Of a stretch of 64,000 bases of DNA, positions 1-64,000 are shown piece by piece. The stretch comes from Dyadobacter tibetensis Y620-1. GTDB taxonomy: Bacteria; Bacteroidota; Bacteroidia; Cytophagales; Spirosomataceae. The notes below the pieces were generated by a model. That model saw only the letters and a list, made by a program, of their open reading frames with translations. It was not told where the DNA came from and did not search any database. A program made the position numbers and the translations under genes. Every line of letters begins with the position of its first letter. The first letter of the stretch is position 1. The DNA lies in assembly GCF_000566685.1 (NCBI RefSeq), contig NZ_AZQN01000002.1, positions 1 through 64,000 on the forward strand. The letters run 5' to 3'.

Positions 1-13
1 CCCAAACATCCAG

Positions 14-35
14 GAGCGTAGCTCTGACATCTTAG
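14..35. repeat. Diverged REP-like palindrome
   Basis: Short inverted repeat GAGC-GTA-GCTC followed by TGACATCTTAG. Its layout (small palindrome, then a conserved tail ending in ATCTTAG) matches the element at 983-1007 (GGGC-GTTA-GCCC then TAAAATCTTAG). I take it as a diverged member of the REP family seen downstream of the transposase. Confidence 0.45.
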
Positions 36-216
36 TTAAAAAGCGGTTCATACAAGACCCCAAGGCTAAGGACCTTATTTTTTAGAATATCAGATCTAAA
101 ATGTAAAAAAAAATAAACTTTTTTAGACTAATGGTTTATCATTTTTAGTAACTTAACAGAACCAATATACGTACATACCAAACTATAAAATGCGGAGTAA
201 TATTAATATAACATTT

Positions 217-238
217 GGGCCTAGCCCTGAAATCTTTT
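217..238. repeat. REP-like palindrome upstream of the RAYT gene
   Basis: GGGC-CTA-GCCC followed by TGAAATCTTTT, 6 bases before the transposase start codon. Same architecture as the element at 983-1007. RAYT genes are typically flanked by copies of the REP they act on, which fits this position. Confidence 0.55.
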
Positions 239-244
239 TAATTT

Positions 245-706
245 ATGGCAAATACATACTCTCAGCTATATATCCAATTTGTTTTCTCCGTCAAAGGCCG
301 GAAGTGTTTAATTCACGAATCTTTTCGAGATGAGTTGGAAAAGGTTATCTGCAAAATAGTTACCAATAACCATTGCAAAGCATATGCCATTTATTGCAAT
401 CCCGACCACACTCATTTATTCGTAAGCATGAATCCAACCATTTCCCCATCTAGGTTAATGGAACATGCTAAATCTGGTTCTTCAAAATGGCTCAACGAAA
501 AAAATATTATCCCAACCCGTTTCTCCTGGCAAGATGGATATGGTGCCTTTACTTATTCCAAATCACAAATCGACCGAGTAGTAAAATATATTTTAGATCA
601 ACCAAATCACCATAAAAAGCAAACATTTCGGGATGAATATATATTACTACTTGACAAATTTGATATCCCATTTGATGAAAAATATCTTTTTGAATGGTAC
701 CATTAG
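245..706 (+). CDS. REP-associated tyrosine transposase (IS200/IS605 TnpA-like, Y1 family)
   Basis: 153-residue HUH single-strand transposase of the Y1 (IS200-like) superfamily. Visible motifs are the metal-binding HTH pair in NPDHTHLFVS (His55 and His57) and a candidate nucleophile Tyr115 in RVVKYILDQPNHHKKQTF, with the conserved WQDGYGAF segment before it. The length is normal for the family. The gene stands alone: no TnpB partner is present. It is bordered by small GGGC..GCCC palindromes on the left and by an extensive palindrome array on the right. This arrangement is typical of RAYT proteins, which act on REP sequences, rather than of a complete IS200 element. It appears intact. Whether it is active cannot be read from sequence. 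Confidence 0.88.
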   Translation: MANTYSQLYIQFVFSVKGRKCLIHESFRDELEKVICKIVTNNHCKAYAIYCNPDHTHLFVSMNPTISPSRLMEHAKSGSSKWLNEKNIIPTRFSWQDGYGAFTYSKSQIDRVVKYILDQPNHHKKQTFRDEYILLLDKFDIPFDEKYLFEWYH

Positions 707-761
707 AAAGATCTTCAGCCATACACCCCTTAATCTTCCGCGATGACCCTATTTCCAATGA

Positions 762-1760
762 AGAAAACAGGGCTAACGCCCCTTGACGAATCCCTGTCCT
801 CTCCTATGAAGAAAGCGGGGCTAACGCCCCTCTATTAACCCCTGTCGCCCCCTTTCCGATGAAGAAAACAGGGCTAGCGCCCCTAAATAATCTCTTTCCC
901 TTTTTTCTACCAAGAAAGCAGGGCTAGCGCCCTTTTTATTGATCAATATTTTCACCGTAACAAACCCATACAAGATAAGACTGGGGCGTTAGCCCTAAAA
1001 TCTTAGTAGAAAAAACAGACCTTCCAAGCATCCAGGATGGCACATACGCAGGTCACGGACGTACGCCCCATGACGAATCCCTGTCGAACCCTTTCCGATG
1101 AAGAAAACAGGGCTAGCGCCCCTTAAATAATCTCTTTCCCCTTTTTTCTACCAAGAAAGCGGGGCTAACGCCCCTTTATTAACCCCTGTCACCTCATTTT
1201 CCGATGAAGAATACGGGGCTAGCGCCCCTAAATAATCTCTTTCCCCTTTTTTCTACCAAGAAAGCGGGGCTAACGCCCCTTTATTAACCCCTGTCACCTC
1301 ATTTTCCGATGAAGAATACGGGGCTAGCGCCCCTAAATAATCTCTTTCCCCTTTTTTCTACCAAGAAAGCGGGGCTAACGCCCCTTTATTAACCCCTGTC
1401 ACCTCATTTTCCGATGAAGAATACGGGGCTAGCGCCCCTAAATAATCTCTTTCCCCTTTTTTCTACCAAGAAAGCAGGGCTGACGCCCCTAAAATAATCT
1501 CTCCCCTTTTTTCCTACCAAGAAAGCAGGGCTAACGCTCCTTAAATAATCTCTCCCCTTTTTTCCTACCATGAAAACTGGGTTAGCGACCTTAAAATAAT
1601 CCCTGTCGTCTCCTATGAAGAAAGTGGGGCGAACGCCCCTTTATTAACCCCTGTCACCTCATTTTCCGATGAAGAATACGGGGCTAGCGCCCCTAAATAA
1701 TCTCTTTCCCCTTTTTTTTACCAAGAATGCAGGGCGAACGCCCCTTTATCAACCCCTGTC
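762..1760. repeat. REP-like palindrome array next to the RAYT gene
   Basis: About 18 copies of a palindrome with consensus GGGGCTAACGCCCC or GGGGCTAGCGCCCC, for example at 817-830, 870-883, 1109-1122, 1161-1174, 1215-1228, 1266-1279, 1320-1333, 1371-1384, 1425-1438, 1626-1639, 1680-1693 and 1731-1744. Each is preceded by a GAAGAAAGC-like or GAAGAATAC-like tail and followed by T-rich or C-rich spacer. One copy (983-994) is in the opposite orientation. Between 1203 and 1517 two different half-units are fused into a 105-bp unit repeated in tandem about three times, with a fourth partial copy at 1668. No convincing ORF runs through it. Confidence 0.85.
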
Positions 1761-2026
1761 GCTTCCTTTTCCGACGAAAGATGAACGGCTGGCTGAAATC
1801 AAACGAGGGAGATTTGCTTTAACTAAAGAGACACTTGCTATCTTGAAGCTTTTACAACTGCTAGCAATCCGGAGGTAATGGATACGGTTAAGCGTTGATT
1901 AATAGTGTGCTGAATCGGCATCTGTAAGCATTAAATACTTATTAGTTCCAAAGAATGGCCTATCGCTCTATCAATAACATAACCCATTTAGCCATGGTCA
2001 TTTCCACATTTTAAGTAATTCGGAGC
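1761..2026. other. Intergenic, possible coding remnant
   Basis: Continuing one frame out of the last repeats, 1780-1878 could encode about 30 residues (ERLAEIKRGRFALTKETLA...). This might be the end of a lost gene, but I do not recognise it. The rest, to 2026, shows no feature I can support. Confidence 0.25.
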
Positions 2027-3043
2027 CTATTCATTTTTTTTCCAAACCTCATCCGCCCACTTATATAAATTCTTCCCATGCTCAGTTCGCCAGTACAAGC
2101 CACCCGCTAACGCACCGGGATGGGCTTTTTCCGGATGAAGTTGCTGAAATATGACATGGGTAAGGTTGGATATCGAATATTCCTGGCCATCATGCAACCA
2201 CCTAACGCTATCCGCTTTACCCATTTTACCGGTAATTTCGGCCGTGATGTAATTTGGATCAATCTCCGTAGGGAAAAAGTCCGGCAGGTAATCTTTTAAG
2301 AAGATACGGTCTCCTGATTTTACACAATCATTATTGAGCAACATTCGAATGGTGGTGGGTCTTTTAACCCTGTTTCTAACATGCTGCTTCGCTTCTTCTT
2401 TCTCCTGGACCTCAATAAGATATTGTTTCGCTTCTTGTATCGGTATTATAATCGTCGGAATAACGATTATCTTATTTTCCACTAAATGCGGTTTGATCCT
2501 TACACAAGTAATATCTAGGCCGCACTGATTGAGCCATAATACAGTGGTAGTAAGTTCCTGCGAAAAATCTTCCGAGCACAAAATAATCCTGGGTCTGTTT
2601 GAAAGTTCTTCGAAACCTACACTATCAGCAACGAACTCCTTTATTTCTTCCATTACTTTGTCCGCATCAACTTCTAGCGTGGACGTGTACTTTTTCTGAT
2701 AGCTTATATAATAGGGTATAAGCTTCGCAAGTGTCATGGATGATACCATGGCTGCATACCGAATTGCCTGTAAATCTGCATATCCGGCGAAGCCGTCCCG
2801 CTTTAATTCGATCACGACCAGGTTACCCTTGGTATCTATCGCCAGAACATCCAGACGATCGCTGGAATTGGTAAATTTATCGAACTCAATAGACACAATC
2901 AGCAAGTCTTCACCTAAAATTTCCGGTACTTTCCGGATCCATTCTTGTATATGGCTTCGCTCCCAAATATTCAGACTCCCGAAATTCCCAGAATCAATTT
3001 TTTCAAAATCGGAGGGCTTGTCTTTATTTACTACTAATAGCAT
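2027..3043 (-). CDS. NucS/DUF91-like PD-(D/E)XK nuclease-fold protein
   Basis: 338-residue protein. The N-terminal half carries a PD-(D/E)XK nuclease signature: Asp in RLDVLAID at about residue 64, followed by ELK in NLVVIELKRDG at about residues 77-81, as in the NucS/DUF91 family of DNA-acting proteins. The C-terminal 110 residues form a separate basic domain ending in GGLYWRTEHGKNLYKWADEVW; I do not know its function. The start ATG overlaps by 20 bases the end of a decayed Fic gene transcribed in the same direction. A DNA-repair or defence role is plausible from the fold only. No methyltransferase or other restriction partner is present beside it. Confidence 0.65.
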   Translation of the reverse strand: MLLVVNKDKPSDFEKIDSGNFGSLNIWERSHIQEWIRKVPEILGEDLLIVSIEFDKFTNSSDRLDVLAIDTKGNLVVIELKRDGFAGYADLQAIRYAAMVSSMTLAKLIPYYISYQKKYTSTLEVDADKVMEEIKEFVADSVGFEELSNRPRIILCSEDFSQELTTTVLWLNQCGLDITCVRIKPHLVENKIIVIPTIIIPIQEAKQYLIEVQEKEEAKQHVRNRVKRPTTIRMLLNNDCVKSGDRIFLKDYLPDFFPTEIDPNYITAEITGKMGKADSVRWLHDGQEYSISNLTHVIFQQLHPEKAHPGALAGGLYWRTEHGKNLYKWADEVWKKNE

Positions 3044-3353
3044 CTTCTAAAATTGTAATGTAATTCAATAACCTGGGTAATATCTTTGTGGTATTATTTT
3101 CAGAGACACCACTGTCCCCTATTCTACTTAAAATTCTCCGCTTGCTCAAAAACTCCCCTTCAATATCAGAAGCTTTAATTACTTCTAAAAGCATAATATC
3201 CCGCAAAAAGGCTTCTTGTACGTCCTGAGGCAAGGATCTTAAAATTCACGACTTCCGCCCGATTCAATTGCAAATTGTTACAGCAAAGTTTCAATATCCT
3301 TTTAAGGAATAGGAAAAATTTGGCCGGTCTGGTTGTTCCCAAATATAGCTCAT
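3024..3353 (-). pseudogene. Decayed, truncated Fic-family (DUF4172-type N-terminus) gene
   Basis: Reading the minus strand from an ATG at 3353 gives MSYIWEQPDRPNFSYSLK, matching the Y-I-W-x-x-P-D-W-P-x-F start of Fic proteins with a DUF4172 N-terminus. The frame then breaks; a neighbouring frame continues with RILKLCCNNLQLNRAEVV, and the first frame resumes as ILRSLPQDVQEAFLRDIM. The last part contains LLEVIKASDIEGEFLSKRR, equivalent to the family's EVLKSSEIEGE segment. The reading ends at a stop at 3024-3026. The whole catalytic Fic domain (HPFxxGNGR) is missing. The two compensating frameshifts and the truncation make this a dead AMPylase/toxin-like gene. Confidence 0.65.
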
Positions 3354-3424
3354 GAGCCGTTTATTTATAACATTCGGCTCAAATTCAATAAAAGACCGAG
3401 CCGAATAAAAGAATTATTTGGCTC
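3354..3424 (-). promoter_or_regulatory. Paired GAGCC..GGCTC inverted repeats upstream of the fic remnant
   Basis: Two dyads lie immediately upstream of the decayed Fic gene: GAGCCG (3354-3359) with CGGCTC (3375-3380), and GAGCCGAATAA (3398-3408) with TTATTTGGCTC (3414-3424, one mismatch). Their position before the start codon and shared half-site suggest a tandem operator or hairpins. They could also serve as a terminator for mnmE, whose stop is at 3436, although no U-tract is obvious. Function is inferred. Confidence 0.45.
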
Positions 3425-3435
3425 AGTACTCCCCT

Positions 3436-4797
3436 TTACTTGCCGATACAAAATTTCGAGAAAATATTATCCAGCAGATCGTCGGTGACGATGGTGCCGG
3501 TGATCTCACCCAGGTGGTGGAGAGAGAGGCGGATGTCCTGGGCCAGGAAGTCGCCAGTGATGCCTGTATCGAGGCCGGTTACGACGTCGTGAAGGGCATC
3601 ACGGGTTTTAAGCAGGTGCTCATAATGCCTGGCGTTGCTGACGACGGTGTCACTGGCAGACTGGGTCTTTACCTGGCGGATCAGCTCGTCCTTCAATGCT
3701 TCCAGCCCCTGTTGCCCCTTCGCTGAAATAGCCAGCACCGGGCTGCCGTCAATCCGGGTGATTTCTGTAGCGTTGACATCTACCTTATTGCGTACCCAGA
3801 GCCGCTTTTTACCTGGATCCAGAGCCGCCGAAAGCGGGTGCAGCTCCTGCAAGGTCTGTTCGTCGTCGAATAGAAAAACAACAATATCGGCCTTTTCCAT
3901 GGCTTGCTTGGAACGGGCTATGCCAATGGTCTCCACTTCATCGGTGGTCTCCCTGATGCCGGCGGTATCGATAAAGCGGAATTTAAGTCCTCCCAAGACT
4001 ATTGTATCTTCGATTACGTCGCGGGTGGTTCCTGCAATGCTGGTGACAATCGCCTTCTCTTCGTTGAGAAGGGCATTTAAGAGGGTCGACTTGCCAACAT
4101 TAGGCGAGCCTATAATGGCTACAGGAAAACCCTCCTTGATGGCATTCCCAAAATCGAAAGAGTCGATCAGTGGATTGATGGTGTTTAACAGGGCATTGAT
4201 CAGCCGCCGGAGGTCCTCACGCTCGGCAAATTCTACATCCTCTTCTCCGAAGTCGAGCTCGAGCTCAATCAGAGAAGCAAAGTGTATCAATTCGGTGCGC
4301 AAGGCACCTAGCTTCTTAGAAAATCCTCCCCTCAACTGGTTGAGCGCCGTTTTATGGCTTGCTTCGGAGTCGGCGGCAATCAGATCGGCTACGGCTTCGG
4401 CCTGCACAAGGTCGAACTGACCATTCAAAAACGCACGTTGCGTGAACTCTCCCGGTCTGGCTATTCTGGCTCCTTTTTGAATCAATAATTTTAATATCTG
4501 CCTTACGATATAATCCGAGCCATGGCAGCTGATTTCTATGGAATCTTCCTTGGTGAAAGAGCGAGGAGTACGAAATACACTTACCAATACCTCATCGATA
4601 AGGGTATCTTCATTCCGCAGGGTTCCAAAATGAACAGTATGACTGGCAGCACGCTCCAGGTCGGCCCCCTTAAAAACCCCGTTGACAAGGGCTATGGATC
4701 CCTCTCCCGAGAGGCGGATGACTGCTATGGCCCCTACCCCCGACGCTGTTGCCAGCGCACATATCATTTCCTGCTGTAATATCTGTCCTTCATTCAT
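3436..4797 (-). CDS. mnmE: tRNA uridine-5-carboxymethylaminomethyl(34) synthesis GTPase MnmE
   Basis: GTPase that, with MnmG, modifies wobble U34 of certain tRNAs. The N-terminal tetrahydrofolate-binding domain begins ICALATASGVGAIAVIRLSG. The central G domain shows GSPNVGKSTLLNALL (P-loop), DTAGIRET (G3) and NKVD (G4). The extreme C-terminus is FCIGK, the family's conserved catalytic Cys motif, so the protein is complete. I chose the ATG at 4797. An upstream in-frame ATG at 4815 adds six residues, and a downstream one (MICALATASG) is also possible. The length of about 453 residues is normal. It stands as a single gene, with the acyltransferase divergent upstream. Confidence 0.95.
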   Translation of the reverse strand: MNEGQILQQEMICALATASGVGAIAVIRLSGEGSIALVNGVFKGADLERAASHTVHFGTLRNEDTLIDEVLVSVFRTPRSFTKEDSIEISCHGSDYIVRQILKLLIQKGARIARPGEFTQRAFLNGQFDLVQAEAVADLIAADSEASHKTALNQLRGGFSKKLGALRTELIHFASLIELELDFGEEDVEFAEREDLRRLINALLNTINPLIDSFDFGNAIKEGFPVAIIGSPNVGKSTLLNALLNEEKAIVTSIAGTTRDVIEDTIVLGGLKFRFIDTAGIRETTDEVETIGIARSKQAMEKADIVVFLFDDEQTLQELHPLSAALDPGKKRLWVRNKVDVNATEITRIDGSPVLAISAKGQQGLEALKDELIRQVKTQSASDTVVSNARHYEHLLKTRDALHDVVTGLDTGITGDFLAQDIRLSLHHLGEITGTIVTDDLLDNIFSKFCIGK

Positions 4798-4975
4798 GCT
4801 GCAAAGATGCGACACATTCCATAATTATAGGAACAAAATTCTCGATTTCCCCTATCATCTCCACGGCTAAAGCAGTAATTATTATATGGTAGCAAGGAGA
4901 TACCTGCAAAAACCGCTAAATTCGCAGCATCATTAGCCATCATATACAACTAAAATTGCCTATTAAGCCATACAC

Positions 4976-6070
4976 ATGCACGCCAATAATTTTCATTTAA
5001 TTCGGTTCATCGCCGCAGTAATGGTCATTTATGGTCATTCCTACCCGCTAATGGGTCTTGGAAATCTGGATTATATCCAGGAGCTCAGTGCGGGGACCTT
5101 CCCTACGGCACATATGGGTGTATGTATCTTCTTTTCAATTAGTGGCTATCTTATTGCCAAGAGTCTACTCGATAGCCGTACCCTAATGAGCTATTGCTGG
5201 AAACGCTTCCTTCGCATTATGCCTGGACTCGTTGTAGTAGTTCTGTTTACTATTTTTGTTGTTGGGCCTATCGCTACCAATCTCCCTTTGTCCGACTATT
5301 TTAGCAGTAATGCTACCTTCCAATATCTAAAAGTAATGAAGATATTTCCTGCCTACCCCGACACCTTACCCGGGGTATTCCAGGACATTCCCGCTACCAA
5401 TGTCAACGGATCGTTATGGACCTTGGCCTATGAAGTTACCTGTTATATGTTGCTACTGGGTTTCTTTATAATCTTGCGAAAGTATCTAGGTTATGCCGTT
5501 TTGTTATTATTCGCAGGAGTTTGGGGAAGCTATTTTCTATGGCACGACACCCTCCTTCAAACCCATTTCCCTTTGCGTATTATCCATCTGAACCTCTTCG
5601 ATCTATTCAATTTCGGTTTATATTTTGTTGTAGGAAGCTTGTTATATTTATTCAGGCAATGGCTCCCCCTAAAAGGCTGGATCGCCGTTGTATTATTTCT
5701 GGCCTTTGTACTGAGCTACTTCCTTTCTTCTACCCTGGGCTGGCTGCCCTTATCGGTCATCGGTTGGGTGCGTTACTTGTTTCTACCATATTTCATCCTA
5801 TATATTGGCTTCAAACCTCCTGTCTGGAGAAATTTCGAAAAAATCGGTGATCTATCTTATGGATTGTATATTTATGCCTATCCCGTTCAGCAGCTGGTCG
5901 CTACTTTCTTCCTGGGAGAGGGGCTTTCGGTGATGGGTATGTTTTTTATTTCCCTTGTCGGAGTGCTGCCTCTGGCCTGGATGTCCTGGAAATTTATTGA
6001 AGAGCCTAGTTTACGCTTAAAAAACAAATTGAGTCGTCCCTACCAATTACAGACCGAGCAAACAAAATAA
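4976..6070 (+). CDS. Acyltransferase family 3 integral membrane protein (OafA-like)
   Basis: 364-residue multi-pass membrane protein of the acyltransferase-3 family, which moves O-acetyl or other acyl groups onto surface carbohydrates. Visible marks are HLIRFIAAVMVIYGHSYPL in TM1 with the catalytic-type GHS, then KRFLRIMPGLVVVVL with the conserved arginines, and about ten hydrophobic segments ending in SWKFIEEPSLRLK, the usual C-terminal motif. It lacks the C-terminal SGNH domain found in OafA. An SGNH lipoprotein is encoded 3 bases downstream, so the two domains may act as a split pair. The acyl acceptor is unknown; no polysaccharide genes lie directly beside it. Confidence 0.88.
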   Translation: MHANNFHLIRFIAAVMVIYGHSYPLMGLGNLDYIQELSAGTFPTAHMGVCIFFSISGYLIAKSLLDSRTLMSYCWKRFLRIMPGLVVVVLFTIFVVGPIATNLPLSDYFSSNATFQYLKVMKIFPAYPDTLPGVFQDIPATNVNGSLWTLAYEVTCYMLLLGFFIILRKYLGYAVLLLFAGVWGSYFLWHDTLLQTHFPLRIIHLNLFDLFNFGLYFVVGSLLYLFRQWLPLKGWIAVVLFLAFVLSYFLSSTLGWLPLSVIGWVRYLFLPYFILYIGFKPPVWRNFEKIGDLSYGLYIYAYPVQQLVATFFLGEGLSVMGMFFISLVGVLPLAWMSWKFIEEPSLRLKNKLSRPYQLQTEQTK

Positions 6071-6073
6071 TAT

Positions 6074-7078
6074 ATGAAAGCTGCTCCTTTATTACGCCTG
6101 CATCATTATGCCCTGGTCGCTGGCCTGGCCCTGGTTCTCAGTTTTGCAGGCTGTCGTGAAGCCCCTCCGGGCTTCGCTCCCGGGATCGTCCCTCCTGTTG
6201 AAAAGCTTGACACATGCATGTGCTCCGACAAGATTGATTCCATCACTTTTGTGAGTACCCCGGTTAAGGAGCTGCCAGCGCCGAAATTTTCAGATACACT
6301 GAAGGGCTACCCATTCGGCACCAAAATCTTCTTATTGGCCGACAGTCTGCCTAAAGACACCAAGTTTGAAATCAGTACCAGCATGGGAGAAAAATGGACC
6401 GAAGCCAATTGCCTGATCGTCACTGATTCGGTGGAGGCATGGGGGCGCCTTAAATGCAAAAACATCATTTCTCCAGTGGTAAAAATCAAGGTACACCCCT
6501 ATTATGAAAGAGTGGTCGTGGTGGGCAACAGCATCACCAGTCATGGCCCTTCAGCCGAAATGGGCTGGTATGGTGACTGGGGTATGGCGGCGTCGGCCAA
6601 GGACAAAGATTATCTTTCGCAGGTGAGCCAGAAACTAAAAATGCTCAACCCTAACGTGCAGATTCGCGTGAACTTCGACGTGGGATTTGAAACGAATTAT
6701 AATAGTTACGATTTCGAAAAGCTTAACGATCTGGCCAACTTCGCACCGGACCTGGTGATCATGCGCATTGGTGAAAACACCAATATGAAGTACCTGAACG
6801 ATTATCAGGGAAAGTACGATCAATATATTCTGAAGCTCATATCCAAATCTAATGCCAAAGTAATCTGTTCGACTACGTTTTGGAGGTCCACCATCGAGGC
6901 TACCTATCGCATCCGTAATATAGCCCAATTGAGGGGCTATCATGTGGCCGAACTGGAACCCCTTTCCCAGGACAGCATTTATACCGCTAAAGGATTATTT
7001 AGCAATAGCGCCGTGGCCGGGCACCCGGGAGATAAGGGTATGAAAGCCATTGCAGATATTATTATCAAGGAACTATAA
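6074..7078 (+). CDS. SGNH/GDSL-hydrolase-like lipoprotein
   Basis: 334 residues with a hydrophobic signal peptide and lipobox ending LSFAGC, so probably a membrane-anchored lipoprotein. An SGNH-like domain starts near residue 146 with VVVVGNSITSHG (Ser nucleophile). It is followed by IMRIGENTN (block III Asn) and, near the C-terminus, GHPGDKGM with the catalytic-type His. The N-terminal ~110 residues are an extra beta-rich region I do not recognise. Only 3 bases separate it from the acyltransferase-3 gene, implying one transcript and probably a joint role in acylating or deacylating an envelope glycan. Confidence 0.75.
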   Translation: MKAAPLLRLHHYALVAGLALVLSFAGCREAPPGFAPGIVPPVEKLDTCMCSDKIDSITFVSTPVKELPAPKFSDTLKGYPFGTKIFLLADSLPKDTKFEISTSMGEKWTEANCLIVTDSVEAWGRLKCKNIISPVVKIKVHPYYERVVVVGNSITSHGPSAEMGWYGDWGMAASAKDKDYLSQVSQKLKMLNPNVQIRVNFDVGFETNYNSYDFEKLNDLANFAPDLVIMRIGENTNMKYLNDYQGKYDQYILKLISKSNAKVICSTTFWRSTIEATYRIRNIAQLRGYHVAELEPLSQDSIYTAKGLFSNSAVAGHPGDKGMKAIADIIIKEL

Positions 7079-7165
7079 CTGGAGAGGCAGTAAACTAAAA
7101 TCGCTCCGCTCCTGTTGTGCTAGACAAGTCAGCAAAATATCATCACCAAATTATTACTAAGAAAA

Positions 7166-7789
7166 TTGAAAGCAGAACAACTACCCATCCTGACAGAATT
7201 GCCCATTATGGAAGCCTTTTATACCCTTCAGGGGGAAGGGCAACATAGTGGTAAGGCGGCCTATTTTATTCGTCTGGGGGGCTGTGATGTGGGTTGCCAT
7301 TGGTGCGATGTTAAAGAGTCCTGGGACGCCGACATACATCCCAAAACGAATCTGGACCAAATCGTCCATCAGGCCTCCATTCACCCAGGACGGCTAGCGG
7401 TGATAACCGGTGGAGAACCGCTGATGTATAACCTGAATGCACTTACCGGAAAACTAAAGGAAGCCGGATTCCAAACGAATATAGAAACATCGGGAGTCTA
7501 TCCCCTTACGGGATATTGGGATTGGATTTGTTTTTCACCGAAAAAATTCAAGGAACCTCATCCGGACATTTACCCGGCCGCCAATGAGCTGAAGGCCATT
7601 ATTTACAATAAAAGTGATTTCGAATTTGCCGAAATGCACGCCGCCAGAGTAGGTGCCGGGTGTACCTTGTTGTTACAGCCAGAATGGAGCCGTCAGGATA
7701 TTATGCTGCCTTTGATAATTGATTATATCAAGGACAATCCAAAATGGAAAATGTCGTTACAAACGCATAAATATATGAATATTCCCTGA
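7166..7789 (+). CDS. queE: 7-carboxy-7-deazaguanine synthase (radical SAM)
   Basis: Radical SAM enzyme of queuosine/7-deazaguanine synthesis, converting 6-carboxytetrahydropterin to 7-carboxy-7-deazaguanine. MEAFYTLQGEGQHSGKAAYF and the cluster-binding CDVGCHWC (Cx3Cx2C), then VITGGEP, are diagnostic. It starts with TTG at 7166, because the family's usual residues before MEAFYTLQGEG are in frame from there; the ATG at 7208 would remove them. Length (207 aa) is typical. It overlaps the next gene by one base (TGATG), suggesting translational coupling. Other queuosine genes are not in the window. Confidence 0.93.
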   Translation: MKAEQLPILTELPIMEAFYTLQGEGQHSGKAAYFIRLGGCDVGCHWCDVKESWDADIHPKTNLDQIVHQASIHPGRLAVITGGEPLMYNLNALTGKLKEAGFQTNIETSGVYPLTGYWDWICFSPKKFKEPHPDIYPAANELKAIIYNKSDFEFAEMHAARVGAGCTLLLQPEWSRQDIMLPLIIDYIKDNPKWKMSLQTHKYMNIP

Positions 7790-9687
7790 TGAAAAGAATA
7801 CTGCTGTTACTGACGCTTCTGCTCTTATGGTATGGCCCCGATGCTGCGGGTCAGGATCTGCCCACCTCCCGGCGCGCGCGTGATCATTACCAAAAGGCCC
7901 AGCAGGCTTATCAGTCCCGGCAGCTTCCTATGGCAGCAGAATGGTTTGAAAAGGTAATAGCTTTGGAGCCCGATCATTATAACAGCCATTTGCGGCTTGC
8001 ACAGATTGCAGAGCTCCAGCGTAATACGGTGCAGACAGAACGTCATTTTAGAACTTTGATCAGGCTAAGGCCCGCTGACAACGCTTCCGGGACCGCCTAT
8101 CTATGGCTTGGGAAAAGGAAATTCCAGCAGGAAGCCTATGATTCGGCGCAGTATTTTTTTGAAAAATCAATGCCCCTGCTACCCTCGTCCTCCAATATGT
8201 CCCGGCTGACGGAGCTATATATTGCTAGCTGCGAATTTGCCAGAAAAGCCAAGGAAGCACCCCTGGAAGTTCAGAAAAAGAGTCTGGGAGACACGGTAAA
8301 TTTCCTTTCTACCCAATATTTTCCCGTACTGACAGGCGACAGCGAAACCCTGCTTTTTACGGGTCAGACCAGCGATCGGGATGAGAATATTTATATATCA
8401 CATAAGAAAGAAGGGCGCTGGGAACCCCCTACCCCTATTTCTACGGATATCAATTCCCCAAATAATGAGGGCACCTGCAGTATTTCTGCGGATGGGCGGA
8501 CCCTAGTCTTCACTGCCTGCAACCGCAGCGACGGGTATGGAAGTTGCGACTTGTATATCAGTCATAAACAAGGAGATCGCTGGAGCACGCCTACCAATAT
8601 GGGCCCCCAGATCAACGACCGATCCTGGGAATCTCAACCTTCCCTTTCTGCTGACGGTCATATCCTCTATTTCTCTTCAGACCGGCGGGATGGTCTAGGG
8701 AAAAAGGACCTGTGGTACTCTCAACTGCTAGAGGGTGGTCAGTGGGCGACACCCAAAAATCTGGGCGAAAAAATCAATAGTCCATTTGATGAAGTGGCGC
8801 CATTTATTCATGCCAATGGACGTACCCTGTTTTTCTCATCCGATGGATACCCTGGCATGGGTGGTTTCGATCTGTTTCGTTCTACGCATACCGATAGCAG
8901 TTGGGCCACTCCTGTCAATCTGGGCTATCCCATCAATACGGTGGGCGATCAGGTAGGACTCTTTCTTACCTCTGACGGTCGTCACGCCTTTTATACCGAC
9001 GATGAAGCCAATCAGGGTCGATCTATGTTATATCAATTTGAGCTCCCGGCCAGCTTAAAAAAGCAAATTATCCCCTCCCGCTATGCCAAGGGACGGGTGC
9101 TCGACAAAGCTACCGGCAAGCCTATGGCGGCACAGATTACCCTTTTCGATTTAAAAGCACAGGCCAAAGTGGGTGAATACACCTCAGACAGTCAGAATGG
9201 GCAGTTTCTGGCCGTACTTAACCGGGGCAGCGAATATGCTGTTTATGTAGAAAAAAGGGGCTTTCTTTTTAAGAGCCTCACCTTCCAGGTACAGGATTCT
9301 TCGTCGGTTATCAATCTGGATTTAACCCTGGAACCGGTGGAGAAAGACAAAAGGGAGGTATTGCATAATATTTTTTTCAAAACAGGCTCCTACGAAATCG
9401 ACGAAAAGTCGAAGGTAGAGCTTAATCGGTTGGCAGAATTTCTAAAGCATAATCCAGACCTACGGATTGAAGTGGCCGGATATACGGATAACACCGGGAC
9501 AGATGCCGCAAATCTGGAGCTATCACGGCTAAGAGCGAAGACCGTGACAGAATTTCTAATAAAATATGGAATTAGTCCGGAACGGCTATTGACCAAAGGT
9601 TATGGAAGTGCACAGCCTGTGGCTCCCAATGATACAGATGAAAACCGTCAAAAAAATAGGAGAATTGAATGGCGTATACTTTCATAA
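7789..9687 (+). CDS. TPR / PD40-propeller / OmpA-family envelope protein
   Basis: 632-residue exported protein (signal peptide ending about DAAGQ). In order it has TPR-like helices (residues ~28-160), a PD40/WD40-like beta-propeller with repeated LSADG..LYFSSDR motifs (~175-420), a CarboxypepD-regulatory-like segment (GRVLDKATGKPM..., ~430-510) and a C-terminal OmpA peptidoglycan-binding domain (NIFFKTGSYEID..., AGYTDNTG, NRRIEWRI). This architecture is common in Bacteroidota and includes the type IX secretion-associated PorE group, but orthology to PorE is not established here. It probably sits in the periplasm, anchoring outer-membrane structures to the cell wall. Confidence 0.85.
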   Translation: MKRILLLLTLLLLWYGPDAAGQDLPTSRRARDHYQKAQQAYQSRQLPMAAEWFEKVIALEPDHYNSHLRLAQIAELQRNTVQTERHFRTLIRLRPADNASGTAYLWLGKRKFQQEAYDSAQYFFEKSMPLLPSSSNMSRLTELYIASCEFARKAKEAPLEVQKKSLGDTVNFLSTQYFPVLTGDSETLLFTGQTSDRDENIYISHKKEGRWEPPTPISTDINSPNNEGTCSISADGRTLVFTACNRSDGYGSCDLYISHKQGDRWSTPTNMGPQINDRSWESQPSLSADGHILYFSSDRRDGLGKKDLWYSQLLEGGQWATPKNLGEKINSPFDEVAPFIHANGRTLFFSSDGYPGMGGFDLFRSTHTDSSWATPVNLGYPINTVGDQVGLFLTSDGRHAFYTDDEANQGRSMLYQFELPASLKKQIIPSRYAKGRVLDKATGKPMAAQITLFDLKAQAKVGEYTSDSQNGQFLAVLNRGSEYAVYVEKRGFLFKSLTFQVQDSSSVINLDLTLEPVEKDKREVLHNIFFKTGSYEIDEKSKVELNRLAEFLKHNPDLRIEVAGYTDNTGTDAANLELSRLRAKTVTEFLIKYGISPERLLTKGYGSAQPVAPNDTDENRQKNRRIEWRILS

Positions 9688-9839
9688 GCTTGCATAAAGC
9701 GACTAAAAATTGCACTTTTGCACCGCAACTTGCGTTCTTTGAACTGTAATAAGCGGAAGTCGTAAGGCATTCAGGAATGGGCCCTTCCTATTCCTTCTAA
9801 AAATCTAATGATATCAAAGAACGAGAATAAAAAAGAATT

Positions 9840-10799
9840 ATGGAAATTGAAAAAATTGATTGCCTGATCATCGGATCGGGACCTGCCGGATATACGGCCG
9901 CTATATATGCTTCAAGGGCCGGACTGAACCCGGTAATGTACCAGGGAATACAGCCGGGAGGCCAGCTGACCATCACCACAGAAGTGGATAATTATCCGGG
10001 CTATCCCGATGGAATAACGGGACCGGAAATGATGCAGAATTTCGAAGCTCAGGCCAAGCGTTTCGGGACCGATGTGCGCTATGGAATGGTTACGTCTGTA
10101 GACTTCACAGGCTTTCCTCATAAGGTGGTCGTAGATGGTCAAAAAGAAATAGAAGCTAAAACGGTTATCGTATCAACCGGAGCCTCTGCCAAATGGCTGG
10201 GATTGGAATCGGAGCAGCGCCTCAATGGTAAGGGAGTTTCTGCCTGTGCCGTTTGTGATGGATTTTTCTTCCGTAACCAGGACGTTGTTGTCGTAGGTGC
10301 AGGAGATACGGCGGCTGAAGAAGCTAGCTACCTTGCCAAACTTTGTCGTAAAGTATATATGTTGGTTAGGCGCGATGAAATGCGGGCATCGAAAATCATG
10401 CAGAAACGTGTGGAAACACTCCCCAATATCGAAATCCTCTGGAATACTGAAACGGTAGAGGTGCAGGGAGAAGAGGCAGTTGAGCGGGTATTGGTACGCA
10501 ACCATGTTACAGGTGAGGAGAGAACGCTGGAGGCCACAGGATTTTTTGTCGCCATAGGCCACAAACCTAATACCGATATCTTCAAAGGCTTTCTGGATAT
10601 GGATGAGACAGGATATATTCAAACGGTAAAAGGAACCTCCTTGACCAATATAAAAGGTGTATTTGCTTGTGGTGATGCTCAGGATAATGTCTACCGCCAA
10701 GCTGTAACAGCGGCAGGAACAGGATGTATGGCGGCCCTGGACGCCGAGCGTTTCCTTGCTGCTCTGGAGGTAGAGCACGAAATCATACAAACAGCCTAA
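9840..10799 (+). CDS. trxB: Thioredoxin-disulfide reductase
   Basis: 319-residue FAD/NADPH flavoenzyme that reduces thioredoxin. It has the N-terminal FAD-binding GSGPAGYTAAIYASRAG, the redox-active CAVCDG near residue 135, the NADPH-binding GAGDTAAEEASYLAKLC, and the C-terminal FAD motif GVFACGDAQDNVYRQAVTAAG. Length and order of motifs are standard. It stands as a single gene with a convincing hairpin just downstream at 10827-10859. Confidence 0.96.
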   Translation: MEIEKIDCLIIGSGPAGYTAAIYASRAGLNPVMYQGIQPGGQLTITTEVDNYPGYPDGITGPEMMQNFEAQAKRFGTDVRYGMVTSVDFTGFPHKVVVDGQKEIEAKTVIVSTGASAKWLGLESEQRLNGKGVSACAVCDGFFFRNQDVVVVGAGDTAAEEASYLAKLCRKVYMLVRRDEMRASKIMQKRVETLPNIEILWNTETVEVQGEEAVERVLVRNHVTGEERTLEATGFFVAIGHKPNTDIFKGFLDMDETGYIQTVKGTSLTNIKGVFACGDAQDNVYRQAVTAAGTGCMAALDAERFLAALEVEHEIIQTA

Positions 10800-10826
10800 A
10801 CGGGCCTATAAAGTTTCTAACCTTTC

Positions 10827-10859
10827 CCCTACCCATTTTTCATAAAAAAGTGGGTAGGG
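10827..10859 (+). terminator. Hairpin terminator after trxB
   Basis: Stem CCCTACCCA (10827-10835) pairs perfectly with TGGGTAGGG (10851-10859), extended by facing T and A runs. A T-rich stretch (TTTTTTT, around 10866-10872) follows shortly before the next start codon. Confidence 0.65.
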
Positions 10860-10872
10860 TAACCGTTTTTTT

Positions 10873-11946
10873 ATGAAAAATAAGATTTTTGTCGGGATTC
10901 TTTCCTTGACTTGTTTGCTGACCTGGAATGTTCAGGCCCAGGAGCGGGGAAAATTTAAGAATAACCCCAAAATCAATCAGGCAGGGGTAAATAATAATGA
11001 AGGCCCTACAACCAAGGAGGTGCCTCAAACGGAGGACGAATATAAGACGGTAACTTCAGGACTCCGTTTTCAGAATGCTTTTGAGCCCGTGAAACCCCTC
11101 AATCCCGTGGTAAGCGAAGATACCATTACCCTAGACGAAGGAGAACCTGAACTCGTAGAAGTGGTAGACTCCCTGCTGGTTGCCGACGACTGGGTAAAGG
11201 CGGCTGAATATTACGCCATCTGGGACCCGCGGGTCATCAACCCTTATGGCCTGAGTCCCCTGGAGTTTGATGAGCCCGTGGAGCTTACCTTATACAACGA
11301 ATCTATTAATCAGCTTTGGAGTACACCGATGGAGCGTACGCCCACTACCTCTCAGTTTGGCTACCGCTGGGGTCGCTGGCATAACGGCACCGACCTGGAT
11401 CTGGACACGGGTGACTCTGTCAGGACCACTTTCGATGGAATGGTACGCATTGTAGCTTACGATGGTAGTGGTTATGGACGATTTATTGTAGTCCGCCATT
11501 ATAATGGTTTAGAAACCCTTTATGGTCACCTTTCCAAACAGCTTGTGGAATCGGGACAAACCGTGAAAGCAGGGGAAGTAATAGGCCTGGGTGGAAGTAC
11601 GGGAAGGAGTACTGGCTCACACTTGCATTATGAAAACCGATATGAAGGTAATCCCTTCGATCCTCGAAATATATTCGACTGGCCCAACCGTCAGGTGCGG
11701 TCCCCACATTTCACCCTTACTCCCGACGTTTGGAACCATTTAAGGGGTAAGTCCAGCAAAAGCGAGTTTGAGTCTGGGGATGCTCCAGCAGCTTATGATC
11801 GCTCGATACTCTATCGGGTGCGCTCGGGAGACACCCTCTCATCTATTGCCAGCAAATACGGTATTAGTGTCTCGGCATTGGCCCGTAAAAATCGTATTTC
11901 CACCCGATCCACCTTAAGAATCGGACAAAAGCTACGTGTCAAATAG
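10873..11946 (+). CDS. M23 family metallopeptidase with C-terminal LysM
   Basis: 357-residue exported cell-wall hydrolase. A signal peptide (LTWNVQAQ) is followed by a ~140-residue linker region. A LytM/M23 zinc peptidase domain (~residues 150-270) carries HNGTDLDL and HLHYE, the metal/catalytic motifs. The C-terminal LysM repeat YRVRSGDTLSSIASKYG... gives peptidoglycan binding. All metal ligands of an active enzyme seem present, unlike degenerate EnvC/NlpD-type activators. Expected to act in the periplasm on peptide cross-links. Confidence 0.92.
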   Translation: MKNKIFVGILSLTCLLTWNVQAQERGKFKNNPKINQAGVNNNEGPTTKEVPQTEDEYKTVTSGLRFQNAFEPVKPLNPVVSEDTITLDEGEPELVEVVDSLLVADDWVKAAEYYAIWDPRVINPYGLSPLEFDEPVELTLYNESINQLWSTPMERTPTTSQFGYRWGRWHNGTDLDLDTGDSVRTTFDGMVRIVAYDGSGYGRFIVVRHYNGLETLYGHLSKQLVESGQTVKAGEVIGLGGSTGRSTGSHLHYENRYEGNPFDPRNIFDWPNRQVRSPHFTLTPDVWNHLRGKSSKSEFESGDAPAAYDRSILYRVRSGDTLSSIASKYGISVSALARKNRISTRSTLRIGQKLRVK

Positions 11947-11955
11947 ACCATCGTT

Positions 11956-12687
11956 ATGAAATTAGATATTCTGGCCATTACGGCCCATCCTGATGACGTG
12001 GAGCTCTGCTGCGCAGGCACCCTGCTCACGCAGATCGCCCTGGGCAAAAAAGTCGGAATCGTCGACCTGACCAAGGGAGAACTGGGCACCAGGGGCACCC
12101 CCGAAGGTCGTTTGCTCGAAGGACAGGAGGCGGCAAAAATATTGAATGTTTGTGTACGCGAAAATGTCGGACTTAGAGACGGTTTTTTTACCAATAGTGA
12201 AGAGCAGCAAAAAAAGATCATTCCGTTTATAAGGAAGTATCAGCCAGATATCGTGATCACCAACGCCATTGACGACCGCCACCCCGACCATGGAAGAGGT
12301 GCGCGTATCGTGGCCGACAGCGCCTTCTACTCGGGGCTGCGCATGCTGGAGACTTATGATGAAAACGGGCTGCCTCAGGAAGCCTGGAGGCCCCGGAATG
12401 TATTTCACGCTATCCAGGATCGTTATATCAAACCTGACTTTGTTATTGATATTACTGCCGTGCATGATCAGAAGATTGAAGCTATCAGAGCCTTTAAAAG
12501 CCAGTTTTTCGACCCCGATTATAATGCCAGCAGCAACGAACCTCAGAGCTATATTTCCTCTCCAGAATTTTTAGAATTTATTATTGCCCGTGCCAGAGAA
12601 ATGGGCCATGCCATTGGCGTACCCTTCGGTGAAGGCTTCACCTCCGCACGGATGTTAGGCCTGAAGGATATCAGTAAGATCCTGTAA
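11956..12687 (+). CDS. bshB1: Bacillithiol biosynthesis deacetylase BshB1
   Basis: LmbE/PIG-L zinc deacetylase of 243 residues. AHPDDVELCCAGTL (metal-binding AHPDD) and DRHPDHGRGA mark the family. The end GVPFGEGFTSARMLGLKDI is characteristic of BshB1, which removes acetyl from GlcNAc-malate during bacillithiol synthesis. Bacillithiol is the usual low-molecular-weight thiol of Bacteroidota and Firmicutes. It begins 9 bases after the M23 peptidase gene, so is probably cotranscribed, though there is no functional link. Confidence 0.93.
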   Translation: MKLDILAITAHPDDVELCCAGTLLTQIALGKKVGIVDLTKGELGTRGTPEGRLLEGQEAAKILNVCVRENVGLRDGFFTNSEEQQKKIIPFIRKYQPDIVITNAIDDRHPDHGRGARIVADSAFYSGLRMLETYDENGLPQEAWRPRNVFHAIQDRYIKPDFVIDITAVHDQKIEAIRAFKSQFFDPDYNASSNEPQSYISSPEFLEFIIARAREMGHAIGVPFGEGFTSARMLGLKDISKIL

Positions 12688-12773
12688 TGCAAAAGGTTTT
12701 ATTATTTTCATGACCTTAAAACCATTTGATCTTGTTGTTCGTATATCAGGTATATCAATCAAATGAAGCCATC

Positions 12774-13301
12774 ATGAATCAGATAATTAAAATAACCTTA
12801 CTGCTCCTGAGCCTGGGCCTATATCATACCAGCTATGGTCAGTTGGCAAAAAAGCCGGAAAAAATTCAAAAGACAAATGCCGAATGGAGTAAAATATTAT
12901 CTCCAGAAGTCTACGAAGTTGCACGGCTTAAAGGAACAGAGCGTCCTTTTACCAGCAAGTATGAGACCTCTAAAGAGATAGGAACGTACTACTGTGCCGT
13001 TTGTGGAAATGCGCTTTTCAAAAGTGATACAAAATTTGACAGTGGCTGCGGATGGCCTAGCTTTTATGAGCCTATTTCCAAGCAGTCGATTGTCTACCAT
13101 ACCGATAAAAGTCATGGCATGGTTCGGACAGAAGTAGTCTGTGGCAAATGTGACTCCCATCTGGGGCATGTCTTTAAGGATGGCCCACCACCTACCGGCC
13201 TACGGTACTGCATTAACGGGGTCGTGCTGGATTTCACCAAGGCTCAAACGGCAGAAAAAGCGTATAACGCGGGCAAAAAGCCGAAGACAGGCAGCCGTTA
13301 A
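12774..13301 (+). CDS. msrB: Peptide-methionine (R)-S-oxide reductase MsrB, exported
   Basis: MsrB reduces methionine-R-sulfoxide in proteins. Two CxxC zinc pairs are visible (CAVCG and [12 protein letters not shown]), with SGCGWPSF and the catalytic-Cys motif GLRYCING. I start at the ATG at 12774, which gives [23 protein letters not shown], a clear signal peptide. An upstream in-frame ATG at 12726 adds 16 residues that would spoil it. Export suggests repair of periplasmic proteins. The final segment ([16 protein letters not shown]) is a short basic tail. A strong terminator follows. Confidence 0.93.
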
Positions 13302-13306
13302 TTTAC

Positions 13307-13331
13307 AAGACCCTTTCGAGGGTCTTTTTTT
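13307..13331 (+). terminator. Rho-independent terminator after msrB
   Basis: AAGACCC, loop TTTCGA, GGGTCTT, then a run of Ts. Classic intrinsic terminator starting 5 bases after the msrB stop. Confidence 0.9.
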
Positions 13332-13562
13332 GGCTCCGAACAATAGTAACTATACGCATAATTATCTGCTATTTTTCTTATTCAATTCCATTCATTTGCT
13401 AGACAGGTTTTCTTGAATTAATAAAGAATATATACGAATTGATAATTACTTCTCCCTGTATTCTACCATTTACACATTTTAAAGACTAGTTTTCAGCCAC
13501 TTAGCAATCATTTTTCTAATTTAATATTAATTTTAAAGGGACAACTAAACTTGCTCAGCTGT

Positions 13563-14537
13563 ATGAAAAAGACCTTTAAAATTATTGGATTAGTGATCGG
13601 GGTACTCTTGCTCCTGCTCGTTGCAGCAGCCGGATACATTAAATGGCAGCTCCCCGACGCCGCTCCGGCTCCAGATATTCTCATCGATAAAAGTCAGGCC
13701 CGGATCGAGCGCGGGGAATACCTGGCCAATCATGTCACCCTTTGTATTGACTGCCACAGTACCAGGGACTGGAGCCGCTTCGCCGGTCCTATTGCTCCTG
13801 GAAACCTGGGGGGTGGAGGAGAAAAATTTGGTCCTGAAATGGGTTTCCCAGGCTCATTTTATTCCCGAAACATCACGCCCTACTCATTGGGAAACTGGAC
13901 TGATGGTGAGATTTTCAGAGCGGTGACTACCGGTGTCAGCAAGGATGGATCGGCATTATTTCCGGTGATGCCTTACCATAATTATGGACGAATGGATTCC
14001 GATGATATCTACGCAATCATCGCCTATCTGCGTACCCTTCCCTCGGTCATCAATACACCTCCAGCTTCTGTAGCCGATTTTCCTGTAAATATCCTGATCA
14101 ACACCATGCCTGCTCCGGCAACGCCTTCCATTTTGCCCAGCGAAGACGAGTTGCTTAGTTATGGCAAGTACCTGACCAATGCGGCCGCCTGCGTGGAATG
14201 TCACAGTCAGATAGACAAGGGGACGATTATACCTGGTACCGAATTTGGTGGAGGTATGGAGTTTCCTATGCCCGGGGGCGTCGTTCGCTCTGCCAATATT
14301 ACTCCCGACAAAGCCACCGGTATAGGTACATGGACCGAGGCTATGTTTGTTGCCAGATTTAAAATGCATGCCGACAGCAATTATTCGGCACCGAAAGTGG
14401 CAGCGGGAGAAATGAACACCCCTATGCCCTGGAATATGTACGGAGGCATGAAAGAATACGATCTCAAGGCCATTTATGCCTATTTAGAAAGCCTGGAACC
14501 AAAAAATCATAAGGTAGAGAAATTTACGAAATTATAA
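13563..14537 (+). CDS. Membrane-anchored di-haem cytochrome c
   Basis: About 324 residues. One N-terminal membrane segment (KIIGLVIGVLLLLLVAAAGY) anchors two class-I cytochrome c domains, each with a haem-binding CxxCH: CIDCH near residue 58 and CVECH near residue 213. Methionines such as MPYHNYG and MPWNMYGG are candidate axial ligands. The start is taken at 13563 (ATGAAAAAG); an ATG four codons upstream is also in frame. Architecture resembles cytochrome subunits of membrane dehydrogenases, but no dehydrogenase gene is adjacent. The 3' end overlaps the convergent truC-like gene by 6 bases. Confidence 0.88.
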   Translation: MKKTFKIIGLVIGVLLLLLVAAAGYIKWQLPDAAPAPDILIDKSQARIERGEYLANHVTLCIDCHSTRDWSRFAGPIAPGNLGGGGEKFGPEMGFPGSFYSRNITPYSLGNWTDGEIFRAVTTGVSKDGSALFPVMPYHNYGRMDSDDIYAIIAYLRTLPSVINTPPASVADFPVNILINTMPAPATPSILPSEDELLSYGKYLTNAAACVECHSQIDKGTIIPGTEFGGGMEFPMPGGVVRSANITPDKATGIGTWTEAMFVARFKMHADSNYSAPKVAAGEMNTPMPWNMYGGMKEYDLKAIYAYLESLEPKNHKVEKFTKL

Positions 14538-15224
14538 GGCGCGATACAGTTGAAGAGTTTCCATCATACGCTGAAATTCGGGCTGTAATGGCGCCGTAAA
14601 ATGATAGTGGCGACCGTCCCAGGGGCTGGCAAAACTCAGCTCCTGGGCATGCAGGAGCATGGTGTTCATCTGGTAACGTTCCAGAAATAGTTTATTCTGT
14701 TTATTGCAACCATGGGGCCTGTCGCCGATAATCGGATGGAAAACGTGAGCCATATGCTTGCGAAGCTGATGCATACGTCCTGTAGCAGGCTGGAGCTCTA
14801 CCAGGGAATATCGGGAACTGGCATGCTTTCCCGAGGGCAAAGGCAGCTCCGTACGGCAAAGGGTACGTAGTGTCGTAAAAGCTTCCTGCTCCTGGCCATT
14901 TTCCTTTTTGATAGGATAGTCGATTTCCAGGGTATCGGGCGTATACCCGCGTACAATAGCCCTATAGGTCTTTTCTACCTTACCCTGGCTAAATAGCATC
15001 TGTAGTTTCCGGTTTCCATCTTCTTCCAGAGCGAATAGCAGCAGACCCGCTGTCTTCCTATCGAGCCTGTGAGCGGGGTAAACCTTACGATCCAGCTGAT
15101 CGCGCAGAATCTGAACCGCAAACTCCTGGGCATCGGCAGCGATAGGACTGCGGTGTACCAATAGGCCATGGGGTTTGTTAATGGCCACCAGGTGGTCGTC
15201 GGCATAACAGATTTCTAAGGTCAT
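14532..15224 (-). CDS. RluA-family pseudouridine synthase (TruC-like)
   Basis: 230-residue RluA-type RNA pseudouridine synthase without an S4 domain. VYPAHRLDRKTAGLLLFA carries the catalytic Asp. INKPHGLLVHRS near the N-terminus and ATGRMHQLRKHMAHVFHPIIGD are family motifs. The short length and the IGDRPHGCNKQNKLF segment resemble TruC, which makes Psi65 in tRNA. The exact target remains an inference. Confidence 0.88.
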   Translation of the reverse strand: MTLEICYADDHLVAINKPHGLLVHRSPIAADAQEFAVQILRDQLDRKVYPAHRLDRKTAGLLLFALEEDGNRKLQMLFSQGKVEKTYRAIVRGYTPDTLEIDYPIKKENGQEQEAFTTLRTLCRTELPLPSGKHASSRYSLVELQPATGRMHQLRKHMAHVFHPIIGDRPHGCNKQNKLFLERYQMNTMLLHAQELSFASPWDGRHYHFTAPLQPEFQRMMETLQLYRAL

Positions 15225-15245
15225 GAAAAATTATCTGGCAGATTT

Positions 15246-15980
15246 TTATTTATCTAAACTGGTCTTGAAGCGGACTCTAAATCGAATGATGGTCCATAAT
15301 ACCAAATACAACATGGCCAGAACCACCCCTATTTCCAGACTCAAGACCAGGGCCGTTCTATCCAGTAGACTCTCTCCTAGGCTTTCAAGAATTTTATAGG
15401 GATCATGGACGATGTCCCAGCTGTTCATTCTCCTTACCCGACCCAAATATACGCCAAAACCAGCCAAAGGAAAACTGATCAATAAAAACATCCAACTAAG
15501 GCGTTTTCCGTATACCCTGTTCCAGGCCGTATGAATCCAGTATAAAGAAACCAGACCGTTGAATAAGCTCACTTCAGCATAGAAAAACAGCATGATATTG
15601 TCATGCCAGGTAAGATCTCTATGAAAGTCTACCACCAGATGCGATAGATCGGTGATCATATAGGGGGCGTTGGGGAAAAAAGCAAGCCATAAAATACTCA
15701 TCAGCGCCAGTCCTACCCTTCCCTCTCTAAAATGTACTGAATAATTATTGGCCAAAAATGCCACAATCAGGGGAATCCAGCTCAGGAATAAGTTCCAGTC
15801 CATGGAAAAGTCCACAGGAGCATTATAGAGTATGCGAACCAGATGAAAGCAAACGGCGATGAGACTCAACCCCAGTAACAAAAGCAGGGAATACAGCCCT
15901 TCCAGGGAAATAATAGGAGGATCAGAAACAGTAAACCGATAACTCCGAAACCAGTTGTATAATTTTCGCAATGGGTTCAT
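15246..15980 (-). CDS. DUF1361 membrane protein
   Basis: 244-residue integral membrane protein with about six to seven hydrophobic segments. The conserved stretch AFFPNAPYMITDLSHL and the later GVYLGRVRRMNSWDI are typical of DUF1361 proteins, whose function is unknown. It lies 21 bases upstream of the TruC-like gene on the same strand and may share its transcript. Confidence 0.82.
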   Translation of the reverse strand: MNPLRKLYNWFRSYRFTVSDPPIISLEGLYSLLLLLGLSLIAVCFHLVRILYNAPVDFSMDWNLFLSWIPLIVAFLANNYSVHFREGRVGLALMSILWLAFFPNAPYMITDLSHLVVDFHRDLTWHDNIMLFFYAEVSLFNGLVSLYWIHTAWNRVYGKRLSWMFLLISFPLAGFGVYLGRVRRMNSWDIVHDPYKILESLGESLLDRTALVLSLEIGVVLAMLYLVLWTIIRFRVRFKTSLDK

Positions 15981-16371
15981 TTATATTTTTCAAGAACGTT
16001 GGGATAGATTAGCCACAAAAGCACTTGTAATAGTACCATTTCCAGCTCTGGAGGTAGCTTTCTGATCTCAAACGTAAAAATATTATTCCAAACCCAAAAT
16101 ATTAACAGGAATTAAGTTAGAAACGGTGACTTTTTTTTATTGATAAGTAATTTTCTATTGATTAATATTGGAATTGTACAAATGGATTACTCAAGCTTCA
16201 GACAGCGGTTAGAGGGAAGATCATAATACAAGCCGGCCGAGTCAGATGTCCGTCTTTTCAGCCAAAGTGAGCATGTTCCCAATAGAAACGAAAGAGGACT
16301 TAAAATTCTGGGCTGAAACCGGTAAGGGTAACAGCCCAGCAAGCTTGTTAATAATAGGATTGATTGCCCTC
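15981..16371. other. Intergenic region, nothing supported
   Basis: About 390 bases between two minus-strand genes. The half nearer DUF1361 is AT-rich and should hold its promoter. I see no conserved ORF, hairpin or RNA motif I can defend. Confidence 0.3.
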
Positions 16372-17673
16372 TTAAGTCGAGGGATTCGGATTAGGCTTCT
16401 TCCTGCGGAAGGGGCGCTTTTTAGCCGGACCTGACCCTTCCTGGACGGTCTTACCCGTTTTTTCCCGGCGGTCGTTACGTCCACGGCCTCCACTGTTTCC
16501 TCCGCTCCCACTATTGCGTTTGGCGTTAAATATGGGAGAGGCTCCCAGACCCAGCTCAGCAGGTATAGGACGTTTTTCTATTTCTTTCTCAAATAGTCTT
16601 TCAATTTTCAAAACATATTTCTGATCGGCTTCATTAATAAAGGTAATGGCCGTCCCTTTGGATGCTGCCCTGGCGGTACGACCGATCCGGTGAACATAGT
16701 CTTCGGGGTCGCGGGGCACATCGTAATTGACTACATGGCTAAGGTTATCGATGTCAATTCCCCTGGAAAGCACATCGGTGGCTACCAGAACAGGAAATTC
16801 CCGATTTTTAAAGGACCTCAACACCGTTTCCCGGTCGGTCTGATCGGAGTCGGAAGAGATGCCATGAGCCTTCAGACCCAGTTTGCGCAGGGCCCTGACG
16901 ATAGGCTCCACAGTGTTTTTCCTGGAGGTGAATAGCACCATACTGGTATCGGCTACGTCGGTCATCAGGTGGGAGAGCAGAGGCAGCTTCTGACTGTCAC
17001 CGGCCATATAAAACTGCTGATCGATTCGCTCCGCAGGGCGGGAAACCGCCAGTCGCACTTCTTTTGGATCATGCAGAATTCTTTTGGCCAGATCTCCTAT
17101 TTTCGACGGCATGGTGGCCGAAAACATCAGGGTCTGTTTTGGAGAAGGCAGAAAGCTCATGATCTTCATGATATCGCCCAGGAAACCCATATCGAGCATG
17201 CGATCGGCCTCATCGAGCACCAGATGTTTCAGCCCATCAAACTTCACATAACCCAGTTGCAGGTGGGCGATTAAGCGGCCGGGGGTAGCAATAATGATGT
17301 CGGCTCCCTGAGAAAGGGCCTTTTTTTGTTGGTCCCATTCCGGACCCTTATTGCCTCCATAAACGGCTATGCTGGTAGCGCCTACAAAATACCCCAGACC
17401 TTGAATCTGCTGGTCGATCTGAACGGCCAGTTCACGGGTAGGAACGAGGATAAGGGCGGCTGTTTTGCCATCGGACTCATGGGCCACTTTATCTAATATA
17501 GGGATCAAATAGGCGGCCGTCTTACCGGTACCAGTCTGAGCACAGGCGAGCAAATCGCCGCCTTCGAGAATAATGGGGATGGCTTGTTCCTGAATGGGGG
17601 TTGCCGCTTGATAGTTCATAGAGTCCACGGCGTTAAGCACGTCTTCGTGGAGCTCAAATTCGTTAAAATTCAA
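16372..17673 (-). CDS. DEAD-box ATP-dependent RNA helicase (RhlE-like)
   Basis: 433 residues: Q motif region (FNEFELHEDVLNAV), motif I AQTGTGKTAAYLIPIL, PTRELAVQ, TPGRL, motif II LDEADRMLDMGF, motif III SATMP, VLVATDVLSRGIDID and HRIGRTARA. The ~55-residue C-terminal tail is Gly/Arg/Lys-rich (SGGNSGGRGRNDRREKTG, KKRPFRRKKPNPNP), typical of RhlE-type RNA chaperone tails. It likely remodels RNA in ribosome assembly or decay. Confidence 0.93.
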   Translation of the reverse strand: MNFNEFELHEDVLNAVDSMNYQAATPIQEQAIPIILEGGDLLACAQTGTGKTAAYLIPILDKVAHESDGKTAALILVPTRELAVQIDQQIQGLGYFVGATSIAVYGGNKGPEWDQQKKALSQGADIIIATPGRLIAHLQLGYVKFDGLKHLVLDEADRMLDMGFLGDIMKIMSFLPSPKQTLMFSATMPSKIGDLAKRILHDPKEVRLAVSRPAERIDQQFYMAGDSQKLPLLSHLMTDVADTSMVLFTSRKNTVEPIVRALRKLGLKAHGISSDSDQTDRETVLRSFKNREFPVLVATDVLSRGIDIDNLSHVVNYDVPRDPEDYVHRIGRTARAASKGTAITFINEADQKYVLKIERLFEKEIEKRPIPAELGLGASPIFNAKRNSGSGGNSGGRGRNDRREKTGKTVQEGSGPAKKRPFRRKKPNPNPST

Positions 17674-17914
17674 AATTCAGCTTTTTTTTGTTCAAAACCC
17701 TTTATAACAAGGCTTTGAGGTTGTTTAATATACTAGCTGACCTTGATTTCTGAGTCAGCAAACCGCTTGATTTACTCCAAATATAACAGATATATCGTTC
17801 TGGAAAAAATGGATACCCCTGTCAGCTGGTTGATAGCTAGAGGACTTACCCGAAAAATAAATAGCCCAATGGAGGTATATTTCCATTGGGCTACCCCGGA
17901 ATGATTGGGTATGG

Positions 17915-18292
17915 TTATACCGTCAAGGGTTGCAGACTTTGCTCCTCTTCCGCTGTATAGAGCCGGGAGCGGGTGATAAAGCGTATCCCCATGGGAATCT
18001 CCAGGGAAAAGCTTGAACCCCGACCTGGCACCACATCTATGGTCAGCTGGGTATGTTTCCAGTATTCAAACTGATCGCGACTCATATAAAAGGGGGCTCC
18101 GACGATATAACCCAGGAGCACATCGCTATCTCCTACTTTAAACTCACCAGCTTCGAAGCACATGGGTTGGGAACCATCGCAACAGCCCCCACTCTGATGA
18201 AACATCAGTTCGCCATATCGCGATTTTAGTTGTTCCACAATCCTTTCCGCTTCCGGGCTAATTAGTACGCGTTGGGTAGTCCTCATAGGCAT
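17915..18292 (-). CDS. DUF779 protein
   Basis: 125 residues with the DUF779 signature MFHQSGGCCDGSQPMCF and DVLLGYIVGAPFYMSRDQFEYWKHTQLTIDVVPGRGSSFSLE. The Cys-rich GGCCDG could bind metal. DUF779 genes are usually found next to acetaldehyde/aldehyde dehydrogenase genes, as here (15 bases downstream of one, same strand). An accessory role to that enzyme is inferred. Confidence 0.88.
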   Translation of the reverse strand: MPMRTTQRVLISPEAERIVEQLKSRYGELMFHQSGGCCDGSQPMCFEAGEFKVGDSDVLLGYIVGAPFYMSRDQFEYWKHTQLTIDVVPGRGSSFSLEIPMGIRFITRSRLYTAEEEQSLQPLTV

Positions 18293-18307
18293 TTAAAGTT
18301 TATAAGA

Positions 18308-19885
18308 TCAGAAAAACCCTAGCTTGTTCTGGTCATAGGAAATCAGCATATTCTTCGTATTCCGGTAATATCCTAGCATCATCTTATGATTCTCCCTTCC
18401 GAAGCCTGACTTTTTATAGCCACCAAAAGGAGCATGGGCAGGATAAGCATGGTAGTTATTGACCCATACCCTACCCGCCTGAATGGCTCTGGGCACCTGA
18501 TAGATCTCGTGGGCATCCCGTGTCCATACTCCGGCTCCCAGTCCATACAAGGTATCATTGGCGATTTCTATAGCCTCTTCGGTCGTTTTGAAGGTGGTCA
18601 CGCAAACGACCGGCCCGAAGATTTCCTCCTGGAAAATCCGCATTTTATTATGGCCTTTGAAGATGGTGGGCTGGATATAATATCCTCCTGCAATACCATT
18701 TTCGAAACGGTGCGCCTCCCCACCCGCCAATATTTCGGCTCCTTCCTCCTTCCCAATCTTCAGATAGGACAGTATCTTTTCATACTGATCGTTGGAAGCC
18801 TGAGCTCCCATCATCGTTGATCCATCGAGGGGGTGTCCCATTTTTATGGCCTTGGTTCGCTCGATCACCCTGCTCATAAACTTGTCATAAATACTTTCGT
18901 GAACCAAAATCCGGGAAGGGCAGGTACAAACTTCGCCCTGGTTAAAGGCGAAGAGGACTGCTCCTTCAATGGCCTTATCGAAGAAGGCGTCGTCGGCATC
19001 GGCTACCGAAGGGAAGAAAATATTGGGCGATTTGCCCCCTAATTCCATAGTAACCGGAATCAGATTTTCCGATGCATACTGCATAATAAGCCTTCCTGTA
19101 GTGGTCTCGCCGGTAAAAGACACCTTGGCTATCCTCGGTGAGGATGCCAGGGGTTTCCCTGCCTCTACTCCAAACCCGGAAACAATATTGAGCACCCCTT
19201 CAGGCAGGATATCTCCTATAAGTTCCATCAGAATCATAATGGAAGTGGGAGTCTGTTCGGCAGGTTTCACTACCACGCAACAGCCAGCCGCTAAGGCCGG
19301 CGCAATTTTCCAGGTGGCCATCAATAAGGGAAAATTCCAGGGGATAATCTGCCCAACCACACCAATGGGCTCATGTAAATTAATAGAAATCGTGTTCTCG
19401 TCATGCTCTGAAATCCCACCTTCCTCAGCACGAATTACCCCTGCGAAATATCGGAAATGATCTACACAAAGGGGAAGGTCGGCGGCCCGGGTTTCCCGAA
19501 TCGCCTTCCCGTTGTCTATGGATTCTACAACCGCCAGGTATTCTATATTATCCTCGATTACCTGCGCAATTTTCAAAAGCAAATTGCTACGGGTCGCAGC
19601 CGCTGTTTTACTCCAGGAAGGAAATGCCTTATGGGCGGCGTCCAGGGCCAGCTCTACATCCTCTTTGGTGGAGCGGGCCGCCTGGGTAAACACCTTCCCG
19701 TCGATGGGAGATATATTATCGAAATATTCGCCCCGAAAAGGAGGAACAAATTGCCCTCCGATAAAATTTTCGTAACGTGCCTTAAACTCTGGACGCTCGG
19801 CCAGATTAGCTACCCCGGTGGCAACCGCCCCGGTGGAAACCGCCCCGGTGGCAACCGTTTTGTGATCTTCTGTTATAGTCGACAT
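18308..19885 (-). CDS. NAD-dependent aldehyde dehydrogenase (ExaC/AcoD-like)
   Basis: 525-residue ALDH, probably oxidising acetaldehyde or similar small aldehydes. The Glu motif [13 protein letters not shown] and catalytic-Cys region [12 protein letters not shown] are intact, as are [14 protein letters not shown] and the C-terminal [21 protein letters not shown]. The first ~30 residues are an unusual low-complexity extension ([19 protein letters not shown]) encoded by three 15-bp repeats at 19813-19857. The typical start would be near [15 protein letters not shown]. Operon with DUF779 downstream. The AraC regulator transcribed divergently is the likely controller. Confidence 0.93.
19813..19857. 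repeat. Three tandem 15-bp repeats inside the aldehyde dehydrogenase gene
   Basis: CCCCGGTGGCAACCG repeated three times (one C-to-A difference in the middle copy). The period is a multiple of three, so copy number can change without a frameshift, altering only the N-terminal extension of the dehydrogenase. Confidence 0.85.
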
Positions 19886-20114
19886 ATTGTAGTTAAGATT
19901 AAGTGTTTTTCTTATTTAGGATTCTCAAAACTACATACCTCCTCGCCCTTTCACTGGGACGATCGTTCCAACTTATAGCATAATAATCTCATTTTTTACA
20001 AAAAATATTATAGATCTTCAAAATCAATAAAATGTAATATTTTCTCACTATATTGTAAATTATACATGCGACCCTTGTTAAAGTTTACATTTTACAAAAA
20101 AGCCCATAGCGATT
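19886..20114. promoter_or_regulatory. Divergent promoter region between ALDH and its AraC-type regulator
   Basis: 229 bases, AT-rich, separating divergent genes. It holds recurring TGTAA/TTACA half-sites (TGTAATATTT near 20034, TTGTAAATTATACA near 20054, GTTTACATTTTACA near 20085), a pattern that could bind the AraC protein. No precise promoter call is possible. Confidence 0.4.
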
Positions 20115-21047
20115 ATGCCCCAAGGCCATCTACTCCATACCTTAGCGCTCACGGAAGAAAAATCCCTTAAAACCTTGGTAGAAAATCGCCGTGCATTTAC
20201 CTTGAAAAATTGTGAGCTGAATGTTTTTGAAACCAAGGAATACTCGGCCATGGTCCCGCTGACTTTCCCCGACTTCGTAGTCACCAGCATGCTAAGAGGT
20301 AAAAAAATTATGCACTTATTTGACCAACCGGGTTTCGACTATCTACCAGGTCAGAGCGTACTGGTACCAGCCCATGTCACCATGCAGATTGATTTTCCGG
20401 AAGCCAGTGCTGACAATCCTACCCAGTGCATCGCTCTGGCACTAGACCAGTCCAAGATCGATCAGATTATACATCGACTGAATGAAGACTACCCCCGGGA
20501 GGGGGCCGGTCAATACTGGCAGCTCCATCGCAATCAGTACCATTTTTTAAACAATGTATCCCTGGCGCAAAACCTAAATAAACTCATACATATCTGCACA
20601 GGAGGCGGCCTGGCTAAGGATATTCTCGCCGACCTGGCTCTGCAGGAAATGATCGTCCATATCATACAAACGCAAAACCTGAAGCTGACAGAAGAGCATC
20701 CCCAGGCGCAGGAGCAGCCGCTGGACTATGTCATTGGCTATATCCGGGCCAACCTGACCGAAAAGATTGCTGTAGAAAAGCTAAGTGAAAAGGCATGTAT
20801 GAGCAGAACCTCCTTCTATAGAGCCTTTAAACGGGAGTTTAACCTCAGTCCCCTGGAATTTATACTGAAGGAAAAAATAAAAAAGGCCAAACAACTCCTG
20901 TCCGATTCCAGGACCAGCATCTCAGAAGTATGCTACCAGTTAGGATTTTCAGACCTGAATTATTTTGGCCGCCAATTTAAAAAGTCGGAGGGCATCAGCC
21001 CCAGCCAATACCGTAGCCTACAGGAGCCCGGCGGCCAGAAAAAATAA
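20115..21047 (+). CDS. AraC family transcriptional regulator
   Basis: 310 residues. An N-terminal AraC_N-type beta-rich sensing domain (residues ~10-190, with YLPGQSVLVPAHVTMQIDFPEA) is followed by a C-terminal AraC DNA-binding domain with two helix-turn-helix units: AVEKLSEKACMSRTSFYRAFKREFNLSPLEFI and SISEVCYQLGFSDLNYFGRQFKKSEGISPSQYR. Divergent from the aldehyde dehydrogenase/DUF779 operon, a pairing seen in many bacteria, so it probably activates that operon in response to an aldehyde or alcohol. Confidence 0.92.
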   Translation: MPQGHLLHTLALTEEKSLKTLVENRRAFTLKNCELNVFETKEYSAMVPLTFPDFVVTSMLRGKKIMHLFDQPGFDYLPGQSVLVPAHVTMQIDFPEASADNPTQCIALALDQSKIDQIIHRLNEDYPREGAGQYWQLHRNQYHFLNNVSLAQNLNKLIHICTGGGLAKDILADLALQEMIVHIIQTQNLKLTEEHPQAQEQPLDYVIGYIRANLTEKIAVEKLSEKACMSRTSFYRAFKREFNLSPLEFILKEKIKKAKQLLSDSRTSISEVCYQLGFSDLNYFGRQFKKSEGISPSQYRSLQEPGGQKK

Positions 21048-21068
21048 TTTCTCTCCAGACAAAGATGC

Positions 21069-21710
21069 TTACTCGGTAAGCGGTCGTACTTTAATATCCT
21101 TATAATAGACGACACTTTTAGGATCGTGGGCCTGAAGGGCAAAGGTTCCACTTTTGATAATTCTATCGATGGTATCTTCCGGGCGCTTGTCCACGTCCTT
21201 TTCTTCATAATCCACTACCGTAACACCATTAATTTTAACGGTGATATGCTTTCCTTCTACCTTGATATATTCGCTGAACCACTCATTATCCCGGGCATAA
21301 TTCTCCTTAATGTCCACAACATTATATAAGCTCCCTGTCCGCTTCCAGTCGGTATGAGAATTATTGACCTGAACCTCGTAGCCCAACTTCGGCCAACTCG
21401 CCTCCTGAAAGGTGGTATGGAAATAAATGCCTGAGTTGGCTCCGGACATGGTCATCACCGTTGCCTGAAATTCAAAGTTTTTAAAATTATGATTTTTCAC
21501 CGGTCCCATATAAAATAAATGGGCCTTAGGCCCCGCCACCTTTATCCTTCCTTCGGAGACCGAAAATGAGGAGGCATTCTCTCCTACCTCCCAGCCATCC
21601 AGATTCTGACCGTTAAAAAGCGAGACCCAGCCATCCTGTGCGTGGACCTGTGTTCCTACCAGCAGCAATGATACCGCTATAAATACTATTATCCTCCCGA
21701 ATCGTTTCAT
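21069..21710 (-). CDS. DUF1080 (3-keto-disaccharide hydrolase-type) secreted protein
   Basis: 213 residues with a signal peptide (VGTQVHAQ), then a single concanavalin-like DUF1080 domain: WVSLFNGQNLDGW at the start, FEFQATVMTMSGANSGIYFHT and NEWFSEYIKVEGKHITVKING in the middle, and GTFALQAHDPKSVVYYKDIKVRPL at the end. Some family members hydrolyse 3-keto-glycosides. Complete single-domain form. No sugar-utilisation genes adjoin it. Confidence 0.88.
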   Translation of the reverse strand: MKRFGRIIVFIAVSLLLVGTQVHAQDGWVSLFNGQNLDGWEVGENASSFSVSEGRIKVAGPKAHLFYMGPVKNHNFKNFEFQATVMTMSGANSGIYFHTTFQEASWPKLGYEVQVNNSHTDWKRTGSLYNVVDIKENYARDNEWFSEYIKVEGKHITVKINGVTVVDYEEKDVDKRPEDTIDRIIKSGTFALQAHDPKSVVYYKDIKVRPLTE

Positions 21711-22476
21711 GCTTAATTCCTATTAATATGATGTATAATACCATTAAGGAAGAATTCAAAGATAAACTACTCATTCCTTCAGGATAAATCTGACCCGAGG
21801 CCAGGCATTTACTGCCTCAGATAAACAGTTAGGAAGTCAAGCTCTTCCTATCCTCATCCTTGGTCCACCCAGGTTTAGTCAGGCAGGCGAACATGAATTT
21901 TCCGATCAAACAAAATTATCCTATTTATGTATCCAGTCCTGAGAGCAGCTATTCCAAGTTTTGGAATCAGTGTGGTCGAGCAAACTTGGCCTCAGGGCTA
22001 ATTCTATCCTCAGCTATACAATTAAGATAAGTTATTCTTATTCTTCCATAGTAATCTCATCGGTCTTATGGCCGAATTAATATTGTATAGCTAATCAAAA
22101 ATAAATAAGAAAATGAAATAGTCCTTTTACGACTGACCACAGTAATGCCAGAGAGCTGATCGAAACCTTACAGAGAAGAAATCCAAATTCGAGAGCCGGC
22201 CTTGTAGTATATTTTACAGTAGTTTTATTATATACCTACAAACCATTAGACAGATTAAGAAAATTTATCATAGTAAAAAAAACAGCAATAGGTATAGTAC
22301 AGTTCTATAATGTTATTTTAATATCCCGATTACGAAGGCTAAAATAATGGAGTACAGAATAAATAATTCTACTATATTTACCCTAAATTTGTAATACTCA
22401 ACAATTTCGAAAATTTCGGAGTGGATTCGCAATCTGTTTCACCCTCGACAGAGAATTTAAACATCCGGGAATAGTT
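21711..22476. other. 766-bp AT-rich intergenic region before the exopolysaccharide locus
   Basis: No ORF of interest. The right end should hold the promoter for the CpsB-like gene; a TAAATTTG (22384-22391) resembles a Bacteroidota -7 box but has no matching -33. Otherwise nothing I can support. Confidence 0.35.
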
Positions 22477-23208
22477 ATGTTTAACTGGTTATACAAAAAG
22501 AAAGAAACACGTACCAAAGACTTCTCACATATCGAAATCGATATCCATTCACATCTGATCCCTGGGATCGACGATGGGGTGGAAACCATCGAGGAAGCGT
22601 TGGAGATGATTAAAGTCTTTCAGGAACTAGGCTATCGCCGGATCTATACCACTCCCCATATTATCTGGGATTGCTATAAGAACACACCTGAAATAATTCT
22701 TAATGGATTAGAAGAAGTTAGGATGGCAGCCTCAAAGGCTGGCCTGACTCTGGAAATCAATGCTGCCGCGGAATATTTTATAGACGAGCATTTTGTGGAT
22801 ATGCTGCAGAATGGGCAAGAACTACTTACCCTTCCGGGGAATCGTTTATTGGTCGAACTTCCCTACTCCACTCCCCTGCTCAACACCTCAGAAACCCTGT
22901 TTTCAATTATTGAAAAAGGCTATAAACCCGTACTTGCACACCCTGAACGATATACCTATTACTACTCCGACCCGTCGATCTATCAGAAATTAGTTGGTCA
23001 GGGTTGCGAACTCCAGGTCAATGCCCTGTCCCTGGGGTCCTATTACGGAGATAATGTTCAAAAAATGGCGAACTGGTTACTTAAAAACAATCTTATCACT
23101 TTTTTGGGTTCGGACGCGCATAAAATTCAGCATTTAGAGCAAATGGGCCGAAATAATAAACAGAATTATTTAGTAACCTATCCTTTTATGAATCAAAAAC
23201 TTCTGTAA
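22477..23208 (+). CDS. CpsB/YwqE-type PHP-domain tyrosine-protein phosphatase
   Basis: 243-residue PHP-fold metal-dependent phosphatase. The metal-binding motifs are IDIHSHLIPGIDDGV, TTPHI, LAHPERY and LGSDAHK. These enzymes dephosphorylate the tyrosine-rich tail of Wzc-type kinases and so regulate polymer length. It is the first gene of the exopolysaccharide locus, followed by wza- and wzc-like genes, which supports the role. Confidence 0.9.
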   Translation: MFNWLYKKKETRTKDFSHIEIDIHSHLIPGIDDGVETIEEALEMIKVFQELGYRRIYTTPHIIWDCYKNTPEIILNGLEEVRMAASKAGLTLEINAAAEYFIDEHFVDMLQNGQELLTLPGNRLLVELPYSTPLLNTSETLFSIIEKGYKPVLAHPERYTYYYSDPSIYQKLVGQGCELQVNALSLGSYYGDNVQKMANWLLKNNLITFLGSDAHKIQHLEQMGRNNKQNYLVTYPFMNQKLL

Positions 23209-23216
23209 AATTCATA

Positions 23217-23244
23217 TTGAATGATAGAATATCTGCTACATTTG
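23217..23244 (+). promoter_or_regulatory. Candidate Bacteroidota promoter upstream of wza
   Basis: TTG (23217-23219), 17-base spacer, TACATTTG (23237-23244). It fits the phylum's TTTG/TAnnTTTG pattern. It would leave a leader of about 160 bases before the wza-like gene. Confidence 0.4.
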
Positions 23245-23412
23245 TACTCTGAAATATAACTAAAGTAAGCAGATATTATTTAGACATGGTGACAAAGTAC
23301 GTCTTGGATAGTTCGAAGTGCGGTTCTATAAAACATTAATACTTAGCACAAAATCGATCTAAACGCAGAAAATAAAGAATTTTATACCTATTAACGCTGT
23401 GAATACTTACCT

Positions 23413-24240
23413 ATGATTACGAATTTAAAAAAGGGCATAAACCTAACATTAGTTCTACTTCCCCTTCTTGCAGTAATAGCGGGATCTTTTAGCTCCTGTG
23501 TCTCTCCCAAGTCAATTGTATATTTCCAAGGTGATACCCTAAAATATCATGCCGATACCATTACCCAGATATACGTTCCCACCATCGAACCTAACGACAT
23601 CCTGACCATAATCGTGGGGAGCCTTAGTCCCGAATCAAATGAAATGTTTAATGCAGCCGCCATTATGACTACGGCCAGCACCAATTATGCAACCTCAGGA
23701 GCCGGAGCCAAATTGCAACCCTTAGGCTATCTGGTTCAAAATGACGGTACCATCGAAATGCCCCTGATCGGGAAAATATCCTTGCAGGGATTAAAAACCG
23801 AACAGGCTTCCGAACTGATCCGTACCCGATTGAAAGAATATCTGAAGGAGCCTTCCGTAATCGTCCGGAACGTAAACTTCAAGGTCTCAATCCTGGGAGA
23901 AGTAAAAGCCCCCGCTATTTATGTGGTTCCCGATGAGAAAATCACCCTGCCTCAGGTATTGAGTCTCGCAGGAGATATGACCATCTATGGAAACAGAAAA
24001 AATGTGCTGGTGATCCGGGAAGAAAATGGCAAAAGAGAATATGCCCGTATCGACCTTACAAGCCGCGAAGTCTTTAACTCGCCCTATTACTATCTGCACA
24101 AAAACGATGTAGTATATGTCGAGCCCGTTGAAGCAAAAATGCTGGAGTCCGATATCCGTGCCCGTCGCCTTCCTCTGATAGCCAGTGTAATTTCCGCAGT
24201 AAGTACCCTCACCATCCTCGTTCTAAATTTTGTAAAATAA
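23413..24240 (+). CDS. wza: Wza-like polysaccharide export lipoprotein
   Basis: 275 residues. Signal peptide with lipobox (FSSC at Cys ~29), then a Poly_export/PES domain (IEPNDILTIIVGSLSPESNEMF), a GTIEMPLIGKISLQGLKTEQASELI segment and an SLBB-like domain (VSILGEVKAPAIYVVPDEKITLPQVLSLAGDM). A C-terminal hydrophobic helix (LPLIASVISAVSTLTILVLNF) could span a membrane. It is expected to form the outer-membrane/periplasmic exit channel of the exopolysaccharide, working with the Wzc kinase encoded next. Confidence 0.92.
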   Translation: MITNLKKGINLTLVLLPLLAVIAGSFSSCVSPKSIVYFQGDTLKYHADTITQIYVPTIEPNDILTIIVGSLSPESNEMFNAAAIMTTASTNYATSGAGAKLQPLGYLVQNDGTIEMPLIGKISLQGLKTEQASELIRTRLKEYLKEPSVIVRNVNFKVSILGEVKAPAIYVVPDEKITLPQVLSLAGDMTIYGNRKNVLVIREENGKREYARIDLTSREVFNSPYYYLHKNDVVYVEPVEAKMLESDIRARRLPLIASVISAVSTLTILVLNFVK

Positions 24241-24262
24241 TTCAATATTAGCCAGTATTCGG

Positions 24263-24276
24263 TTTACTCAACGTTT
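24263..24276 (+). promoter_or_regulatory. TTTACTCAACGTT element, copy 1, abutting the wzc start
   Basis: TTTACTCAACGTTT lies immediately before the ATG of the Wzc-like gene. Related copies occur at 26936, 26956, 27134 and 41615, with a weaker one at 30933. The element occupies the ribosome-binding position. Confidence 0.6.
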
Positions 24277-26667
24277 ATGAAAGAAATACAAAACAGCAAC
24301 AGGTCCCAGGAATATTTTGAAGAAGAAGAACAAGAGTTCGACCTTCAGCAATATATCCGCCGCTATTTCCGCTACTGGTATCTGTTTCCAATCTTCGTAG
24401 CCATCACCCTGACGGCCGCATTCTTCTATCTACAGATTACCCAGCCTGTATACAGCACCAAGACCTCTATGCTTATCAAAGATGAGAAAAAGGGGATCAG
24501 CGGGGCACAGGGAGACATTCTCTCTGAACTCAGCAATCAGTTCGGAGGAAATAAACTCGTAGAAAATGAGATCGAAATTCTGAAATCTCAGAACCTGACC
24601 GAACAGGTCATCAAGGAGCTCGCGCTGGATGTAAGCTATACCACCAAAGAAGGTTTAAGAACGGTAAATATCTATGGCCGCAGTCCCGTTAAGGTTACTC
24701 CAGAGGTGATTACAGAGTATGGTTATGAAGAACCTATGCAGATAGAAATGGTAGACAGCACTCATTTCACGCTTAACGGAAATGATGAGGTATACCCATT
24801 CAATAGCCGGATCACCAATGCCTGGGGAGCTTTTATCGTGCAAAAAGGGGACGAATCGAAGGTTCAGGATCTGAGCATACGCTTTTTACAGTCCAAAAGC
24901 CTGGCAGAGAGTATGCTGGCTCGCCTGAGTGTACAGCAACCCAATGTAAAGAGCACGGTGGTCGAACTCACCTTTGAAGATGTAAATGTCCAGAGGGGCC
25001 GGGATGTTCTGAATAAACTCCTGGATGTATATGTGCGCTCTGCCCTGGCCGACAAAAACAGTGAGGCCAGCAATACCCTGAAATTTATTGAAACCCGTTT
25101 GGGCCTGATAACGGGAGAACTGGGGGATGTAGAAAAGGATGTAGAGACCTATAAGACCAGCAAGGGACTGACCGATATCAGTGCCGAGTCGGAGCTGTTT
25201 CTGGAAAATATTAAGGAAAATGATGCCAAGCTTAATGAGGTGAATACCCAGATATCCATTCTGGAAAGCGTAGACAACTACATTAAGAACGCAGGTGCTG
25301 GGGCCGTAGCACCCGCTACCTATATGATCAACGATCCGGTGCTGGTGTCTTTGCTTACCAAATTTAACGAGCTGGAACTTCAGCGGGAACGCTATGCCCG
25401 TACCACCACCGCCAACAACCCCTTGCTGGAGACCATCAATACCCAGCTGGCCAGTGTAAGGCAGTCTATCCGCGAGAATGTGCAAAATCTTCGCCGGGGT
25501 ATGGATGTTACCAAGCAAAACTTACAGTCGATTAACAGCCGCTTCTCGGCAGGCCTGCGAAGCATACCGCAAAAAGAGCGGGAATATGTGGGCATCAAGC
25601 GCCAGCAGACCATCAAAGAAAATTTATATCTTTATCTGTTACAGAAAAGAGAAGAAACGGCTCTGGCCTATGCCTCCACGGTAACGGACAGCAGGTTGAT
25701 AGACGCCCCAATTTCAACTTTCAAACCTATTAAACCCAAGAAGGCCCTAATCGCCCTGGGAGCTTTAATGGCCGGATTGGCCATCCCCCTGCTCTTGATC
25801 AATCTGATATTCCTGATCAATAATACCGTGCAGAACCGGGAAGATATAGAAAAAAGAACCCACGCCTCCATTCTGGGAGAAATTGGTATGATGAAAGTCA
25901 GCAAGGACCAGCCTGCTTCCGATGCCATTATCAAAATGACCAGCCGGAGTGCAGTAGCCGAACAGTTTAGGGCTCTTCGTACCAACCTTCAATATCTGGG
26001 AGATGGTAGTTGCCGGACCATTATGTTTACCTCTTCGGTGGGTGGAGAAGGGAAAAGCTTTATCAGCATCAACCTGGCGGCTTCTCTGGCCTTTTCCGAC
26101 AAACGGGTGGTATTGCTTGGGCTCGATTTGCGCAAGCCCTCCCTGCAGGACCGTTTGCAGGTGAGCAATTCCAAAGGAGTCTCCAACTATCTGATCGGAC
26201 AATCGGACCTCCCCAATCTGATCCAATCGACCGGTGTACACCCCAGATTCGACGTGATTACCAGTGGTCCCCTACCTCCCAACCCTTCTGAACTCTTAAC
26301 CAACGGACGCCTGCCTCAAATGATTGCTGAGCTGCGCAAGGAATACGATTATGTGCTTATTGACTCCCCTCCCTATGGATTGGTGACCGATGCAGCACTG
26401 ATCGGTGATTTTGTTGACGCCTCCCTTTATGTGGTTCGTTTCAACTATACCTTACTCGATCATTTGAAACGCATTGGCGATTTATATAGAACCAAAAGAT
26501 TCAAAAACCTTTCCATTATCTATAACGGGGTCAATTACGGGGCAGGTTATGGCTATGGCTATGGCTATGGCGGGTATGGATATGGCTATTATACCGAAGA
26601 TGAGGTAAGCGCCAAAACCAAAACCTTAAGCGTAGACAGGCTGAAAAAACTGATAGGCAAAGGTTAA
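24277..26667 (+). CDS. wzc: Wzc-like polysaccharide co-polymerase / BY-kinase
   Basis: 796-residue inner-membrane tyrosine autokinase controlling polymerisation and export. The Wzz domain is flanked by TM1 (YLFPIFVAITLTAAFFYL, ~residue 35) and TM2 (ALIALGALMAGLAIPLLLINLIF, ~490). Between them lies a long coiled-coil region with the GNVR-like periplasmic part. The cytoplasmic kinase has Walker A SSVGGEGKSFISIN (~588), Walker A' LLGLDLRKPSL and Walker B YDYVLIDSPPYG. The C-terminal tail is a tyrosine cluster (YGAGYGYGYGYGGYGYGYY), the autophosphorylation target of the CpsB-like phosphatase. Confidence 0.95.
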   Translation: MKEIQNSNRSQEYFEEEEQEFDLQQYIRRYFRYWYLFPIFVAITLTAAFFYLQITQPVYSTKTSMLIKDEKKGISGAQGDILSELSNQFGGNKLVENEIEILKSQNLTEQVIKELALDVSYTTKEGLRTVNIYGRSPVKVTPEVITEYGYEEPMQIEMVDSTHFTLNGNDEVYPFNSRITNAWGAFIVQKGDESKVQDLSIRFLQSKSLAESMLARLSVQQPNVKSTVVELTFEDVNVQRGRDVLNKLLDVYVRSALADKNSEASNTLKFIETRLGLITGELGDVEKDVETYKTSKGLTDISAESELFLENIKENDAKLNEVNTQISILESVDNYIKNAGAGAVAPATYMINDPVLVSLLTKFNELELQRERYARTTTANNPLLETINTQLASVRQSIRENVQNLRRGMDVTKQNLQSINSRFSAGLRSIPQKEREYVGIKRQQTIKENLYLYLLQKREETALAYASTVTDSRLIDAPISTFKPIKPKKALIALGALMAGLAIPLLLINLIFLINNTVQNREDIEKRTHASILGEIGMMKVSKDQPASDAIIKMTSRSAVAEQFRALRTNLQYLGDGSCRTIMFTSSVGGEGKSFISINLAASLAFSDKRVVLLGLDLRKPSLQDRLQVSNSKGVSNYLIGQSDLPNLIQSTGVHPRFDVITSGPLPPNPSELLTNGRLPQMIAELRKEYDYVLIDSPPYGLVTDAALIGDFVDASLYVVRFNYTLLDHLKRIGDLYRTKRFKNLSIIYNGVNYGAGYGYGYGYGGYGYGYYTEDEVSAKTKTLSVDRLKKLIGKG

Positions 26668-26830
26668 TATTTATCATAACCGTTAGTATACTTATTCATA
26701 AATTGGTATAATATAATTAATTCATCCAAAAAAGTAAACTAACAAGTATTTTGTCAAAATATTTAGTATATAATAAGAAAATTTAACCTAATAAATTTTG
26801 CCAATTGTAAAAAAAATCCTAATTTCGTCC

Positions 26831-26863
26831 CTGTGGATTGTCTTATACCAAGACAATCCACAG
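26831..26863. repeat. Perfect 14-bp inverted repeat between wzc and ugd
   Basis: CTGTGGATTGTCTT, loop ATACC, AAGACAATCCACAG. The stem is perfect but has no T-run on the plus side, so a plain intrinsic terminator is not certain. It lies 164 bases after wzc in a 480-bp gap that otherwise holds AT-rich sequence and motif copies. Confidence 0.8.
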
Positions 26864-26935
26864 AATAAGTCAAAATAGTATGCATTTGAGATAATTAATA
26901 GTAAATTTTCTATTTAGTTTCGAATTGATATTGGA

Positions 26936-26970
26936 TTTTACTCAACGTTATCATATTTACTCAACGTTAT
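26936..26970 (+). promoter_or_regulatory. TTTACTCAACGTTAT element, copies 2 and 3 in tandem
   Basis: TTTTACTCAACGTTAT at 26936-26951 and TTTACTCAACGTTAT at 26956-26970, 20 bases apart. The second overlaps an ATG (26969) opening a six-codon ORF (MKSLLA, then stop). This may be a leader peptide or the stump of a deleted gene. Confidence 0.6.
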
Positions 26971-27133
26971 GAAAAGTCTGTTAGCATAAAAATCAGGCAG
27001 TAAGCCGAATAGACCTCCGGGGCAATAGCGGTTTACTACCTGATGCTGACAGCAATAACAACAGATTTCTACAAACGGGCCAGGATTCCTTTATTTAGAG
27101 TTATGGACCAACAGTTTGAAGTATAGCATTTTA

Positions 27134-27150
27134 TTTTACTCAACGTTATT
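27134..27150 (+). promoter_or_regulatory. TTTACTCAACGTTAT element, copy 4, abutting the ugd start
   Basis: TTTTACTCAACGTTATT directly precedes the ATG at 27151. Same placement as copy 1 before wzc. Confidence 0.6.
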
Positions 27151-28482
27151 ATGAAAATTGCAGTAGTAGGAACCGGTTACGTAGGACTCGTAACGGGAAC
27201 CTGTTTCGCCGAAACAGGGAATCAGGTTACCTGCGTAGACATCGATGCGCATAAGGTAGCCCGGATGCAGAATGGAGAGATCCCCATTTATGAGCCCGGT
27301 CTGGATGTGCTCTTCGACCGCAATATTGCCGAAGGGCGTCTCAGCTTTACCACCAATCTGGCAGAGGGTATTCAGGATGCCGAGGTAATCTTTCTGGCCC
27401 TCCCTACCCCTCCAGGGGAAGATGGCTCAGCCGACCTCAAATATATATTAGGCGTAGCCAATGACCTGGGCCCCCTTCTGCATCAATATGTGGTAGTAAT
27501 CGATAAGAGCACGGTTCCGGTGGGCACCGCACAGAAGGTTCAGGCGGCCATCGCCGCCAATGCTACCGTTCCATTCGATGTAGTGTCCAATCCCGAATTT
27601 TTGCGGGAAGGAGTTGCCGTTGAAGACTTTATGAAACCCGACCGTGTAGTGGTAGGGACTCAGTCGGAGCAGGCCAAAAGAGTGATGGAGAAGCTATATG
27701 CTCCCTTGGTGCGTCAGGGCAACCCCGTTATTTTTATGGACGAACGTTCGGCAGAAATGACCAAATATGCTGCCAACTCATTCCTTGCCCTGAAGATCAC
27801 CTTTATGAATGAGATCGCCAACCTCTGCGAAAAGGTAGGCGCCAATGTAGACGATATCCGCCGGGGCATCGGGACCGACAGTCGCATAGGCAAGCGTTTT
27901 CTCTTTGCCGGTATCGGTTACGGAGGGAGTTGCTTCCCCAAAGACGTGCAGGCACTGGCCCGTACTTCCAGGGATTATGGTTACGACTTCCGCACGCTGA
28001 CCTCGGTGATGGCCGTCAACGAAGATCAGAAGAAAAAGCTAATTCCTATCGTACAGGATTATTTTGAAGGCAACCTGGAAGGGAAAACCATAGCCGTTTG
28101 GGGACTTGCATTTAAGCCCTATACCGACGACATCCGTGAGGCTCCTGCTTTGGAAAATATCAAAGCCCTGATCGCCGCCGGTGCCAAAGTTACCGCCTAC
28201 GATCCGGAAGCCATGGATAATGTAAAGAAACTCCTCCCCGAAATCACCTATTGTCATACGGCCTATGCGGCTTTGGACGATGCCGATGTGCTGATGATCT
28301 TTACGGAATGGCCACAGTTCCGCACCCCGGATTTTGATAAAATGGGCAAACTCCTTAAAAATAAAGTCATTTTCGATGGCCGTAATTTATATGAACTATC
28401 TACGATGAAGGAACAAGGCTTTGCTTATTACAGTATTGGCCGTTCCGCACTGGTGCCAGCCGAAGCTGCCCTGGCCGATTAA
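27151..28482 (+). CDS. ugd: UDP-glucose 6-dehydrogenase
   Basis: 443-residue NAD-dependent dehydrogenase making UDP-glucuronate from UDP-glucose. N-terminal Rossmann motif VVGTGYVGLVTGTCFAE, STVPVGTAQ, NPEFLREG, then central KYAANSFLALKITFMNEIAN and catalytic-Cys motif GYGGSCFPKDV (Cys ~261), C-terminal WGLAFKPYTDDIREAP. Full length. It supplies an acidic sugar precursor to the polymer built by this locus. A strong inverted repeat follows the stop. Confidence 0.95.
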   Translation: MKIAVVGTGYVGLVTGTCFAETGNQVTCVDIDAHKVARMQNGEIPIYEPGLDVLFDRNIAEGRLSFTTNLAEGIQDAEVIFLALPTPPGEDGSADLKYILGVANDLGPLLHQYVVVIDKSTVPVGTAQKVQAAIAANATVPFDVVSNPEFLREGVAVEDFMKPDRVVVGTQSEQAKRVMEKLYAPLVRQGNPVIFMDERSAEMTKYAANSFLALKITFMNEIANLCEKVGANVDDIRRGIGTDSRIGKRFLFAGIGYGGSCFPKDVQALARTSRDYGYDFRTLTSVMAVNEDQKKKLIPIVQDYFEGNLEGKTIAVWGLAFKPYTDDIREAPALENIKALIAAGAKVTAYDPEAMDNVKKLLPEITYCHTAYAALDDADVLMIFTEWPQFRTPDFDKMGKLLKNKVIFDGRNLYELSTMKEQGFAYYSIGRSALVPAEAALAD

Positions 28483-28487
28483 TATAA

Positions 28488-28511
28488 TGGGGCCCGACGA
28501 CCCGGGCCCCA
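28488..28511 (+). terminator. GC-rich hairpin after ugd
   Basis: TGGGGCCCG (28488-28496) pairs perfectly with CGGGCCCCA (28503-28511) across a 6-base loop. There is no clear U-tract, so termination may be partial or act as an mRNA 3' stabiliser. Confidence 0.6.
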
Positions 28512-28608
28512 GCCTATGCCCTTAAGGTAAAATCCTCTCCCCGCCTTAAGCTCTTCAAACCGGGGGAGCGACCCTCATCACTGAAATAGAAATGAATCAT
28601 ATAAGCAC

Positions 28609-29613
28609 ATGTCCAGGATCATTCATGTAATACTTTCTGGTGGCGTTGGCAGCCGTTTATGGCCTGTGTCACGCAAGTCCATGCCGAAGCAGTACATTCC
28701 TATGTTCGACGACAAGTCACTGTTTCAACTCACTGCTGAACGCAACCGTGCCCTGGCCGACCATCTGATGGTGGTGGGCAATAAAGACAATTACTTATTA
28801 TCACAGTCAGATCTGATGCGGGCTGGAATTGGGCATTATACGGAAATCGTAGAAGCCGCTCCCAGAAACACTGCGGCCGCCATCGCCTTTGCGGCCCTGG
28901 CAGCTGCTCCCGAAGACATTCTGCTCATCACCCCATCCGATCATATTATCACCAATGAAGTTGCCTATGCCGCGGCCATTGCAGAAGCCAAAACACTGGC
29001 TGCTCAGGGTCATTTGGTGACCTTTGGCATTACCCCTACCAAGCCGGAGACAGGCTATGGTTATATAGAAACAGCAGGGAATGAGGTACTGGGATTCCGG
29101 GAGAAACCCGATCAGAGTACGGCTCAACTTTTTCTGGAACAAGGAAATTTCCTGTGGAACAGCGGAATGTTCTGTTTTCAGGCTCAGGCTTACCTGGACG
29201 AACTGGAAGCCTTCGAACCCGAAATACTTGAAAAATCAAGGAATTGCTTCGCACTGAGTCAGGATTGTCTTTTGCCCGAAGCAGAGACCATGGAGATACC
29301 CTCGAAAAGTATCGACTATGCGGTAATGGAACGGTCTAAAAGAATAAAGGTGGTTCAAACCTCCTTCGGCTGGTCCGACCTGGGTTCTTTCGAGTCTATC
29401 TGGGAACATTGGGAAACGAAGGGAGAACAACAGCATTTTGTTAGTAATAACTGTGTAGTAGGTTCCAAAAAACATGTAGAGTTTGTAGGAGTAGAGGATT
29501 TGGTACTGGTAGAAACCGAGGATGCCATTCTTGTCCTATCCAAAAAGTGTAGCCAGGATGTAAAAAAGGTTTACGAACGCCTGGAAATTGAAAAGCCCGA
29601 GTTAGTAGCTTAG
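28609..29613 (+). CDS. manC: Mannose-1-phosphate guanylyltransferase
   Basis: 334 residues with the nucleotidyltransferase signature ILSGGVGSRLWPVSRKSMPKQYIP, ITPSDHII and FREKPD, SIDYAVMERS. It makes GDP-mannose from GTP and mannose-1-phosphate. The type-II phosphomannose-isomerase (cupin) domain of bifunctional ManC is absent, so this is the short form. The following fcl and gmd genes use GDP-mannose for GDP-fucose, which explains its place here. Confidence 0.92.
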   Translation: MSRIIHVILSGGVGSRLWPVSRKSMPKQYIPMFDDKSLFQLTAERNRALADHLMVVGNKDNYLLSQSDLMRAGIGHYTEIVEAAPRNTAAAIAFAALAAAPEDILLITPSDHIITNEVAYAAAIAEAKTLAAQGHLVTFGITPTKPETGYGYIETAGNEVLGFREKPDQSTAQLFLEQGNFLWNSGMFCFQAQAYLDELEAFEPEILEKSRNCFALSQDCLLPEAETMEIPSKSIDYAVMERSKRIKVVQTSFGWSDLGSFESIWEHWETKGEQQHFVSNNCVVGSKKHVEFVGVEDLVLVETEDAILVLSKKCSQDVKKVYERLEIEKPELVA

Positions 29614-29628
29614 GGAGAGGATGTCGGT

Positions 29629-29910
29629 GTCACACTGAGCCTGTCGAAGTGTAAAAGAGCAGACATTATTAGATAACCAAAGGGGCCTTCGACAAGCTCA
29701 GGCTGACAGGAATAGCTTCGGCCTTCGACAAGCTCAGGCTGACAGGTCAAGCTGACAAGAAGGAGAAACAGTGTCACACTAAGCCTGTCGAAGTGTTAAA
29801 GAGTAGATATCAGGAGGTAACCGAAGGGGCCTTCGACAAGCTCAGGCTGACAGATCAGGCTCAGGCTGACAGCAAGGAAAAACAGTGTCACACTGAGCCT
29901 GTCGAAGTGT
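29629..29910. repeat. Cluster of six dispersed ~23-bp repeats in alternating orientation
   Basis: CTTCGACAAGCTCAGGCTGA-type units occur at 29686-29708, 29722-29744 and 29830-29852, and near-complementary CACTGAGCCTGTCGAAGTG-type units at 29629-29652, 29773-29796 and 29887-29910, plus a partial unit at 29861. Opposite-orientation neighbours could pair into long hairpins. This sequence type is widespread in environmental Bacteroidota as an intergenic repeat. It fills the manC-fcl gap. Confidence 0.85.
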
Positions 29911-29967
29911 AAAAGAACAGATATTATAAACCAGCAAATAGCCTTAAAGCTAAGGGCATATATTAAA

Positions 29968-30909
29968 ATGAAACAGAACGCAAAAATATATATAGCAGGG
30001 CACCGGGGGATGGTAGGGTCCGCTATCAGAAGAGCCTTACAAGAAAGAGGGTTCGACAATATCGTCGTCAGAACCTCTTCCGAGCTTGACCTGCGCAATC
30101 AGCAGGCTGTGGCGGATTTTTTCGAAGCCGAAAAACCTGAATATGTGTTTTTGGCAGCGGCCAAGGTTGGGGGCATTGTCGCTAATAATACCTACCGTGC
30201 CGACTTTATCTATGAAAACCTGATGATTGAGGCCAATATCATTCATCAGGCCTATGTACATGGCGTTACCAAGCTTATGTTTCTGGGCTCCTCCTGCATC
30301 TACCCCAAGCTGGCCCCCCAGCCCTTGCAGGAAAGCGCTTTGCTTACCGGCCCCCTGGAACCTACCAACGAGCCTTATGCCATAGCAAAAATCGCTGGGA
30401 TCAAGTTATGTGAGGCCTATAGAGACCAATATGGCTGTAATTTTATCAGCGTGATGCCCACCAACCTGTATGGCTATGGTGATAATTACGATCTTCATCA
30501 TTCACATGTACTTCCGGCCCTGATCCGTAAGTTTCATGAGGCCAAAGAAAGTAATAGCCCTACCGTAGAGGCCTGGGGCACGGGCTCTCCCAGAAGGGAA
30601 TTCCTGTTCGCCGACGACCTGGCCGACGCCTGCCTATTCCTGATGGAATCCTATAATGGAAGAGACCTGATCAATATTGGTACCGGTGAAGACCTCACCA
30701 TTAAGGCCCTTACTGAGCTGGTAGCCCAGACCGTAGGATTCACTGGGGAAATCGTCTGGGACAGCAGCAAACCCGATGGGACGCCCCGAAAACTCATGGA
30801 CGTTACCAATCTGCATGCCCTGGGATGGAAACACCGGGTAGAACTGCCGGAGGGTGTGACTCTGGCCTATCAGGATTTCCTTCAACACCAGGTCGTTTAT
30901 TCCGCCTGA
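29968..30909 (+). CDS. fcl: GDP-L-fucose synthase
   Basis: 313-residue SDR-type epimerase/reductase. NAD(P)-binding [24 protein letters not shown] with the catalytic Ser, [11 protein letters not shown] (YxxxK) and [18 protein letters not shown] are diagnostic for GDP-4-keto-6-deoxymannose epimerase/reductase. Together with Gmd, encoded next, it gives GDP-L-fucose, which suggests the exopolysaccharide contains fucose or a derivative. It follows a repeat-filled gap and so probably has its own expression signals. Confidence 0.94.
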
Positions 30910-30932
30910 TAACCTATTGATATTGTACGAAC

Positions 30933-30946
30933 TTTACTGAACTTAT
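30933..30946 (+). promoter_or_regulatory. Weak TTTACTgAAC-TTAT variant before gmd
   Basis: TTTACTGAACTTAT, 6 bases before the gmd ATG, resembles the TTTACTCAACGTTAT element with one substitution and one missing base. It may be coincidence. Confidence 0.3.
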
Positions 30947-30952
30947 ATAAAA

Positions 30953-32098
30953 ATGGAAAATAAAGTAGCATTAATTACCGGTGTAACCGGACAAGACGGA
31001 GCCTATCTAAGTGAACTTCTTTTAAGCAAGGGCTATACCGTGCATGGTGTAAAACGCAGAAGCTCCCTGTTCAATACCGACCGCATCGATCATCTTTATG
31101 AGGATCCACATGTGGATAATGCCAAATTTATCCTTCATTACGGAGACCTTACCGACTCCATGAATCTTACCCGGATCATTCAGGAGGTACAGCCCGACGA
31201 GATTTATAACCTGGCCGCCATGAGCCATGTACAGGTAAGTTTCGAAATGCCGGAATACACCGCCAATGCAGATGGTATCGGTACCCTACGTATCCTGGAA
31301 GCGGTACGCCTGCTGGGATTAACGAAAAAAACTAAGATTTACCAGGCATCCACTTCGGAGCTTTACGGGTTGGTTCAGGCCGTTCCCCAGTCGGAGACGA
31401 CTCCCTTTTACCCACGTTCTCCCTATGCCGTAGCGAAAATGTATGCCTACTGGATTACCGTAAACTACCGGGAAGCCTATGGAATGTTTGCGTCGAACGG
31501 GATTCTTTTCAACCATGAATCTCCCCTGCGTGGAGAGACCTTTGTAACCCGCAAGATTACCCGTGCCGCTGCCAAAATCGTTTTAGGCCTGCAGGACTGT
31601 CTGTATATGGGTAATATTGACGCACAACGCGACTGGGGACACGCCAAGGATTATGTAGAAGCCATGTATCTGATTCTGCAGCAGGAAGTTTCCGAAGACT
31701 ATGTCATCGCCACCGGTGTCACTACCCGGGTACGGGAGTTTATCCGTCAGACCTTCGCCTTTTTAGGAGTAGAGCTTGCCTTTACCGGAAGCGAAGAGAA
31801 TGAGGTAGCAACCATTGCTTCTTTCGATAAGGATCGTATGACGGAGCTAAATATCACCGAAACAGATCATCTGAAAATCGGGGCTACCGTTCTGAAAATC
31901 GATCCCCGCTACTACCGCCCGACCGAGGTTGAGCTACTGATCGGAGACCCTACCAAGTCCAACGAAAAACTTGGCTGGAAACCTAAATATACCCTGCAGA
32001 CCCTGATCGAAGATATGACCTCGGCCGATCTACGTCTGTTCCAAAAAGACCGACTGCTAATGAAAGAAGGCTTTGGGGTATTGAATTATTTTGAATAA
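30953..32098 (+). CDS. gmd: GDP-mannose 4,6-dehydratase
   Basis: 381-residue extended [69 protein letters not shown] with Yxxx[18 protein letters not shown]. It catalyses GDP-mannose to GDP-4-keto-6-deoxymannose, the substrate of Fcl. Full length. Marks the last gene of normal base composition before the AT-rich variable block. Confidence 0.95.
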
Positions 32099-32116
32099 AT
32101 AGAGAATATAAATGGT

Positions 32117-32141
32117 AATAGCTTTAGCCTTTAAAGCTATT
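32117..32141. terminator. Hairpin at the left edge of the AT-rich block
   Basis: AATAGCTTTA (32117-32126), loop GCCTT, TAAAGCTATT (32132-32141). Perfect 10-bp stem between gmd and the first AT-rich gene. It could terminate or attenuate transcription. A longer hairpin sits at the other edge (40314-40352). Confidence 0.6.
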
Positions 32142-32152
32142 GCTTCTCAATT

Positions 32153-32803
32153 ATGATCAAAAATTTAATAATTTTATTCAATAGTCTCAAACGGGTAAAC
32201 CTATTTCGGAGTCTATTTCTAAATATTCTAATAAATGGCAATCACGTTGGTAAAAACAAAATTCTAGTCTACGGTAATTCATGGATACGTGCTTGTCGCA
32301 GTTCAAGAGTAGAAATAAATAAAGGCATATTTAGATTTAACTCAGGCAGTTCAGTTATTGAGCCATTCCCAGGTTTAATTGAATTACAAGAAAATTCTAG
32401 AATAATTATTCAAAATGGTTTTTCAATTAAATCAGGATCCCATATAATCCTATCCAAAGATGCCCAATTAACCTTGGGTAGCGGTTTCATTAACCGATTT
32501 GCCAAAATTAGATGTTTCAAAGAAATAAATATTGGTCATAATGTTGCAATTTCCGAAAATGTTACCATATGGGATAGTGATGCTCATGAGTTAGTGGACT
32601 CAACGCGACCGAAAGCAGAACCTATTACTATAGGTAATAATGTATGGATTGGACTAAATGTTACAATTCTAAAGGGAGTTACTATTGGCGATGGTTCAAT
32701 CATTGGAGCAGGGTCAGTAGTAAACAAATCAATTCCAGAAAATTGCTTAGCCGCAGGAGTCCCAGCTAAAGTTATAAAAAGAAACATTCAATGGAAATTT
32801 TAA
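32153..32803 (+). CDS. Hexapeptide-repeat acyltransferase (LbH)
   Basis: 216 residues with left-handed beta-helix hexapeptide repeats toward the C-terminus: IGNNVWIGLNVTILKGVTIGDGSIIGAGSVVNKSIPENCLAAGVPAKVIK, shown here by its flanking motifs IGNNVWIG and AAGVPAKVI. The catalytic-type His is in WDSDAHEL. It probably O- or N-acetylates a sugar of the exopolysaccharide repeat unit. First gene of the AT-rich block. The N-terminal half is more diverged. Confidence 0.85.
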   Translation: MIKNLIILFNSLKRVNLFRSLFLNILINGNHVGKNKILVYGNSWIRACRSSRVEINKGIFRFNSGSSVIEPFPGLIELQENSRIIIQNGFSIKSGSHIILSKDAQLTLGSGFINRFAKIRCFKEINIGHNVAISENVTIWDSDAHELVDSTRPKAEPITIGNNVWIGLNVTILKGVTIGDGSIIGAGSVVNKSIPENCLAAGVPAKVIKRNIQWKF

Positions 32804-32827
32804 CTATGTCAACATTAGATTAATATT

Positions 32828-34291
32828 ATGTCGACTTATAAAAGTATCTTAAAATCGACAGGGTTAATTGCTCTTGTTCAAGTGGTTCAGCTTATTTTTG
32901 GTTTAATTAGAAATAAGTTTATTGCATTGTTTTTAGGCACTCATGGATTTGGTATTTGGGGACTATATCAAACTTATATTGAAATGGTATCAACATTCTC
33001 AACGTTGGGAGTTGATCAAAGTTCAGTACGAGAAATAGCCAAAACAGAAGATATCCAGGAAAAGGAACAATATATATATCTAACCAAAATAACAATTCTA
33101 TGTTTTTCATTAATAGCTGCAATTTTTTCTATTTTTTTTTCTAAGTCCATAAGCCGGTCCTTATTTCAGTCAGAAAGCTATTATATAGGAATTATTATAA
33201 TTTCTTCATCAATCATATTTAATGGTGTAAGTAAAGGTCATAAATCTATACTGAATGGTCTTAGGGATATGAAGGGGCTTGCTTTAAGTCAAATAATCGG
33301 TTCTGCCTTAGGATCAATAATTACTATAAGTTTGGTTTATTGGCTAGGATTAGAAGGAATACCATGGTACTTGAGCTTAGTTGGATTGTCAACATTAATA
33401 AGTACCTGGTGGTTTCTAAAAAGACACAATTTAAAACATACTATAATTTCCCGAAAATATTCATACAATAAAATAAAATCGCTATTGTTCTTGGGCTTAG
33501 GTTTTAGCATTACAGCTATAATTGCAGCCTTTTCCTCATACTTCTCAAGGACATACCTAAGTGAAGCATTTAATATCAGTACAGTTGGTTTATATCAAGC
33601 GAGTTGGACAATTTCCAATTTATACATCGGAATTATTTTATCGGCGATGGGTATAGATTTTATGCCCCGATTAGTAAAGGTGATTGATGATTCTAAAAAA
33701 CTAACTTCACTTATTAATGAACAAATGGAATTAGGAGCTCTTATTTCAAGTATCGGTGTCGTGTTTATATTATTGTTCTCGAAATCAATTTTAGAAATAT
33801 TGTATTCTAGTGAGTTCCTTTTAGCAAATGATATAATCAAATGGCAAGTCTTAGGCGTAGCACTTCGGGTGCTAGGATTCCCATTTAGTCACGCTATCAT
33901 GGCTAAAAACAAACCCATTATTTATGTAATCTTACAAGCTGTATTCTGGTCTTTAGATTATATCCTTTTAGTACTCTTAAGTAAAACGTATGGCGTCGGC
34001 GCTCTGGGAGTAAATTATTTCGTAGCCTATATCGTCTATCTTCTATTGTGTTGGCTTATTGCCAAAAGGCTTTATAATTTTCATAGTACAAATATATTAC
34101 GACAGATAGTATGTGGTTCATTTATCTTTATTTGTGCAGCATGGATAATTTCTAATTACACGAGTGGAACCTACCTCATATTTATGGCTATTTCCATCTT
34201 ACTTATCATGGCCGGATGGACTAACTATTATCTTTCAAAGCATATGAATCTATCGATCTTAAATGCTATTAAAAAACAAATAAGAAAATGA
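32828..34291 (+). CDS. wzx: Wzx-like oligosaccharide flippase (MOP superfamily)
   Basis: 487 residues, around 14 predicted hydrophobic segments across the whole length, starting STGLIALVQVVQLIFGLIRNKFIALFLG, which is typical of polysaccharide transporters in the MATE/MOP superfamily. It should flip lipid-linked repeat units across the inner membrane. AT-rich codon usage as in its neighbours. The stop overlaps the next start (ATGA), suggesting translational coupling. Confidence 0.88.
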   Translation: MSTYKSILKSTGLIALVQVVQLIFGLIRNKFIALFLGTHGFGIWGLYQTYIEMVSTFSTLGVDQSSVREIAKTEDIQEKEQYIYLTKITILCFSLIAAIFSIFFSKSISRSLFQSESYYIGIIIISSSIIFNGVSKGHKSILNGLRDMKGLALSQIIGSALGSIITISLVYWLGLEGIPWYLSLVGLSTLISTWWFLKRHNLKHTIISRKYSYNKIKSLLFLGLGFSITAIIAAFSSYFSRTYLSEAFNISTVGLYQASWTISNLYIGIILSAMGIDFMPRLVKVIDDSKKLTSLINEQMELGALISSIGVVFILLFSKSILEILYSSEFLLANDIIKWQVLGVALRVLGFPFSHAIMAKNKPIIYVILQAVFWSLDYILLVLLSKTYGVGALGVNYFVAYIVYLLLCWLIAKRLYNFHSTNILRQIVCGSFIFICAAWIISNYTSGTYLIFMAISILLIMAGWTNYYLSKHMNLSILNAIKKQIRK

Positions 34292-35322
34292 AGACATTGG
34301 TAAAAAAATGGATTCCGTATCCTGTAATTCTCTTCTTTAAGACTCATATTGAAAGAATTAATCTATTACGGGCGTATTTGCATGATGCCGAACGCTTTTT
34401 ATATCATTCTAGCATGTTGCAATATGACAATCAAGGAATTAAACTAGTCGCCACAATAATAAGGAATTATCATGTAATTGAAAAGGGCCTAACGATGCCT
34501 GAAACTCGCCTTGGATTTGGTCAAGATAGAATGCTTCAGCTTATAGATCAATGTATTAGATATATTTCATACTTTGATCGAAATGATGAGCAGATAAAGC
34601 ATGCGAGCCAAGTTATAGCCGAGTATATAACATTTCATGAAGAAAATAATTATCAATTAAATAAAGCAATAATTTCTAAATATAACGATTTAATCTTGAA
34701 ATATGGTAGAATAGATGCCTCTTCTCAAATTTCAATTTCAAGAGAAGACTACTTTGCTAAAACAAATAAGTCCTTTCTAGAGTTTTCAAGTTCTCGTTCG
34801 AGTATTCGTAATTATTGTAACGAGGAAATTCCAATTCAAAAAATAACGGACTCAATTGATATTGCAAGAAATACTCCTTCGGCTTGTAATAGGCAAACCT
34901 CACGAGTTTATGTATATACAGACAAACAACAAATTAGCAAAATATTAGAAATTCAAGGTGGGAATCGTGGCTTTGGACACTTAGCTAATAAATTAATAAT
35001 TATGACGGCGGAATTAGGCGTCTTTAATAGTGTGTCGGAAAGGAACCAGGCCTTCATTGATGGTGGTATGTATGCAATGAATATACTCTATTCATTACAT
35101 TATCACCAAGTAGCTGGATGTATTTTAAATTGTAGTACGGATCCTAAAAAAGATAAAGAACTAAGAAGAGTTTGTGGAATTAAGGAATCCGAGGTTTTTA
35201 TTGCAATGATTTCTTGTGGAATACCACCCAAAACGTTTAAAATCGCAAGCTCCAAACGTTTTTCCATGGATTATATGACTACATATATTCCTTCAATTAG
35301 AATTAAAGAACTGATAAGTTAG
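34288..35322 (+). CDS. Nitroreductase-fold protein in polysaccharide locus
   Basis: 344 residues. The C-terminal ~190 residues show the FMN-dependent nitroreductase fold: FSSSRSSIRNYCNEEIP (FMN-binding RSSxR), IARNTPSACNRQTSRVYVY, and GGMYAMNILYSLHYHQVAGC. The N-terminal ~150 residues are helical and unassigned. Proteins like this recur next to polysaccharide pyruvyltransferases in polysaccharide clusters, as here (two genes upstream). A redox step in sugar or pyruvyl modification is plausible, but the reaction is not known. Confidence 0.7.
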   Translation: MKTLVKKWIPYPVILFFKTHIERINLLRAYLHDAERFLYHSSMLQYDNQGIKLVATIIRNYHVIEKGLTMPETRLGFGQDRMLQLIDQCIRYISYFDRNDEQIKHASQVIAEYITFHEENNYQLNKAIISKYNDLILKYGRIDASSQISISREDYFAKTNKSFLEFSSSRSSIRNYCNEEIPIQKITDSIDIARNTPSACNRQTSRVYVYTDKQQISKILEIQGGNRGFGHLANKLIIMTAELGVFNSVSERNQAFIDGGMYAMNILYSLHYHQVAGCILNCSTDPKKDKELRRVCGIKESEVFIAMISCGIPPKTFKIASSKRFSMDYMTTYIPSIRIKELIS

Positions 35323-35335
35323 TATTGAAGATATT

Positions 35336-36520
35336 ATGATTAAAAAAAGCAATAATATATCAATAGCTGCGACTTTGTTGTGCTCAGTTCACCTTTTTGG
35401 TTTATATTTTCGAGTAGGGGAATCTGTATACTTTATATTAGATGCACTTGCCTTAGTGTTAATATTTCGAGATTTAATTAGCCATAATTACTCTTCCACA
35501 AAAAAGAGAAGCTCGTCGACTTTATTGCAATTATTTTTTGTTGCCATTTTGCTAAGTGCAGTTTCTTGCTGGCTATATCATGACCAAAATATAGTTGCTA
35601 CTATAATTGCTATGAGGTATTTTTTTTATCTTTTAGTGTATTTCCAATTGCACAAATTACGTATTCATAAAGAATTTCTTGAACAGCTAATATTTATATT
35701 GGCAATGGTTTATATGACCGTATTTCTAACACAATTTTTACTATATCCATATAAAATAGTAAACTACGGTAGTATTGAAGGATTTGATAGAGGTTTACTG
35801 AGGTTTCGAATTGAAGGTGCGGGTTTCTTGATGTTATCTACTTTATTAGCCCTGAACCGATTTATTCTTACACGAAAAACGAAATATATAATATTTTATG
35901 CAGTCGGGTTTTTATTTTTATTTTTATTGGGTTTCCGCACACTACTCATTTCCGGCGTAATTGCTTCATATGTATTGGTGATAAGGTTAACAGCAAACCC
36001 TTTTAAAATAATTAGAAATACGTGTATTATTGGTCTTCTCTTAGGATGTATTTATCTATTACCAAGCTTTCAAGATTATATCGATAGTATGACAGAACAA
36101 ACCAAAAACCAATATGTAGATGGTCAAGATTATATTCGTGTAAGAACTTTTAATTTTTTTTCGGATAAAGTCAATGTTGATATAGGAAGCCTAATTTTTG
36201 GTAATGGGTTTCCTCAAGAGGATAGTAGATATGGTAATCTTGTATTAAATATTGGCGCAAAACTAAACGGATATATCTTCGCTGATTTGGGTATCATTGG
36301 ATTTGCGTTTATCTATGGAATATTTGCTCTTATATTGTTTATATCAATATTTATTAAAGCCATTTTTACGAAAACGAGCCAAGACACTTTCTATTTAAGT
36401 TCTTACTTTCTTTATATTCTTATTGCCTCACTTACGACTGTGGAACTATATCGGAATGGAATGTTTGGAATTGAGGCGATGGTTCTTTACTTAATTGATA
36501 TATCTAAAAGAAAATCATAA
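35336..36520 (+). CDS. O-antigen polymerase-like membrane protein (Wzy)
   Basis: 394 residues with about ten hydrophobic segments and a large periplasmic-type loop (~residues 235-300), the usual layout of Wzy/O-antigen ligase proteins. LLGFRTLLISGVIASYVLVIRL carries an Arg of the sort expected in the polymerase pore. Sequence is too variable for certainty; the assignment rests on topology and on lying between Wzx and transferase genes with no other polymerase candidate. Confidence 0.75.
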   Translation: MIKKSNNISIAATLLCSVHLFGLYFRVGESVYFILDALALVLIFRDLISHNYSSTKKRSSSTLLQLFFVAILLSAVSCWLYHDQNIVATIIAMRYFFYLLVYFQLHKLRIHKEFLEQLIFILAMVYMTVFLTQFLLYPYKIVNYGSIEGFDRGLLRFRIEGAGFLMLSTLLALNRFILTRKTKYIIFYAVGFLFLFLLGFRTLLISGVIASYVLVIRLTANPFKIIRNTCIIGLLLGCIYLLPSFQDYIDSMTEQTKNQYVDGQDYIRVRTFNFFSDKVNVDIGSLIFGNGFPQEDSRYGNLVLNIGAKLNGYIFADLGIIGFAFIYGIFALILFISIFIKAIFTKTSQDTFYLSSYFLYILIASLTTVELYRNGMFGIEAMVLYLIDISKRKS

Positions 36521-36522
36521 TT

Positions 36523-37569
36523 ATGAAAATTGTAATTTTAACGTTTCATTATGCCAATAATTACGGAGCTTTACTGCAGTGCTACGCCTTATCCGAGGTA
36601 TTAAAATTAAAAGGACACACCGTAAACTTATTGAACTTAAACAAACCCCCAAAAAAAACTAGTCTAAGGAATAGGATAAGATTTGCAATCTATCACTATC
36701 GCCTAAACAAATTCAGAAAGGAATATCTTCCTAAGCCGACCAGAAAGTATATTAACTATTCTGAACTAAAAGCAGATTTACCTGTGGCTGATTGTTTCAT
36801 TGTTGGTAGTGATCAGGTTTGGAATCCACAAATCACCGGCGATAACTGTTTGGAGTACTTTTTTAGCTTTTTACAAGATAGTCAAAAAAGGATAGCATAT
36901 GCTGCAAGTTTTGGATTAAGTTCTTGGACATCAACCCAATTTGATGACGATATTAAAACCTTTCTGGGAAAATTTGATTCTGTCGGTATTAGGGAAGATT
37001 CGGGAGTAGAGATTGCCAAAGAAATCTTTGGTATCCGATCAAAGCAAGTATTGGACCCTACACTTCTGCTTGATAACTATGATAATCTAACAGGCCCTAC
37101 TACTACAAAAAGCTCGCTAATAACATACAAGTTTGCTAAAGATGATGACTGGTTCAGTTTTGTAAGAGCTGTTAGTGTCCAACTAAATTTAGATCCCATT
37201 GCTCTTAATGAAAATAAACCCCAGAAGGACGTTAAAATTTCTCCCTTCACTTCTGTAGAAGAATGGGTCCGGAAAATAAGGGAAGCTTCGTTCGTAATCA
37301 CAGATTCTTTTCATTGCATGGTGTTCGCAATTATATTCAATAAACCATTTGTAGTATTACCAGCACATCCGGAGAGAATTGGAAGAATGTTGTCCTTGTT
37401 AAAAAGCTTAAATCTTAGCGACAGGTTTTTTTATCAAAAGGAGGATATATTATCGAGTAATATTCTTAGCACAGATATTGATTATAACATAACTAATAAA
37501 CTGCTAAAAGAAATGAGAAAATCTTCGTATGAGTTTTTGGACGAATGTTTAATTAATAATAAAGCTTAA
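36523..37569 (+). CDS. Polysaccharide pyruvyl transferase family protein
   Basis: 348 residues. N-terminal ILTFHYANNYGALLQCYALSEVL, then FIVGSDQVWNP and RIAYAASFG, and C-terminal ITDSFHCMVFAIIFNKPFVVL. These are hallmark motifs of the CsaB/PssM-like pyruvyltransferase family, which puts ketal-linked pyruvate on surface sugars using PEP. Two bases after the Wzy stop, so cotranscribed. The pyruvate would add negative charge to the polymer. Confidence 0.88.
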   Translation: MKIVILTFHYANNYGALLQCYALSEVLKLKGHTVNLLNLNKPPKKTSLRNRIRFAIYHYRLNKFRKEYLPKPTRKYINYSELKADLPVADCFIVGSDQVWNPQITGDNCLEYFFSFLQDSQKRIAYAASFGLSSWTSTQFDDDIKTFLGKFDSVGIREDSGVEIAKEIFGIRSKQVLDPTLLLDNYDNLTGPTTTKSSLITYKFAKDDDWFSFVRAVSVQLNLDPIALNENKPQKDVKISPFTSVEEWVRKIREASFVITDSFHCMVFAIIFNKPFVVLPAHPERIGRMLSLLKSLNLSDRFFYQKEDILSSNILSTDIDYNITNKLLKEMRKSSYEFLDECLINNKA

Positions 37570-37600
37570 ATTAAACCTATTTAGATAATTTAGAAACGCA

Positions 37601-38806
37601 ATGCCGCCAAAAATACTTATTCTCCCTTCTTTTTATCCAATGGAAATGGATTTCCCACGCGGTAACTTTTTCCAAGAACAAACAGAAATGCTCGTACAAA
37701 ACGGAGTTAATGCGACGGTACTTTTCAATGAATCCCGATCTATTAGATCATTCACTATAAAAAAATTTCGCTTGGCTCACTTTCAAACCACCTACGGGAT
37801 TGAGAACAATGTACCTGTTTTTAGAAAAAGAGGATGGAATATAATTCCTACAAAATTTAAACTAGGATCAAAGATTTGGATATACAATTCTATAAAATTG
37901 TTCGAGCATTACATTAATAATTATGGTAAGCCCGATATCATTCATGCACATTGTGCTCAAAATGCAGGCATGGTAGCACTCCATATAAAGAGGAAATATA
38001 ACATCCCATATTTAATTACTGAGCATTCAACTGCTTATGCTTTGAAGCCTTTAAGCGTAGAACTTAAGTCTGCAATAAACGAAGTATATTCGAATGCATT
38101 TAAAGTAATAGCAGTGAGTACAGAATTCCAAAAATTATTAGCTAACAAACTATCTCTACCGGTCAATTTATTTGAAGTGATTCCTAATTTTATAGATACC
38201 AATTATTTTCAAAATACGGCAATTGGAGATTCATCACAGTTACCTTATTTGACAATTTTTACTGTCTGTTACCACGAAAGAAAGAAAAGGATAGATAGAC
38301 TTATTGAAGCATTTCATAATATTTGCCAACAAGTTGCTAATGTAAAATTAGTTATAGGAGGCGTAGGCCCTGAAACAAGTCGTCTGCAAGCTCAGGTTAA
38401 AAGGTTAAATCTTGATTCAAAGATTTCATTTTCAGGATTTTTAACAAAGGAGCAAGTAAAAGATCAGTTATCCAAGACTTCTATATTCGTACTACCAAGT
38501 GATGTAGAAACATTTGGAGTAGTTCTCATTGAAGCTATGGCAATGGGTGTTCCGGTAATATCGACTAGATCAGGGGGACCGGAGGATATCATTAGTCCTG
38601 AGACAGGTATTTTGGTAGAAAAAACTTCAGAAGATTTACAAAAGGCAATTTTACACTTAATCGCCAATAAATCTCAGTTCGACTCCGTTAAAATTCGAAG
38701 GCGTATTTTAGATAATTATAGCGGCAAGGCGGTTGCTGATCAGTATAAATTAATTTATAATAACGCTTTTAGTGCCCTCCTCAATTTTGAATCGACTCGA
38801 AACTGA
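37601..38806 (+). CDS. Glycosyltransferase family 4
   Basis: 401 residues, GT-B fold. N-terminal acceptor domain with IIHAHCAQNAGMVA and LITEHSTAYALKP, C-terminal donor domain with KRIDRLIEAF, SKTSIFVLPSDVETFGVVLIEAMAMGVPVISTRSGGPEDII (E-x7-E motif in ETFGVVLIEAM). Adds one sugar of the repeat unit; donor unknown. Confidence 0.92.
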   Translation: MPPKILILPSFYPMEMDFPRGNFFQEQTEMLVQNGVNATVLFNESRSIRSFTIKKFRLAHFQTTYGIENNVPVFRKRGWNIIPTKFKLGSKIWIYNSIKLFEHYINNYGKPDIIHAHCAQNAGMVALHIKRKYNIPYLITEHSTAYALKPLSVELKSAINEVYSNAFKVIAVSTEFQKLLANKLSLPVNLFEVIPNFIDTNYFQNTAIGDSSQLPYLTIFTVCYHERKKRIDRLIEAFHNICQQVANVKLVIGGVGPETSRLQAQVKRLNLDSKISFSGFLTKEQVKDQLSKTSIFVLPSDVETFGVVLIEAMAMGVPVISTRSGGPEDIISPETGILVEKTSEDLQKAILHLIANKSQFDSVKIRRRILDNYSGKAVADQYKLIYNNAFSALLNFESTRN

Positions 38807-38866
38807 TAAGAGAAGTCTAAAAAATTGATAGCCGTTGCGAATCCATTCCTCACTACTATTTAAATT

Positions 38867-39793
38867 ATGATTTTTCAACCAGCTCCAATCTTGCTATTTA
38901 CCTATAAACGTCTGGCAACGGTTAAAAAGACTATAGAGGCACTTAAAGAAAATGCCTTAGCGGATGAAAGTGATCTATATATCTTTTCGGATGGCCCTAA
39001 GAATGAAAAGGATGCTGAAATAATTGCTTGTCTACGAGATTATTTAAAAACTGTTACAGGCTTCAGAAATATTACCATTTACGAATCTCGTGTAAATAAG
39101 GGTCTGGCATCTTCCATAATAGATGGAGTATCTCTAATTATTAAGCAATCTGAAAAGGTGATAGTTCTGGAGGATGATCTGATAACGACCAAAAACTTTT
39201 TACAATTTATGAACTTAGGTTTGGAGTCATATCATACCAATACGGAGGTGCTTTCCATTTCAGGCTATTCATTTAATCTTGGCGAAAAACAACATAACGA
39301 TGATGACGCATATTTTCTCAACAGAGGGTGGTCTTGGGGTTGGGCTACATGGTTGGACAGATGGGATAATGTGGATTGGTCGGTAAATGATTACCCAAGC
39401 TTCAAAAATAACCTCAAAGCTCGTAAGGAATTTGCCAAAGGAGGCTCTGACCTCAATGCCATGTTAGATAAACAGATGGAAGGATCCTTAGATTCCTGGG
39501 CCATTCGCTGGTTTTATCATCAATTCAAAACCAAGACTTTAACATTATATCCTGTCTATTCAAAGATATTTAATGAAGGTTTTGACAGCGACGCGACGCA
39601 TACAACAGGCTCAGAAAGACGATATATTCCGAATATCGATAAGTTATGTAGATTCGATTTTCAGTTTCCGAAAACTATTGCGCTTTCCAAACATTTTCAG
39701 AAGAAATTTAATGATAAAATGGGTCTACAGCAAAGGTTTCTTTCTAAGCTTGAATCATATATAGTCAAATTTTCACGAAATTTTTCAAAATAA
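38867..39793 (+). CDS. GT-A-type glycosyltransferase
   Basis: 308 residues. PILLFTYKRLATVKKTIEAL begins a GT-A nucleotide-binding domain. VIVLEDDLITTKNFLQFMN has the metal-binding EDD, as in GT2/GT13-related transferases. FLNRGWSWGWATWLDRWD is typical of a group of bacterial transferases in polysaccharide loci. Probably adds a sugar of the repeat unit. The stop overlaps the next start by one base. Confidence 0.85.
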   Translation: MIFQPAPILLFTYKRLATVKKTIEALKENALADESDLYIFSDGPKNEKDAEIIACLRDYLKTVTGFRNITIYESRVNKGLASSIIDGVSLIIKQSEKVIVLEDDLITTKNFLQFMNLGLESYHTNTEVLSISGYSFNLGEKQHNDDDAYFLNRGWSWGWATWLDRWDNVDWSVNDYPSFKNNLKARKEFAKGGSDLNAMLDKQMEGSLDSWAIRWFYHQFKTKTLTLYPVYSKIFNEGFDSDATHTTGSERRYIPNIDKLCRFDFQFPKTIALSKHFQKKFNDKMGLQQRFLSKLESYIVKFSRNFSK

Positions 39794-40332
39794 TGATCCA
39801 ATTGATTAAAAAACTACGTGATTTATATTTGGTTCATATTAAATACCGCTCCTATAATATAAAGTCTGGTTTTCATGCAGGAGCTCGAGTAAGATTATGG
39901 GCCCCCCATCAATTACAAATAGGCAAAAGCTTCTATATCGGCCGTGATTCGTTTATTGAAACTGATTGTGTAATTGGCGATTATGTCCTAATTGCAAATC
40001 GTGTGGGCATCATAGGTAAATACGATCATAACTATCAAGAAATAGGAACACCGATTAGATTGGCTGAAAGTATTAGGGACAAAAATTATAGTTGGAAAGG
40101 CAAGAACGTTATAACCTATATTGGCAATGACGTATGGATAGGTTATGGGGCCATAATTATGGGGGGTATCCAAATTGGAGAGGGATCAATAATTGCAGCA
40201 GGAAGTATCGTCACTAAAAATGTTGACCCTTATTCCATATATGCAGGTAATCCCGCTAAGAAAATTAGGGATAGATTTGAGACTGCTGAAGATTTGAAGT
40301 TACACAAGTATAAACTTATCAAAAGTTATTAA
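39793..40332 (+). CDS. Hexapeptide-repeat acyltransferase (WcaF/WcaB-like)
   Basis: 179 residues of left-handed beta-helix repeats (IGKSFYIGRDSFIETDCVIGDYVLI, IGNDVWIGYGAIIMGGIQIGEGSIIAAGSIV) ending YSIYAGNPAKKIR. Putative catalytic His in GKYDHNY. It overlaps the preceding stop (TAATG), so it is coupled to the transferase. The stop codon lies inside a perfect 18-bp hairpin. Likely a second acetyltransferase of the polymer. Confidence 0.88.
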   Translation: MIQLIKKLRDLYLVHIKYRSYNIKSGFHAGARVRLWAPHQLQIGKSFYIGRDSFIETDCVIGDYVLIANRVGIIGKYDHNYQEIGTPIRLAESIRDKNYSWKGKNVITYIGNDVWIGYGAIIMGGIQIGEGSIIAAGSIVTKNVDPYSIYAGNPAKKIRDRFETAEDLKLHKYKLIKSY

Positions 40333-40352
40333 ACTAATAACTTTTGATAAGT
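40314..40352. terminator. Perfect 18-bp hairpin at the right edge of the AT-rich block
   Basis: ACTTATCAAAAGTTATTA (40314-40331), loop AAC, TAATAACTTTTGATAAGT (40335-40352). The acyltransferase stop codon TAA (40330-40332) is within it. No U-tract follows, so it may serve as a 3' stabiliser or bidirectional terminator. Confidence 0.75.
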
Positions 40353-40560
40353 ACTAACATATATAGACCGCCTTAATTCGGACGAAGCAGATATTAGTAA
40401 AGGGAAATAAGATTTCTCTCCTACCGATCGTAGTGCTTTTCAAAAAAATGCCGTATTACACTATAACGAATATTATACTCCATCCATTAGTCTAGATGTA
40501 TTAAAAAATGCCTATAGAACGATTAACAGAGAAAAGGGAATTCTTAAATTGCAACATTAG
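40351..40560 (+). pseudogene. Remnant of a lost polysaccharide gene
   Basis: One frame can be read from 40351 through VLTYIDRLNSDEADISKGK, a single stop (40411-40413), then DFSPTDRSAFQKNAVLHYN and EYYTPSISLDVLKNAYRTI to a stop at 40558-40560. The stretch is out of frame with the WecG-like gene, which starts inside it. The S-x-x-L-D-x(6)-T pattern near the end recalls the C-terminus of initiating sugar transferases, but I am not sure of the family. Confidence 0.4.
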
Positions 40561-41311
40561 TATAGGCAGTTACAGAGCCTTTATTAATACGTTAACCCTG
40601 AATGCAGCTACGCTTACCTCCACAACAGTTTGTGTAGCTAACGTGCATATGCTGGTGGAGGCTAATCAGGACATATTTATGCAGGCAATTCTGAATCGTG
40701 CCGATGTAGTCACTCCAGACGGTATGCCTCTTGCTAAGGGTCTGGAAATAATCTATGGAGCCAAACAGGATCGGGTCGCTGGAATGGATCTGCTGCCTTC
40801 CCTGATAGAAGAAGCTGCGAAGCGTGGGATTGGCGTCTTTTTTTATGGCTCAACGGATGAAGTTCTGAATGCGATGATCAAAAGGGCCACTAGCGAATAC
40901 CCACATTTGAATGTGGCCGGTGCTTACTCTCCTCCCTTTCGGGCAATGACAGAAGAAGAAGATCAAGAAGTAATCTCTATGATCAACAAGGTACAGCCTG
41001 GTTTTGTGTTTGTAGGATTAGGTTGTCCCAAACAGGAAAAATGGATGTTCAAAATGCAAGGCAAAATCCATTCCGTGATGATAGGACTGGGTGGAGCATT
41101 TCCCGTCTATGCCCGCACTCAAACCAGGGCTCCTCAATGGATGCAGGACAAAGGGCTGGAGTGGTTGTTCCGGCTATATCAGGAACCTGGTAGATTGTGG
41201 AAACGCTATCTGGTTACTAATACCATTTTTATGAAGCTTTTCGCCCAGGAGTACTATCATAAAGTCATACGTGGTAAGGTTAGTCATAAAGAAAGGGAGA
41301 ACTGGGTTTAG
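40508..41311 (+). CDS. WecG/TagA/CpsF family glycosyltransferase
   Basis: 267 residues, GT26 family. VTPDGMPLAKGLEIIYG (catalytic-type Asp in TPDG), RVAGMDLLPSLIEEA, GIGVFFYGSTDEVL, PGFVFVGLGCPKQEKWM, GLGGAFPVYARTQTRAPQWMQDKGLEWLFRLYQEP are hallmark motifs. It adds the second sugar onto an undecaprenyl-diphosphate-linked first sugar, such as UDP-ManNAc or UDP-GlcA derivatives in other loci. It precedes the gene for the initiating transferase. Base composition returns to the genome norm here. Confidence 0.92.
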   Translation: MPIERLTEKREFLNCNISIGSYRAFINTLTLNAATLTSTTVCVANVHMLVEANQDIFMQAILNRADVVTPDGMPLAKGLEIIYGAKQDRVAGMDLLPSLIEEAAKRGIGVFFYGSTDEVLNAMIKRATSEYPHLNVAGAYSPPFRAMTEEEDQEVISMINKVQPGFVFVGLGCPKQEKWMFKMQGKIHSVMIGLGGAFPVYARTQTRAPQWMQDKGLEWLFRLYQEPGRLWKRYLVTNTIFMKLFAQEYYHKVIRGKVSHKERENWV

Positions 41312-41641
41312 GACATATATCCTTAAAAATCAACCTTCCAGCCACATATTTATTACCATTAACTAAGTTTTTAACCTTTTAATAGTACAATTCAGTTAAA
41401 TTTTTGAAGTTTAATAACAAAATAACTTTTGTCCTAAAAACATTTATTTGATACTGTACAATATTTGGTATATTCGTATTAGAATACAAGGGTTTTAATA
41501 ATAAATAGTTAGAAGTTATTCTATATATTTGCATTTGCATGTCTAGGCTATTTAGCTAAAACATGTAAAACCTAAAATTCAGCTTTGTCGAACCTTACTC
41601 AGTCCGGCCAAGTCATTACTCAACGTTATTATAAAAACATC
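41312..41641. promoter_or_regulatory. 330-bp AT-rich gap with candidate promoter and motif copy
   Basis: Contains a TATATTTG (41524-41531) that fits the -7 box of Bacteroidota promoters, without a good -33, and the fifth motif copy at its end. An in-frame TTG at 41585 could start the next protein earlier, but that leader would not look like the family. Confidence 0.4.
41615..41630 (+). promoter_or_regulatory. ATTACTCAACGTTATT element, copy 5
   Basis: Ends 11 bases before the ATG at 41642 of the initiating sugar transferase. Shares 14 of 15 core bases with copies at 26936 and 27134. Confidence 0.6.
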
Positions 41642-43012
41642 ATGAAGAATCGATTCGCTGGCCTTCTGCCGAAGGTCCATCTATGGACGGATCTCGTCCT
41701 ACTCAATGTATCCTTTTTTCTTGCCTACGCCCTCCGTTTTGAATCTCTACCGACCTTACTAGGAGATCCTTATACCAATATGCTTCTGGTAGCCAACCTC
41801 TTATGGCTCCTGTGCTCAAACCTGGCAAGAACCTATTATTTTACCCGACTATCCTACCATTTTAATATTCAGATTACCAGTCTGCTCAAAACGGCAGTAG
41901 CACATGCTGGATTATTGATGGGCTTTATGTATTTCGCTCAGGTGGGTGATCTATATTCCCGTTCACAGTTTCTGTTGACCTATGCCTTGTTTTTATTGGC
42001 AAGCACCCTGTCCAGGGCGGTGGCGGTGAGCGTTTTAAAGCTTTATCGCCATGCCGGTTATAACTACAACCGCTATGTGGTGGTGGGCAAGGGAGAACTG
42101 GCTACCATGATCCGCAACTTCTACAGCCAGAACCGCGAGCTTGGCTACCGCTTCTACGGTACCGTACCCTTTACCAACGACGACCCCGAACAGATGAACC
42201 GGTTGGAAGCGATGATCAACGAGCAAAAACTGGATTATGTGTATTGCTGCCTGTCCGACCTGACCGATGAACAAGTGCGCGACTTGATTCGCCTGGGCGA
42301 GCGCCACCGTACGCAAATCCGCCTGGTACCCGATTTCAGGGGCTTTATGGACAAAATGGCCCGTATCGAATACCACGATTTGTATCCGGTAATTCAGGTC
42401 AATACCAAACCCTTTTCCAATATTCAGGAACAGAGTATCAAACGTGTTTTCGACCTGGTCTTCTCCAGTATTGTAATGATCCTGGGTGCGCCACTCTTTC
42501 TTATACTTATGCTGGTAGTAAAACTTTCCTCTCCGGGACCGATTTTCTTCCGTCAAAAACGTTCGGGACGCTGGGGAGAAATATTTGAGATCTATAAATT
42601 CCGAAGCATGTATGCCGACTGTGACAAGATGGGACTGCAACATTCTCAGGGCGATAATGACCCCCGGATCACCCCTGTTGGAAAAATCCTAAGAAAAACC
42701 AGGCTGGATGAGCTTCCTCAGTTCTATAATGTACTAAAAGGTGATATGTCGGTAGTCGGTCCCCGTCCTCTGTATAAATATGACGTGGATATGCTGATGG
42801 AGGCCGAGCCCCACGACTTTCAGCGGTTGCTTACCGTGAAGCCAGGGATCACCTCTATTGGCCAGATCAATGTGGGCTATGCCGACACAGTAGCCAAAAA
42901 TGTGGAACGACTACAGTACGATGTGCAATATTTAAAATCTTACAGCATATTAGACGATATCAAGCTTATCTTCAAAACCGTTCAGGTAATGGTTTTGGGA
43001 CGAGGACAATAA
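41642..43012 (+). CDS. WcaJ-like undecaprenyl-phosphate glucose phosphotransferase
   Basis: 457 residues. N-terminal four to five membrane segments plus a CoA-binding-like domain (YNRYVVVGKGELATMIRNFYSQ), C-terminal bacterial sugar transferase domain with a membrane helix (VFDLVFSSIVMILGAPLFLILML) then SSPGPIFFRQKRSGRWGEIFEIYKFRSMY, RKTRLDELPQFYNVLKGDMSVVGPRP and KPGITSIGQINVGYA. It transfers hexose-1-phosphate to undecaprenyl phosphate, starting each repeat unit. I start at 41642; an in-frame TTG at 41585 is the alternative. Confidence 0.93.
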   Translation: MKNRFAGLLPKVHLWTDLVLLNVSFFLAYALRFESLPTLLGDPYTNMLLVANLLWLLCSNLARTYYFTRLSYHFNIQITSLLKTAVAHAGLLMGFMYFAQVGDLYSRSQFLLTYALFLLASTLSRAVAVSVLKLYRHAGYNYNRYVVVGKGELATMIRNFYSQNRELGYRFYGTVPFTNDDPEQMNRLEAMINEQKLDYVYCCLSDLTDEQVRDLIRLGERHRTQIRLVPDFRGFMDKMARIEYHDLYPVIQVNTKPFSNIQEQSIKRVFDLVFSSIVMILGAPLFLILMLVVKLSSPGPIFFRQKRSGRWGEIFEIYKFRSMYADCDKMGLQHSQGDNDPRITPVGKILRKTRLDELPQFYNVLKGDMSVVGPRPLYKYDVDMLMEAEPHDFQRLLTVKPGITSIGQINVGYADTVAKNVERLQYDVQYLKSYSILDDIKLIFKTVQVMVLGRGQ

Positions 43013-43155
43013 TCAGTGCCCCCATGCCTTACCCTGGGCTGAATATGGCTTCTACGGAAGCATCAACCCTCCTGGGCTTCCAGCAATGGCTGCCATAGGA
43101 CAAAAAACAAACACCATAAAGAGTCATAATTATCACTAACAGTTTAACAATCACA

Positions 43156-44187
43156 ATGAAAAAACGTACACTGAAGCTTTTAACATTGGCAATGCTCATC
43201 ACCAGTGTGATGTACAATTGCAAAAAGAAGGACGAGCCATTCCCAACGGAACCAGATCAGGGTCTGACAGAAGAACTTAACAAAATTGAGCTTCCGACCA
43301 TTACCCTGACTACGCCTGCGGCTGTAACATCAACGGAATCTTCTGTCGCTGTTTCTGCCAAAACTGCTGCTGTAGCCTCTGCTATGTCGGAAATTACCCC
43401 TGATAACATCCCCGCTGCGGCGACAGAAGCGGCTGCTGAAGTTTCTGCAAACCTTAGCGCAGGGGACGTAAGCACCCTGAACTCTGTGAATGCAGAGACC
43501 ATCGCTGCTATTTCTGCAGGTGGAGCCCTTCCGGCCAACCTTAAGACTGTTATGGACAAGATCGCCGCCAATCCCGTTCTAAAGGCCTATATGCCGGCTC
43601 TTACCCTTCCTACAGTGGGTGGAACTACAATTTCGGGAACACGAACATCTGCTCCTGAAGCAGTAGAAAGCACCAATGGTGTATTGGTAGAAGATGCTTG
43701 TCTGGTAAAGGCAAATGCAGTATTTGATGCTGTAAAAGCGAAGCTTGATGCCAGCAGAGCGGCAGAAAACACTAAAATTGCAAATGCCTATGCGGCTAAT
43801 ATTGCTCCTCTTGCGGCTGCAGAAACTGCCTGTACAGGCGCTATTCCTGCGAAATATGCTGCCTTGGCTACTGAAGCCAATGCCCTTTCGGCAAGTGCAC
43901 AGTCTAAACTTGACGCTGCCCAGTCGGCTTTAGGATCGAATTACGAACTGCTTTCAGCCCTAAACAAAATCCAGCTTTTATCTTATCTGAGTTCTTTGAA
44001 TACCTTGAAGGCTGCGGATCTGAAGGCTTGTGCGGCCAAAACTACGGCTGGCACCACCAATGCGGCTGCAGCCAGAGATGCGGATATCGCGAAGGTAACG
44101 GCCAATTATACTACGGCTTTAGCTACGGCAACGGAAGCGAAAACTAAATTGGTAGAAAGCTGCCATAACCAAGGTGGAGGAAACTAA
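43156..44187 (+). CDS. Ala-rich lipoprotein of unknown function
   Basis: 343 residues. Signal peptide with lipobox at MYNC (Cys ~22). The mature protein is unusually rich in Ala, Thr and Ser, with long helix-forming stretches (VAVSAKTAAVASAMSEI, NAAAARDADIAKVTANY) suggesting coiled coils or a helical bundle. It has four further cysteines toward the C-terminus. No family recognised. It lies between the initiating transferase and the YjbH-like pair, overlapping the latter by 14 bases, so it is probably a partner in outer-membrane polymer export. Confidence 0.75.
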   Translation: MKKRTLKLLTLAMLITSVMYNCKKKDEPFPTEPDQGLTEELNKIELPTITLTTPAAVTSTESSVAVSAKTAAVASAMSEITPDNIPAAATEAAAEVSANLSAGDVSTLNSVNAETIAAISAGGALPANLKTVMDKIAANPVLKAYMPALTLPTVGGTTISGTRTSAPEAVESTNGVLVEDACLVKANAVFDAVKAKLDASRAAENTKIANAYAANIAPLAAAETACTGAIPAKYAALATEANALSASAQSKLDAAQSALGSNYELLSALNKIQLLSYLSSLNTLKAADLKACAAKTTAGTTNAAAARDADIAKVTANYTTALATATEAKTKLVESCHNQGGGN

Positions 44188-45025
44188 TTATTCCAAAACA
44201 ATATGCCTAAGGAAGGGCGGCCTGGTGCTGTCCTTCCTTTTGTTGTTTTGCTGCAGCCTGGTCAAGGGGCAGGTCAATCTGGTAGGCAAACCCGGGCTGA
44301 TATACACCCCCAGCGCCCGGGAATCTCCCGACGGACAGTTGAGCTTTGGCTATAATTATAATCCCATACGCTATAGCCTTAGGAAAAGAGGTAAGAATCC
44401 GGAACAGATTCTATTTGCCAATCTTACATTTTTAAAAAGATTTGACATAAATTTTCTGCTCCTACAATCTCGAGCTACAAAAACCCGTCCGGTTAGGGAA
44501 GCCATAGGCGACCGGCAGATAGATCTTCGCTACCTGATCCTGAAGGAAAAGGCTAATTGGCCTTCTCTGGCGGTGATGGTGAGCACCCCTTTTACCACGG
44601 ATGGGGCCATGCTGACCCATGCATTGGTGGCTACCAAGAATTTTCAGCTGAAAACCGATTGGATACTAGAAGTAAGCGCGGGATATGGCAGCCCCTATTA
44701 TCTATATCGGGACGACAGCAATCTGAAAAATACCAGCGTTCTGACTAATTTCGCCTGGCAGAAAAAAAGTGAAGACAGTTATAAAAATATGTATCTGGAA
44801 GGGCCCTTTGCCGGAGTAGGCCTTCATTACCGGAATGTGGGGGGACTGATGGCCGAATGGGATGGCCAGCAAATGAATATAGGTGCCTATGGCCGGATAT
44901 TCAAGCGCTGGACCGTTCAAGCCGCCCTGCTAAATTTTGACCAGGTTTCGTTTGGAACCTCGTTTGCATTTTCTTTACTAGACCCTGCCCGTCGCATTAA
45001 AAAGCAAACCCATGAAAGCCAGTAA
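44174..45025 (+). CDS. YjbH-like outer-membrane protein, N-terminal-barrel type
   Basis: 283 residues with a signal peptide (FLLLFCCSLVKG) and a beta-rich body. The start VNLVGKPGLIYTPSARESPDGQLSFGYNYNP fits the opening of YjbH/GfcD proteins (GLIxTPxA..G). Alternating hydrophobic strands with aromatic ends suggest a barrel. Begins at a GTG inside the lipoprotein gene and overlaps the next gene by 14 bases. Proteobacterial YjbH is ~700 residues with two barrels; here the second half seems to be the following gene. Confidence 0.7.
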   Translation: MEETNYSKTICLRKGGLVLSFLLLFCCSLVKGQVNLVGKPGLIYTPSARESPDGQLSFGYNYNPIRYSLRKRGKNPEQILFANLTFLKRFDINFLLLQSRATKTRPVREAIGDRQIDLRYLILKEKANWPSLAVMVSTPFTTDGAMLTHALVATKNFQLKTDWILEVSAGYGSPYYLYRDDSNLKNTSVLTNFAWQKKSEDSYKNMYLEGPFAGVGLHYRNVGGLMAEWDGQQMNIGAYGRIFKRWTVQAALLNFDQVSFGTSFAFSLLDPARRIKKQTHESQ

Positions 45026-46133
45026 ATTCCTCCTGCTATGGGTGCTATTAAGTTCTTATGGCTACCTATTTGCGCAAGAAGATTCTTATTCTCCTGAAAA
45101 ATTGATTGTGGATTATGAGCGTATCCAAAAGGATGGCTCAGTGGTCAGCTATGAGCAACGACTCTACAGAAATCCATTTATAGGTCTCTTTGAAATGCGT
45201 AAAATCACGGCCGATAGCCTGGTAGATAGTTACAGGCCCCTTTTTCAGGGCATGCCCCTGGGGACTTATACCTGGAAAGACGGACTCACCTATTCCCCAT
45301 TGACCAGGACCGAGCGCAAGCGCTTATGGTCGTCGACCAAAGCTCCCTTACAGCTGCAGGGCTATAAGTTTGACTTTTATATTCAGCCTTATTTTACGGT
45401 CAATTTCGGTAATTTTCTTAAACCTGTCGAGAGCAATACCAGTATAGCCCTGCAGACTCAGCTGATGCTTTGGCCCGGCATGGCCCTCCATACAGGCGTT
45501 TTATTCCCTATCACCAATGACCTGGACGGGCGCCCCCGAAGAGTACGTCCTGCACCTACCTATTTGAACCAGTTCTGGACCCAGGGTAAGCATTTCGTCA
45601 GCGCATCCTTAGGATTTTTTGCCAATGACCAGTATGGAGGGAATATTCAGTATCGCCATGCCAATCTGGCAGGGGCCTGGTCCTATGGACTGGAGGTTGG
45701 CTATACGGGCTTTTATTATTACCCAAGGGGCGGGATTTATTACGATTCTCCCGATCAGCTGTTGCTCCTTGCCGATATCTCTTACCGGTTTAAAGGCCCC
45801 GACCTGACTGTTAAGCTAAGCGGGGGGCAATATATGCATCAGGACAAGGGTTTCCGGGTAGAACTGATCCGCCAGTTTACCAGCGTAGAGCTTGGACTTT
45901 ATGCGATCAAAACTCAGAACGGCTCAACGGTAGGTTTCAATTTTGCCGTACCCATTCCTCCAGGCAAGATTCTTCAGAACAAACAGCTTCGACTAAGGAC
46001 AGGAGAAGAATTCCGTTGGGAATATATCTATTCCCGGGGCTACCGCATAGGAGAGCGCTACCGTATGGGGTATAATCTGGACCAGAAACTCAGACAATAT
46101 CAGGTCGATTATCTTAGAAAACAGGATCGGTAA
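45012..46133 (+). CDS. YjbH-like outer-membrane protein, C-terminal-barrel type
   Basis: 373 residues with signal peptide (SSYGYLFAQ). An N-terminal ~120-residue region (VDYERIQKDGSVVSYEQRLYRNP) precedes a beta-barrel-like part with repeated strands such as YKFDFYIQPYFTVNFGNF, NIQYRHANLAGAWSYGLEVGYTGF, and final WEYIYSRGYRIGERYRMGYNLD. I read it as the second barrel of a split YjbH-type exporter, from context and size. Last gene of the exopolysaccharide locus. The assignment is weaker than that of its neighbour. Confidence 0.6.
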   Translation: MKASKFLLLWVLLSSYGYLFAQEDSYSPEKLIVDYERIQKDGSVVSYEQRLYRNPFIGLFEMRKITADSLVDSYRPLFQGMPLGTYTWKDGLTYSPLTRTERKRLWSSTKAPLQLQGYKFDFYIQPYFTVNFGNFLKPVESNTSIALQTQLMLWPGMALHTGVLFPITNDLDGRPRRVRPAPTYLNQFWTQGKHFVSASLGFFANDQYGGNIQYRHANLAGAWSYGLEVGYTGFYYYPRGGIYYDSPDQLLLLADISYRFKGPDLTVKLSGGQYMHQDKGFRVELIRQFTSVELGLYAIKTQNGSTVGFNFAVPIPPGKILQNKQLRLRTGEEFRWEYIYSRGYRIGERYRMGYNLDQKLRQYQVDYLRKQDR

Positions 46134-46231
46134 TAGATTGGTAGACTCTGTATTTTTATATGGGACAGTATTTCAAATCTATAAACCGGCAGTCATCATA
46201 TCGTCGAAATTCCATTTATTTGCCCAACCAG

Positions 46232-47386
46232 CTACCTTCGAAAAAAGGAATACAGTAGATAAGAAAGGGTAAAGCCAATGGCTCCGGCAATGAGTGCCAG
46301 GGCCGTCCCACCCAAAAAATATTGCAGGAAATTCATATGAATAGACTCCAGAGTAAGATCCTCAAAGCTATTCAGCTGCACGCCGTTTTTATAGAATACC
46401 CCCCCAAACTTATAACTGGCAAAGATAATTAGGGGGATCATGGGGGGGAGACTGATATTGGCAGCTACCAGGAATAACACCTTATTGAGGCGGAAGTAGA
46501 TACTCAAAGGAATGCCCAGGAGCAATTGGAAACCCCAAATGGGAACGATGCCCATAAAGAAGCCAAAACCAATAGATGCCGCCTTGCGCAAATTACTTTC
46601 CTCTGGCTTCACCGCCTCCTCCCTGATCATGGTCCATAGCCCCTTTTGCAAGGTCTTTAGCAATATCCGACGGGGGAGGTGGTATAATAAAGTCAATATT
46701 ACCAGATAGGTATTAAGTATGCTGATACGGGTAAAGTCGCGAAAGGGACGGAAATGAGATACCCTCTCAGCCTTATCGTAAATTACCCGAATGTCGACTG
46801 GGACGACGGGCACATCTTTCCAGGCCAGCTTGACGATAACTTCTATTTCCGTCTCAAACTTGGAGGTATAGAGTCGGGTGGTACGCAGGGGGGCAAGGGG
46901 ATACAGGCGGAAGCCGGTTTGTGTATCCGGCAATGAGATACCGGTTTCGAACTTAAACCAGAAATTAGAGAATTTATTGCCAAAAGAACTCTTGGAAGGC
47001 ACCCCCTCCTGATTCATATTTCTCGCCCCCATGACCAAAGCTCCTGGCATTTCCCGCGCTTTTTGTAGGAAGAGCGGGATATCACCAGGCAAATGCTGGC
47101 CGTCGGAATCGATGGTGATCACATGCTCATAACCCCGACGAATGGCTTCCTCAAATCCTCGTTGAAGCGCCCTCCCCTTCCCCATATTCCGCTCCTGATG
47201 CAATATGATCAGGCCTGCAGGTAGGCTTTCAAGAAGAGCCCTGGTGTTGTCGGTAGAGCCATCGTTCACCACGATCACTTCCTGATGATCGGCATATTCT
47301 AATACCCCTTGTATCACCCTGAGCAGGGTGTTTTGATTATTATAGGTAGGAATCAGTACGCAGCAGCGAATTTCCTTAAGGCTCAT
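46232..47386 (-). CDS. GT2 glycosyltransferase with C-terminal DUF2062
   Basis: 384 residues. N-terminal GT2 domain: CVLIPTYNNQNTLLRVIQGV, EVIVVNDGSTDNT, ITIDSDGQHLPGDI (metal-binding DxD), QTGFRLYPL. C-terminal ~130 residues form DUF2062 with hydrophobic helices (IGFGFFMGIVPIWGFQLLLGI). The combination is frequent in aryl-polyene/flexirubin loci. It may glycosylate the polyene lipid or its carrier. Last gene of the pigment cluster on this strand. Confidence 0.88.
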   Translation of the reverse strand: MSLKEIRCCVLIPTYNNQNTLLRVIQGVLEYADHQEVIVVNDGSTDNTRALLESLPAGLIILHQERNMGKGRALQRGFEEAIRRGYEHVITIDSDGQHLPGDIPLFLQKAREMPGALVMGARNMNQEGVPSKSSFGNKFSNFWFKFETGISLPDTQTGFRLYPLAPLRTTRLYTSKFETEIEVIVKLAWKDVPVVPVDIRVIYDKAERVSHFRPFRDFTRISILNTYLVILTLLYHLPRRILLKTLQKGLWTMIREEAVKPEESNLRKAASIGFGFFMGIVPIWGFQLLLGIPLSIYFRLNKVLFLVAANISLPPMIPLIIFASYKFGGVFYKNGVQLNSFEDLTLESIHMNFLQYFLGGTALALIAGAIGFTLSYLLYSFFRR

Positions 47387-47430
47387 TGGGTAAACAGGTC
47401 AGGTTAGCAGAGTCTTTATACAGGCTACCC

Positions 47431-47793
47431 CTAACAATAGGCCGACTGCATTTTGAAATACACCGTCTCCCCGAATACCCCGGTAGCAGCAACCTCCAGC
47501 AGTTCTACGTCGTTGTACACGATTTCCAGATCGATCAAAGGGGTAGCTTCCGGATTGATAATCTGAAGGAACTTACAGGTCTTCATCGATTTCATAGTTA
47601 ACCTTCGTCCCAATTTTTCCTGCATCACAGCCTTTACCATTTCCATCTGAATCACCCCGGGCGTAATAGGATTTCCAGGGAAATGCCCGGAAAATATGGG
47701 GTGATCGGCGTTAATCCGGACGCGGGCCTTGAGCATCGTGTCCGTTTCCGACAGATTTTCAATGCTATATAATTCATTTAATAAAGCGCTCAT
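47431..47793 (-). CDS. FabZ-like 3-hydroxyacyl-ACP dehydratase
   Basis: 120-residue hotdog protein with HPIFSGHFPGNPITPGVIQMEMVKA, matching the FabZ/FabA active-site helix (His in GHFPGNP). It probably dehydrates 3-hydroxyacyl intermediates during polyene elongation. The usual catalytic Glu position is replaced by Gln/Met-rich residues (VIQMEM), so catalysis should be checked. Confidence 0.8.
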   Translation of the reverse strand: MSALLNELYSIENLSETDTMLKARVRINADHPIFSGHFPGNPITPGVIQMEMVKAVMQEKLGRRLTMKSMKTCKFLQIINPEATPLIDLEIVYNDVELLEVAATGVFGETVYFKMQSAYC

Positions 47794-47835
47794 TGGTCGT
47801 CTGGAGTTATACTTTTATTAAAATACGAGTAAATA

Positions 47836-48465
47836 TCAAAATTTAGAAAACAGGCTCTCGGCCAAGGGCTTGTTGATGACCTGGTCATAAAATAACATAT
47901 CCCTGCGGTCGCCTCCTTTTTCTATAAAGGTCAACTGCTCCAAAATACCGCTTTTTTTATCAAAAATCAGTCTTATTTCCTGATATATTGCTTTCAGTCT
48001 TTTGTTTCGAGGCAAAAGCCGGACCTGATAGGCGGTTGCATGCTCTAAGTACAGTTTTTCAAAACTCTTGTCCTCAGTAAAATTTCCATTGATCAGCCCC
48101 AGAATAAGCATGCGTATCTGCTGAGCCATCCGCGTACCTTCCAGGTTTTTCTCTTTACCCCCATCCTTAATACGAACGGCAGCACCGTCTATCAAAATAA
48201 TATAAGGGTCTGGTAGCTTCTGCTCCCAACGCATGCGATCCTGCTTTTTGAAATAGAAGTTTCCGCTCGCCTTTTGAACACCTTTTAGTACCGACATTTT
48301 TTTTTCTTCTGTAAATTTTGCCTGAATACTCTCCGTGTTATCGGCCGATTTTTTAAGGAATTCCTGCACCTGCTGAGGCTGCCTGGCTGCCTGAAAATTT
48401 TGAGCCGGAACGGCATGTGCGATCAGAAAAAGATATAGAAGGTACCAGGGTTTATTACGAAGCAT
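47836..48465 (-). CDS. LolA-family outer-membrane carrier protein
   Basis: About 210 residues from the ATG at 48465, giving MLRNKPWYLLYLFLIAHAVPAQ, a good signal peptide. A longer in-frame start at 48549 lacks one. SIQAKFTEEKKMSVLKGVQKASGNFYFKKQDRMRWEQ matches the LolA beta-half-barrel family. In pigment clusters such LolA-like proteins are thought to carry the lipidated product to the outer membrane. It overlaps the deacetylase gene by 11 bases. Confidence 0.85.
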   Translation of the reverse strand: MLRNKPWYLLYLFLIAHAVPAQNFQAARQPQQVQEFLKKSADNTESIQAKFTEEKKMSVLKGVQKASGNFYFKKQDRMRWEQKLPDPYIILIDGAAVRIKDGGKEKNLEGTRMAQQIRMLILGLINGNFTEDKSFEKLYLEHATAYQVRLLPRNKRLKAIYQEIRLIFDKKSGILEQLTFIEKGGDRRDMLFYDQVINKPLAESLFSKF

Positions 48466-49222
48466 AAGCAGCAGTTTTGGTGACCCAATCCAGGGTTTCA
48501 ATAGCGATTTTCTTTTGACGACAATGCTGTACGATATCGTCGATAGCATCGGCTGTCACCTCCTGGTTATCATGCAAAAGAATAATATCCTTCTTTTTAA
48601 GACGTACCAATATGCGCTCGATAAGGGCATATTTATTTTTGGCCTTGGTATCCAGGCTGCGCAGCGACCATCCTACCGACTGCATCCCCAATTCTTTGAG
48701 CACATCGGCATACCGCGGATTAGTGACTCCGAAGGGAGGGCGAAAATAAAGGGGTCTTTTACCAGTGATCTGCTCTATCACTGCATTACATTGTTCCAGA
48801 TCCTTCTTCAGACGCCTTCTGGAAAAGAAACCTATCAACATATGGTGGCTATAGGAGTGATTGCCTACAATATGTCCCTCCTGAACGATCTGATTGACCA
48901 GCTCCGGGTACTGATCCGCTTTTTTTCCAATGAGGAAAAAAGTAGCTTTTACCTCCTGCTCCTTTAGTGCGGCCAGTATCAAGGGGGTTTGTACAGGATC
49001 GGGACCGTCGTCGAAGGTAAGGGTTACGGCATTGGATTTTCCCTTGTTCAACGAAGTCAGAAAATAATTGGACTGTATGGTAAAAACACCATATACCGTC
49101 ACGATGATATACAGTAGAAAAACGGCAGCCAGAATATAAAAAACATAGTCAGTCTGCCAGAAAATAAATCCTAGTACGACCAATGCGGTTGCGAATAATA
49201 CAGTAATGATATTATGCTTCAC
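48455..49222 (-). CDS. Polysaccharide deacetylase (NodB/CE4) family membrane protein
   Basis: 255 residues. Two N-terminal hydrophobic segments (ITVLFATALVVLGFIFW, YILAAVFLLYIIVTVYG) then a NodB domain: TLTFDDGPDPVQT, NHSYSHHML (metal His), YFRPPFGVTNPRY, IILLHDN. All four motifs look intact. Expected to act at the periplasmic face on an N-acetyl or acyl group of a glycan or the glycolipid. Overlaps the upstream KS-like gene by 11 bases. Confidence 0.88.
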   Translation of the reverse strand: MKHNIITVLFATALVVLGFIFWQTDYVFYILAAVFLLYIIVTVYGVFTIQSNYFLTSLNKGKSNAVTLTFDDGPDPVQTPLILAALKEQEVKATFFLIGKKADQYPELVNQIVQEGHIVGNHSYSHHMLIGFFSRRRLKKDLEQCNAVIEQITGKRPLYFRPPFGVTNPRYADVLKELGMQSVGWSLRSLDTKAKNKYALIERILVRLKKKDIILLHDNQEVTADAIDDIVQHCRQKKIAIETLDWVTKTAAYAS

Positions 49223-50162
49223 AATTTTTGAGTATGATTAAGCCCAGTCGATCGGAGCTTAAATTGTTAAGAATTAATGTGTGTTTAATATGGCCATTGG
49301 CCAGCATCTTATCGACGGCATAATGAAAGCCAAAGGCGGCGGCAGCCATATACAGTCCCGAACATGCCAGATAGGGTAATATCCGATTCGCTGCAAATAG
49401 CTTGCCAGGGAGGAGGTCGTCCCAAACATCCCCAGTCCGGGCCCTGATCACCAGGTCTAAATCCTGCAGGGCTATACCATTCCGACCCAGGAATCCCCGC
49501 AGACAGGCATCCTGATCGTCGGCCAGATAGTGGACCTCCACGTCCAATAAGGCGACAGATTGTGGCTTCCTGGTATTTTCGAGCATAAAGAAACTAGCGC
49601 CAGAGGTAACAGGCCATTTGTTATCGGGCAGCAACTGCTGGGTAACAATGTCCAGAAACGGGATATGCTCATCGGCACCACCTACCAGTACAGGCCCTTC
49701 CCCTTCTGACTGCAACAGTTGGGCATCTATCAGTGCATGTTCAAAAGAGAGGCTGTTTTGTGAATGGGTCATATTATAACCATGATTTCCCAGAATAAGG
49801 GAAATCTGACCGGCTATGGTATTATGCGTGGACTGTATAAAGGAAGTAGGCGGCAACATCCCGGACAAAGTGAGACTGTTACTCAGGAACTTTTCCGTCT
49901 CGTGCATGCACCCCAGGCCCGTTCCTACCACTATGGCTTGTGGCTGCTGATGCCCACTCTGCTGCAGGCAATCCTTGGCACAGGCAATGGACATACGCAG
50001 TATCTTGCTCATTCTCCGCAGGAGTCCACCATCGATATAATCCTTATAATTGGGTGCCATCACCTCGGTGTCTTGCTGCAAGGCAGTAAGATGCTCAGAA
50101 AAGCCCTTACGCTGAAATGTTGGCTGATGGGTAATGGAGGACGAGGCGGTTATATACTGCAC
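49212..50162 (-). CDS. Ketosynthase-like chain-length-factor protein
   Basis: 316 residues, thiolase/ketosynthase fold with IVVGTGLGCMHETEKFL and GASFFMLEN. The active-site Cys is absent: where ketosynthases have TACSS, this reads THSQNS (residues 132-137, Ser134 in place of Cys). The C-terminal His motifs are also missing. This matches the chain-length-factor type found in polyene synthases, which dimerises with an active KS. Confidence 0.78.
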   Translation of the reverse strand: MQYITASSSITHQPTFQRKGFSEHLTALQQDTEVMAPNYKDYIDGGLLRRMSKILRMSIACAKDCLQQSGHQQPQAIVVGTGLGCMHETEKFLSNSLTLSGMLPPTSFIQSTHNTIAGQISLILGNHGYNMTHSQNSLSFEHALIDAQLLQSEGEGPVLVGGADEHIPFLDIVTQQLLPDNKWPVTSGASFFMLENTRKPQSVALLDVEVHYLADDQDACLRGFLGRNGIALQDLDLVIRARTGDVWDDLLPGKLFAANRILPYLACSGLYMAAAAFGFHYAVDKMLANGHIKHTLILNNLSSDRLGLIILKNCEA

Positions 50163-50432
50163 TGGGTGGTGTATTTATTCTAAGTCATGTGTGGCCCGAT
50201 TTCGGAATATTGCCTTGGTCCGAAGCAAGCGCATTCAAATTTAGTGATGTTTTTTTAATCCGTTCAGGGTTGGAGACTAAATTTTAGTTAGCCCGACCTT
50301 TAATTCTCCCGGATACTACTGGCATCCTAACCTATCTCTCCCATCAGGAATGTAATTTCATTGCGGACTTCTGCTTAAATGACTATATTGAATAGTATAT
50401 TCATTTCAGATCACACCAACCTTTCCTACCCT

Positions 50433-50807
50433 ATGGTGCACCGTATCAACCTAACATTATCTGACGCTGAGGTAAAATTGCTCCTATCCCTGATCAAGGA
50501 CACCGACCTGGAAGGACTCAAGACGGCCCTAAATACCTTGGCAGGTCGTGCAGATCAGGAAGCCTACATCCGCCAGCAGGTATATCAGGCCCTTTCCGAC
50601 TTGAGCGGCTACCAACAGGAAGCATTCAACGATAGCAGCGACCTCAAAGCCGATTTAGGGTTAAGTAATTATCATAAACGATCCCTGAAAAATTATTTTC
50701 AGAATACGATTGAAAGTCTGGGGTCTAAGGAAGTGATCGCGGTAAAAGAATGTGAGACACTCACTAAAGTAATTGATTGTCTGAACCTTGTAAATGCGAA
50801 GCTATGA
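50433..50807 (+). CDS. Acyl-carrier-protein-like domain protein lacking the phosphopantetheine Ser
   Basis: About 124 residues from the ATG at 50433; an earlier in-frame ATG at 50379 adds 18. The second half reads like an ACP: IRQQVYQALSDLSGYQQEAF, then DLKADLGLSNYHKRSL, then VKECETLTKVIDCLNLV, the same spacing as ACP helices. Where ACPs have DSL, this has SNY, so the Ser that carries 4'-phosphopantetheine is gone. The first half is an added helical part. It is on the strand opposite to the pigment genes and its stop overlaps the next start (ATGA). The fold call is mine and unverified. Confidence 0.6.
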   Translation: MVHRINLTLSDAEVKLLLSLIKDTDLEGLKTALNTLAGRADQEAYIRQQVYQALSDLSGYQQEAFNDSSDLKADLGLSNYHKRSLKNYFQNTIESLGSKEVIAVKECETLTKVIDCLNLVNAKL

Positions 50808-51685
50808 GATGGGTAGGCCTTTTATTGCTGATGGTATGTTCAGGACATGCCTACAGTCAGCAGAATTTTTACCAGCGATTTACGTTGAGACAGTCCTTTC
50901 AGAATACTGACGAGGCGGCGGAGCCAGCGATGATATCCGTAACCAAGCCTGAAAATCTAAGGGCCTCCTGGCTGCTTCATGCCGCAGTAGGCTACGACCT
51001 AGCGCCATTTAAAAGGGCCGTTCTCACCCTTGAGCCATATATAGAATACCACAAGAACACGCTTGTGGAAAAAGTTCAGGACAATTGGCAGGCAGGGGTA
51101 AGCTCCCAATGGCAAACCCATGATATCAGCAAAAACTCCTGGTCACCGATTCTGATTAGTTCTGTCAAATACAATGAAGACCGCAGCCATGAGGTGACAT
51201 CCCTTCAGGCCAGTGTGTATGGCACGGCCATACTCAAGGGTAAGCGCAAGGATGCGGCCAATTTTTGGGTTCCCAATCATCCGACCGAATTTGGCGATTA
51301 TCTACAGTTCTACTACGCTCCCTATCTGGGGCTGGAGTCAGAAAACAGGTTGACGGTGGCTCAGGATGCTTCGGCAGGCAATATATTGAGGGCCACGGGG
51401 CGGGTTTCTTCCAGTCTGTCGCTAGGTCGGCGTACGGAGGATGCCAAAGGACTCCTGTTTCTGGTAGCTGACTGGCAGTACCGCCAGAATATTTTCGAAA
51501 ACGTAGCCGACTTGAATCAGGCCAATCATCATTTTATATCTACCGGAATCAGCTATCGTTTCTTTCTGGATATGGATCAGCAAAAATTTGCCAGCCTGGG
51601 AGTAGACTATAGCGCAGGGGAAAATCCCAGTCAAAATTTTCGGAGACAATCGTATTACGCCCTAAGCCTTAAGGTGAAGTTATAG
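50804..51685 (+). CDS. Outer-membrane beta-barrel protein, unknown function
   Basis: About 293 residues from the ATG overlapping the previous stop (ATGA). Signal peptide VGLLLLMVCSGHAYSQ, then alternating-strand beta structure with aromatic girdles (LTLEPYIEYHKNTL, YLQFYYAPYLGLES, FISTGISYRFFLD) ending in YYALSLKVKL. I recognise no family. It is coupled to the ACP-like gene and sits inside the pigment cluster, so the two could form a small sensing or transport unit. Confidence 0.7.
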   Translation: MRWVGLLLLMVCSGHAYSQQNFYQRFTLRQSFQNTDEAAEPAMISVTKPENLRASWLLHAAVGYDLAPFKRAVLTLEPYIEYHKNTLVEKVQDNWQAGVSSQWQTHDISKNSWSPILISSVKYNEDRSHEVTSLQASVYGTAILKGKRKDAANFWVPNHPTEFGDYLQFYYAPYLGLESENRLTVAQDASAGNILRATGRVSSSLSLGRRTEDAKGLLFLVADWQYRQNIFENVADLNQANHHFISTGISYRFFLDMDQQKFASLGVDYSAGENPSQNFRRQSYYALSLKVKL

Positions 51686-51717
51686 GCCCTTCCAGTCTTA
51701 TGCCTTCCGCGGACATA

Positions 51718-52902
51718 TCATTCGTTTCTGGCGAAGATAAGGGAGCTGTTATTCCCCCCGAAACCAAAGGAATTGGAGAGCACCACTTCTACAGGTTGTT
51801 GGGTTTGGAGCATGGTAACAGGAGTCAATCCCGTTTCAGCCAGGGGGTTAGTAAAATTCAGGTTAGGGAATAATAGACCATCCCGAATGGCCAGCACCGA
51901 GAAAACCGCCTCTATGGAGCCGGCTGCAGCCAGGGTGTGACCGGTATAGGCCTTGGTGGAGCTAAATGGAGGAACTTTATCGCCAAACACAGTTTTCATA
52001 GCCATGGATTCGGAGAGGTCGTTATTGCGGGTACCCGTTCCATGAACATTGATATAGCTAACCTTTCCGGCGGCAATACCTGCACAATCCAGGGCCTTTT
52101 GAATGGCCAGGGTAGCTCCCTTCCCCTCGGGTGAGGAGGCCGTCTGGTGATAGGCATCGGCCGCATTGGCCCATCCGGTTAACTGACAAATTGGTTCGTT
52201 GCCGGTAACCTGCAGGCTTTTCTCATTTTCCAGAACCAGATAAGCTGCCCCCTCGCCCAGATTGAGCCCAGCCCGGCTGTCGTCGAAGGGACGGCAGGCC
52301 TGATCGTCGTATATCAGCAGAGATTTAAAGCCATTGACTGTAAAATGGGTAAGTGGGTCCATGCCCCCTACCAGTACCCGGTCCAATTTTCCTTGCCGCA
52401 GAAGCCTGGCGCCCATCATAATCGCGTTGGCTGCAGAAGAGCAAGCGGTAGATATGGTATTGACATAACCACTGATACCCAACTCTTTAGAGATCACCTC
52501 GCTGGTGTAGCCACTGTCATGGGTAAGGAACACACCATAGTCGATAGCTTCTCCATGAAGATACTTCTCATAGACCACCTCGGTCCGGTCCATCCCACCC
52601 ACTGAGGTAGCGGAAATAAAACCAGTCCGGAGCAGGGCGGAAGGTTGCTGCCCCTCCCAGGCCTCCCGCGCCGCGGTAAGGCCCAGCAATGTGCTACGCG
52701 AGTAATATCCATCAGACAAATGGTTTTGGTCCATGAGTTCCCTATCCGTGAGATTAACGGCTCCGACAAGCAGGCCCATGGTCTCCGGAGAGGTTCCTAA
52801 AGGACCAATGCCGGAGCGCCCTGCGATCAGTGATTGCAGATTTTCTGAAACGGTATGCCCTATGGCCGAGATGACCCCAAGTCCTGTGATATTAATTTTC
52901 AA
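51718..52902 (-). CDS. Beta-ketoacyl-ACP synthase (FabF-like)
   Basis: 394 residues, intact catalytic triad: Cys154 in STACSSAANAIM, His in INVHGTGTRNND, His in STKAYTGHTLAAAGS. Condenses malonyl-ACP units in polyene assembly. Follows the ACP gene by 20 bases in the same operon and is the third intact KS of the cluster. The sequence (QVIYKYLHGEAIDYGVFLTHDSGY-like region near residue 115) differs from the other two. Confidence 0.92.
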   Translation of the reverse strand: MKINITGLGVISAIGHTVSENLQSLIAGRSGIGPLGTSPETMGLLVGAVNLTDRELMDQNHLSDGYYSRSTLLGLTAAREAWEGQQPSALLRTGFISATSVGGMDRTEVVYEKYLHGEAIDYGVFLTHDSGYTSEVISKELGISGYVNTISTACSSAANAIMMGARLLRQGKLDRVLVGGMDPLTHFTVNGFKSLLIYDDQACRPFDDSRAGLNLGEGAAYLVLENEKSLQVTGNEPICQLTGWANAADAYHQTASSPEGKGATLAIQKALDCAGIAAGKVSYINVHGTGTRNNDLSESMAMKTVFGDKVPPFSSTKAYTGHTLAAAGSIEAVFSVLAIRDGLLFPNLNFTNPLAETGLTPVTMLQTQQPVEVVLSNSFGFGGNNSSLIFARNE

Positions 52903-52922
52903 CTTCTCTAGGTTTTATGCGC

Positions 52923-53204
52923 TCAATTAGATTTCTGACGAATGTATTCCGCCAGGCTGTTAACGGAAAGGAATGCTGACTTTCCTTCTTCCGGATTGAC
53001 TACCTGTATACCATGGTATTTTTCTAGCAGTACGATCATTTCCAGAGCATCGATGGAGTCCAGTGCCAACCCGTTTGCATCGAACAGCAGCATGTCATCA
53101 CTGATATCGGCTGCGGTTACATCTTCCAAATTTAATTGTTCAATTATCTGATGTTTTAAATCTTCTTTTAACTGGTCCATATGATAAATTCCTAATTGAT
53201 TCAA
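52923..53204 (-). CDS. Acyl carrier protein
   Basis: 93 residues with the phosphopantetheine site GLALDSIDALEMIVLLEKY (Ser50). Acidic four-helix-type ACP for the polyene chain. It lies 3 bases after the degenerate KS gene. One of two normal ACPs in the cluster. Confidence 0.92.
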   Translation of the reverse strand: MNQLGIYHMDQLKEDLKHQIIEQLNLEDVTAADISDDMLLFDANGLALDSIDALEMIVLLEKYHGIQVVNPEEGKSAFLSVNSLAEYIRQKSN

Positions 53205-53207
53205 TAA

Positions 53208-53861
53208 TTACGATAAATGTTGTTGATATATTTCCAGTAGTTCACGAACACCCAACCTGACAGCCCCATCGTCGGCCTGAATGGGCTCGGCCGGAATAGG
53301 CTCGGCCGGAATAGGCTCGGCTAGAAAGATAAATACTTCGGTATTTTCTTCGTCAATCTGTACCCATCCGCCAATCACGGCTTCACAACCCCTGGCGATA
53401 TGTCTTTGGATGTACGATGTAAAGAAACCTGGGTCAAACTCAGGCATGACCACGAAAGTATTTTCTCCGTACCATTTCTTAAGAATGGCTATTTCCCCGG
53501 TTATAATATTGGGCAGGGTATACACGAAGATGGCTGGGCTAGGCGACATATGATCGGCATAGCTGGCCTGAAAACGACGATCTGTAGCCGCACTGGCATA
53601 GCGATTGGCAAAGACCAGATCGACACCCTCATCCTGAAAGTCCATAGGCCGGGCAGCAAATAACCTTATCAACTCCACGCCCAGAACCCCGGCCTGGGCC
53701 AGGGCATCCATTTTATGAAACTTTGGATATTGTATATCGGCAAAGTTGTAAATCTGACGGAACCAACTATGTTCAGAATCCGGGGAAGGTTGCAATAATA
53801 TTTTTCCATTCACTGCGCAGAGCAGATCCGTAATATGGCAGTATCCAGTTATTTTAATCAT
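53208..53861 (-). CDS. Degenerate ketosynthase-like protein
   Basis: 217 residues similar to the N-terminal half of ketosynthases (MDALAQAGVLGVELIRLF, DLVFANRYASAATDRRFQ, MSPSPAIFVYTLPNIITGEIAI), the Ketoacyl-synt_2 type. The active-site Cys region is replaced by NTFVVMPEFDPGF. A 15-bp repeat encodes EPIPAEPIPAEPIQA near residue 185. It likely has a structural or priming role. It overlaps the upstream KS gene by 4 bases. Confidence 0.72.
   Translation of the reverse strand: MIKITGYCHITDLLCAVNGKILLQPSPDSEHSWFRQIYNFADIQYPKFHKMDALAQAGVLGVELIRLFAARPMDFQDEGVDLVFANRYASAATDRRFQASYADHMSPSPAIFVYTLPNIITGEIAILKKWYGENTFVVMPEFDPGFFTSYIQRHIARGCEAVIGGWVQIDEENTEVFIFLAEPIPAEPIPAEPIQADDGAVRLGVRELLEIYQQHLS
53284..53321. 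repeat. Tandem 15-bp repeats encoding EPIPA
   Basis: GGCTCGGCCGGAATA units at 15-base spacing (starts 53284, 53299, 53314). Encodes repeated EPIPA in the KS-like protein. In-frame, so copy number could vary without breaking the gene. Confidence 0.85.
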
Positions 53862-54940
53862 ATTTTCTCAACCATTAAGGCTGCGTTGCCCCCGCCAAAT
53901 CCCGAGGCGGTTTTCAAAAAGCAGTTAAATTCTTTAACCTTATTATTGGCCAATACATTTAAGGGCTGGCTTGTTCCCAACTTTTCGAAACCCAGGCTTT
54001 TCAGTTGTACACCATGCCTCAACATTTGCATAGTAGCAACAGTTTCCAATACGCCCGCAGCACCTAAGGTATGGCCAAAATATCCTTTAAGGCTAAGCAG
54101 GGGTAGGTTCTGAAGGCCCAGTCGATTAATAGCGATGGCCTCCATCTCGTCGTTATACTGGGTGGCAGTACCATGAACAGACAGCAGGTCCAGATCTGCA
54201 GCCTGTTTCTGATGCCTGGCCATGGTGCGCCTTACGGCGCGTACCAGCCCTTCGCCCGTACGTGAAGGGCCAGAGATATGATTGGCATCGTTGGAGGAGT
54301 AACCTGCCAGCAGGCTTAAGGGCTCTTCTTTAAATATCCCCCGATTACGGCTGACCACCACTCCCGCTGCCGCTTCCCCTAGCGTAATCCCTTTCCGGGC
54401 TATGTCGAAGGGAGCGCAGGGTTTATCGCTAATGGCATACAGGGACTGAAACCCGTTGATAACGAACTGAGAAGCCAGATCGGCCGCGATTACAATTACA
54501 TGTTCCGCTTCACCAGCAGCCACCAATTCGTCGGCTATATTAATCGCTTGCACACCGGAGATACAGGCATTGGAAACGATTAAAGGCAATCTTTTCAGAT
54601 CGAAGGCTTTTTGCAGGGGGTGCATCACCCCATCGAAAGGGCGGTCGAGGTGATCGTCCACAGCTCCTTTGGTAGCACTGACGATTACCTGGGTGGAAGC
54701 GTGCCACAAAAGGGAAGCATCTATCGCCTGGGAAACAGCCTGGAGGCAGTCAAATACCAGAGAATGAAAGCGTCGATCGGTGGTTAGGGCATCAAATCGG
54801 GCCAAAGGAAGCTTTTCATGATGGAGTCCTACCTGGTCTACCCATCCAATCGCTGAACGATTGGCCAGCATGGACTTCCAATTTTCCTCCGTCGAGGCCC
54901 CCATAGGACTGATCATCGTTTCAGCTCCAATATACATCAT
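53858..54940 (-). CDS. Beta-ketoacyl-ACP synthase
   Basis: 360-residue ketosynthase with Cys126 in IVSNACISGVQAINIA, His in LLSVHGTATQYNDE and His in LKGYFGHTLGAAGVLE, so catalytically complete. Shorter than FabF. Upstream of the degenerate KS with a 4-base overlap, possibly forming a heterodimer with it. One of three active KS in the cluster. Confidence 0.9.
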   Translation of the reverse strand: MMYIGAETMISPMGASTEENWKSMLANRSAIGWVDQVGLHHEKLPLARFDALTTDRRFHSLVFDCLQAVSQAIDASLLWHASTQVIVSATKGAVDDHLDRPFDGVMHPLQKAFDLKRLPLIVSNACISGVQAINIADELVAAGEAEHVIVIAADLASQFVINGFQSLYAISDKPCAPFDIARKGITLGEAAAGVVVSRNRGIFKEEPLSLLAGYSSNDANHISGPSRTGEGLVRAVRRTMARHQKQAADLDLLSVHGTATQYNDEMEAIAINRLGLQNLPLLSLKGYFGHTLGAAGVLETVATMQMLRHGVQLKSLGFEKLGTSQPLNVLANNKVKEFNCFLKTASGFGGGNAALMVEKI

Positions 54941-54967
54941 GACAACCTGCTGTTCTGTTGGTTTATG

Positions 54968-55381
54968 TTAGATTTGATGTTTCTCTTTCCAGGCGCGGTA
55001 AAACTCTGGTGTGATCAATTCCAGTTCTCTGGACTCACGACGCAGAAATACCTGCATGGTCTGCCCAGCCGCCGCAAGTTGCCCGGTAGACATATTAATA
55101 ACCTCATAGCTAAAGAGCACCTTAGCCGAACGGCTAGGGTGGTATCGCGTTATTACCTTAATTTTTTGTCCATAATAAACGGGGGCCTTATGATCGATTT
55201 CCGACTTGACAATGGGTGTAAAAAAGCCATGATCGAAAATGGTGAGATATTCCAAGCCATATTGTTTCCCGAATGCTTCCCTGCCATCTTCGAAAAACTT
55301 CAGGTAATTGCCATGCCATACCACTCCCATCGCGTCGGTTTCACTAAAGCGTATCTCTATTTCAATTTCGGACGAAAGCAT
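54968..55381 (-). CDS. Acyl-CoA/ACP thioesterase (4-hydroxybenzoyl-CoA thioesterase-like)
   Basis: 137-residue hotdog protein: IRFSETDAMGVVWHGNYLKFFEDGREAFGKQYG is the thioesterase motif with the catalytic Asp. APVYYGQKIKVITRYHPS follows. It may release or proofread polyene intermediates. 27 bases upstream of the KS gene at 54940. Confidence 0.88.
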   Translation of the reverse strand: MLSSEIEIEIRFSETDAMGVVWHGNYLKFFEDGREAFGKQYGLEYLTIFDHGFFTPIVKSEIDHKAPVYYGQKIKVITRYHPSRSAKVLFSYEVINMSTGQLAAAGQTMQVFLRRESRELELITPEFYRAWKEKHQI

Positions 55382-55468
55382 TATATTGAATCAATTTTTT
55401 TTGTTAACAAGAATAGACAAAATTGTGTTGGAAGCCTATTCTTTGCAAGAAAAAACGAAAAACCTTGA

Positions 55469-55882
55469 TTAGGCCAATACAATTTTCATCTCGCATTCCA
55501 ATAAAAGTATTTCGTCCAAATAACATCTCCCACTCACCATCACGATATTATCGAGCCGGTGCGTAGGCGTGACGACGGTTCGTATCTGGCTACCCACCTC
55601 CGGGAGGCTATAGACCTCTACCCTGGTAATGGAACCAATATAACCTCTTCTTGGCGCCTCACCTTCTTCCCCTGTCAGGGTTCCAAAGCCAGCGGCGCTG
55701 GTCTGTGCCACATTTTCCAGCATTCCACTCTCAGTAAACAGCCCCTGGCTTACGAGGGTGTTTTCCGGATCTACAAAAAGGGTAGATACGAAGCGATCGG
55801 GCGCTACGGACAGGATGGAATCGACCATCACAAAAGGGGCACGTTGGGGGATAATGTCGGTGATCGACTGTTTTTCAATCAT
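55469..55882 (-). CDS. Hotdog-fold 3-hydroxyacyl-ACP dehydratase-like protein
   Basis: 137 residues. IIPQRAPFVMVDSIL at the start and LFTESGMLENVAQTSAAGFGTL in the active-site helix, resembling the dehydratase partner of aryl polyene synthases. The usual His is not obvious in the motif I would expect (compare GHFPGNP in the 47431 gene). Overlaps the acyltransferase gene by 8 bases. Confidence 0.75.
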   Translation of the reverse strand: MIEKQSITDIIPQRAPFVMVDSILSVAPDRFVSTLFVDPENTLVSQGLFTESGMLENVAQTSAAGFGTLTGEEGEAPRRGYIGSITRVEVYSLPEVGSQIRTVVTPTHRLDNIVMVSGRCYLDEILLLECEMKIVLA

Positions 55883-56747
55883 TTATCGTATAGTCAAAGT
55901 AATTAAACCACTGTTCCGGATACTGTTTCAGTTTCTTTTCCAGGGTTTGGATATACAATTTAGCAATTTCTTCGGGTTTATGTCTGGAAAATATTGGCGT
56001 CGTTGCACTCAAATGGTAATGGAAGGGGCCATTTTTATTCGCAAAAACGAAAGTTACCGGTGCGTCGAATTTTGAGGCGATGGTAAAGGGCCCCAAGGGA
56101 AATCGTGCTTTAGCGTTAAGGAAGTCCATTTCAAGATACCGGGCTCCTTCCAGGTAACGGTCGGCATGAAGGGCTACAAATTCATTTTTCCGAAGTGCAT
56201 TACGAATGGCGATGACGTGCGACAGGTCATCTTTGATAGGGATAATCTGGAAACGGGACCCGCCAGTGGTCTCTTCCATAAGATTCTTGATACTCTCGAC
56301 CTCGGCATCCAACATAACGATATGGATGGTAGGGGTAATGCGGCCCTCCAGCAAGTTGCCGGCGGTCTCCCAGTTACCTACATGCGCACTCAGGAGGATC
56401 CCCCCCTTCCCTGCTTCCCGCATGGCTATAAGGTGGGCTTCATTTTCGAAAGTATGGGTGAACTGATGACCTCGTCCCAGCAAAAAGGCGGCCCGGTCTA
56501 TCAGGGTCTGGCCAAAAATATAAAAATTTTCCTGAGCTAGCTTTTTGGATTCCGCCGTGGTGTAACCAAGAAAAACCTGATAAAAACTTATCAGAGCCCT
56601 TCGGGGCCTGGCGGAGAAAAGAAAGTAATAATTAGTTACAATTTTGAGCAAAGCATATATTCTCCTGATGGGAATACGCCCTATAAAAAACAGGAATATC
56701 TTGTATCCTATTAATGAACCCTTCGTCTTACCGTCCCAACGGCTCAT
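55875..56747 (-). CDS. LpxL/HtrB-like lysophospholipid acyltransferase
   Basis: 290 residues. The H-x4-D/E-type motif SAHVGNWETAGNLL, then HADRYLEGARYLEMDFL, FPLGPFTIASKFDAPVTFVFANK. Membrane-bound acyltransferase that could esterify the polyene to a glycerolipid or dialkylresorcinol-type backbone. Three bases from the ACP gene upstream, overlaps the dehydratase gene downstream. Confidence 0.88.
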   Translation of the reverse strand: MSRWDGKTKGSLIGYKIFLFFIGRIPIRRIYALLKIVTNYYFLFSARPRRALISFYQVFLGYTTAESKKLAQENFYIFGQTLIDRAAFLLGRGHQFTHTFENEAHLIAMREAGKGGILLSAHVGNWETAGNLLEGRITPTIHIVMLDAEVESIKNLMEETTGGSRFQIIPIKDDLSHVIAIRNALRKNEFVALHADRYLEGARYLEMDFLNAKARFPLGPFTIASKFDAPVTFVFANKNGPFHYHLSATTPIFSRHKPEEIAKLYIQTLEKKLKQYPEQWFNYFDYTIND

Positions 56748-56750
56748 TAT

Positions 56751-57017
56751 TTAGCGTCCAAGTTTTTGCCGTACCAGGCTATAAAAATCGCTAAAGGTTA
56801 CGATACCTTTGAAGTCTTCACCCGTAAGTTTAATATTCAGATGCTCTTCAATAAGAACGACCAGATCTACATAGTCAAGGCTATCCAGATCCAGGGTTTC
56901 CTTAAGACTATTTTCAGGAAGGATATCGGAAGGGTCAATTTCAAATTCCTCCGCCAAAAACTCACGGACTCCTTCGATGATCTCTTCAAATGCTATTTTT
57001 TCGTCGTTTACATACAT
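56751..57017 (-). CDS. Acyl carrier protein
   Basis: 88 residues, phosphopantetheine site ETLDLDSLDYVDLVVLIEEH (Ser46), acidic. First gene of the middle transcription unit, after a 193-base gap; a TAAATTTG on the minus strand (57153-57146) may be its -7 box. Confidence 0.92.
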   Translation of the reverse strand: MYVNDEKIAFEEIIEGVREFLAEEFEIDPSDILPENSLKETLDLDSLDYVDLVVLIEEHLNIKLTGEDFKGIVTFSDFYSLVRQKLGR

Positions 57018-57210
57018 ACTACAAAATTAATTTATTCTGACTGATAGTTCTAAGTCCTTCCCAAGTTTTCTGGATTAATCCTTCTAATTCTCTTCAAAAG
57101 ACAACAATCAACTCATCTTCCCGAAGCCGGCTGCTTAGCTTCCAACAAATTTACAATTTTCTAATCCTACTTTTTATACCGTTCACATAAACATTTCCGG
57201 TATAAACGCT

Positions 57211-58434
57211 TTATTCACCCGGTTTCCTGAGAATGAGCGCCGAATTGGTTCCGCCAAAGCCAAAGCTATTGGACAGGAAACAATCGAACTTTCGCTGAAC
57301 GGTCTGACCGATAATATTAATACGAGCAGAGTCTTCGTCTGGATTTTCGAAATTGATATTAGGAGCAATAAAATCGTTTTGCATCATCAATATAGAATAG
57401 ACGATCTCGCTGGCTCCTGCCATCCAACACTCGTGCCCGGTCATGGACTTGGTGGAACTCACCGGAACATTTCCTCCAAATAACTCGTAAATGGCTCTAG
57501 CCTCGCTACTATCCCCCACGGCCGTGGAGGTTGCATGCGCATTGATATAGTCGATCTGGTCGGTTCGGATGGCGTTGGCTCGCATCGCCATACGCATGGC
57601 ACGTACCTGACCCTCTATATTGGGGTTAGAAATATGTTCCCCATTGGAGGAAAAGCCATAACCCACCACCTCAGCGAGAATAGGTGCCCCCCTACGGATG
57701 GCCTCATCATAGGACTCCAGAATCACCGTTGCAGCTCCCCCGCTGGGAATAAGCCCATCCCGGTCTCGATCGAAGGGTCGGGAGGCTTTGCCGGGGTCCG
57801 ACTCTCGTACCGAAAATGTCCCCAGGCCATCGAAACTGGACATAGCCTCCTGGTTAATCTCCTGAGCCCCTCCGCAAATCACCCTGTCCTGAAGACCTTG
57901 GCTGATCATAAGATAACCCATCCCTATGGCATGAGAGCCTGAGGCGCAGGCGGCACTCAGGGTAAAATTGATCCCCCGGAGTTTAAGGATGGTGGACAGA
58001 TTCATATTGACAGTGCTATTCATATTCTGAAAAATAGCCCCACTGCCAATCAAGGTCGTATCCTTCTTTTCACGCACCTTGTCCGAAGCTTCGACGACGG
58101 AGGCGGCGGTGCTGTCGTTGCCAAAAATGATCCCTGTTTCTGTGGTTTCCAGAAAATCCACATCCAACCCGGCCTGAAGGAGCGCCTGATGAGTGGACAT
58201 ATAAGCATATTCGGCAGGCTCATGCATGCCCATACGTTGCCGACGCGAGAGAAGGGGTTTGAGGTCGGGGCGGGCTACCATGCCCGTCAGGGCAGACCGA
58301 TAGCCATAAGCTTTCCTGATTGGATCGAAAATGATGCCACTTTCACCTTTATACAAGGAATCTCTTACCTGATCGATGCTCGTTCCCAGGCAGGAATAGA
58401 TTCCCATTCCTGTTACTACTACGCGCTTGCTCAT
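57211..58434 (-). CDS. Beta-ketoacyl-ACP synthase
   Basis: 407 residues with Cys163 in FTLSAACASGSHAIG, His in INAHATSTAVGD and His in STKSMTGHECWMAGASE. FabF/FabB-like and catalytically complete. Lies 2 bases after fabG in a lyase-fabG-KS unit, so it may act in chain initiation from the aromatic starter. Confidence 0.92.
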   Translation of the reverse strand: MSKRVVVTGMGIYSCLGTSIDQVRDSLYKGESGIIFDPIRKAYGYRSALTGMVARPDLKPLLSRRQRMGMHEPAEYAYMSTHQALLQAGLDVDFLETTETGIIFGNDSTAASVVEASDKVREKKDTTLIGSGAIFQNMNSTVNMNLSTILKLRGINFTLSAACASGSHAIGMGYLMISQGLQDRVICGGAQEINQEAMSSFDGLGTFSVRESDPGKASRPFDRDRDGLIPSGGAATVILESYDEAIRRGAPILAEVVGYGFSSNGEHISNPNIEGQVRAMRMAMRANAIRTDQIDYINAHATSTAVGDSSEARAIYELFGGNVPVSSTKSMTGHECWMAGASEIVYSILMMQNDFIAPNINFENPDEDSARINIIGQTVQRKFDCFLSNSFGFGGTNSALILRKPGE

Positions 58435-58436
58435 GA

Positions 58437-59168
58437 TTATGAATATATCCCTCCGTTGATATTAATTACTTCTCCGGTAATATAAGCGGCCTTATCTGAT
58501 ACTAAAAAACTTACCAAATGGGCTACCTCATCTGCCCGGCCAAAACGGTTGACCGGAATCATTTGTTTCAATTCGGCTTCGTTTAGCTCACTGGTCATAT
58601 CACTGCTGATAAAACCCGGAGCCACGGCATTCACGGTGATCTTGCGCTTGGCAACTTCCTGTGCCAGGGCCTTGGTAGCGGCTACGATAGCACCTTTGGC
58701 AGCAGAATAATTGGTCTGTCCCGCCACACCCTTCATACCCGAAACGGAAGCAATATTGACTATCCTACCCGACCTTTTGCGCAGCATCTCCTGGATGGCA
58801 TTCTGGGTGACATTGAAAAGCCCTTTGGTAGAAATGTCCATGACCTCATCCCAATCCTGCTCCGACATCCACATAAAAAGCCCATCTCGGGTCACCCCTG
58901 CGTTATTCACCAGAACCTGTATATTTTTTTCAGGATTACCCGTTTTCCAATCGTTAAGGGCCTGATCTACCTCCACCTTATTCTGTACACGAAAAGGCAG
59001 CAACTCCCCGTCTCCTCCTTCTGCTCTGATGAGTCTCAGGGTTTCTTCAGCAGCTTCCTGATTGCTGGCATAATTTACCAAAATATATAACTGGTGATCC
59101 TGAGACAGTTGCAGGGCTATGGCCCTTCCTATCCCCCGGGATGCACCGGTAACTAAAGCACACTTCAT
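58437..59168 (-). CDS. 3-oxoacyl-ACP reductase (FabG-like)
   Basis: 243-residue classical SDR: VTGASRGIGRAIAL, NNAGVTRDG, catalytic Ser near 141, Y154-x3-K158 in NYSAAKGA. Reduces 3-ketoacyl-ACP in polyene assembly. Starts 4 bases before the lyase stop (ATGA overlap). Confidence 0.93.
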   Translation of the reverse strand: MKCALVTGASRGIGRAIALQLSQDHQLYILVNYASNQEAAEETLRLIRAEGGDGELLPFRVQNKVEVDQALNDWKTGNPEKNIQVLVNNAGVTRDGLFMWMSEQDWDEVMDISTKGLFNVTQNAIQEMLRKRSGRIVNIASVSGMKGVAGQTNYSAAKGAIVAATKALAQEVAKRKITVNAVAPGFISSDMTSELNEAELKQMIPVNRFGRADEVAHLVSFLVSDKAAYITGEVININGGIYS

Positions 59169-60694
59169 AATTCAAAATGGGTTTCTTTCAATAATACACA
59201 GACAGAGGCTATGGCTTCAGCCTGTGGTACATCTTCCAGCACAAAGGAGGCCTTGGTTCTAATGAGGCTGTAAACCTCCCTGGCTTTGGGGGACAGTCGC
59301 TCTCTTTCGGCCTCCGAAAGTAGGTCTATGGCCTGGCAGAGGGCCATCAGGTGGATCGCCATAACCTGGTAACCGTTTTCCAGCACCTGCCTGGCCATCA
59401 CGGCACTGTTGGTTCCCATGCTAACAATATCCTGATTATCATTATTATTTGGAATACTGTGTACATACATCGATCCACATAGCGCCTGATTTTCGGCAGT
59501 GGTAGACGTGGCCGTAAACTGCACCCCTTGAAAACCAAAATTTAACCCCCAGGTTCCAGCGTTTAGAAAGGGCGGAAATCGGTTGTTGAGCTTGCTATTC
59601 ATTAAAAAATTCAGCTGTCGCTCCATCAACATGGTAAGCTTGGTAAGCACCAGTTTAAGCTTATCCATTTCCAGGGAGATATAATCTCCATGAAAATTGC
59701 CCCCATGGTACACATTATTTTCTTCCGGATTGACTATCGGATTATCATTGGTCGAGTTCAGTTCGTTTTCAACCACCAACTGAGCATAGTTCAGGGTATC
59801 CAGTACCGGCCCTATTACCTGCGGTACGCATCGAATAGAATAATATTCCTGTATTTTTCTCTCAAATTCTCTTTTTTGTAGGGCAGAGTCATCTTTAAAT
59901 AACTCCTCCCGATTGCGTATCATTTGGCTGCCAGCTACAAATGCCCTCATTTTCTCCGCCACCATTCGCTGCCCTTCATGGAGTTTTACGGCATTGAGCT
60001 GTAGCGAAAACGAGTCGTCGAAGGCTTCAATCACTTCATTTAACAAGGCCGAAGCCGCTATACCCCAAGTGGTTAACCGATGTGCATAAATCAGGTTGAC
60101 GGCGGCAATGCCCGTCATACAGGAGGTGCCATTGATCAACCCCAACCCATCTCTCAGTTGCATGCGTAGGGGTTTTATATCCAACATGTCCAATACCTGA
60201 CTCGTAGGCCGGCGCAGACCACCATAATAAACATGCCCCTCGCCAATCAGATTCAGTCCTAAATGCGAAAGCTGTACCAGATCACCACTCGCTCCAACAC
60301 TACCATGTTCGAAGATCTCGGGCACAATGCCATGATTTAAAAACAGGATCAACTGATGGATAACCGCCGTGCTTACCCCCGAATTTCCCTGTAAAAAGGC
60401 ATTTAAGCGCGCTACCATTACGCTGCGGGCATACACTTCATCCAATGGCTTGCCCATTCCACTGGCATGGCTTCGAATCAGATTGTACTGCAGACTATTC
60501 AGCTTATCAGTCTCGATACGGAACTGTGCCATAGGCCCGAAGCCGGTATTGATTCCATAAATAATCTTGTCTTTAGAAAAATCGGTTAGAAACTGAAAAG
60601 ATTGAGAGACCTTCTCTAATGCATCTTCCTTCAGAACAACTTCTTGCTTATGAATGGCATACCGCTCAATATGAGCCAGTGAAATATAATTCAT
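59165..60694 (-). CDS. Aromatic amino-acid ammonia-lyase (HAL/TAL family)
   Basis: 509-residue MIO enzyme. GSVGASGDLVQLSHL holds the Ala-Ser-Gly (135-137) that forms the MIO cofactor. NLIRSHASGMG is the substrate-selectivity region, and NGTSCMTGIAAVN, NDNPIV and QFTATSTTAEN-type segments follow. In flexirubin and some aryl-polyene clusters this gene is a tyrosine (or phenylalanine) ammonia-lyase giving 4-coumarate or cinnamate as starter. The family also contains histidine lyases, and selectivity cannot be read with certainty from the motif. No hut genes are nearby, which favours the pigment role. Confidence 0.85.
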   Translation of the reverse strand: MNYISLAHIERYAIHKQEVVLKEDALEKVSQSFQFLTDFSKDKIIYGINTGFGPMAQFRIETDKLNSLQYNLIRSHASGMGKPLDEVYARSVMVARLNAFLQGNSGVSTAVIHQLILFLNHGIVPEIFEHGSVGASGDLVQLSHLGLNLIGEGHVYYGGLRRPTSQVLDMLDIKPLRMQLRDGLGLINGTSCMTGIAAVNLIYAHRLTTWGIAASALLNEVIEAFDDSFSLQLNAVKLHEGQRMVAEKMRAFVAGSQMIRNREELFKDDSALQKREFERKIQEYYSIRCVPQVIGPVLDTLNYAQLVVENELNSTNDNPIVNPEENNVYHGGNFHGDYISLEMDKLKLVLTKLTMLMERQLNFLMNSKLNNRFPPFLNAGTWGLNFGFQGVQFTATSTTAENQALCGSMYVHSIPNNNDNQDIVSMGTNSAVMARQVLENGYQVMAIHLMALCQAIDLLSEAERERLSPKAREVYSLIRTKASFVLEDVPQAEAIASVCVLLKETHFEL

Positions 60695-60845
60695 TAATTA
60701 TTTCGAGAGTTAAAAATATGGCGTAAAATAAAGGTTTTTTTGTCGGTTTGTCAAACCAATGGCTCATTGGAGTGGCTTAGCCAATAACTTGGCAAGGCTA
60801 ATACATTTGCTTAATTTTGCGGCGAACGCTCGACTACTACCATAC
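60695..60845. promoter_or_regulatory. Divergent promoter/operator region of lyase and MMPL genes
   Basis: 151 bases with three dyads: GGTTTG-T-CAAACC (60745-60757), CCAATG-GCT-CATTGG (60756-60770) and GCCAA-TAAC-TTGGC (60780-60793). A TACATTTG (60802-60809) may be the -7 box for the rightward MMPL gene. The first dyad contains TTTG on the minus strand at a distance suited to a leftward promoter. Confidence 0.5.
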
Positions 60846-63800
60846 ATGCCCGGAGAACTATTCGTTAAGTTAAATGCACTCCTGATCCGAAACAAAGGTG
60901 CTTTTTATATAAGCCTAGCCATAATAACCGGGATTCTGGGCTATGGAGTCTCCCGCCTCCGCATATCTGAAAGCATTTTTGCCACCCTGCCGAAGGGTAA
61001 ATCTTTTCAGGAATTTAACCGTTTGGTTGAAAGTAAAAACTTCATCAATCAAATTGTATTTTCCTTAGAAAGAGCACCTGGGCAGGATCTTTATGAAACG
61101 GAAGAGAGGGTGATGGAGCTGGCCGACAGCCTACAGACCTTTTCCCGAATCACCCATATCTCCGAATCACACCCAGATGCACAGCAGATCATCTACCAAT
61201 GGAGTCGGCAGAATTTCGCGGTGCTTATCGACAGTAGCTATTATGCGGTGTTCGACCACCGCACACATCCTGATTCGATTGGCAATACAGTGGCAAAGGT
61301 CCGCCAGCAACTACTGGCTCCTGGGGGAGGCTTTGTAAAATCCTTTCTCCTCGACGATCCTCTTGGGCTCAGCAGTCCCTATTTTCAGCAGCTTAATAAA
61401 ACCAATAACAGATCTAACCTGACGGTAGAGGACGGACTTCTGCTTAGTGCCGATGGCCGACAAGTCATGGTGCTGGCCAATACGGCCTATCCTTCCGGAG
61501 ACTCCCGACAAGATCTACTTCTTTCTGAGGAGCTGGATGCATTCAAAGAACGGTGGAACCTCCGGTATCCCGACCAGCCATTGCAGTATTTCGGCACATT
61601 CGAAATATCGGCTCGCAACGCCAAGCAGATTAAAACCGACAGCTACCTCACTGCCCTATTATCTCTGGGTCTGATCCTTTCCCTATTATACTGGTATTAT
61701 AGAAAAATCGGAATTCCTCTTTTGCTCGCCCTTCCCGGTGCTTTCGGGGCCTTATTTGCCCTGGGGATGATCGGTTTCTTCCGTCCCGAAGTGTCAGGCC
61801 TCTCCCTGGCCACAGGGGCCGCAATTTTCGGAATACTCCTGGACTATGCCATTCATTTCTTTACGCATTATCAGCATGAAAGATCGATTTCCCGAGTCCT
61901 GAACGACATAAGTGCACCCTTGCTCACCGGGAGCTTTACCACCCTTCTAGCCTTTGGTGCACTGCTATTTGCCAACTCAAGCGTATTACAAGATTTCGGA
62001 CTGTTCGCTTCTTTGGGGCTTTTTGGAGCTGCCCTCTTTACTCTTGTCGCCCTGCCCGTGCTGATTCATAGTTGGGGACTTAAATGGGACCACACTTCCA
62101 AGGGAGCACCCAGGCTCCCAGGCCTTAGCCCCGTTTGGAATCGATATCCCTTCATGACCTTGGGCTTTATTTTCTTGGCTACTTTATTTTTCTTATATCA
62201 CGCCCAAAATATCCGATTCGATAGTCAGTTTGAAAACCTTAGCCTTCAGGACGAAGGACTTCAAAGCCGGGAAGCACAGCTGACAGGCCTCGATCCTTCT
62301 AAGGAGAAACGTATCTATGTTTTTGCCGAAAACGCAGACCAGCAAAAAGCCGCCGAGGCCAATTTTCGAGCCTATCAGCTTTTGACTAACCTTCAGTCGA
62401 AGGGAATGGTAGGTAACTTTCTCTCCGCCGCTGCCTGGGTGATTCCCCAGCCGACTCACAGGTTACGTACGCAACGCTGGGAAACATACTGGACCCCGGA
62501 AAAAAAACAGGAGACCATAAGCCTTCTAAGGCAACAGGCGTCCCAGCAGGGTTTTGAACCAGATGCTTTTGAGGGGTTCGAGAGCTGGTTAAACCGGAGC
62601 GATACCACCGGGCACCCACATGCCCTTTTGGAACGAATCGGGATGGGCAATCTGGTAAATACCGAAGCAACGAAAACAACCTATATTACTCCTATCACCC
62701 TGCCCAATACGTCCGTAGCCGGCGTTAAGGAGCGACTCAGGAGCCTGGAAGGAATTGTAGTATTCGATCGTGGGGAATTAGCTTCTGAACTGGTAACCCT
62801 GGTAAAAGACGACTTTAACTACCTTCTGGCCCTCTCGGCTTCAGTAGTATTTATCACGCTACTCCTTGTTTTTGGACGTATAGAACTGGCCTTGCTCACC
62901 TTTTTGCCTATGGTTATTAGCTGGATATGGATATTGGGCATGGCGGCTTTACTAGGCATCGAATTCAATTTTGTCAATGTCGTGGTGACCACCTTTATAT
63001 TCGGGTTGGGCGACGACTTCAGCATCTTTGTGAGCAATGGTTTGCTGCAGAAATATCAATACCGTCGAAATAGCCTTGCCTCCTACCGGAGTGCCATCTT
63101 GCTCTCCGGGTTTACCACCCTCCTGGGAACAGGTTGTCTTATATTTGCAAAACATCCCGCAATTCACAGCATTGCCTTGATTAGTATGCTGGGGATCACC
63201 TGTATTTTGCTCATGTCTTTCGTAGTGCAACCGGTTCTGTTTCACATTTTCATACAAAATCGAATAGATAAAGGCAAGGCACCGGTAACCTTTCTCCCTT
63301 TTCTGATCAGCGTCAGCAGCTTCACCTATTTTCTGGTAGGCTGCCTCATCATGCATTCGCATCTGGTGACCATTGCCCTTTTGCCGATCAGCAGAATTAA
63401 GAAACGCAATTTAATGAATGGGGCTCTATCCTTCTACGCCAGAACAGTTATCTACTCGGGCCCACATGTCCGTAAAAATATCAGTGGACTGGCTCATATA
63501 AATCCTGAAAAACCGGCCATCTTCATTGCAAACCATAGCTCCTTTCTGGATATATTGCTCACCATTATGATCAATCCCAGGATGGTATTGATGGTCAAAG
63601 GCTGGGTATACAACTCTCCATTTTTCGGTCCACTGATCCGCTATGCCGGTTATATGCATGCTGAGAATGGTCCGGAAAAAAATCTGGCTGATGCCCGGAA
63701 ACTTATTGCAGATGGCTATTCTATCTTGTTATTTCCTGAAGGTACCCGATCTCCGGACGGCAGAATAGCGCGATTTCACAAAGGAGCCTTCCTGCTGGCC

Positions 63801-64000
63801 ATGGAGCTGGGGGTCCCCGTGCAACCCATCCTCATCCATGGGGCTTCGGAAGTATTACCCAAAAACGATTTTGTGATACAAAAAGGCGCCTTAAACGTAC
63901 GGGTGCTGCCTCCCATCGATATTCAGGACCCTATCTGGGGCCAGCAGCTGAGGGATAAGACCAAAAACATCTCCACTTACTTCAAATCTGCCCATCATGC
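60846..64000 (+). CDS. MMPL-family exporter fused to a lysophosphatidate acyltransferase-like domain (partial)
   Basis: 1051 codons open to the right edge with no stop, so 3'-truncated by the window. N-terminal ~770 residues are RND/MMPL-type: TM1 AFYISLAIITGILGYG, periplasmic loop, GAAIFGILLDYAIHFF (TM4-type Asp) in the first half, and a second half with FIFGLGDDFSIFVSN. After a short linker comes a PlsC domain with IFIANHSSFLD (H-x4-D, near residue 897) and LLFPEGTRSPDGR (near residue 960). Probably exports and acylates the pigment lipid. Start ATG at 60846. Confidence 0.85.
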   Translation, partial: MPGELFVKLNALLIRNKGAFYISLAIITGILGYGVSRLRISESIFATLPKGKSFQEFNRLVESKNFINQIVFSLERAPGQDLYETEERVMELADSLQTFSRITHISESHPDAQQIIYQWSRQNFAVLIDSSYYAVFDHRTHPDSIGNTVAKVRQQLLAPGGGFVKSFLLDDPLGLSSPYFQQLNKTNNRSNLTVEDGLLLSADGRQVMVLANTAYPSGDSRQDLLLSEELDAFKERWNLRYPDQPLQYFGTFEISARNAKQIKTDSYLTALLSLGLILSLLYWYYRKIGIPLLLALPGAFGALFALGMIGFFRPEVSGLSLATGAAIFGILLDYAIHFFTHYQHERSISRVLNDISAPLLTGSFTTLLAFGALLFANSSVLQDFGLFASLGLFGAALFTLVALPVLIHSWGLKWDHTSKGAPRLPGLSPVWNRYPFMTLGFIFLATLFFLYHAQNIRFDSQFENLSLQDEGLQSREAQLTGLDPSKEKRIYVFAENADQQKAAEANFRAYQLLTNLQSKGMVGNFLSAAAWVIPQPTHRLRTQRWETYWTPEKKQETISLLRQQASQQGFEPDAFEGFESWLNRSDTTGHPHALLERIGMGNLVNTEATKTTYITPITLPNTSVAGVKERLRSLEGIVVFDRGELASELVTLVKDDFNYLLALSASVVFITLLLVFGRIELALLTFLPMVISWIWILGMAALLGIEFNFVNVVVTTFIFGLGDDFSIFVSNGLLQKYQYRRNSLASYRSAILLSGFTTLLGTGCLIFAKHPAIHSIALISMLGITCILLMSFVVQPVLFHIFIQNRIDKGKAPVTFLPFLISVSSFTYFLVGCLIMHSHLVTIALLPISRIKKRNLMNGALSFYARTVIYSGPHVRKNISGLAHINPEKPAIFIANHSSFLDILLTIMINPRMVLMVKGWVYNSPFFGPLIRYAGYMHAENGPEKNLADARKLIADGYSILLFPEGTRSPDGRIARFHKGAFLLAMELGVPVQPILIHGASEVLPKNDFVIQKGALNVRVLPPIDIQDPIWGQQLRDKTKNISTYFKSAHH

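Follow-up and report, generated by a model that had tools for sequence, protein, structure and literature searches.

We analysed a 64,000-nucleotide stretch of the Dyadobacter tibetensis Y620-1 genome (hereafter the window), which contains an exopolysaccharide (EPS) locus. The genes considered here lie on the plus strand. They are wzc (24277-26667; Wzz, GNVR and AAA_31 domains by Pfam), ugd, identified by Pfam as a UDP-glucose/GDP-mannose dehydrogenase gene (27151-28482), and the gene of the initiating sugar transferase (41642-43012; Pfam Bac_transf PF02397 and CoA_binding_3). A leader mini-ORF, MKSLLA followed by a stop, can be read from the sequence upstream of ugd (26969-26989, plus strand). 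Consensus matching gives possible -7 boxes on the same strand upstream of the ugd leader (TAGTTTCG, 26915-26922, one off TAnnTTTG) and for the transferase transcript (TATATTTG, 41524-41531, matched by eye).

A short repeated element is found on the plus strand at or just upstream of the starts of wzc, the mini-ORF, ugd and the transferase gene. Site 1 (TTTACTCAACGTTTA, 24263-24277), with two mismatches to the 15-mer, overlaps the ATG of wzc at 24277. The next three sites are exact 15-mers: site 2 (26937-26951) lies in the ugd leader, site 3 (26956-26970) overlaps the start codon of the 6-codon leader ORF, and site 4 (27135-27149) stops a single base short of the ATG of ugd at 27151. Site 5 (41615-41629), with one mismatch, ends 12 nt before the transferase ATG (41642). 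A preliminary description of this DNA had reported these five near-identical copies, and the count holds. Three of its coordinates were correct, but those given as 26936 and 27134 were one base low. It also had copies 1, 3 and 4 touching an ATG, which is so for the first two, whereas copy 4 ends one base short, and it placed the transferase copy 11 rather than 12 bases before its gene. The weak copy that it saw before gmd (about 30933-30947, plus strand) has more than three mismatches and is unsupported by itself.

The repetition in the window is real. The core ACTCAACGTT occurs five times, always in the sense orientation, against a mean of 0.04 in shuffled sequences, and none of 100 shuffles reached five, on which grounds a chance origin is rejected. 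The 15-mer at up to one mismatch was found four times (shuffle mean 0.01; reached by 0 of 100 shuffles). At up to three mismatches it was found five times, where the shuffle mean was 1.96 and 7 of 100 shuffles reached five, so that this count alone is not significant. Across the 5.3-Mb genome there are eight exact copies of the 12-mer TTACTCAACGTT, five of them within the 17-kb EPS stretch; the element had been thought to occur in this locus only, and three exact copies are in fact located elsewhere. The exact copies are not randomly scattered; many copies in unrelated places would have spoken against a role at this locus. At up to one mismatch the whole genome shows no excess of the element (19 matches versus 32 for the reversed control), nor does a gapped core-plus-ATG pattern show any overall excess there (7 versus 10). 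In two relatives the forward and reversed counts for the gapped pattern were 17 versus 13 (genome G044) and 13 versus 3 (G066).

Two of the three exact copies outside the EPS stretch are antisense and lie inside predicted small RNA genes, both outside the window. These are referred to as family A (G000:C2:256841-256927) and family B (G000:C4:471029-471132). The predicted RNAs share one layout, namely a 5' hairpin, then the stretch AUAACGUUGAGUAAA, which is the exact complement of the EPS element, and then a terminator hairpin; for the antisense copies at loci L006 and L007, an intrinsic terminator follows 4-8 nt further on. In the predicted folds, and counting against the pairing reading, this putative seed is only partly open, with a mean unpaired probability of 0.62 in A and 0.76 in B, compared with 0.34 and 0.32 for the rest of the RNA. 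Among 30 aligned copies of family A, both helices covary, with a score that none of 500 shuffles attained, and the seed itself is invariant. In all 30, TAnnTTTG precedes the seed by 28-32 nt (background 3.3%). Family A combines three features of a trans-encoded sRNA: a conserved structure with an intrinsic terminator, an independent promoter, and a seed complementary to the starts of distant genes. The promoter of family B was assessed by eye, and an ABC-transporter-like ORF lies on the same strand upstream of L007.

Searches against Rfam gave no match at the gathering score in 15 loci. Below that threshold nothing overlaps family A, and the two models overlapping family B are at chance level (Qrr, 23.5 bits against a gathering score of 50, E 0.62; RcsR1, 20.3 bits against 60, E 1.1). 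The family A model matches 34 of 34 same-genus genomes among those listed, with E-values up to 3e-12. The seed is also present in other genera of the family Spirosomataceae; there, the seed and the following hairpin were found in 20 of 20 loci, which were taken at model matches. Around the palindrome in these 20 loci, CAT before and GAGTAAA after are kept in every case and GTTTTT before in most. Among 391 genomes outside Spirosomataceae, the seed is at chance level.

Near 925 distinct ORF starts from 225 genus sources, the exact element was found 32 times in the sense and once in the antisense orientation. The same starts gave 41 versus 2 at one mismatch and 53 versus 1 for the left part ACTCAACG, while 200 shuffled motifs gave at most 1. 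A wider set of 973 starts, including some other-genus loci, also gave 32 versus 1. Seed-only duplex energies were used to rank the targets, whole-RNA duplex energies being too noisy for this, over 74 start regions of the window, to which the leader mini-ORF start had been added by hand. The four best were the EPS sites for both seeds, with the mini-ORF (site 3) first and wzc (site 1) second in each case, then ugd (site 4) third and the transferase (site 5) fourth. The gmd start came seventh for seed B and was not one of the nine top regions shown for seed A.

We conclude that the element is very probably the mRNA side of a pairing between an sRNA and its targets, in which trans-acting sRNAs would bind at the start codons of EPS genes. 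The perfect complementarity between the element and a conserved segment of both predicted sRNA genes suggests joint control of several polysaccharide genes by these sRNAs. At least two genes, A and B, would yield RNAs of ~80-100 nt, whose seed with AUAACGUUGAGUAAA could form an unbroken duplex of 13-20 nt with UUUACUCAACGUUAU in the EPS mRNAs. The duplexes would cover the ATG of wzc and that of the ugd leader ORF, and would form immediately ahead of ugd and a short way upstream of the transferase start. We infer that the sRNAs are made and bind these mRNAs in vivo, where pairing would block ribosome access to these starts, such that several EPS proteins fall together. Given pairing, repression of translation is the likely consequence. 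The preliminary description is supported in part: its translational operator coordinating polymer synthesis fits this reading, although the likely partner is an antisense sRNA and not a protein.

Protein-based explanations fit less well. The AACGTT core is palindromic and five copies are clustered in one locus, as might be expected if a transcription factor bound the element as a DNA operator at both the EPS genes and the sRNA loci. Such a site should show no strong strand preference, and the 32:1 bias, together with partner copies standing immediately before terminators, disfavours the transcription-factor reading that had been put forward earlier. The sites also lie on or against start codons, and in the transferase starts ACTCAACG seems by eye more conserved than the palindrome's right half. 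We regard a DNA operator as very unlikely. An RNA-binding protein, such as one of the RRM type, might instead read the element at mRNA starts and be titrated by the small RNAs; the genome encodes an RRM_1 protein, and Bacteroides RbpB acts with FopS sRNAs according to excerpts of the report on that family (PMC11697453). This is rejected because the sRNAs carry the complement of the element and not the same sequence, and that complement is conserved beyond the palindrome in other genera (CAT and GAGTAAA in 20 of 20 loci, GTTTTT in most). Its probability is very low.

Since the locus holds several short, near-identical copies, including two spaced 19 nt apart, they could also be read as scars left when gene starts were duplicated or recombined, as had been proposed. 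However, the likeness extends little beyond the element itself, by a few bases, and other species retain the element at orthologous starts while its distance to them changes, which leaves this reading a negligible chance. A variant within the pairing explanation is that the RNA activates or stabilises its targets, or acts mainly on leaders, without blocking start codons. Two sites do lie in the leader ~180-215 nt upstream of ugd, and both in relatives and at L008 of this genome a sense element followed by a terminator precedes rmlD or a ferritin-like gene. Against this, the wzc sites, in the window and in six other species, and the mini-ORF site overlap the ATG itself, and the comparable pairing of FopS represses, as far as excerpts of that report describe it (PMC11697453). 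We consider the variant unlikely.

The expectation that the element would be conserved upstream of orthologous genes was borne out in many species for ugd and for the transferase, and in part for wzc. At 29 other Dyadobacter loci, the element was found at the transferase start in 12 with up to two mismatches and in 19 with up to three. At wzc starts it was present (up to two mismatches) in 6 of 29 and missing from 23. None of 1000 shuffled motifs reached 12/29 or 19/29 at the transferase or 6/29 at wzc. Sites were also present at ugd starts or leaders in relatives. At wza starts a site was found in 1 of 10 relatives (in 3 of 13 loci no ORF had the size expected), and in three of 13 EPS loci (L058-L060) the 350 nt following wzc held no site. 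In other genera, the element was missing from the transferase start in all 22 loci (20 genomes, all picked for sRNA model matches), as it did in six more distant loci excluded from that count. With the transferase site absent outside the genus and the wzc and wza sites patchy, the EPS link is one at genus level.

To our knowledge, sRNAs in this part of Bacteroidota have hardly been studied, and we found no such sRNA or sequence in the open-licence PubMed Central literature. Enterobacterial sRNAs act close to the start codon to repress genes of the outer membrane or the biofilm matrix; they resemble the present case in start-site pairing, but are Hfq-dependent and belong to another lineage. The closest mode of action, on our best reading, is that of FopS, a paralogous sRNA family associated with RbpB in Bacteroides thetaiotaomicron, though we do not claim identity. 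Compared by description, from excerpts of the FopS report (PMC11697453), both are multi-copy Bacteroidota sRNAs with canonical lineage promoters and a common seed that pairs, here by prediction, near the start codon of glycan-related mRNAs. The same excerpts place the FopS seed in the 5' part, whereas here it lies between the 5' hairpin and the terminator; FopS mainly targets SusC-like transporters, the targets predicted here are EPS synthesis and export genes with several starts in one locus, and possible sponge RNAs are a further difference. Rfp18 of Flavobacterium psychrophilum, as described in excerpts of its report (PMC9723704), is likewise a Bacteroidota sRNA, wide in its genus, with several predicted targets through one pairing region; its deletion lowered two target mRNAs, and the predicted targets differ in being metalloproteases and an adhesin. 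If our reading is true, there is a sequence-defined sRNA family in Spirosomataceae, the family of Dyadobacter, with named targets, which raises the question of whether polymer synthesis is switched as a unit via pairing at several starts of one locus.

In some relatives, a sense copy is followed at once by a terminator, and such copies are possible sponge RNAs. This allows a tentative three-layer circuit, to which we give somewhat less than even weight. In Dyadobacter, two or more seed-sharing sRNAs would repress several starts of one EPS locus simultaneously, and sponges (a promoter, the anti-seed UUUACUCAACGUUAU and a terminator, ~50 nt) and decoy sites in the leaders of ugd (the mini-ORF), rmlD and the ferritin-like gene would mop up the sRNAs and so release the polymer. 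Sponge RNAs and a site at a mini-ORF would, if true, be unusual features. L008 was rejected as an sRNA gene, its copy being sense and located before a terminator upstream of rmlD. Additional sRNAs may be encoded at L014, where the copy has two mismatches, and at L013, which holds two partial copies. For older targets across the family, an outer-membrane barrel at L310/L325 would be a first candidate. The element-bearing starts named by Pfam include EPS genes, glycosyltransferases, an acyltransferase, an NHL-repeat protein and others. Among 122 distinct sites with up to one mismatch in the genus sources, 22 fell outside every scripted class; some of these are leader sites, and some are probably due to chance.

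The preliminary description had reported a short element repeated at the starts of exopolysaccharide (EPS) genes, and the counts bear this out: ACTCAACGTT occurs five times in the window, always on the plus strand (24266, 26940, 26959, 27138 and 41618), against a shuffle mean of 0.04, and none of 100 shuffles reached five. For a looser 15-mer with 3 mismatches, the window count by itself was not significant in the shuffle comparison; for a stricter form of the 15-mer it was. By their Pfam domains the genes form an EPS locus: wzc (Wzz, GNVR, AAA_31), ugd and an initiating sugar transferase (Bac_transf), flanked by genes for Poly_export, ManC-like, GDP-mannose dehydratase, Polysacc_synt and CpsB_CapC proteins. 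Dyadobacter (Spirosomataceae) accounts for 13 of the 14 loci with relatives of the window Wzc in named genomes, which identifies the genus. Repeats of CTTCGACAAGCTCAGGCTGACA lie between the manC-like and epimerase genes (29627-29967).

The same description had suggested a translational operator, a reading that is largely right; judging from sequence, the partner of the element would be an antisense small RNA complementary to it. Eight copies of the exact 12-mer TTACTCAACGTT were found in the 5.3 Mb genome, five of them inside the window. At two of the three outside copies (L006 and L007) the opposite strand reads ATAACGTTGAGTAAA, followed after 4-8 nt by a strong hairpin and a T run. An RNA exposing AUAACGUUGAGUAAA would be the perfect complement of UUUACUCAACGUUAU. 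Within one mismatch, the 15-mer is present in 41 of 41 genus genomes searched, with 292 matches versus 52 for the reversed control. Among 122 distinct sites of this kind in the genus sources, 52 are antisense directly before a terminator, 29 are sense copies no more than 60 nt from an ORF of at least 100 codons (four being possible sponge sites with doubtful ORFs), 19 are sense before a terminator and 22 are other; these shares are biased, since a model or a gene served to retrieve many of the sources.

Two predicted sRNA families were modelled. Family A (G000:C2:256841-256927; 12 sequences, alignment A1, model R1) consists of a 5' hairpin, the seed and a terminator, with a -7 box upstream. 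With R1, all 34 listed genomes of the genus gave a match (E up to 3e-12). At E up to 0.01 the taxonomic family yielded matches in 117 of 200 genomes, covering 20 of 36 genera; the listing does not include 63 genomes that had no match. Across 30 copies, a set that takes in most of the 12 sequences behind the model, ATAACGTTGAGTAAAATC does not vary, and every copy has TAnnTTTG 28-32 nt upstream of it, against a background of 3.3%. Compensatory changes in both helices exceed 500 shuffles and slid controls (28 distinct sequences). Family B (G000:C4:471029-471132; seven sequences, alignment A2, model R2) has a 5' part and terminator of its own, and R2 matched 15 of 34 same-genus genomes listed (E up to 1e-11). 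Rfam returned no match at gathering score. Partial antisense seeds were also seen at L013 (G000:C3:1122129) and, before a terminator, at L014 (C4:328395), which may be a third, diverged sRNA.

When 74 start regions of the window (73 ORFs of at least 100 codons, plus a six-codon leader ORF upstream of ugd added by hand) were ranked by pairing, the top four with both seeds were the mini-ORF, wzc, ugd and the transferase. With family B, complementarity at the mini-ORF spans 20 nt. Near 925 distinct mechanically called ORF starts in the genus sources, exact ACTCAACGTTAT occurs 32 times sense and once antisense, versus at most one for 200 shuffled motifs; this rate is biased, the sources being partly motif-fetched, the orientation is unselected, apart from cases in which the search had used the gene's own start.

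At wzc and the mini-ORF the ATG lies inside the site; at ugd the site stops one base upstream of it, and at the transferase 12 nt upstream. Pairing of the sRNAs at these starts would block ribosome access, and if pairing occurs, repression is its probable outcome. Start-site pairing with ribosome exclusion is reported for FopS, a Bacteroides sRNA family (PMC11697453). The predicted sRNAs would likewise act by start-site repression; the likeness is one of action, and FopS membership is not claimed. RbpB, the FopS partner, shares its kind of domain with an RRM_1 protein, the one such match in the own genome.

The arrangement recurs in relatives. Transferase starts were compared in 29 of 40 other genus genomes, those with the best scores. 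The element is found with up to two mismatches in 12 and up to three in 19, and in each of these 19 it ends 3-11 nt upstream of the ATG. The averages for shuffled motifs are 0.01 and 0.10, and none of 1000 reached 12 or 19. Outside the genus, transferase starts had the site in 0 of 22. At wzc, tested likewise on 29 loci of other genus genomes, six starts carry it with up to two mismatches, all overlapping the ATG, a count reached by none of 1000 shuffled motifs. Within 350 nt 3' of wzc, 13 named Dyadobacter loci held seven exact copies, two with two mismatches and one with three, and three loci had no element in that interval. A downstream ugd was recognised in seven of the 13, each with a site upstream; at L051 the next gene seen after wzc is manC. 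By eye, leader ORFs of roughly 37-40 codons apparently run from the element to just before ugd at L053, L055 and L057, two of them looking alike.

Further starts carry the element: manC (at 48 nt), an acyltransferase (29 nt), an NHL-repeat protein (30 and 67 nt), and a group 1 glycosyltransferase and a PMT_2 protein, where it overlaps the start. Some of the genes, for instance those for an XRE-like and a DJ-1-like protein (named by eye), have no evident connection with EPS. The own genome has one further start with ACTCAACGTTAGTATAAATG, 8 nt before a Sulfatase/EptA-like gene (L294). The RRM_1 gene adjoins this gene (G000:C9:178929-181282; L332, L294). A one-mismatch copy, TGACTCAACGTT, lies about 45 nt 5' of a response-regulator gene (L009, G000:C1:712640).

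Some sense copies are linked to terminators. Seven of 41 genus genomes, the own genome not among them, have minimal candidate genes (L295-L301; L295, L296 and L298 coincide with L160, L165 and L033) with a -7-like box 17-22 nt upstream of ACTCAACGTTATTA. The box reads TATATTTG in six and is TTTTTTTG-like in one, and an ATGAC...GTCAT repeat lies upstream in all seven. A-rich letters follow ACTCAACGTTATTA, then a GGGCTTC...GAAGCCC hairpin with a T run. These RNAs are possible sponges. At nine loci (L021, L028, L035, L046, L049, L166, L168, L176 and L186) a sense element, an GTTAGTCTGAAAGCAT-like stretch and a terminator lie some 180-245 nt 5' of a gene, the product being Ferritin_2 in the two tested by Pfam (L021, L166). 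In three genomes a terminator stands between a sense element and rmlD (L172, L174 and L008, the third outside copy, at G000:C4:593194), RmlD_sub_bind being found in the two tested by Pfam (L008, L172). Such RNAs would carry the anti-seed and could serve as decoys or as attenuators.

In two other genera, ACTCAACGT lies 7-8 nt before the start of orthologous secreted proteins (L310 and L325; 51% identical across 180 residues, one of them matching an outer-membrane barrel below threshold), possibly an older target, as judged from the only two genomes searched. R1 and R2 frequently match the same loci in other genera. All 20 other-genus loci fetched at such matches contain CATAACGTTGAGTAAA, preceded by GTTTTT or similar in 18; their terminator stems vary in sequence, a terminator being called by script in 19. 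A phylum sample gave TTCATAACGTTGAGTAAA, one mismatch being allowed, in four of four Spirosomataceae genomes and three of 391 others, the reversed control giving about ten matches in all.
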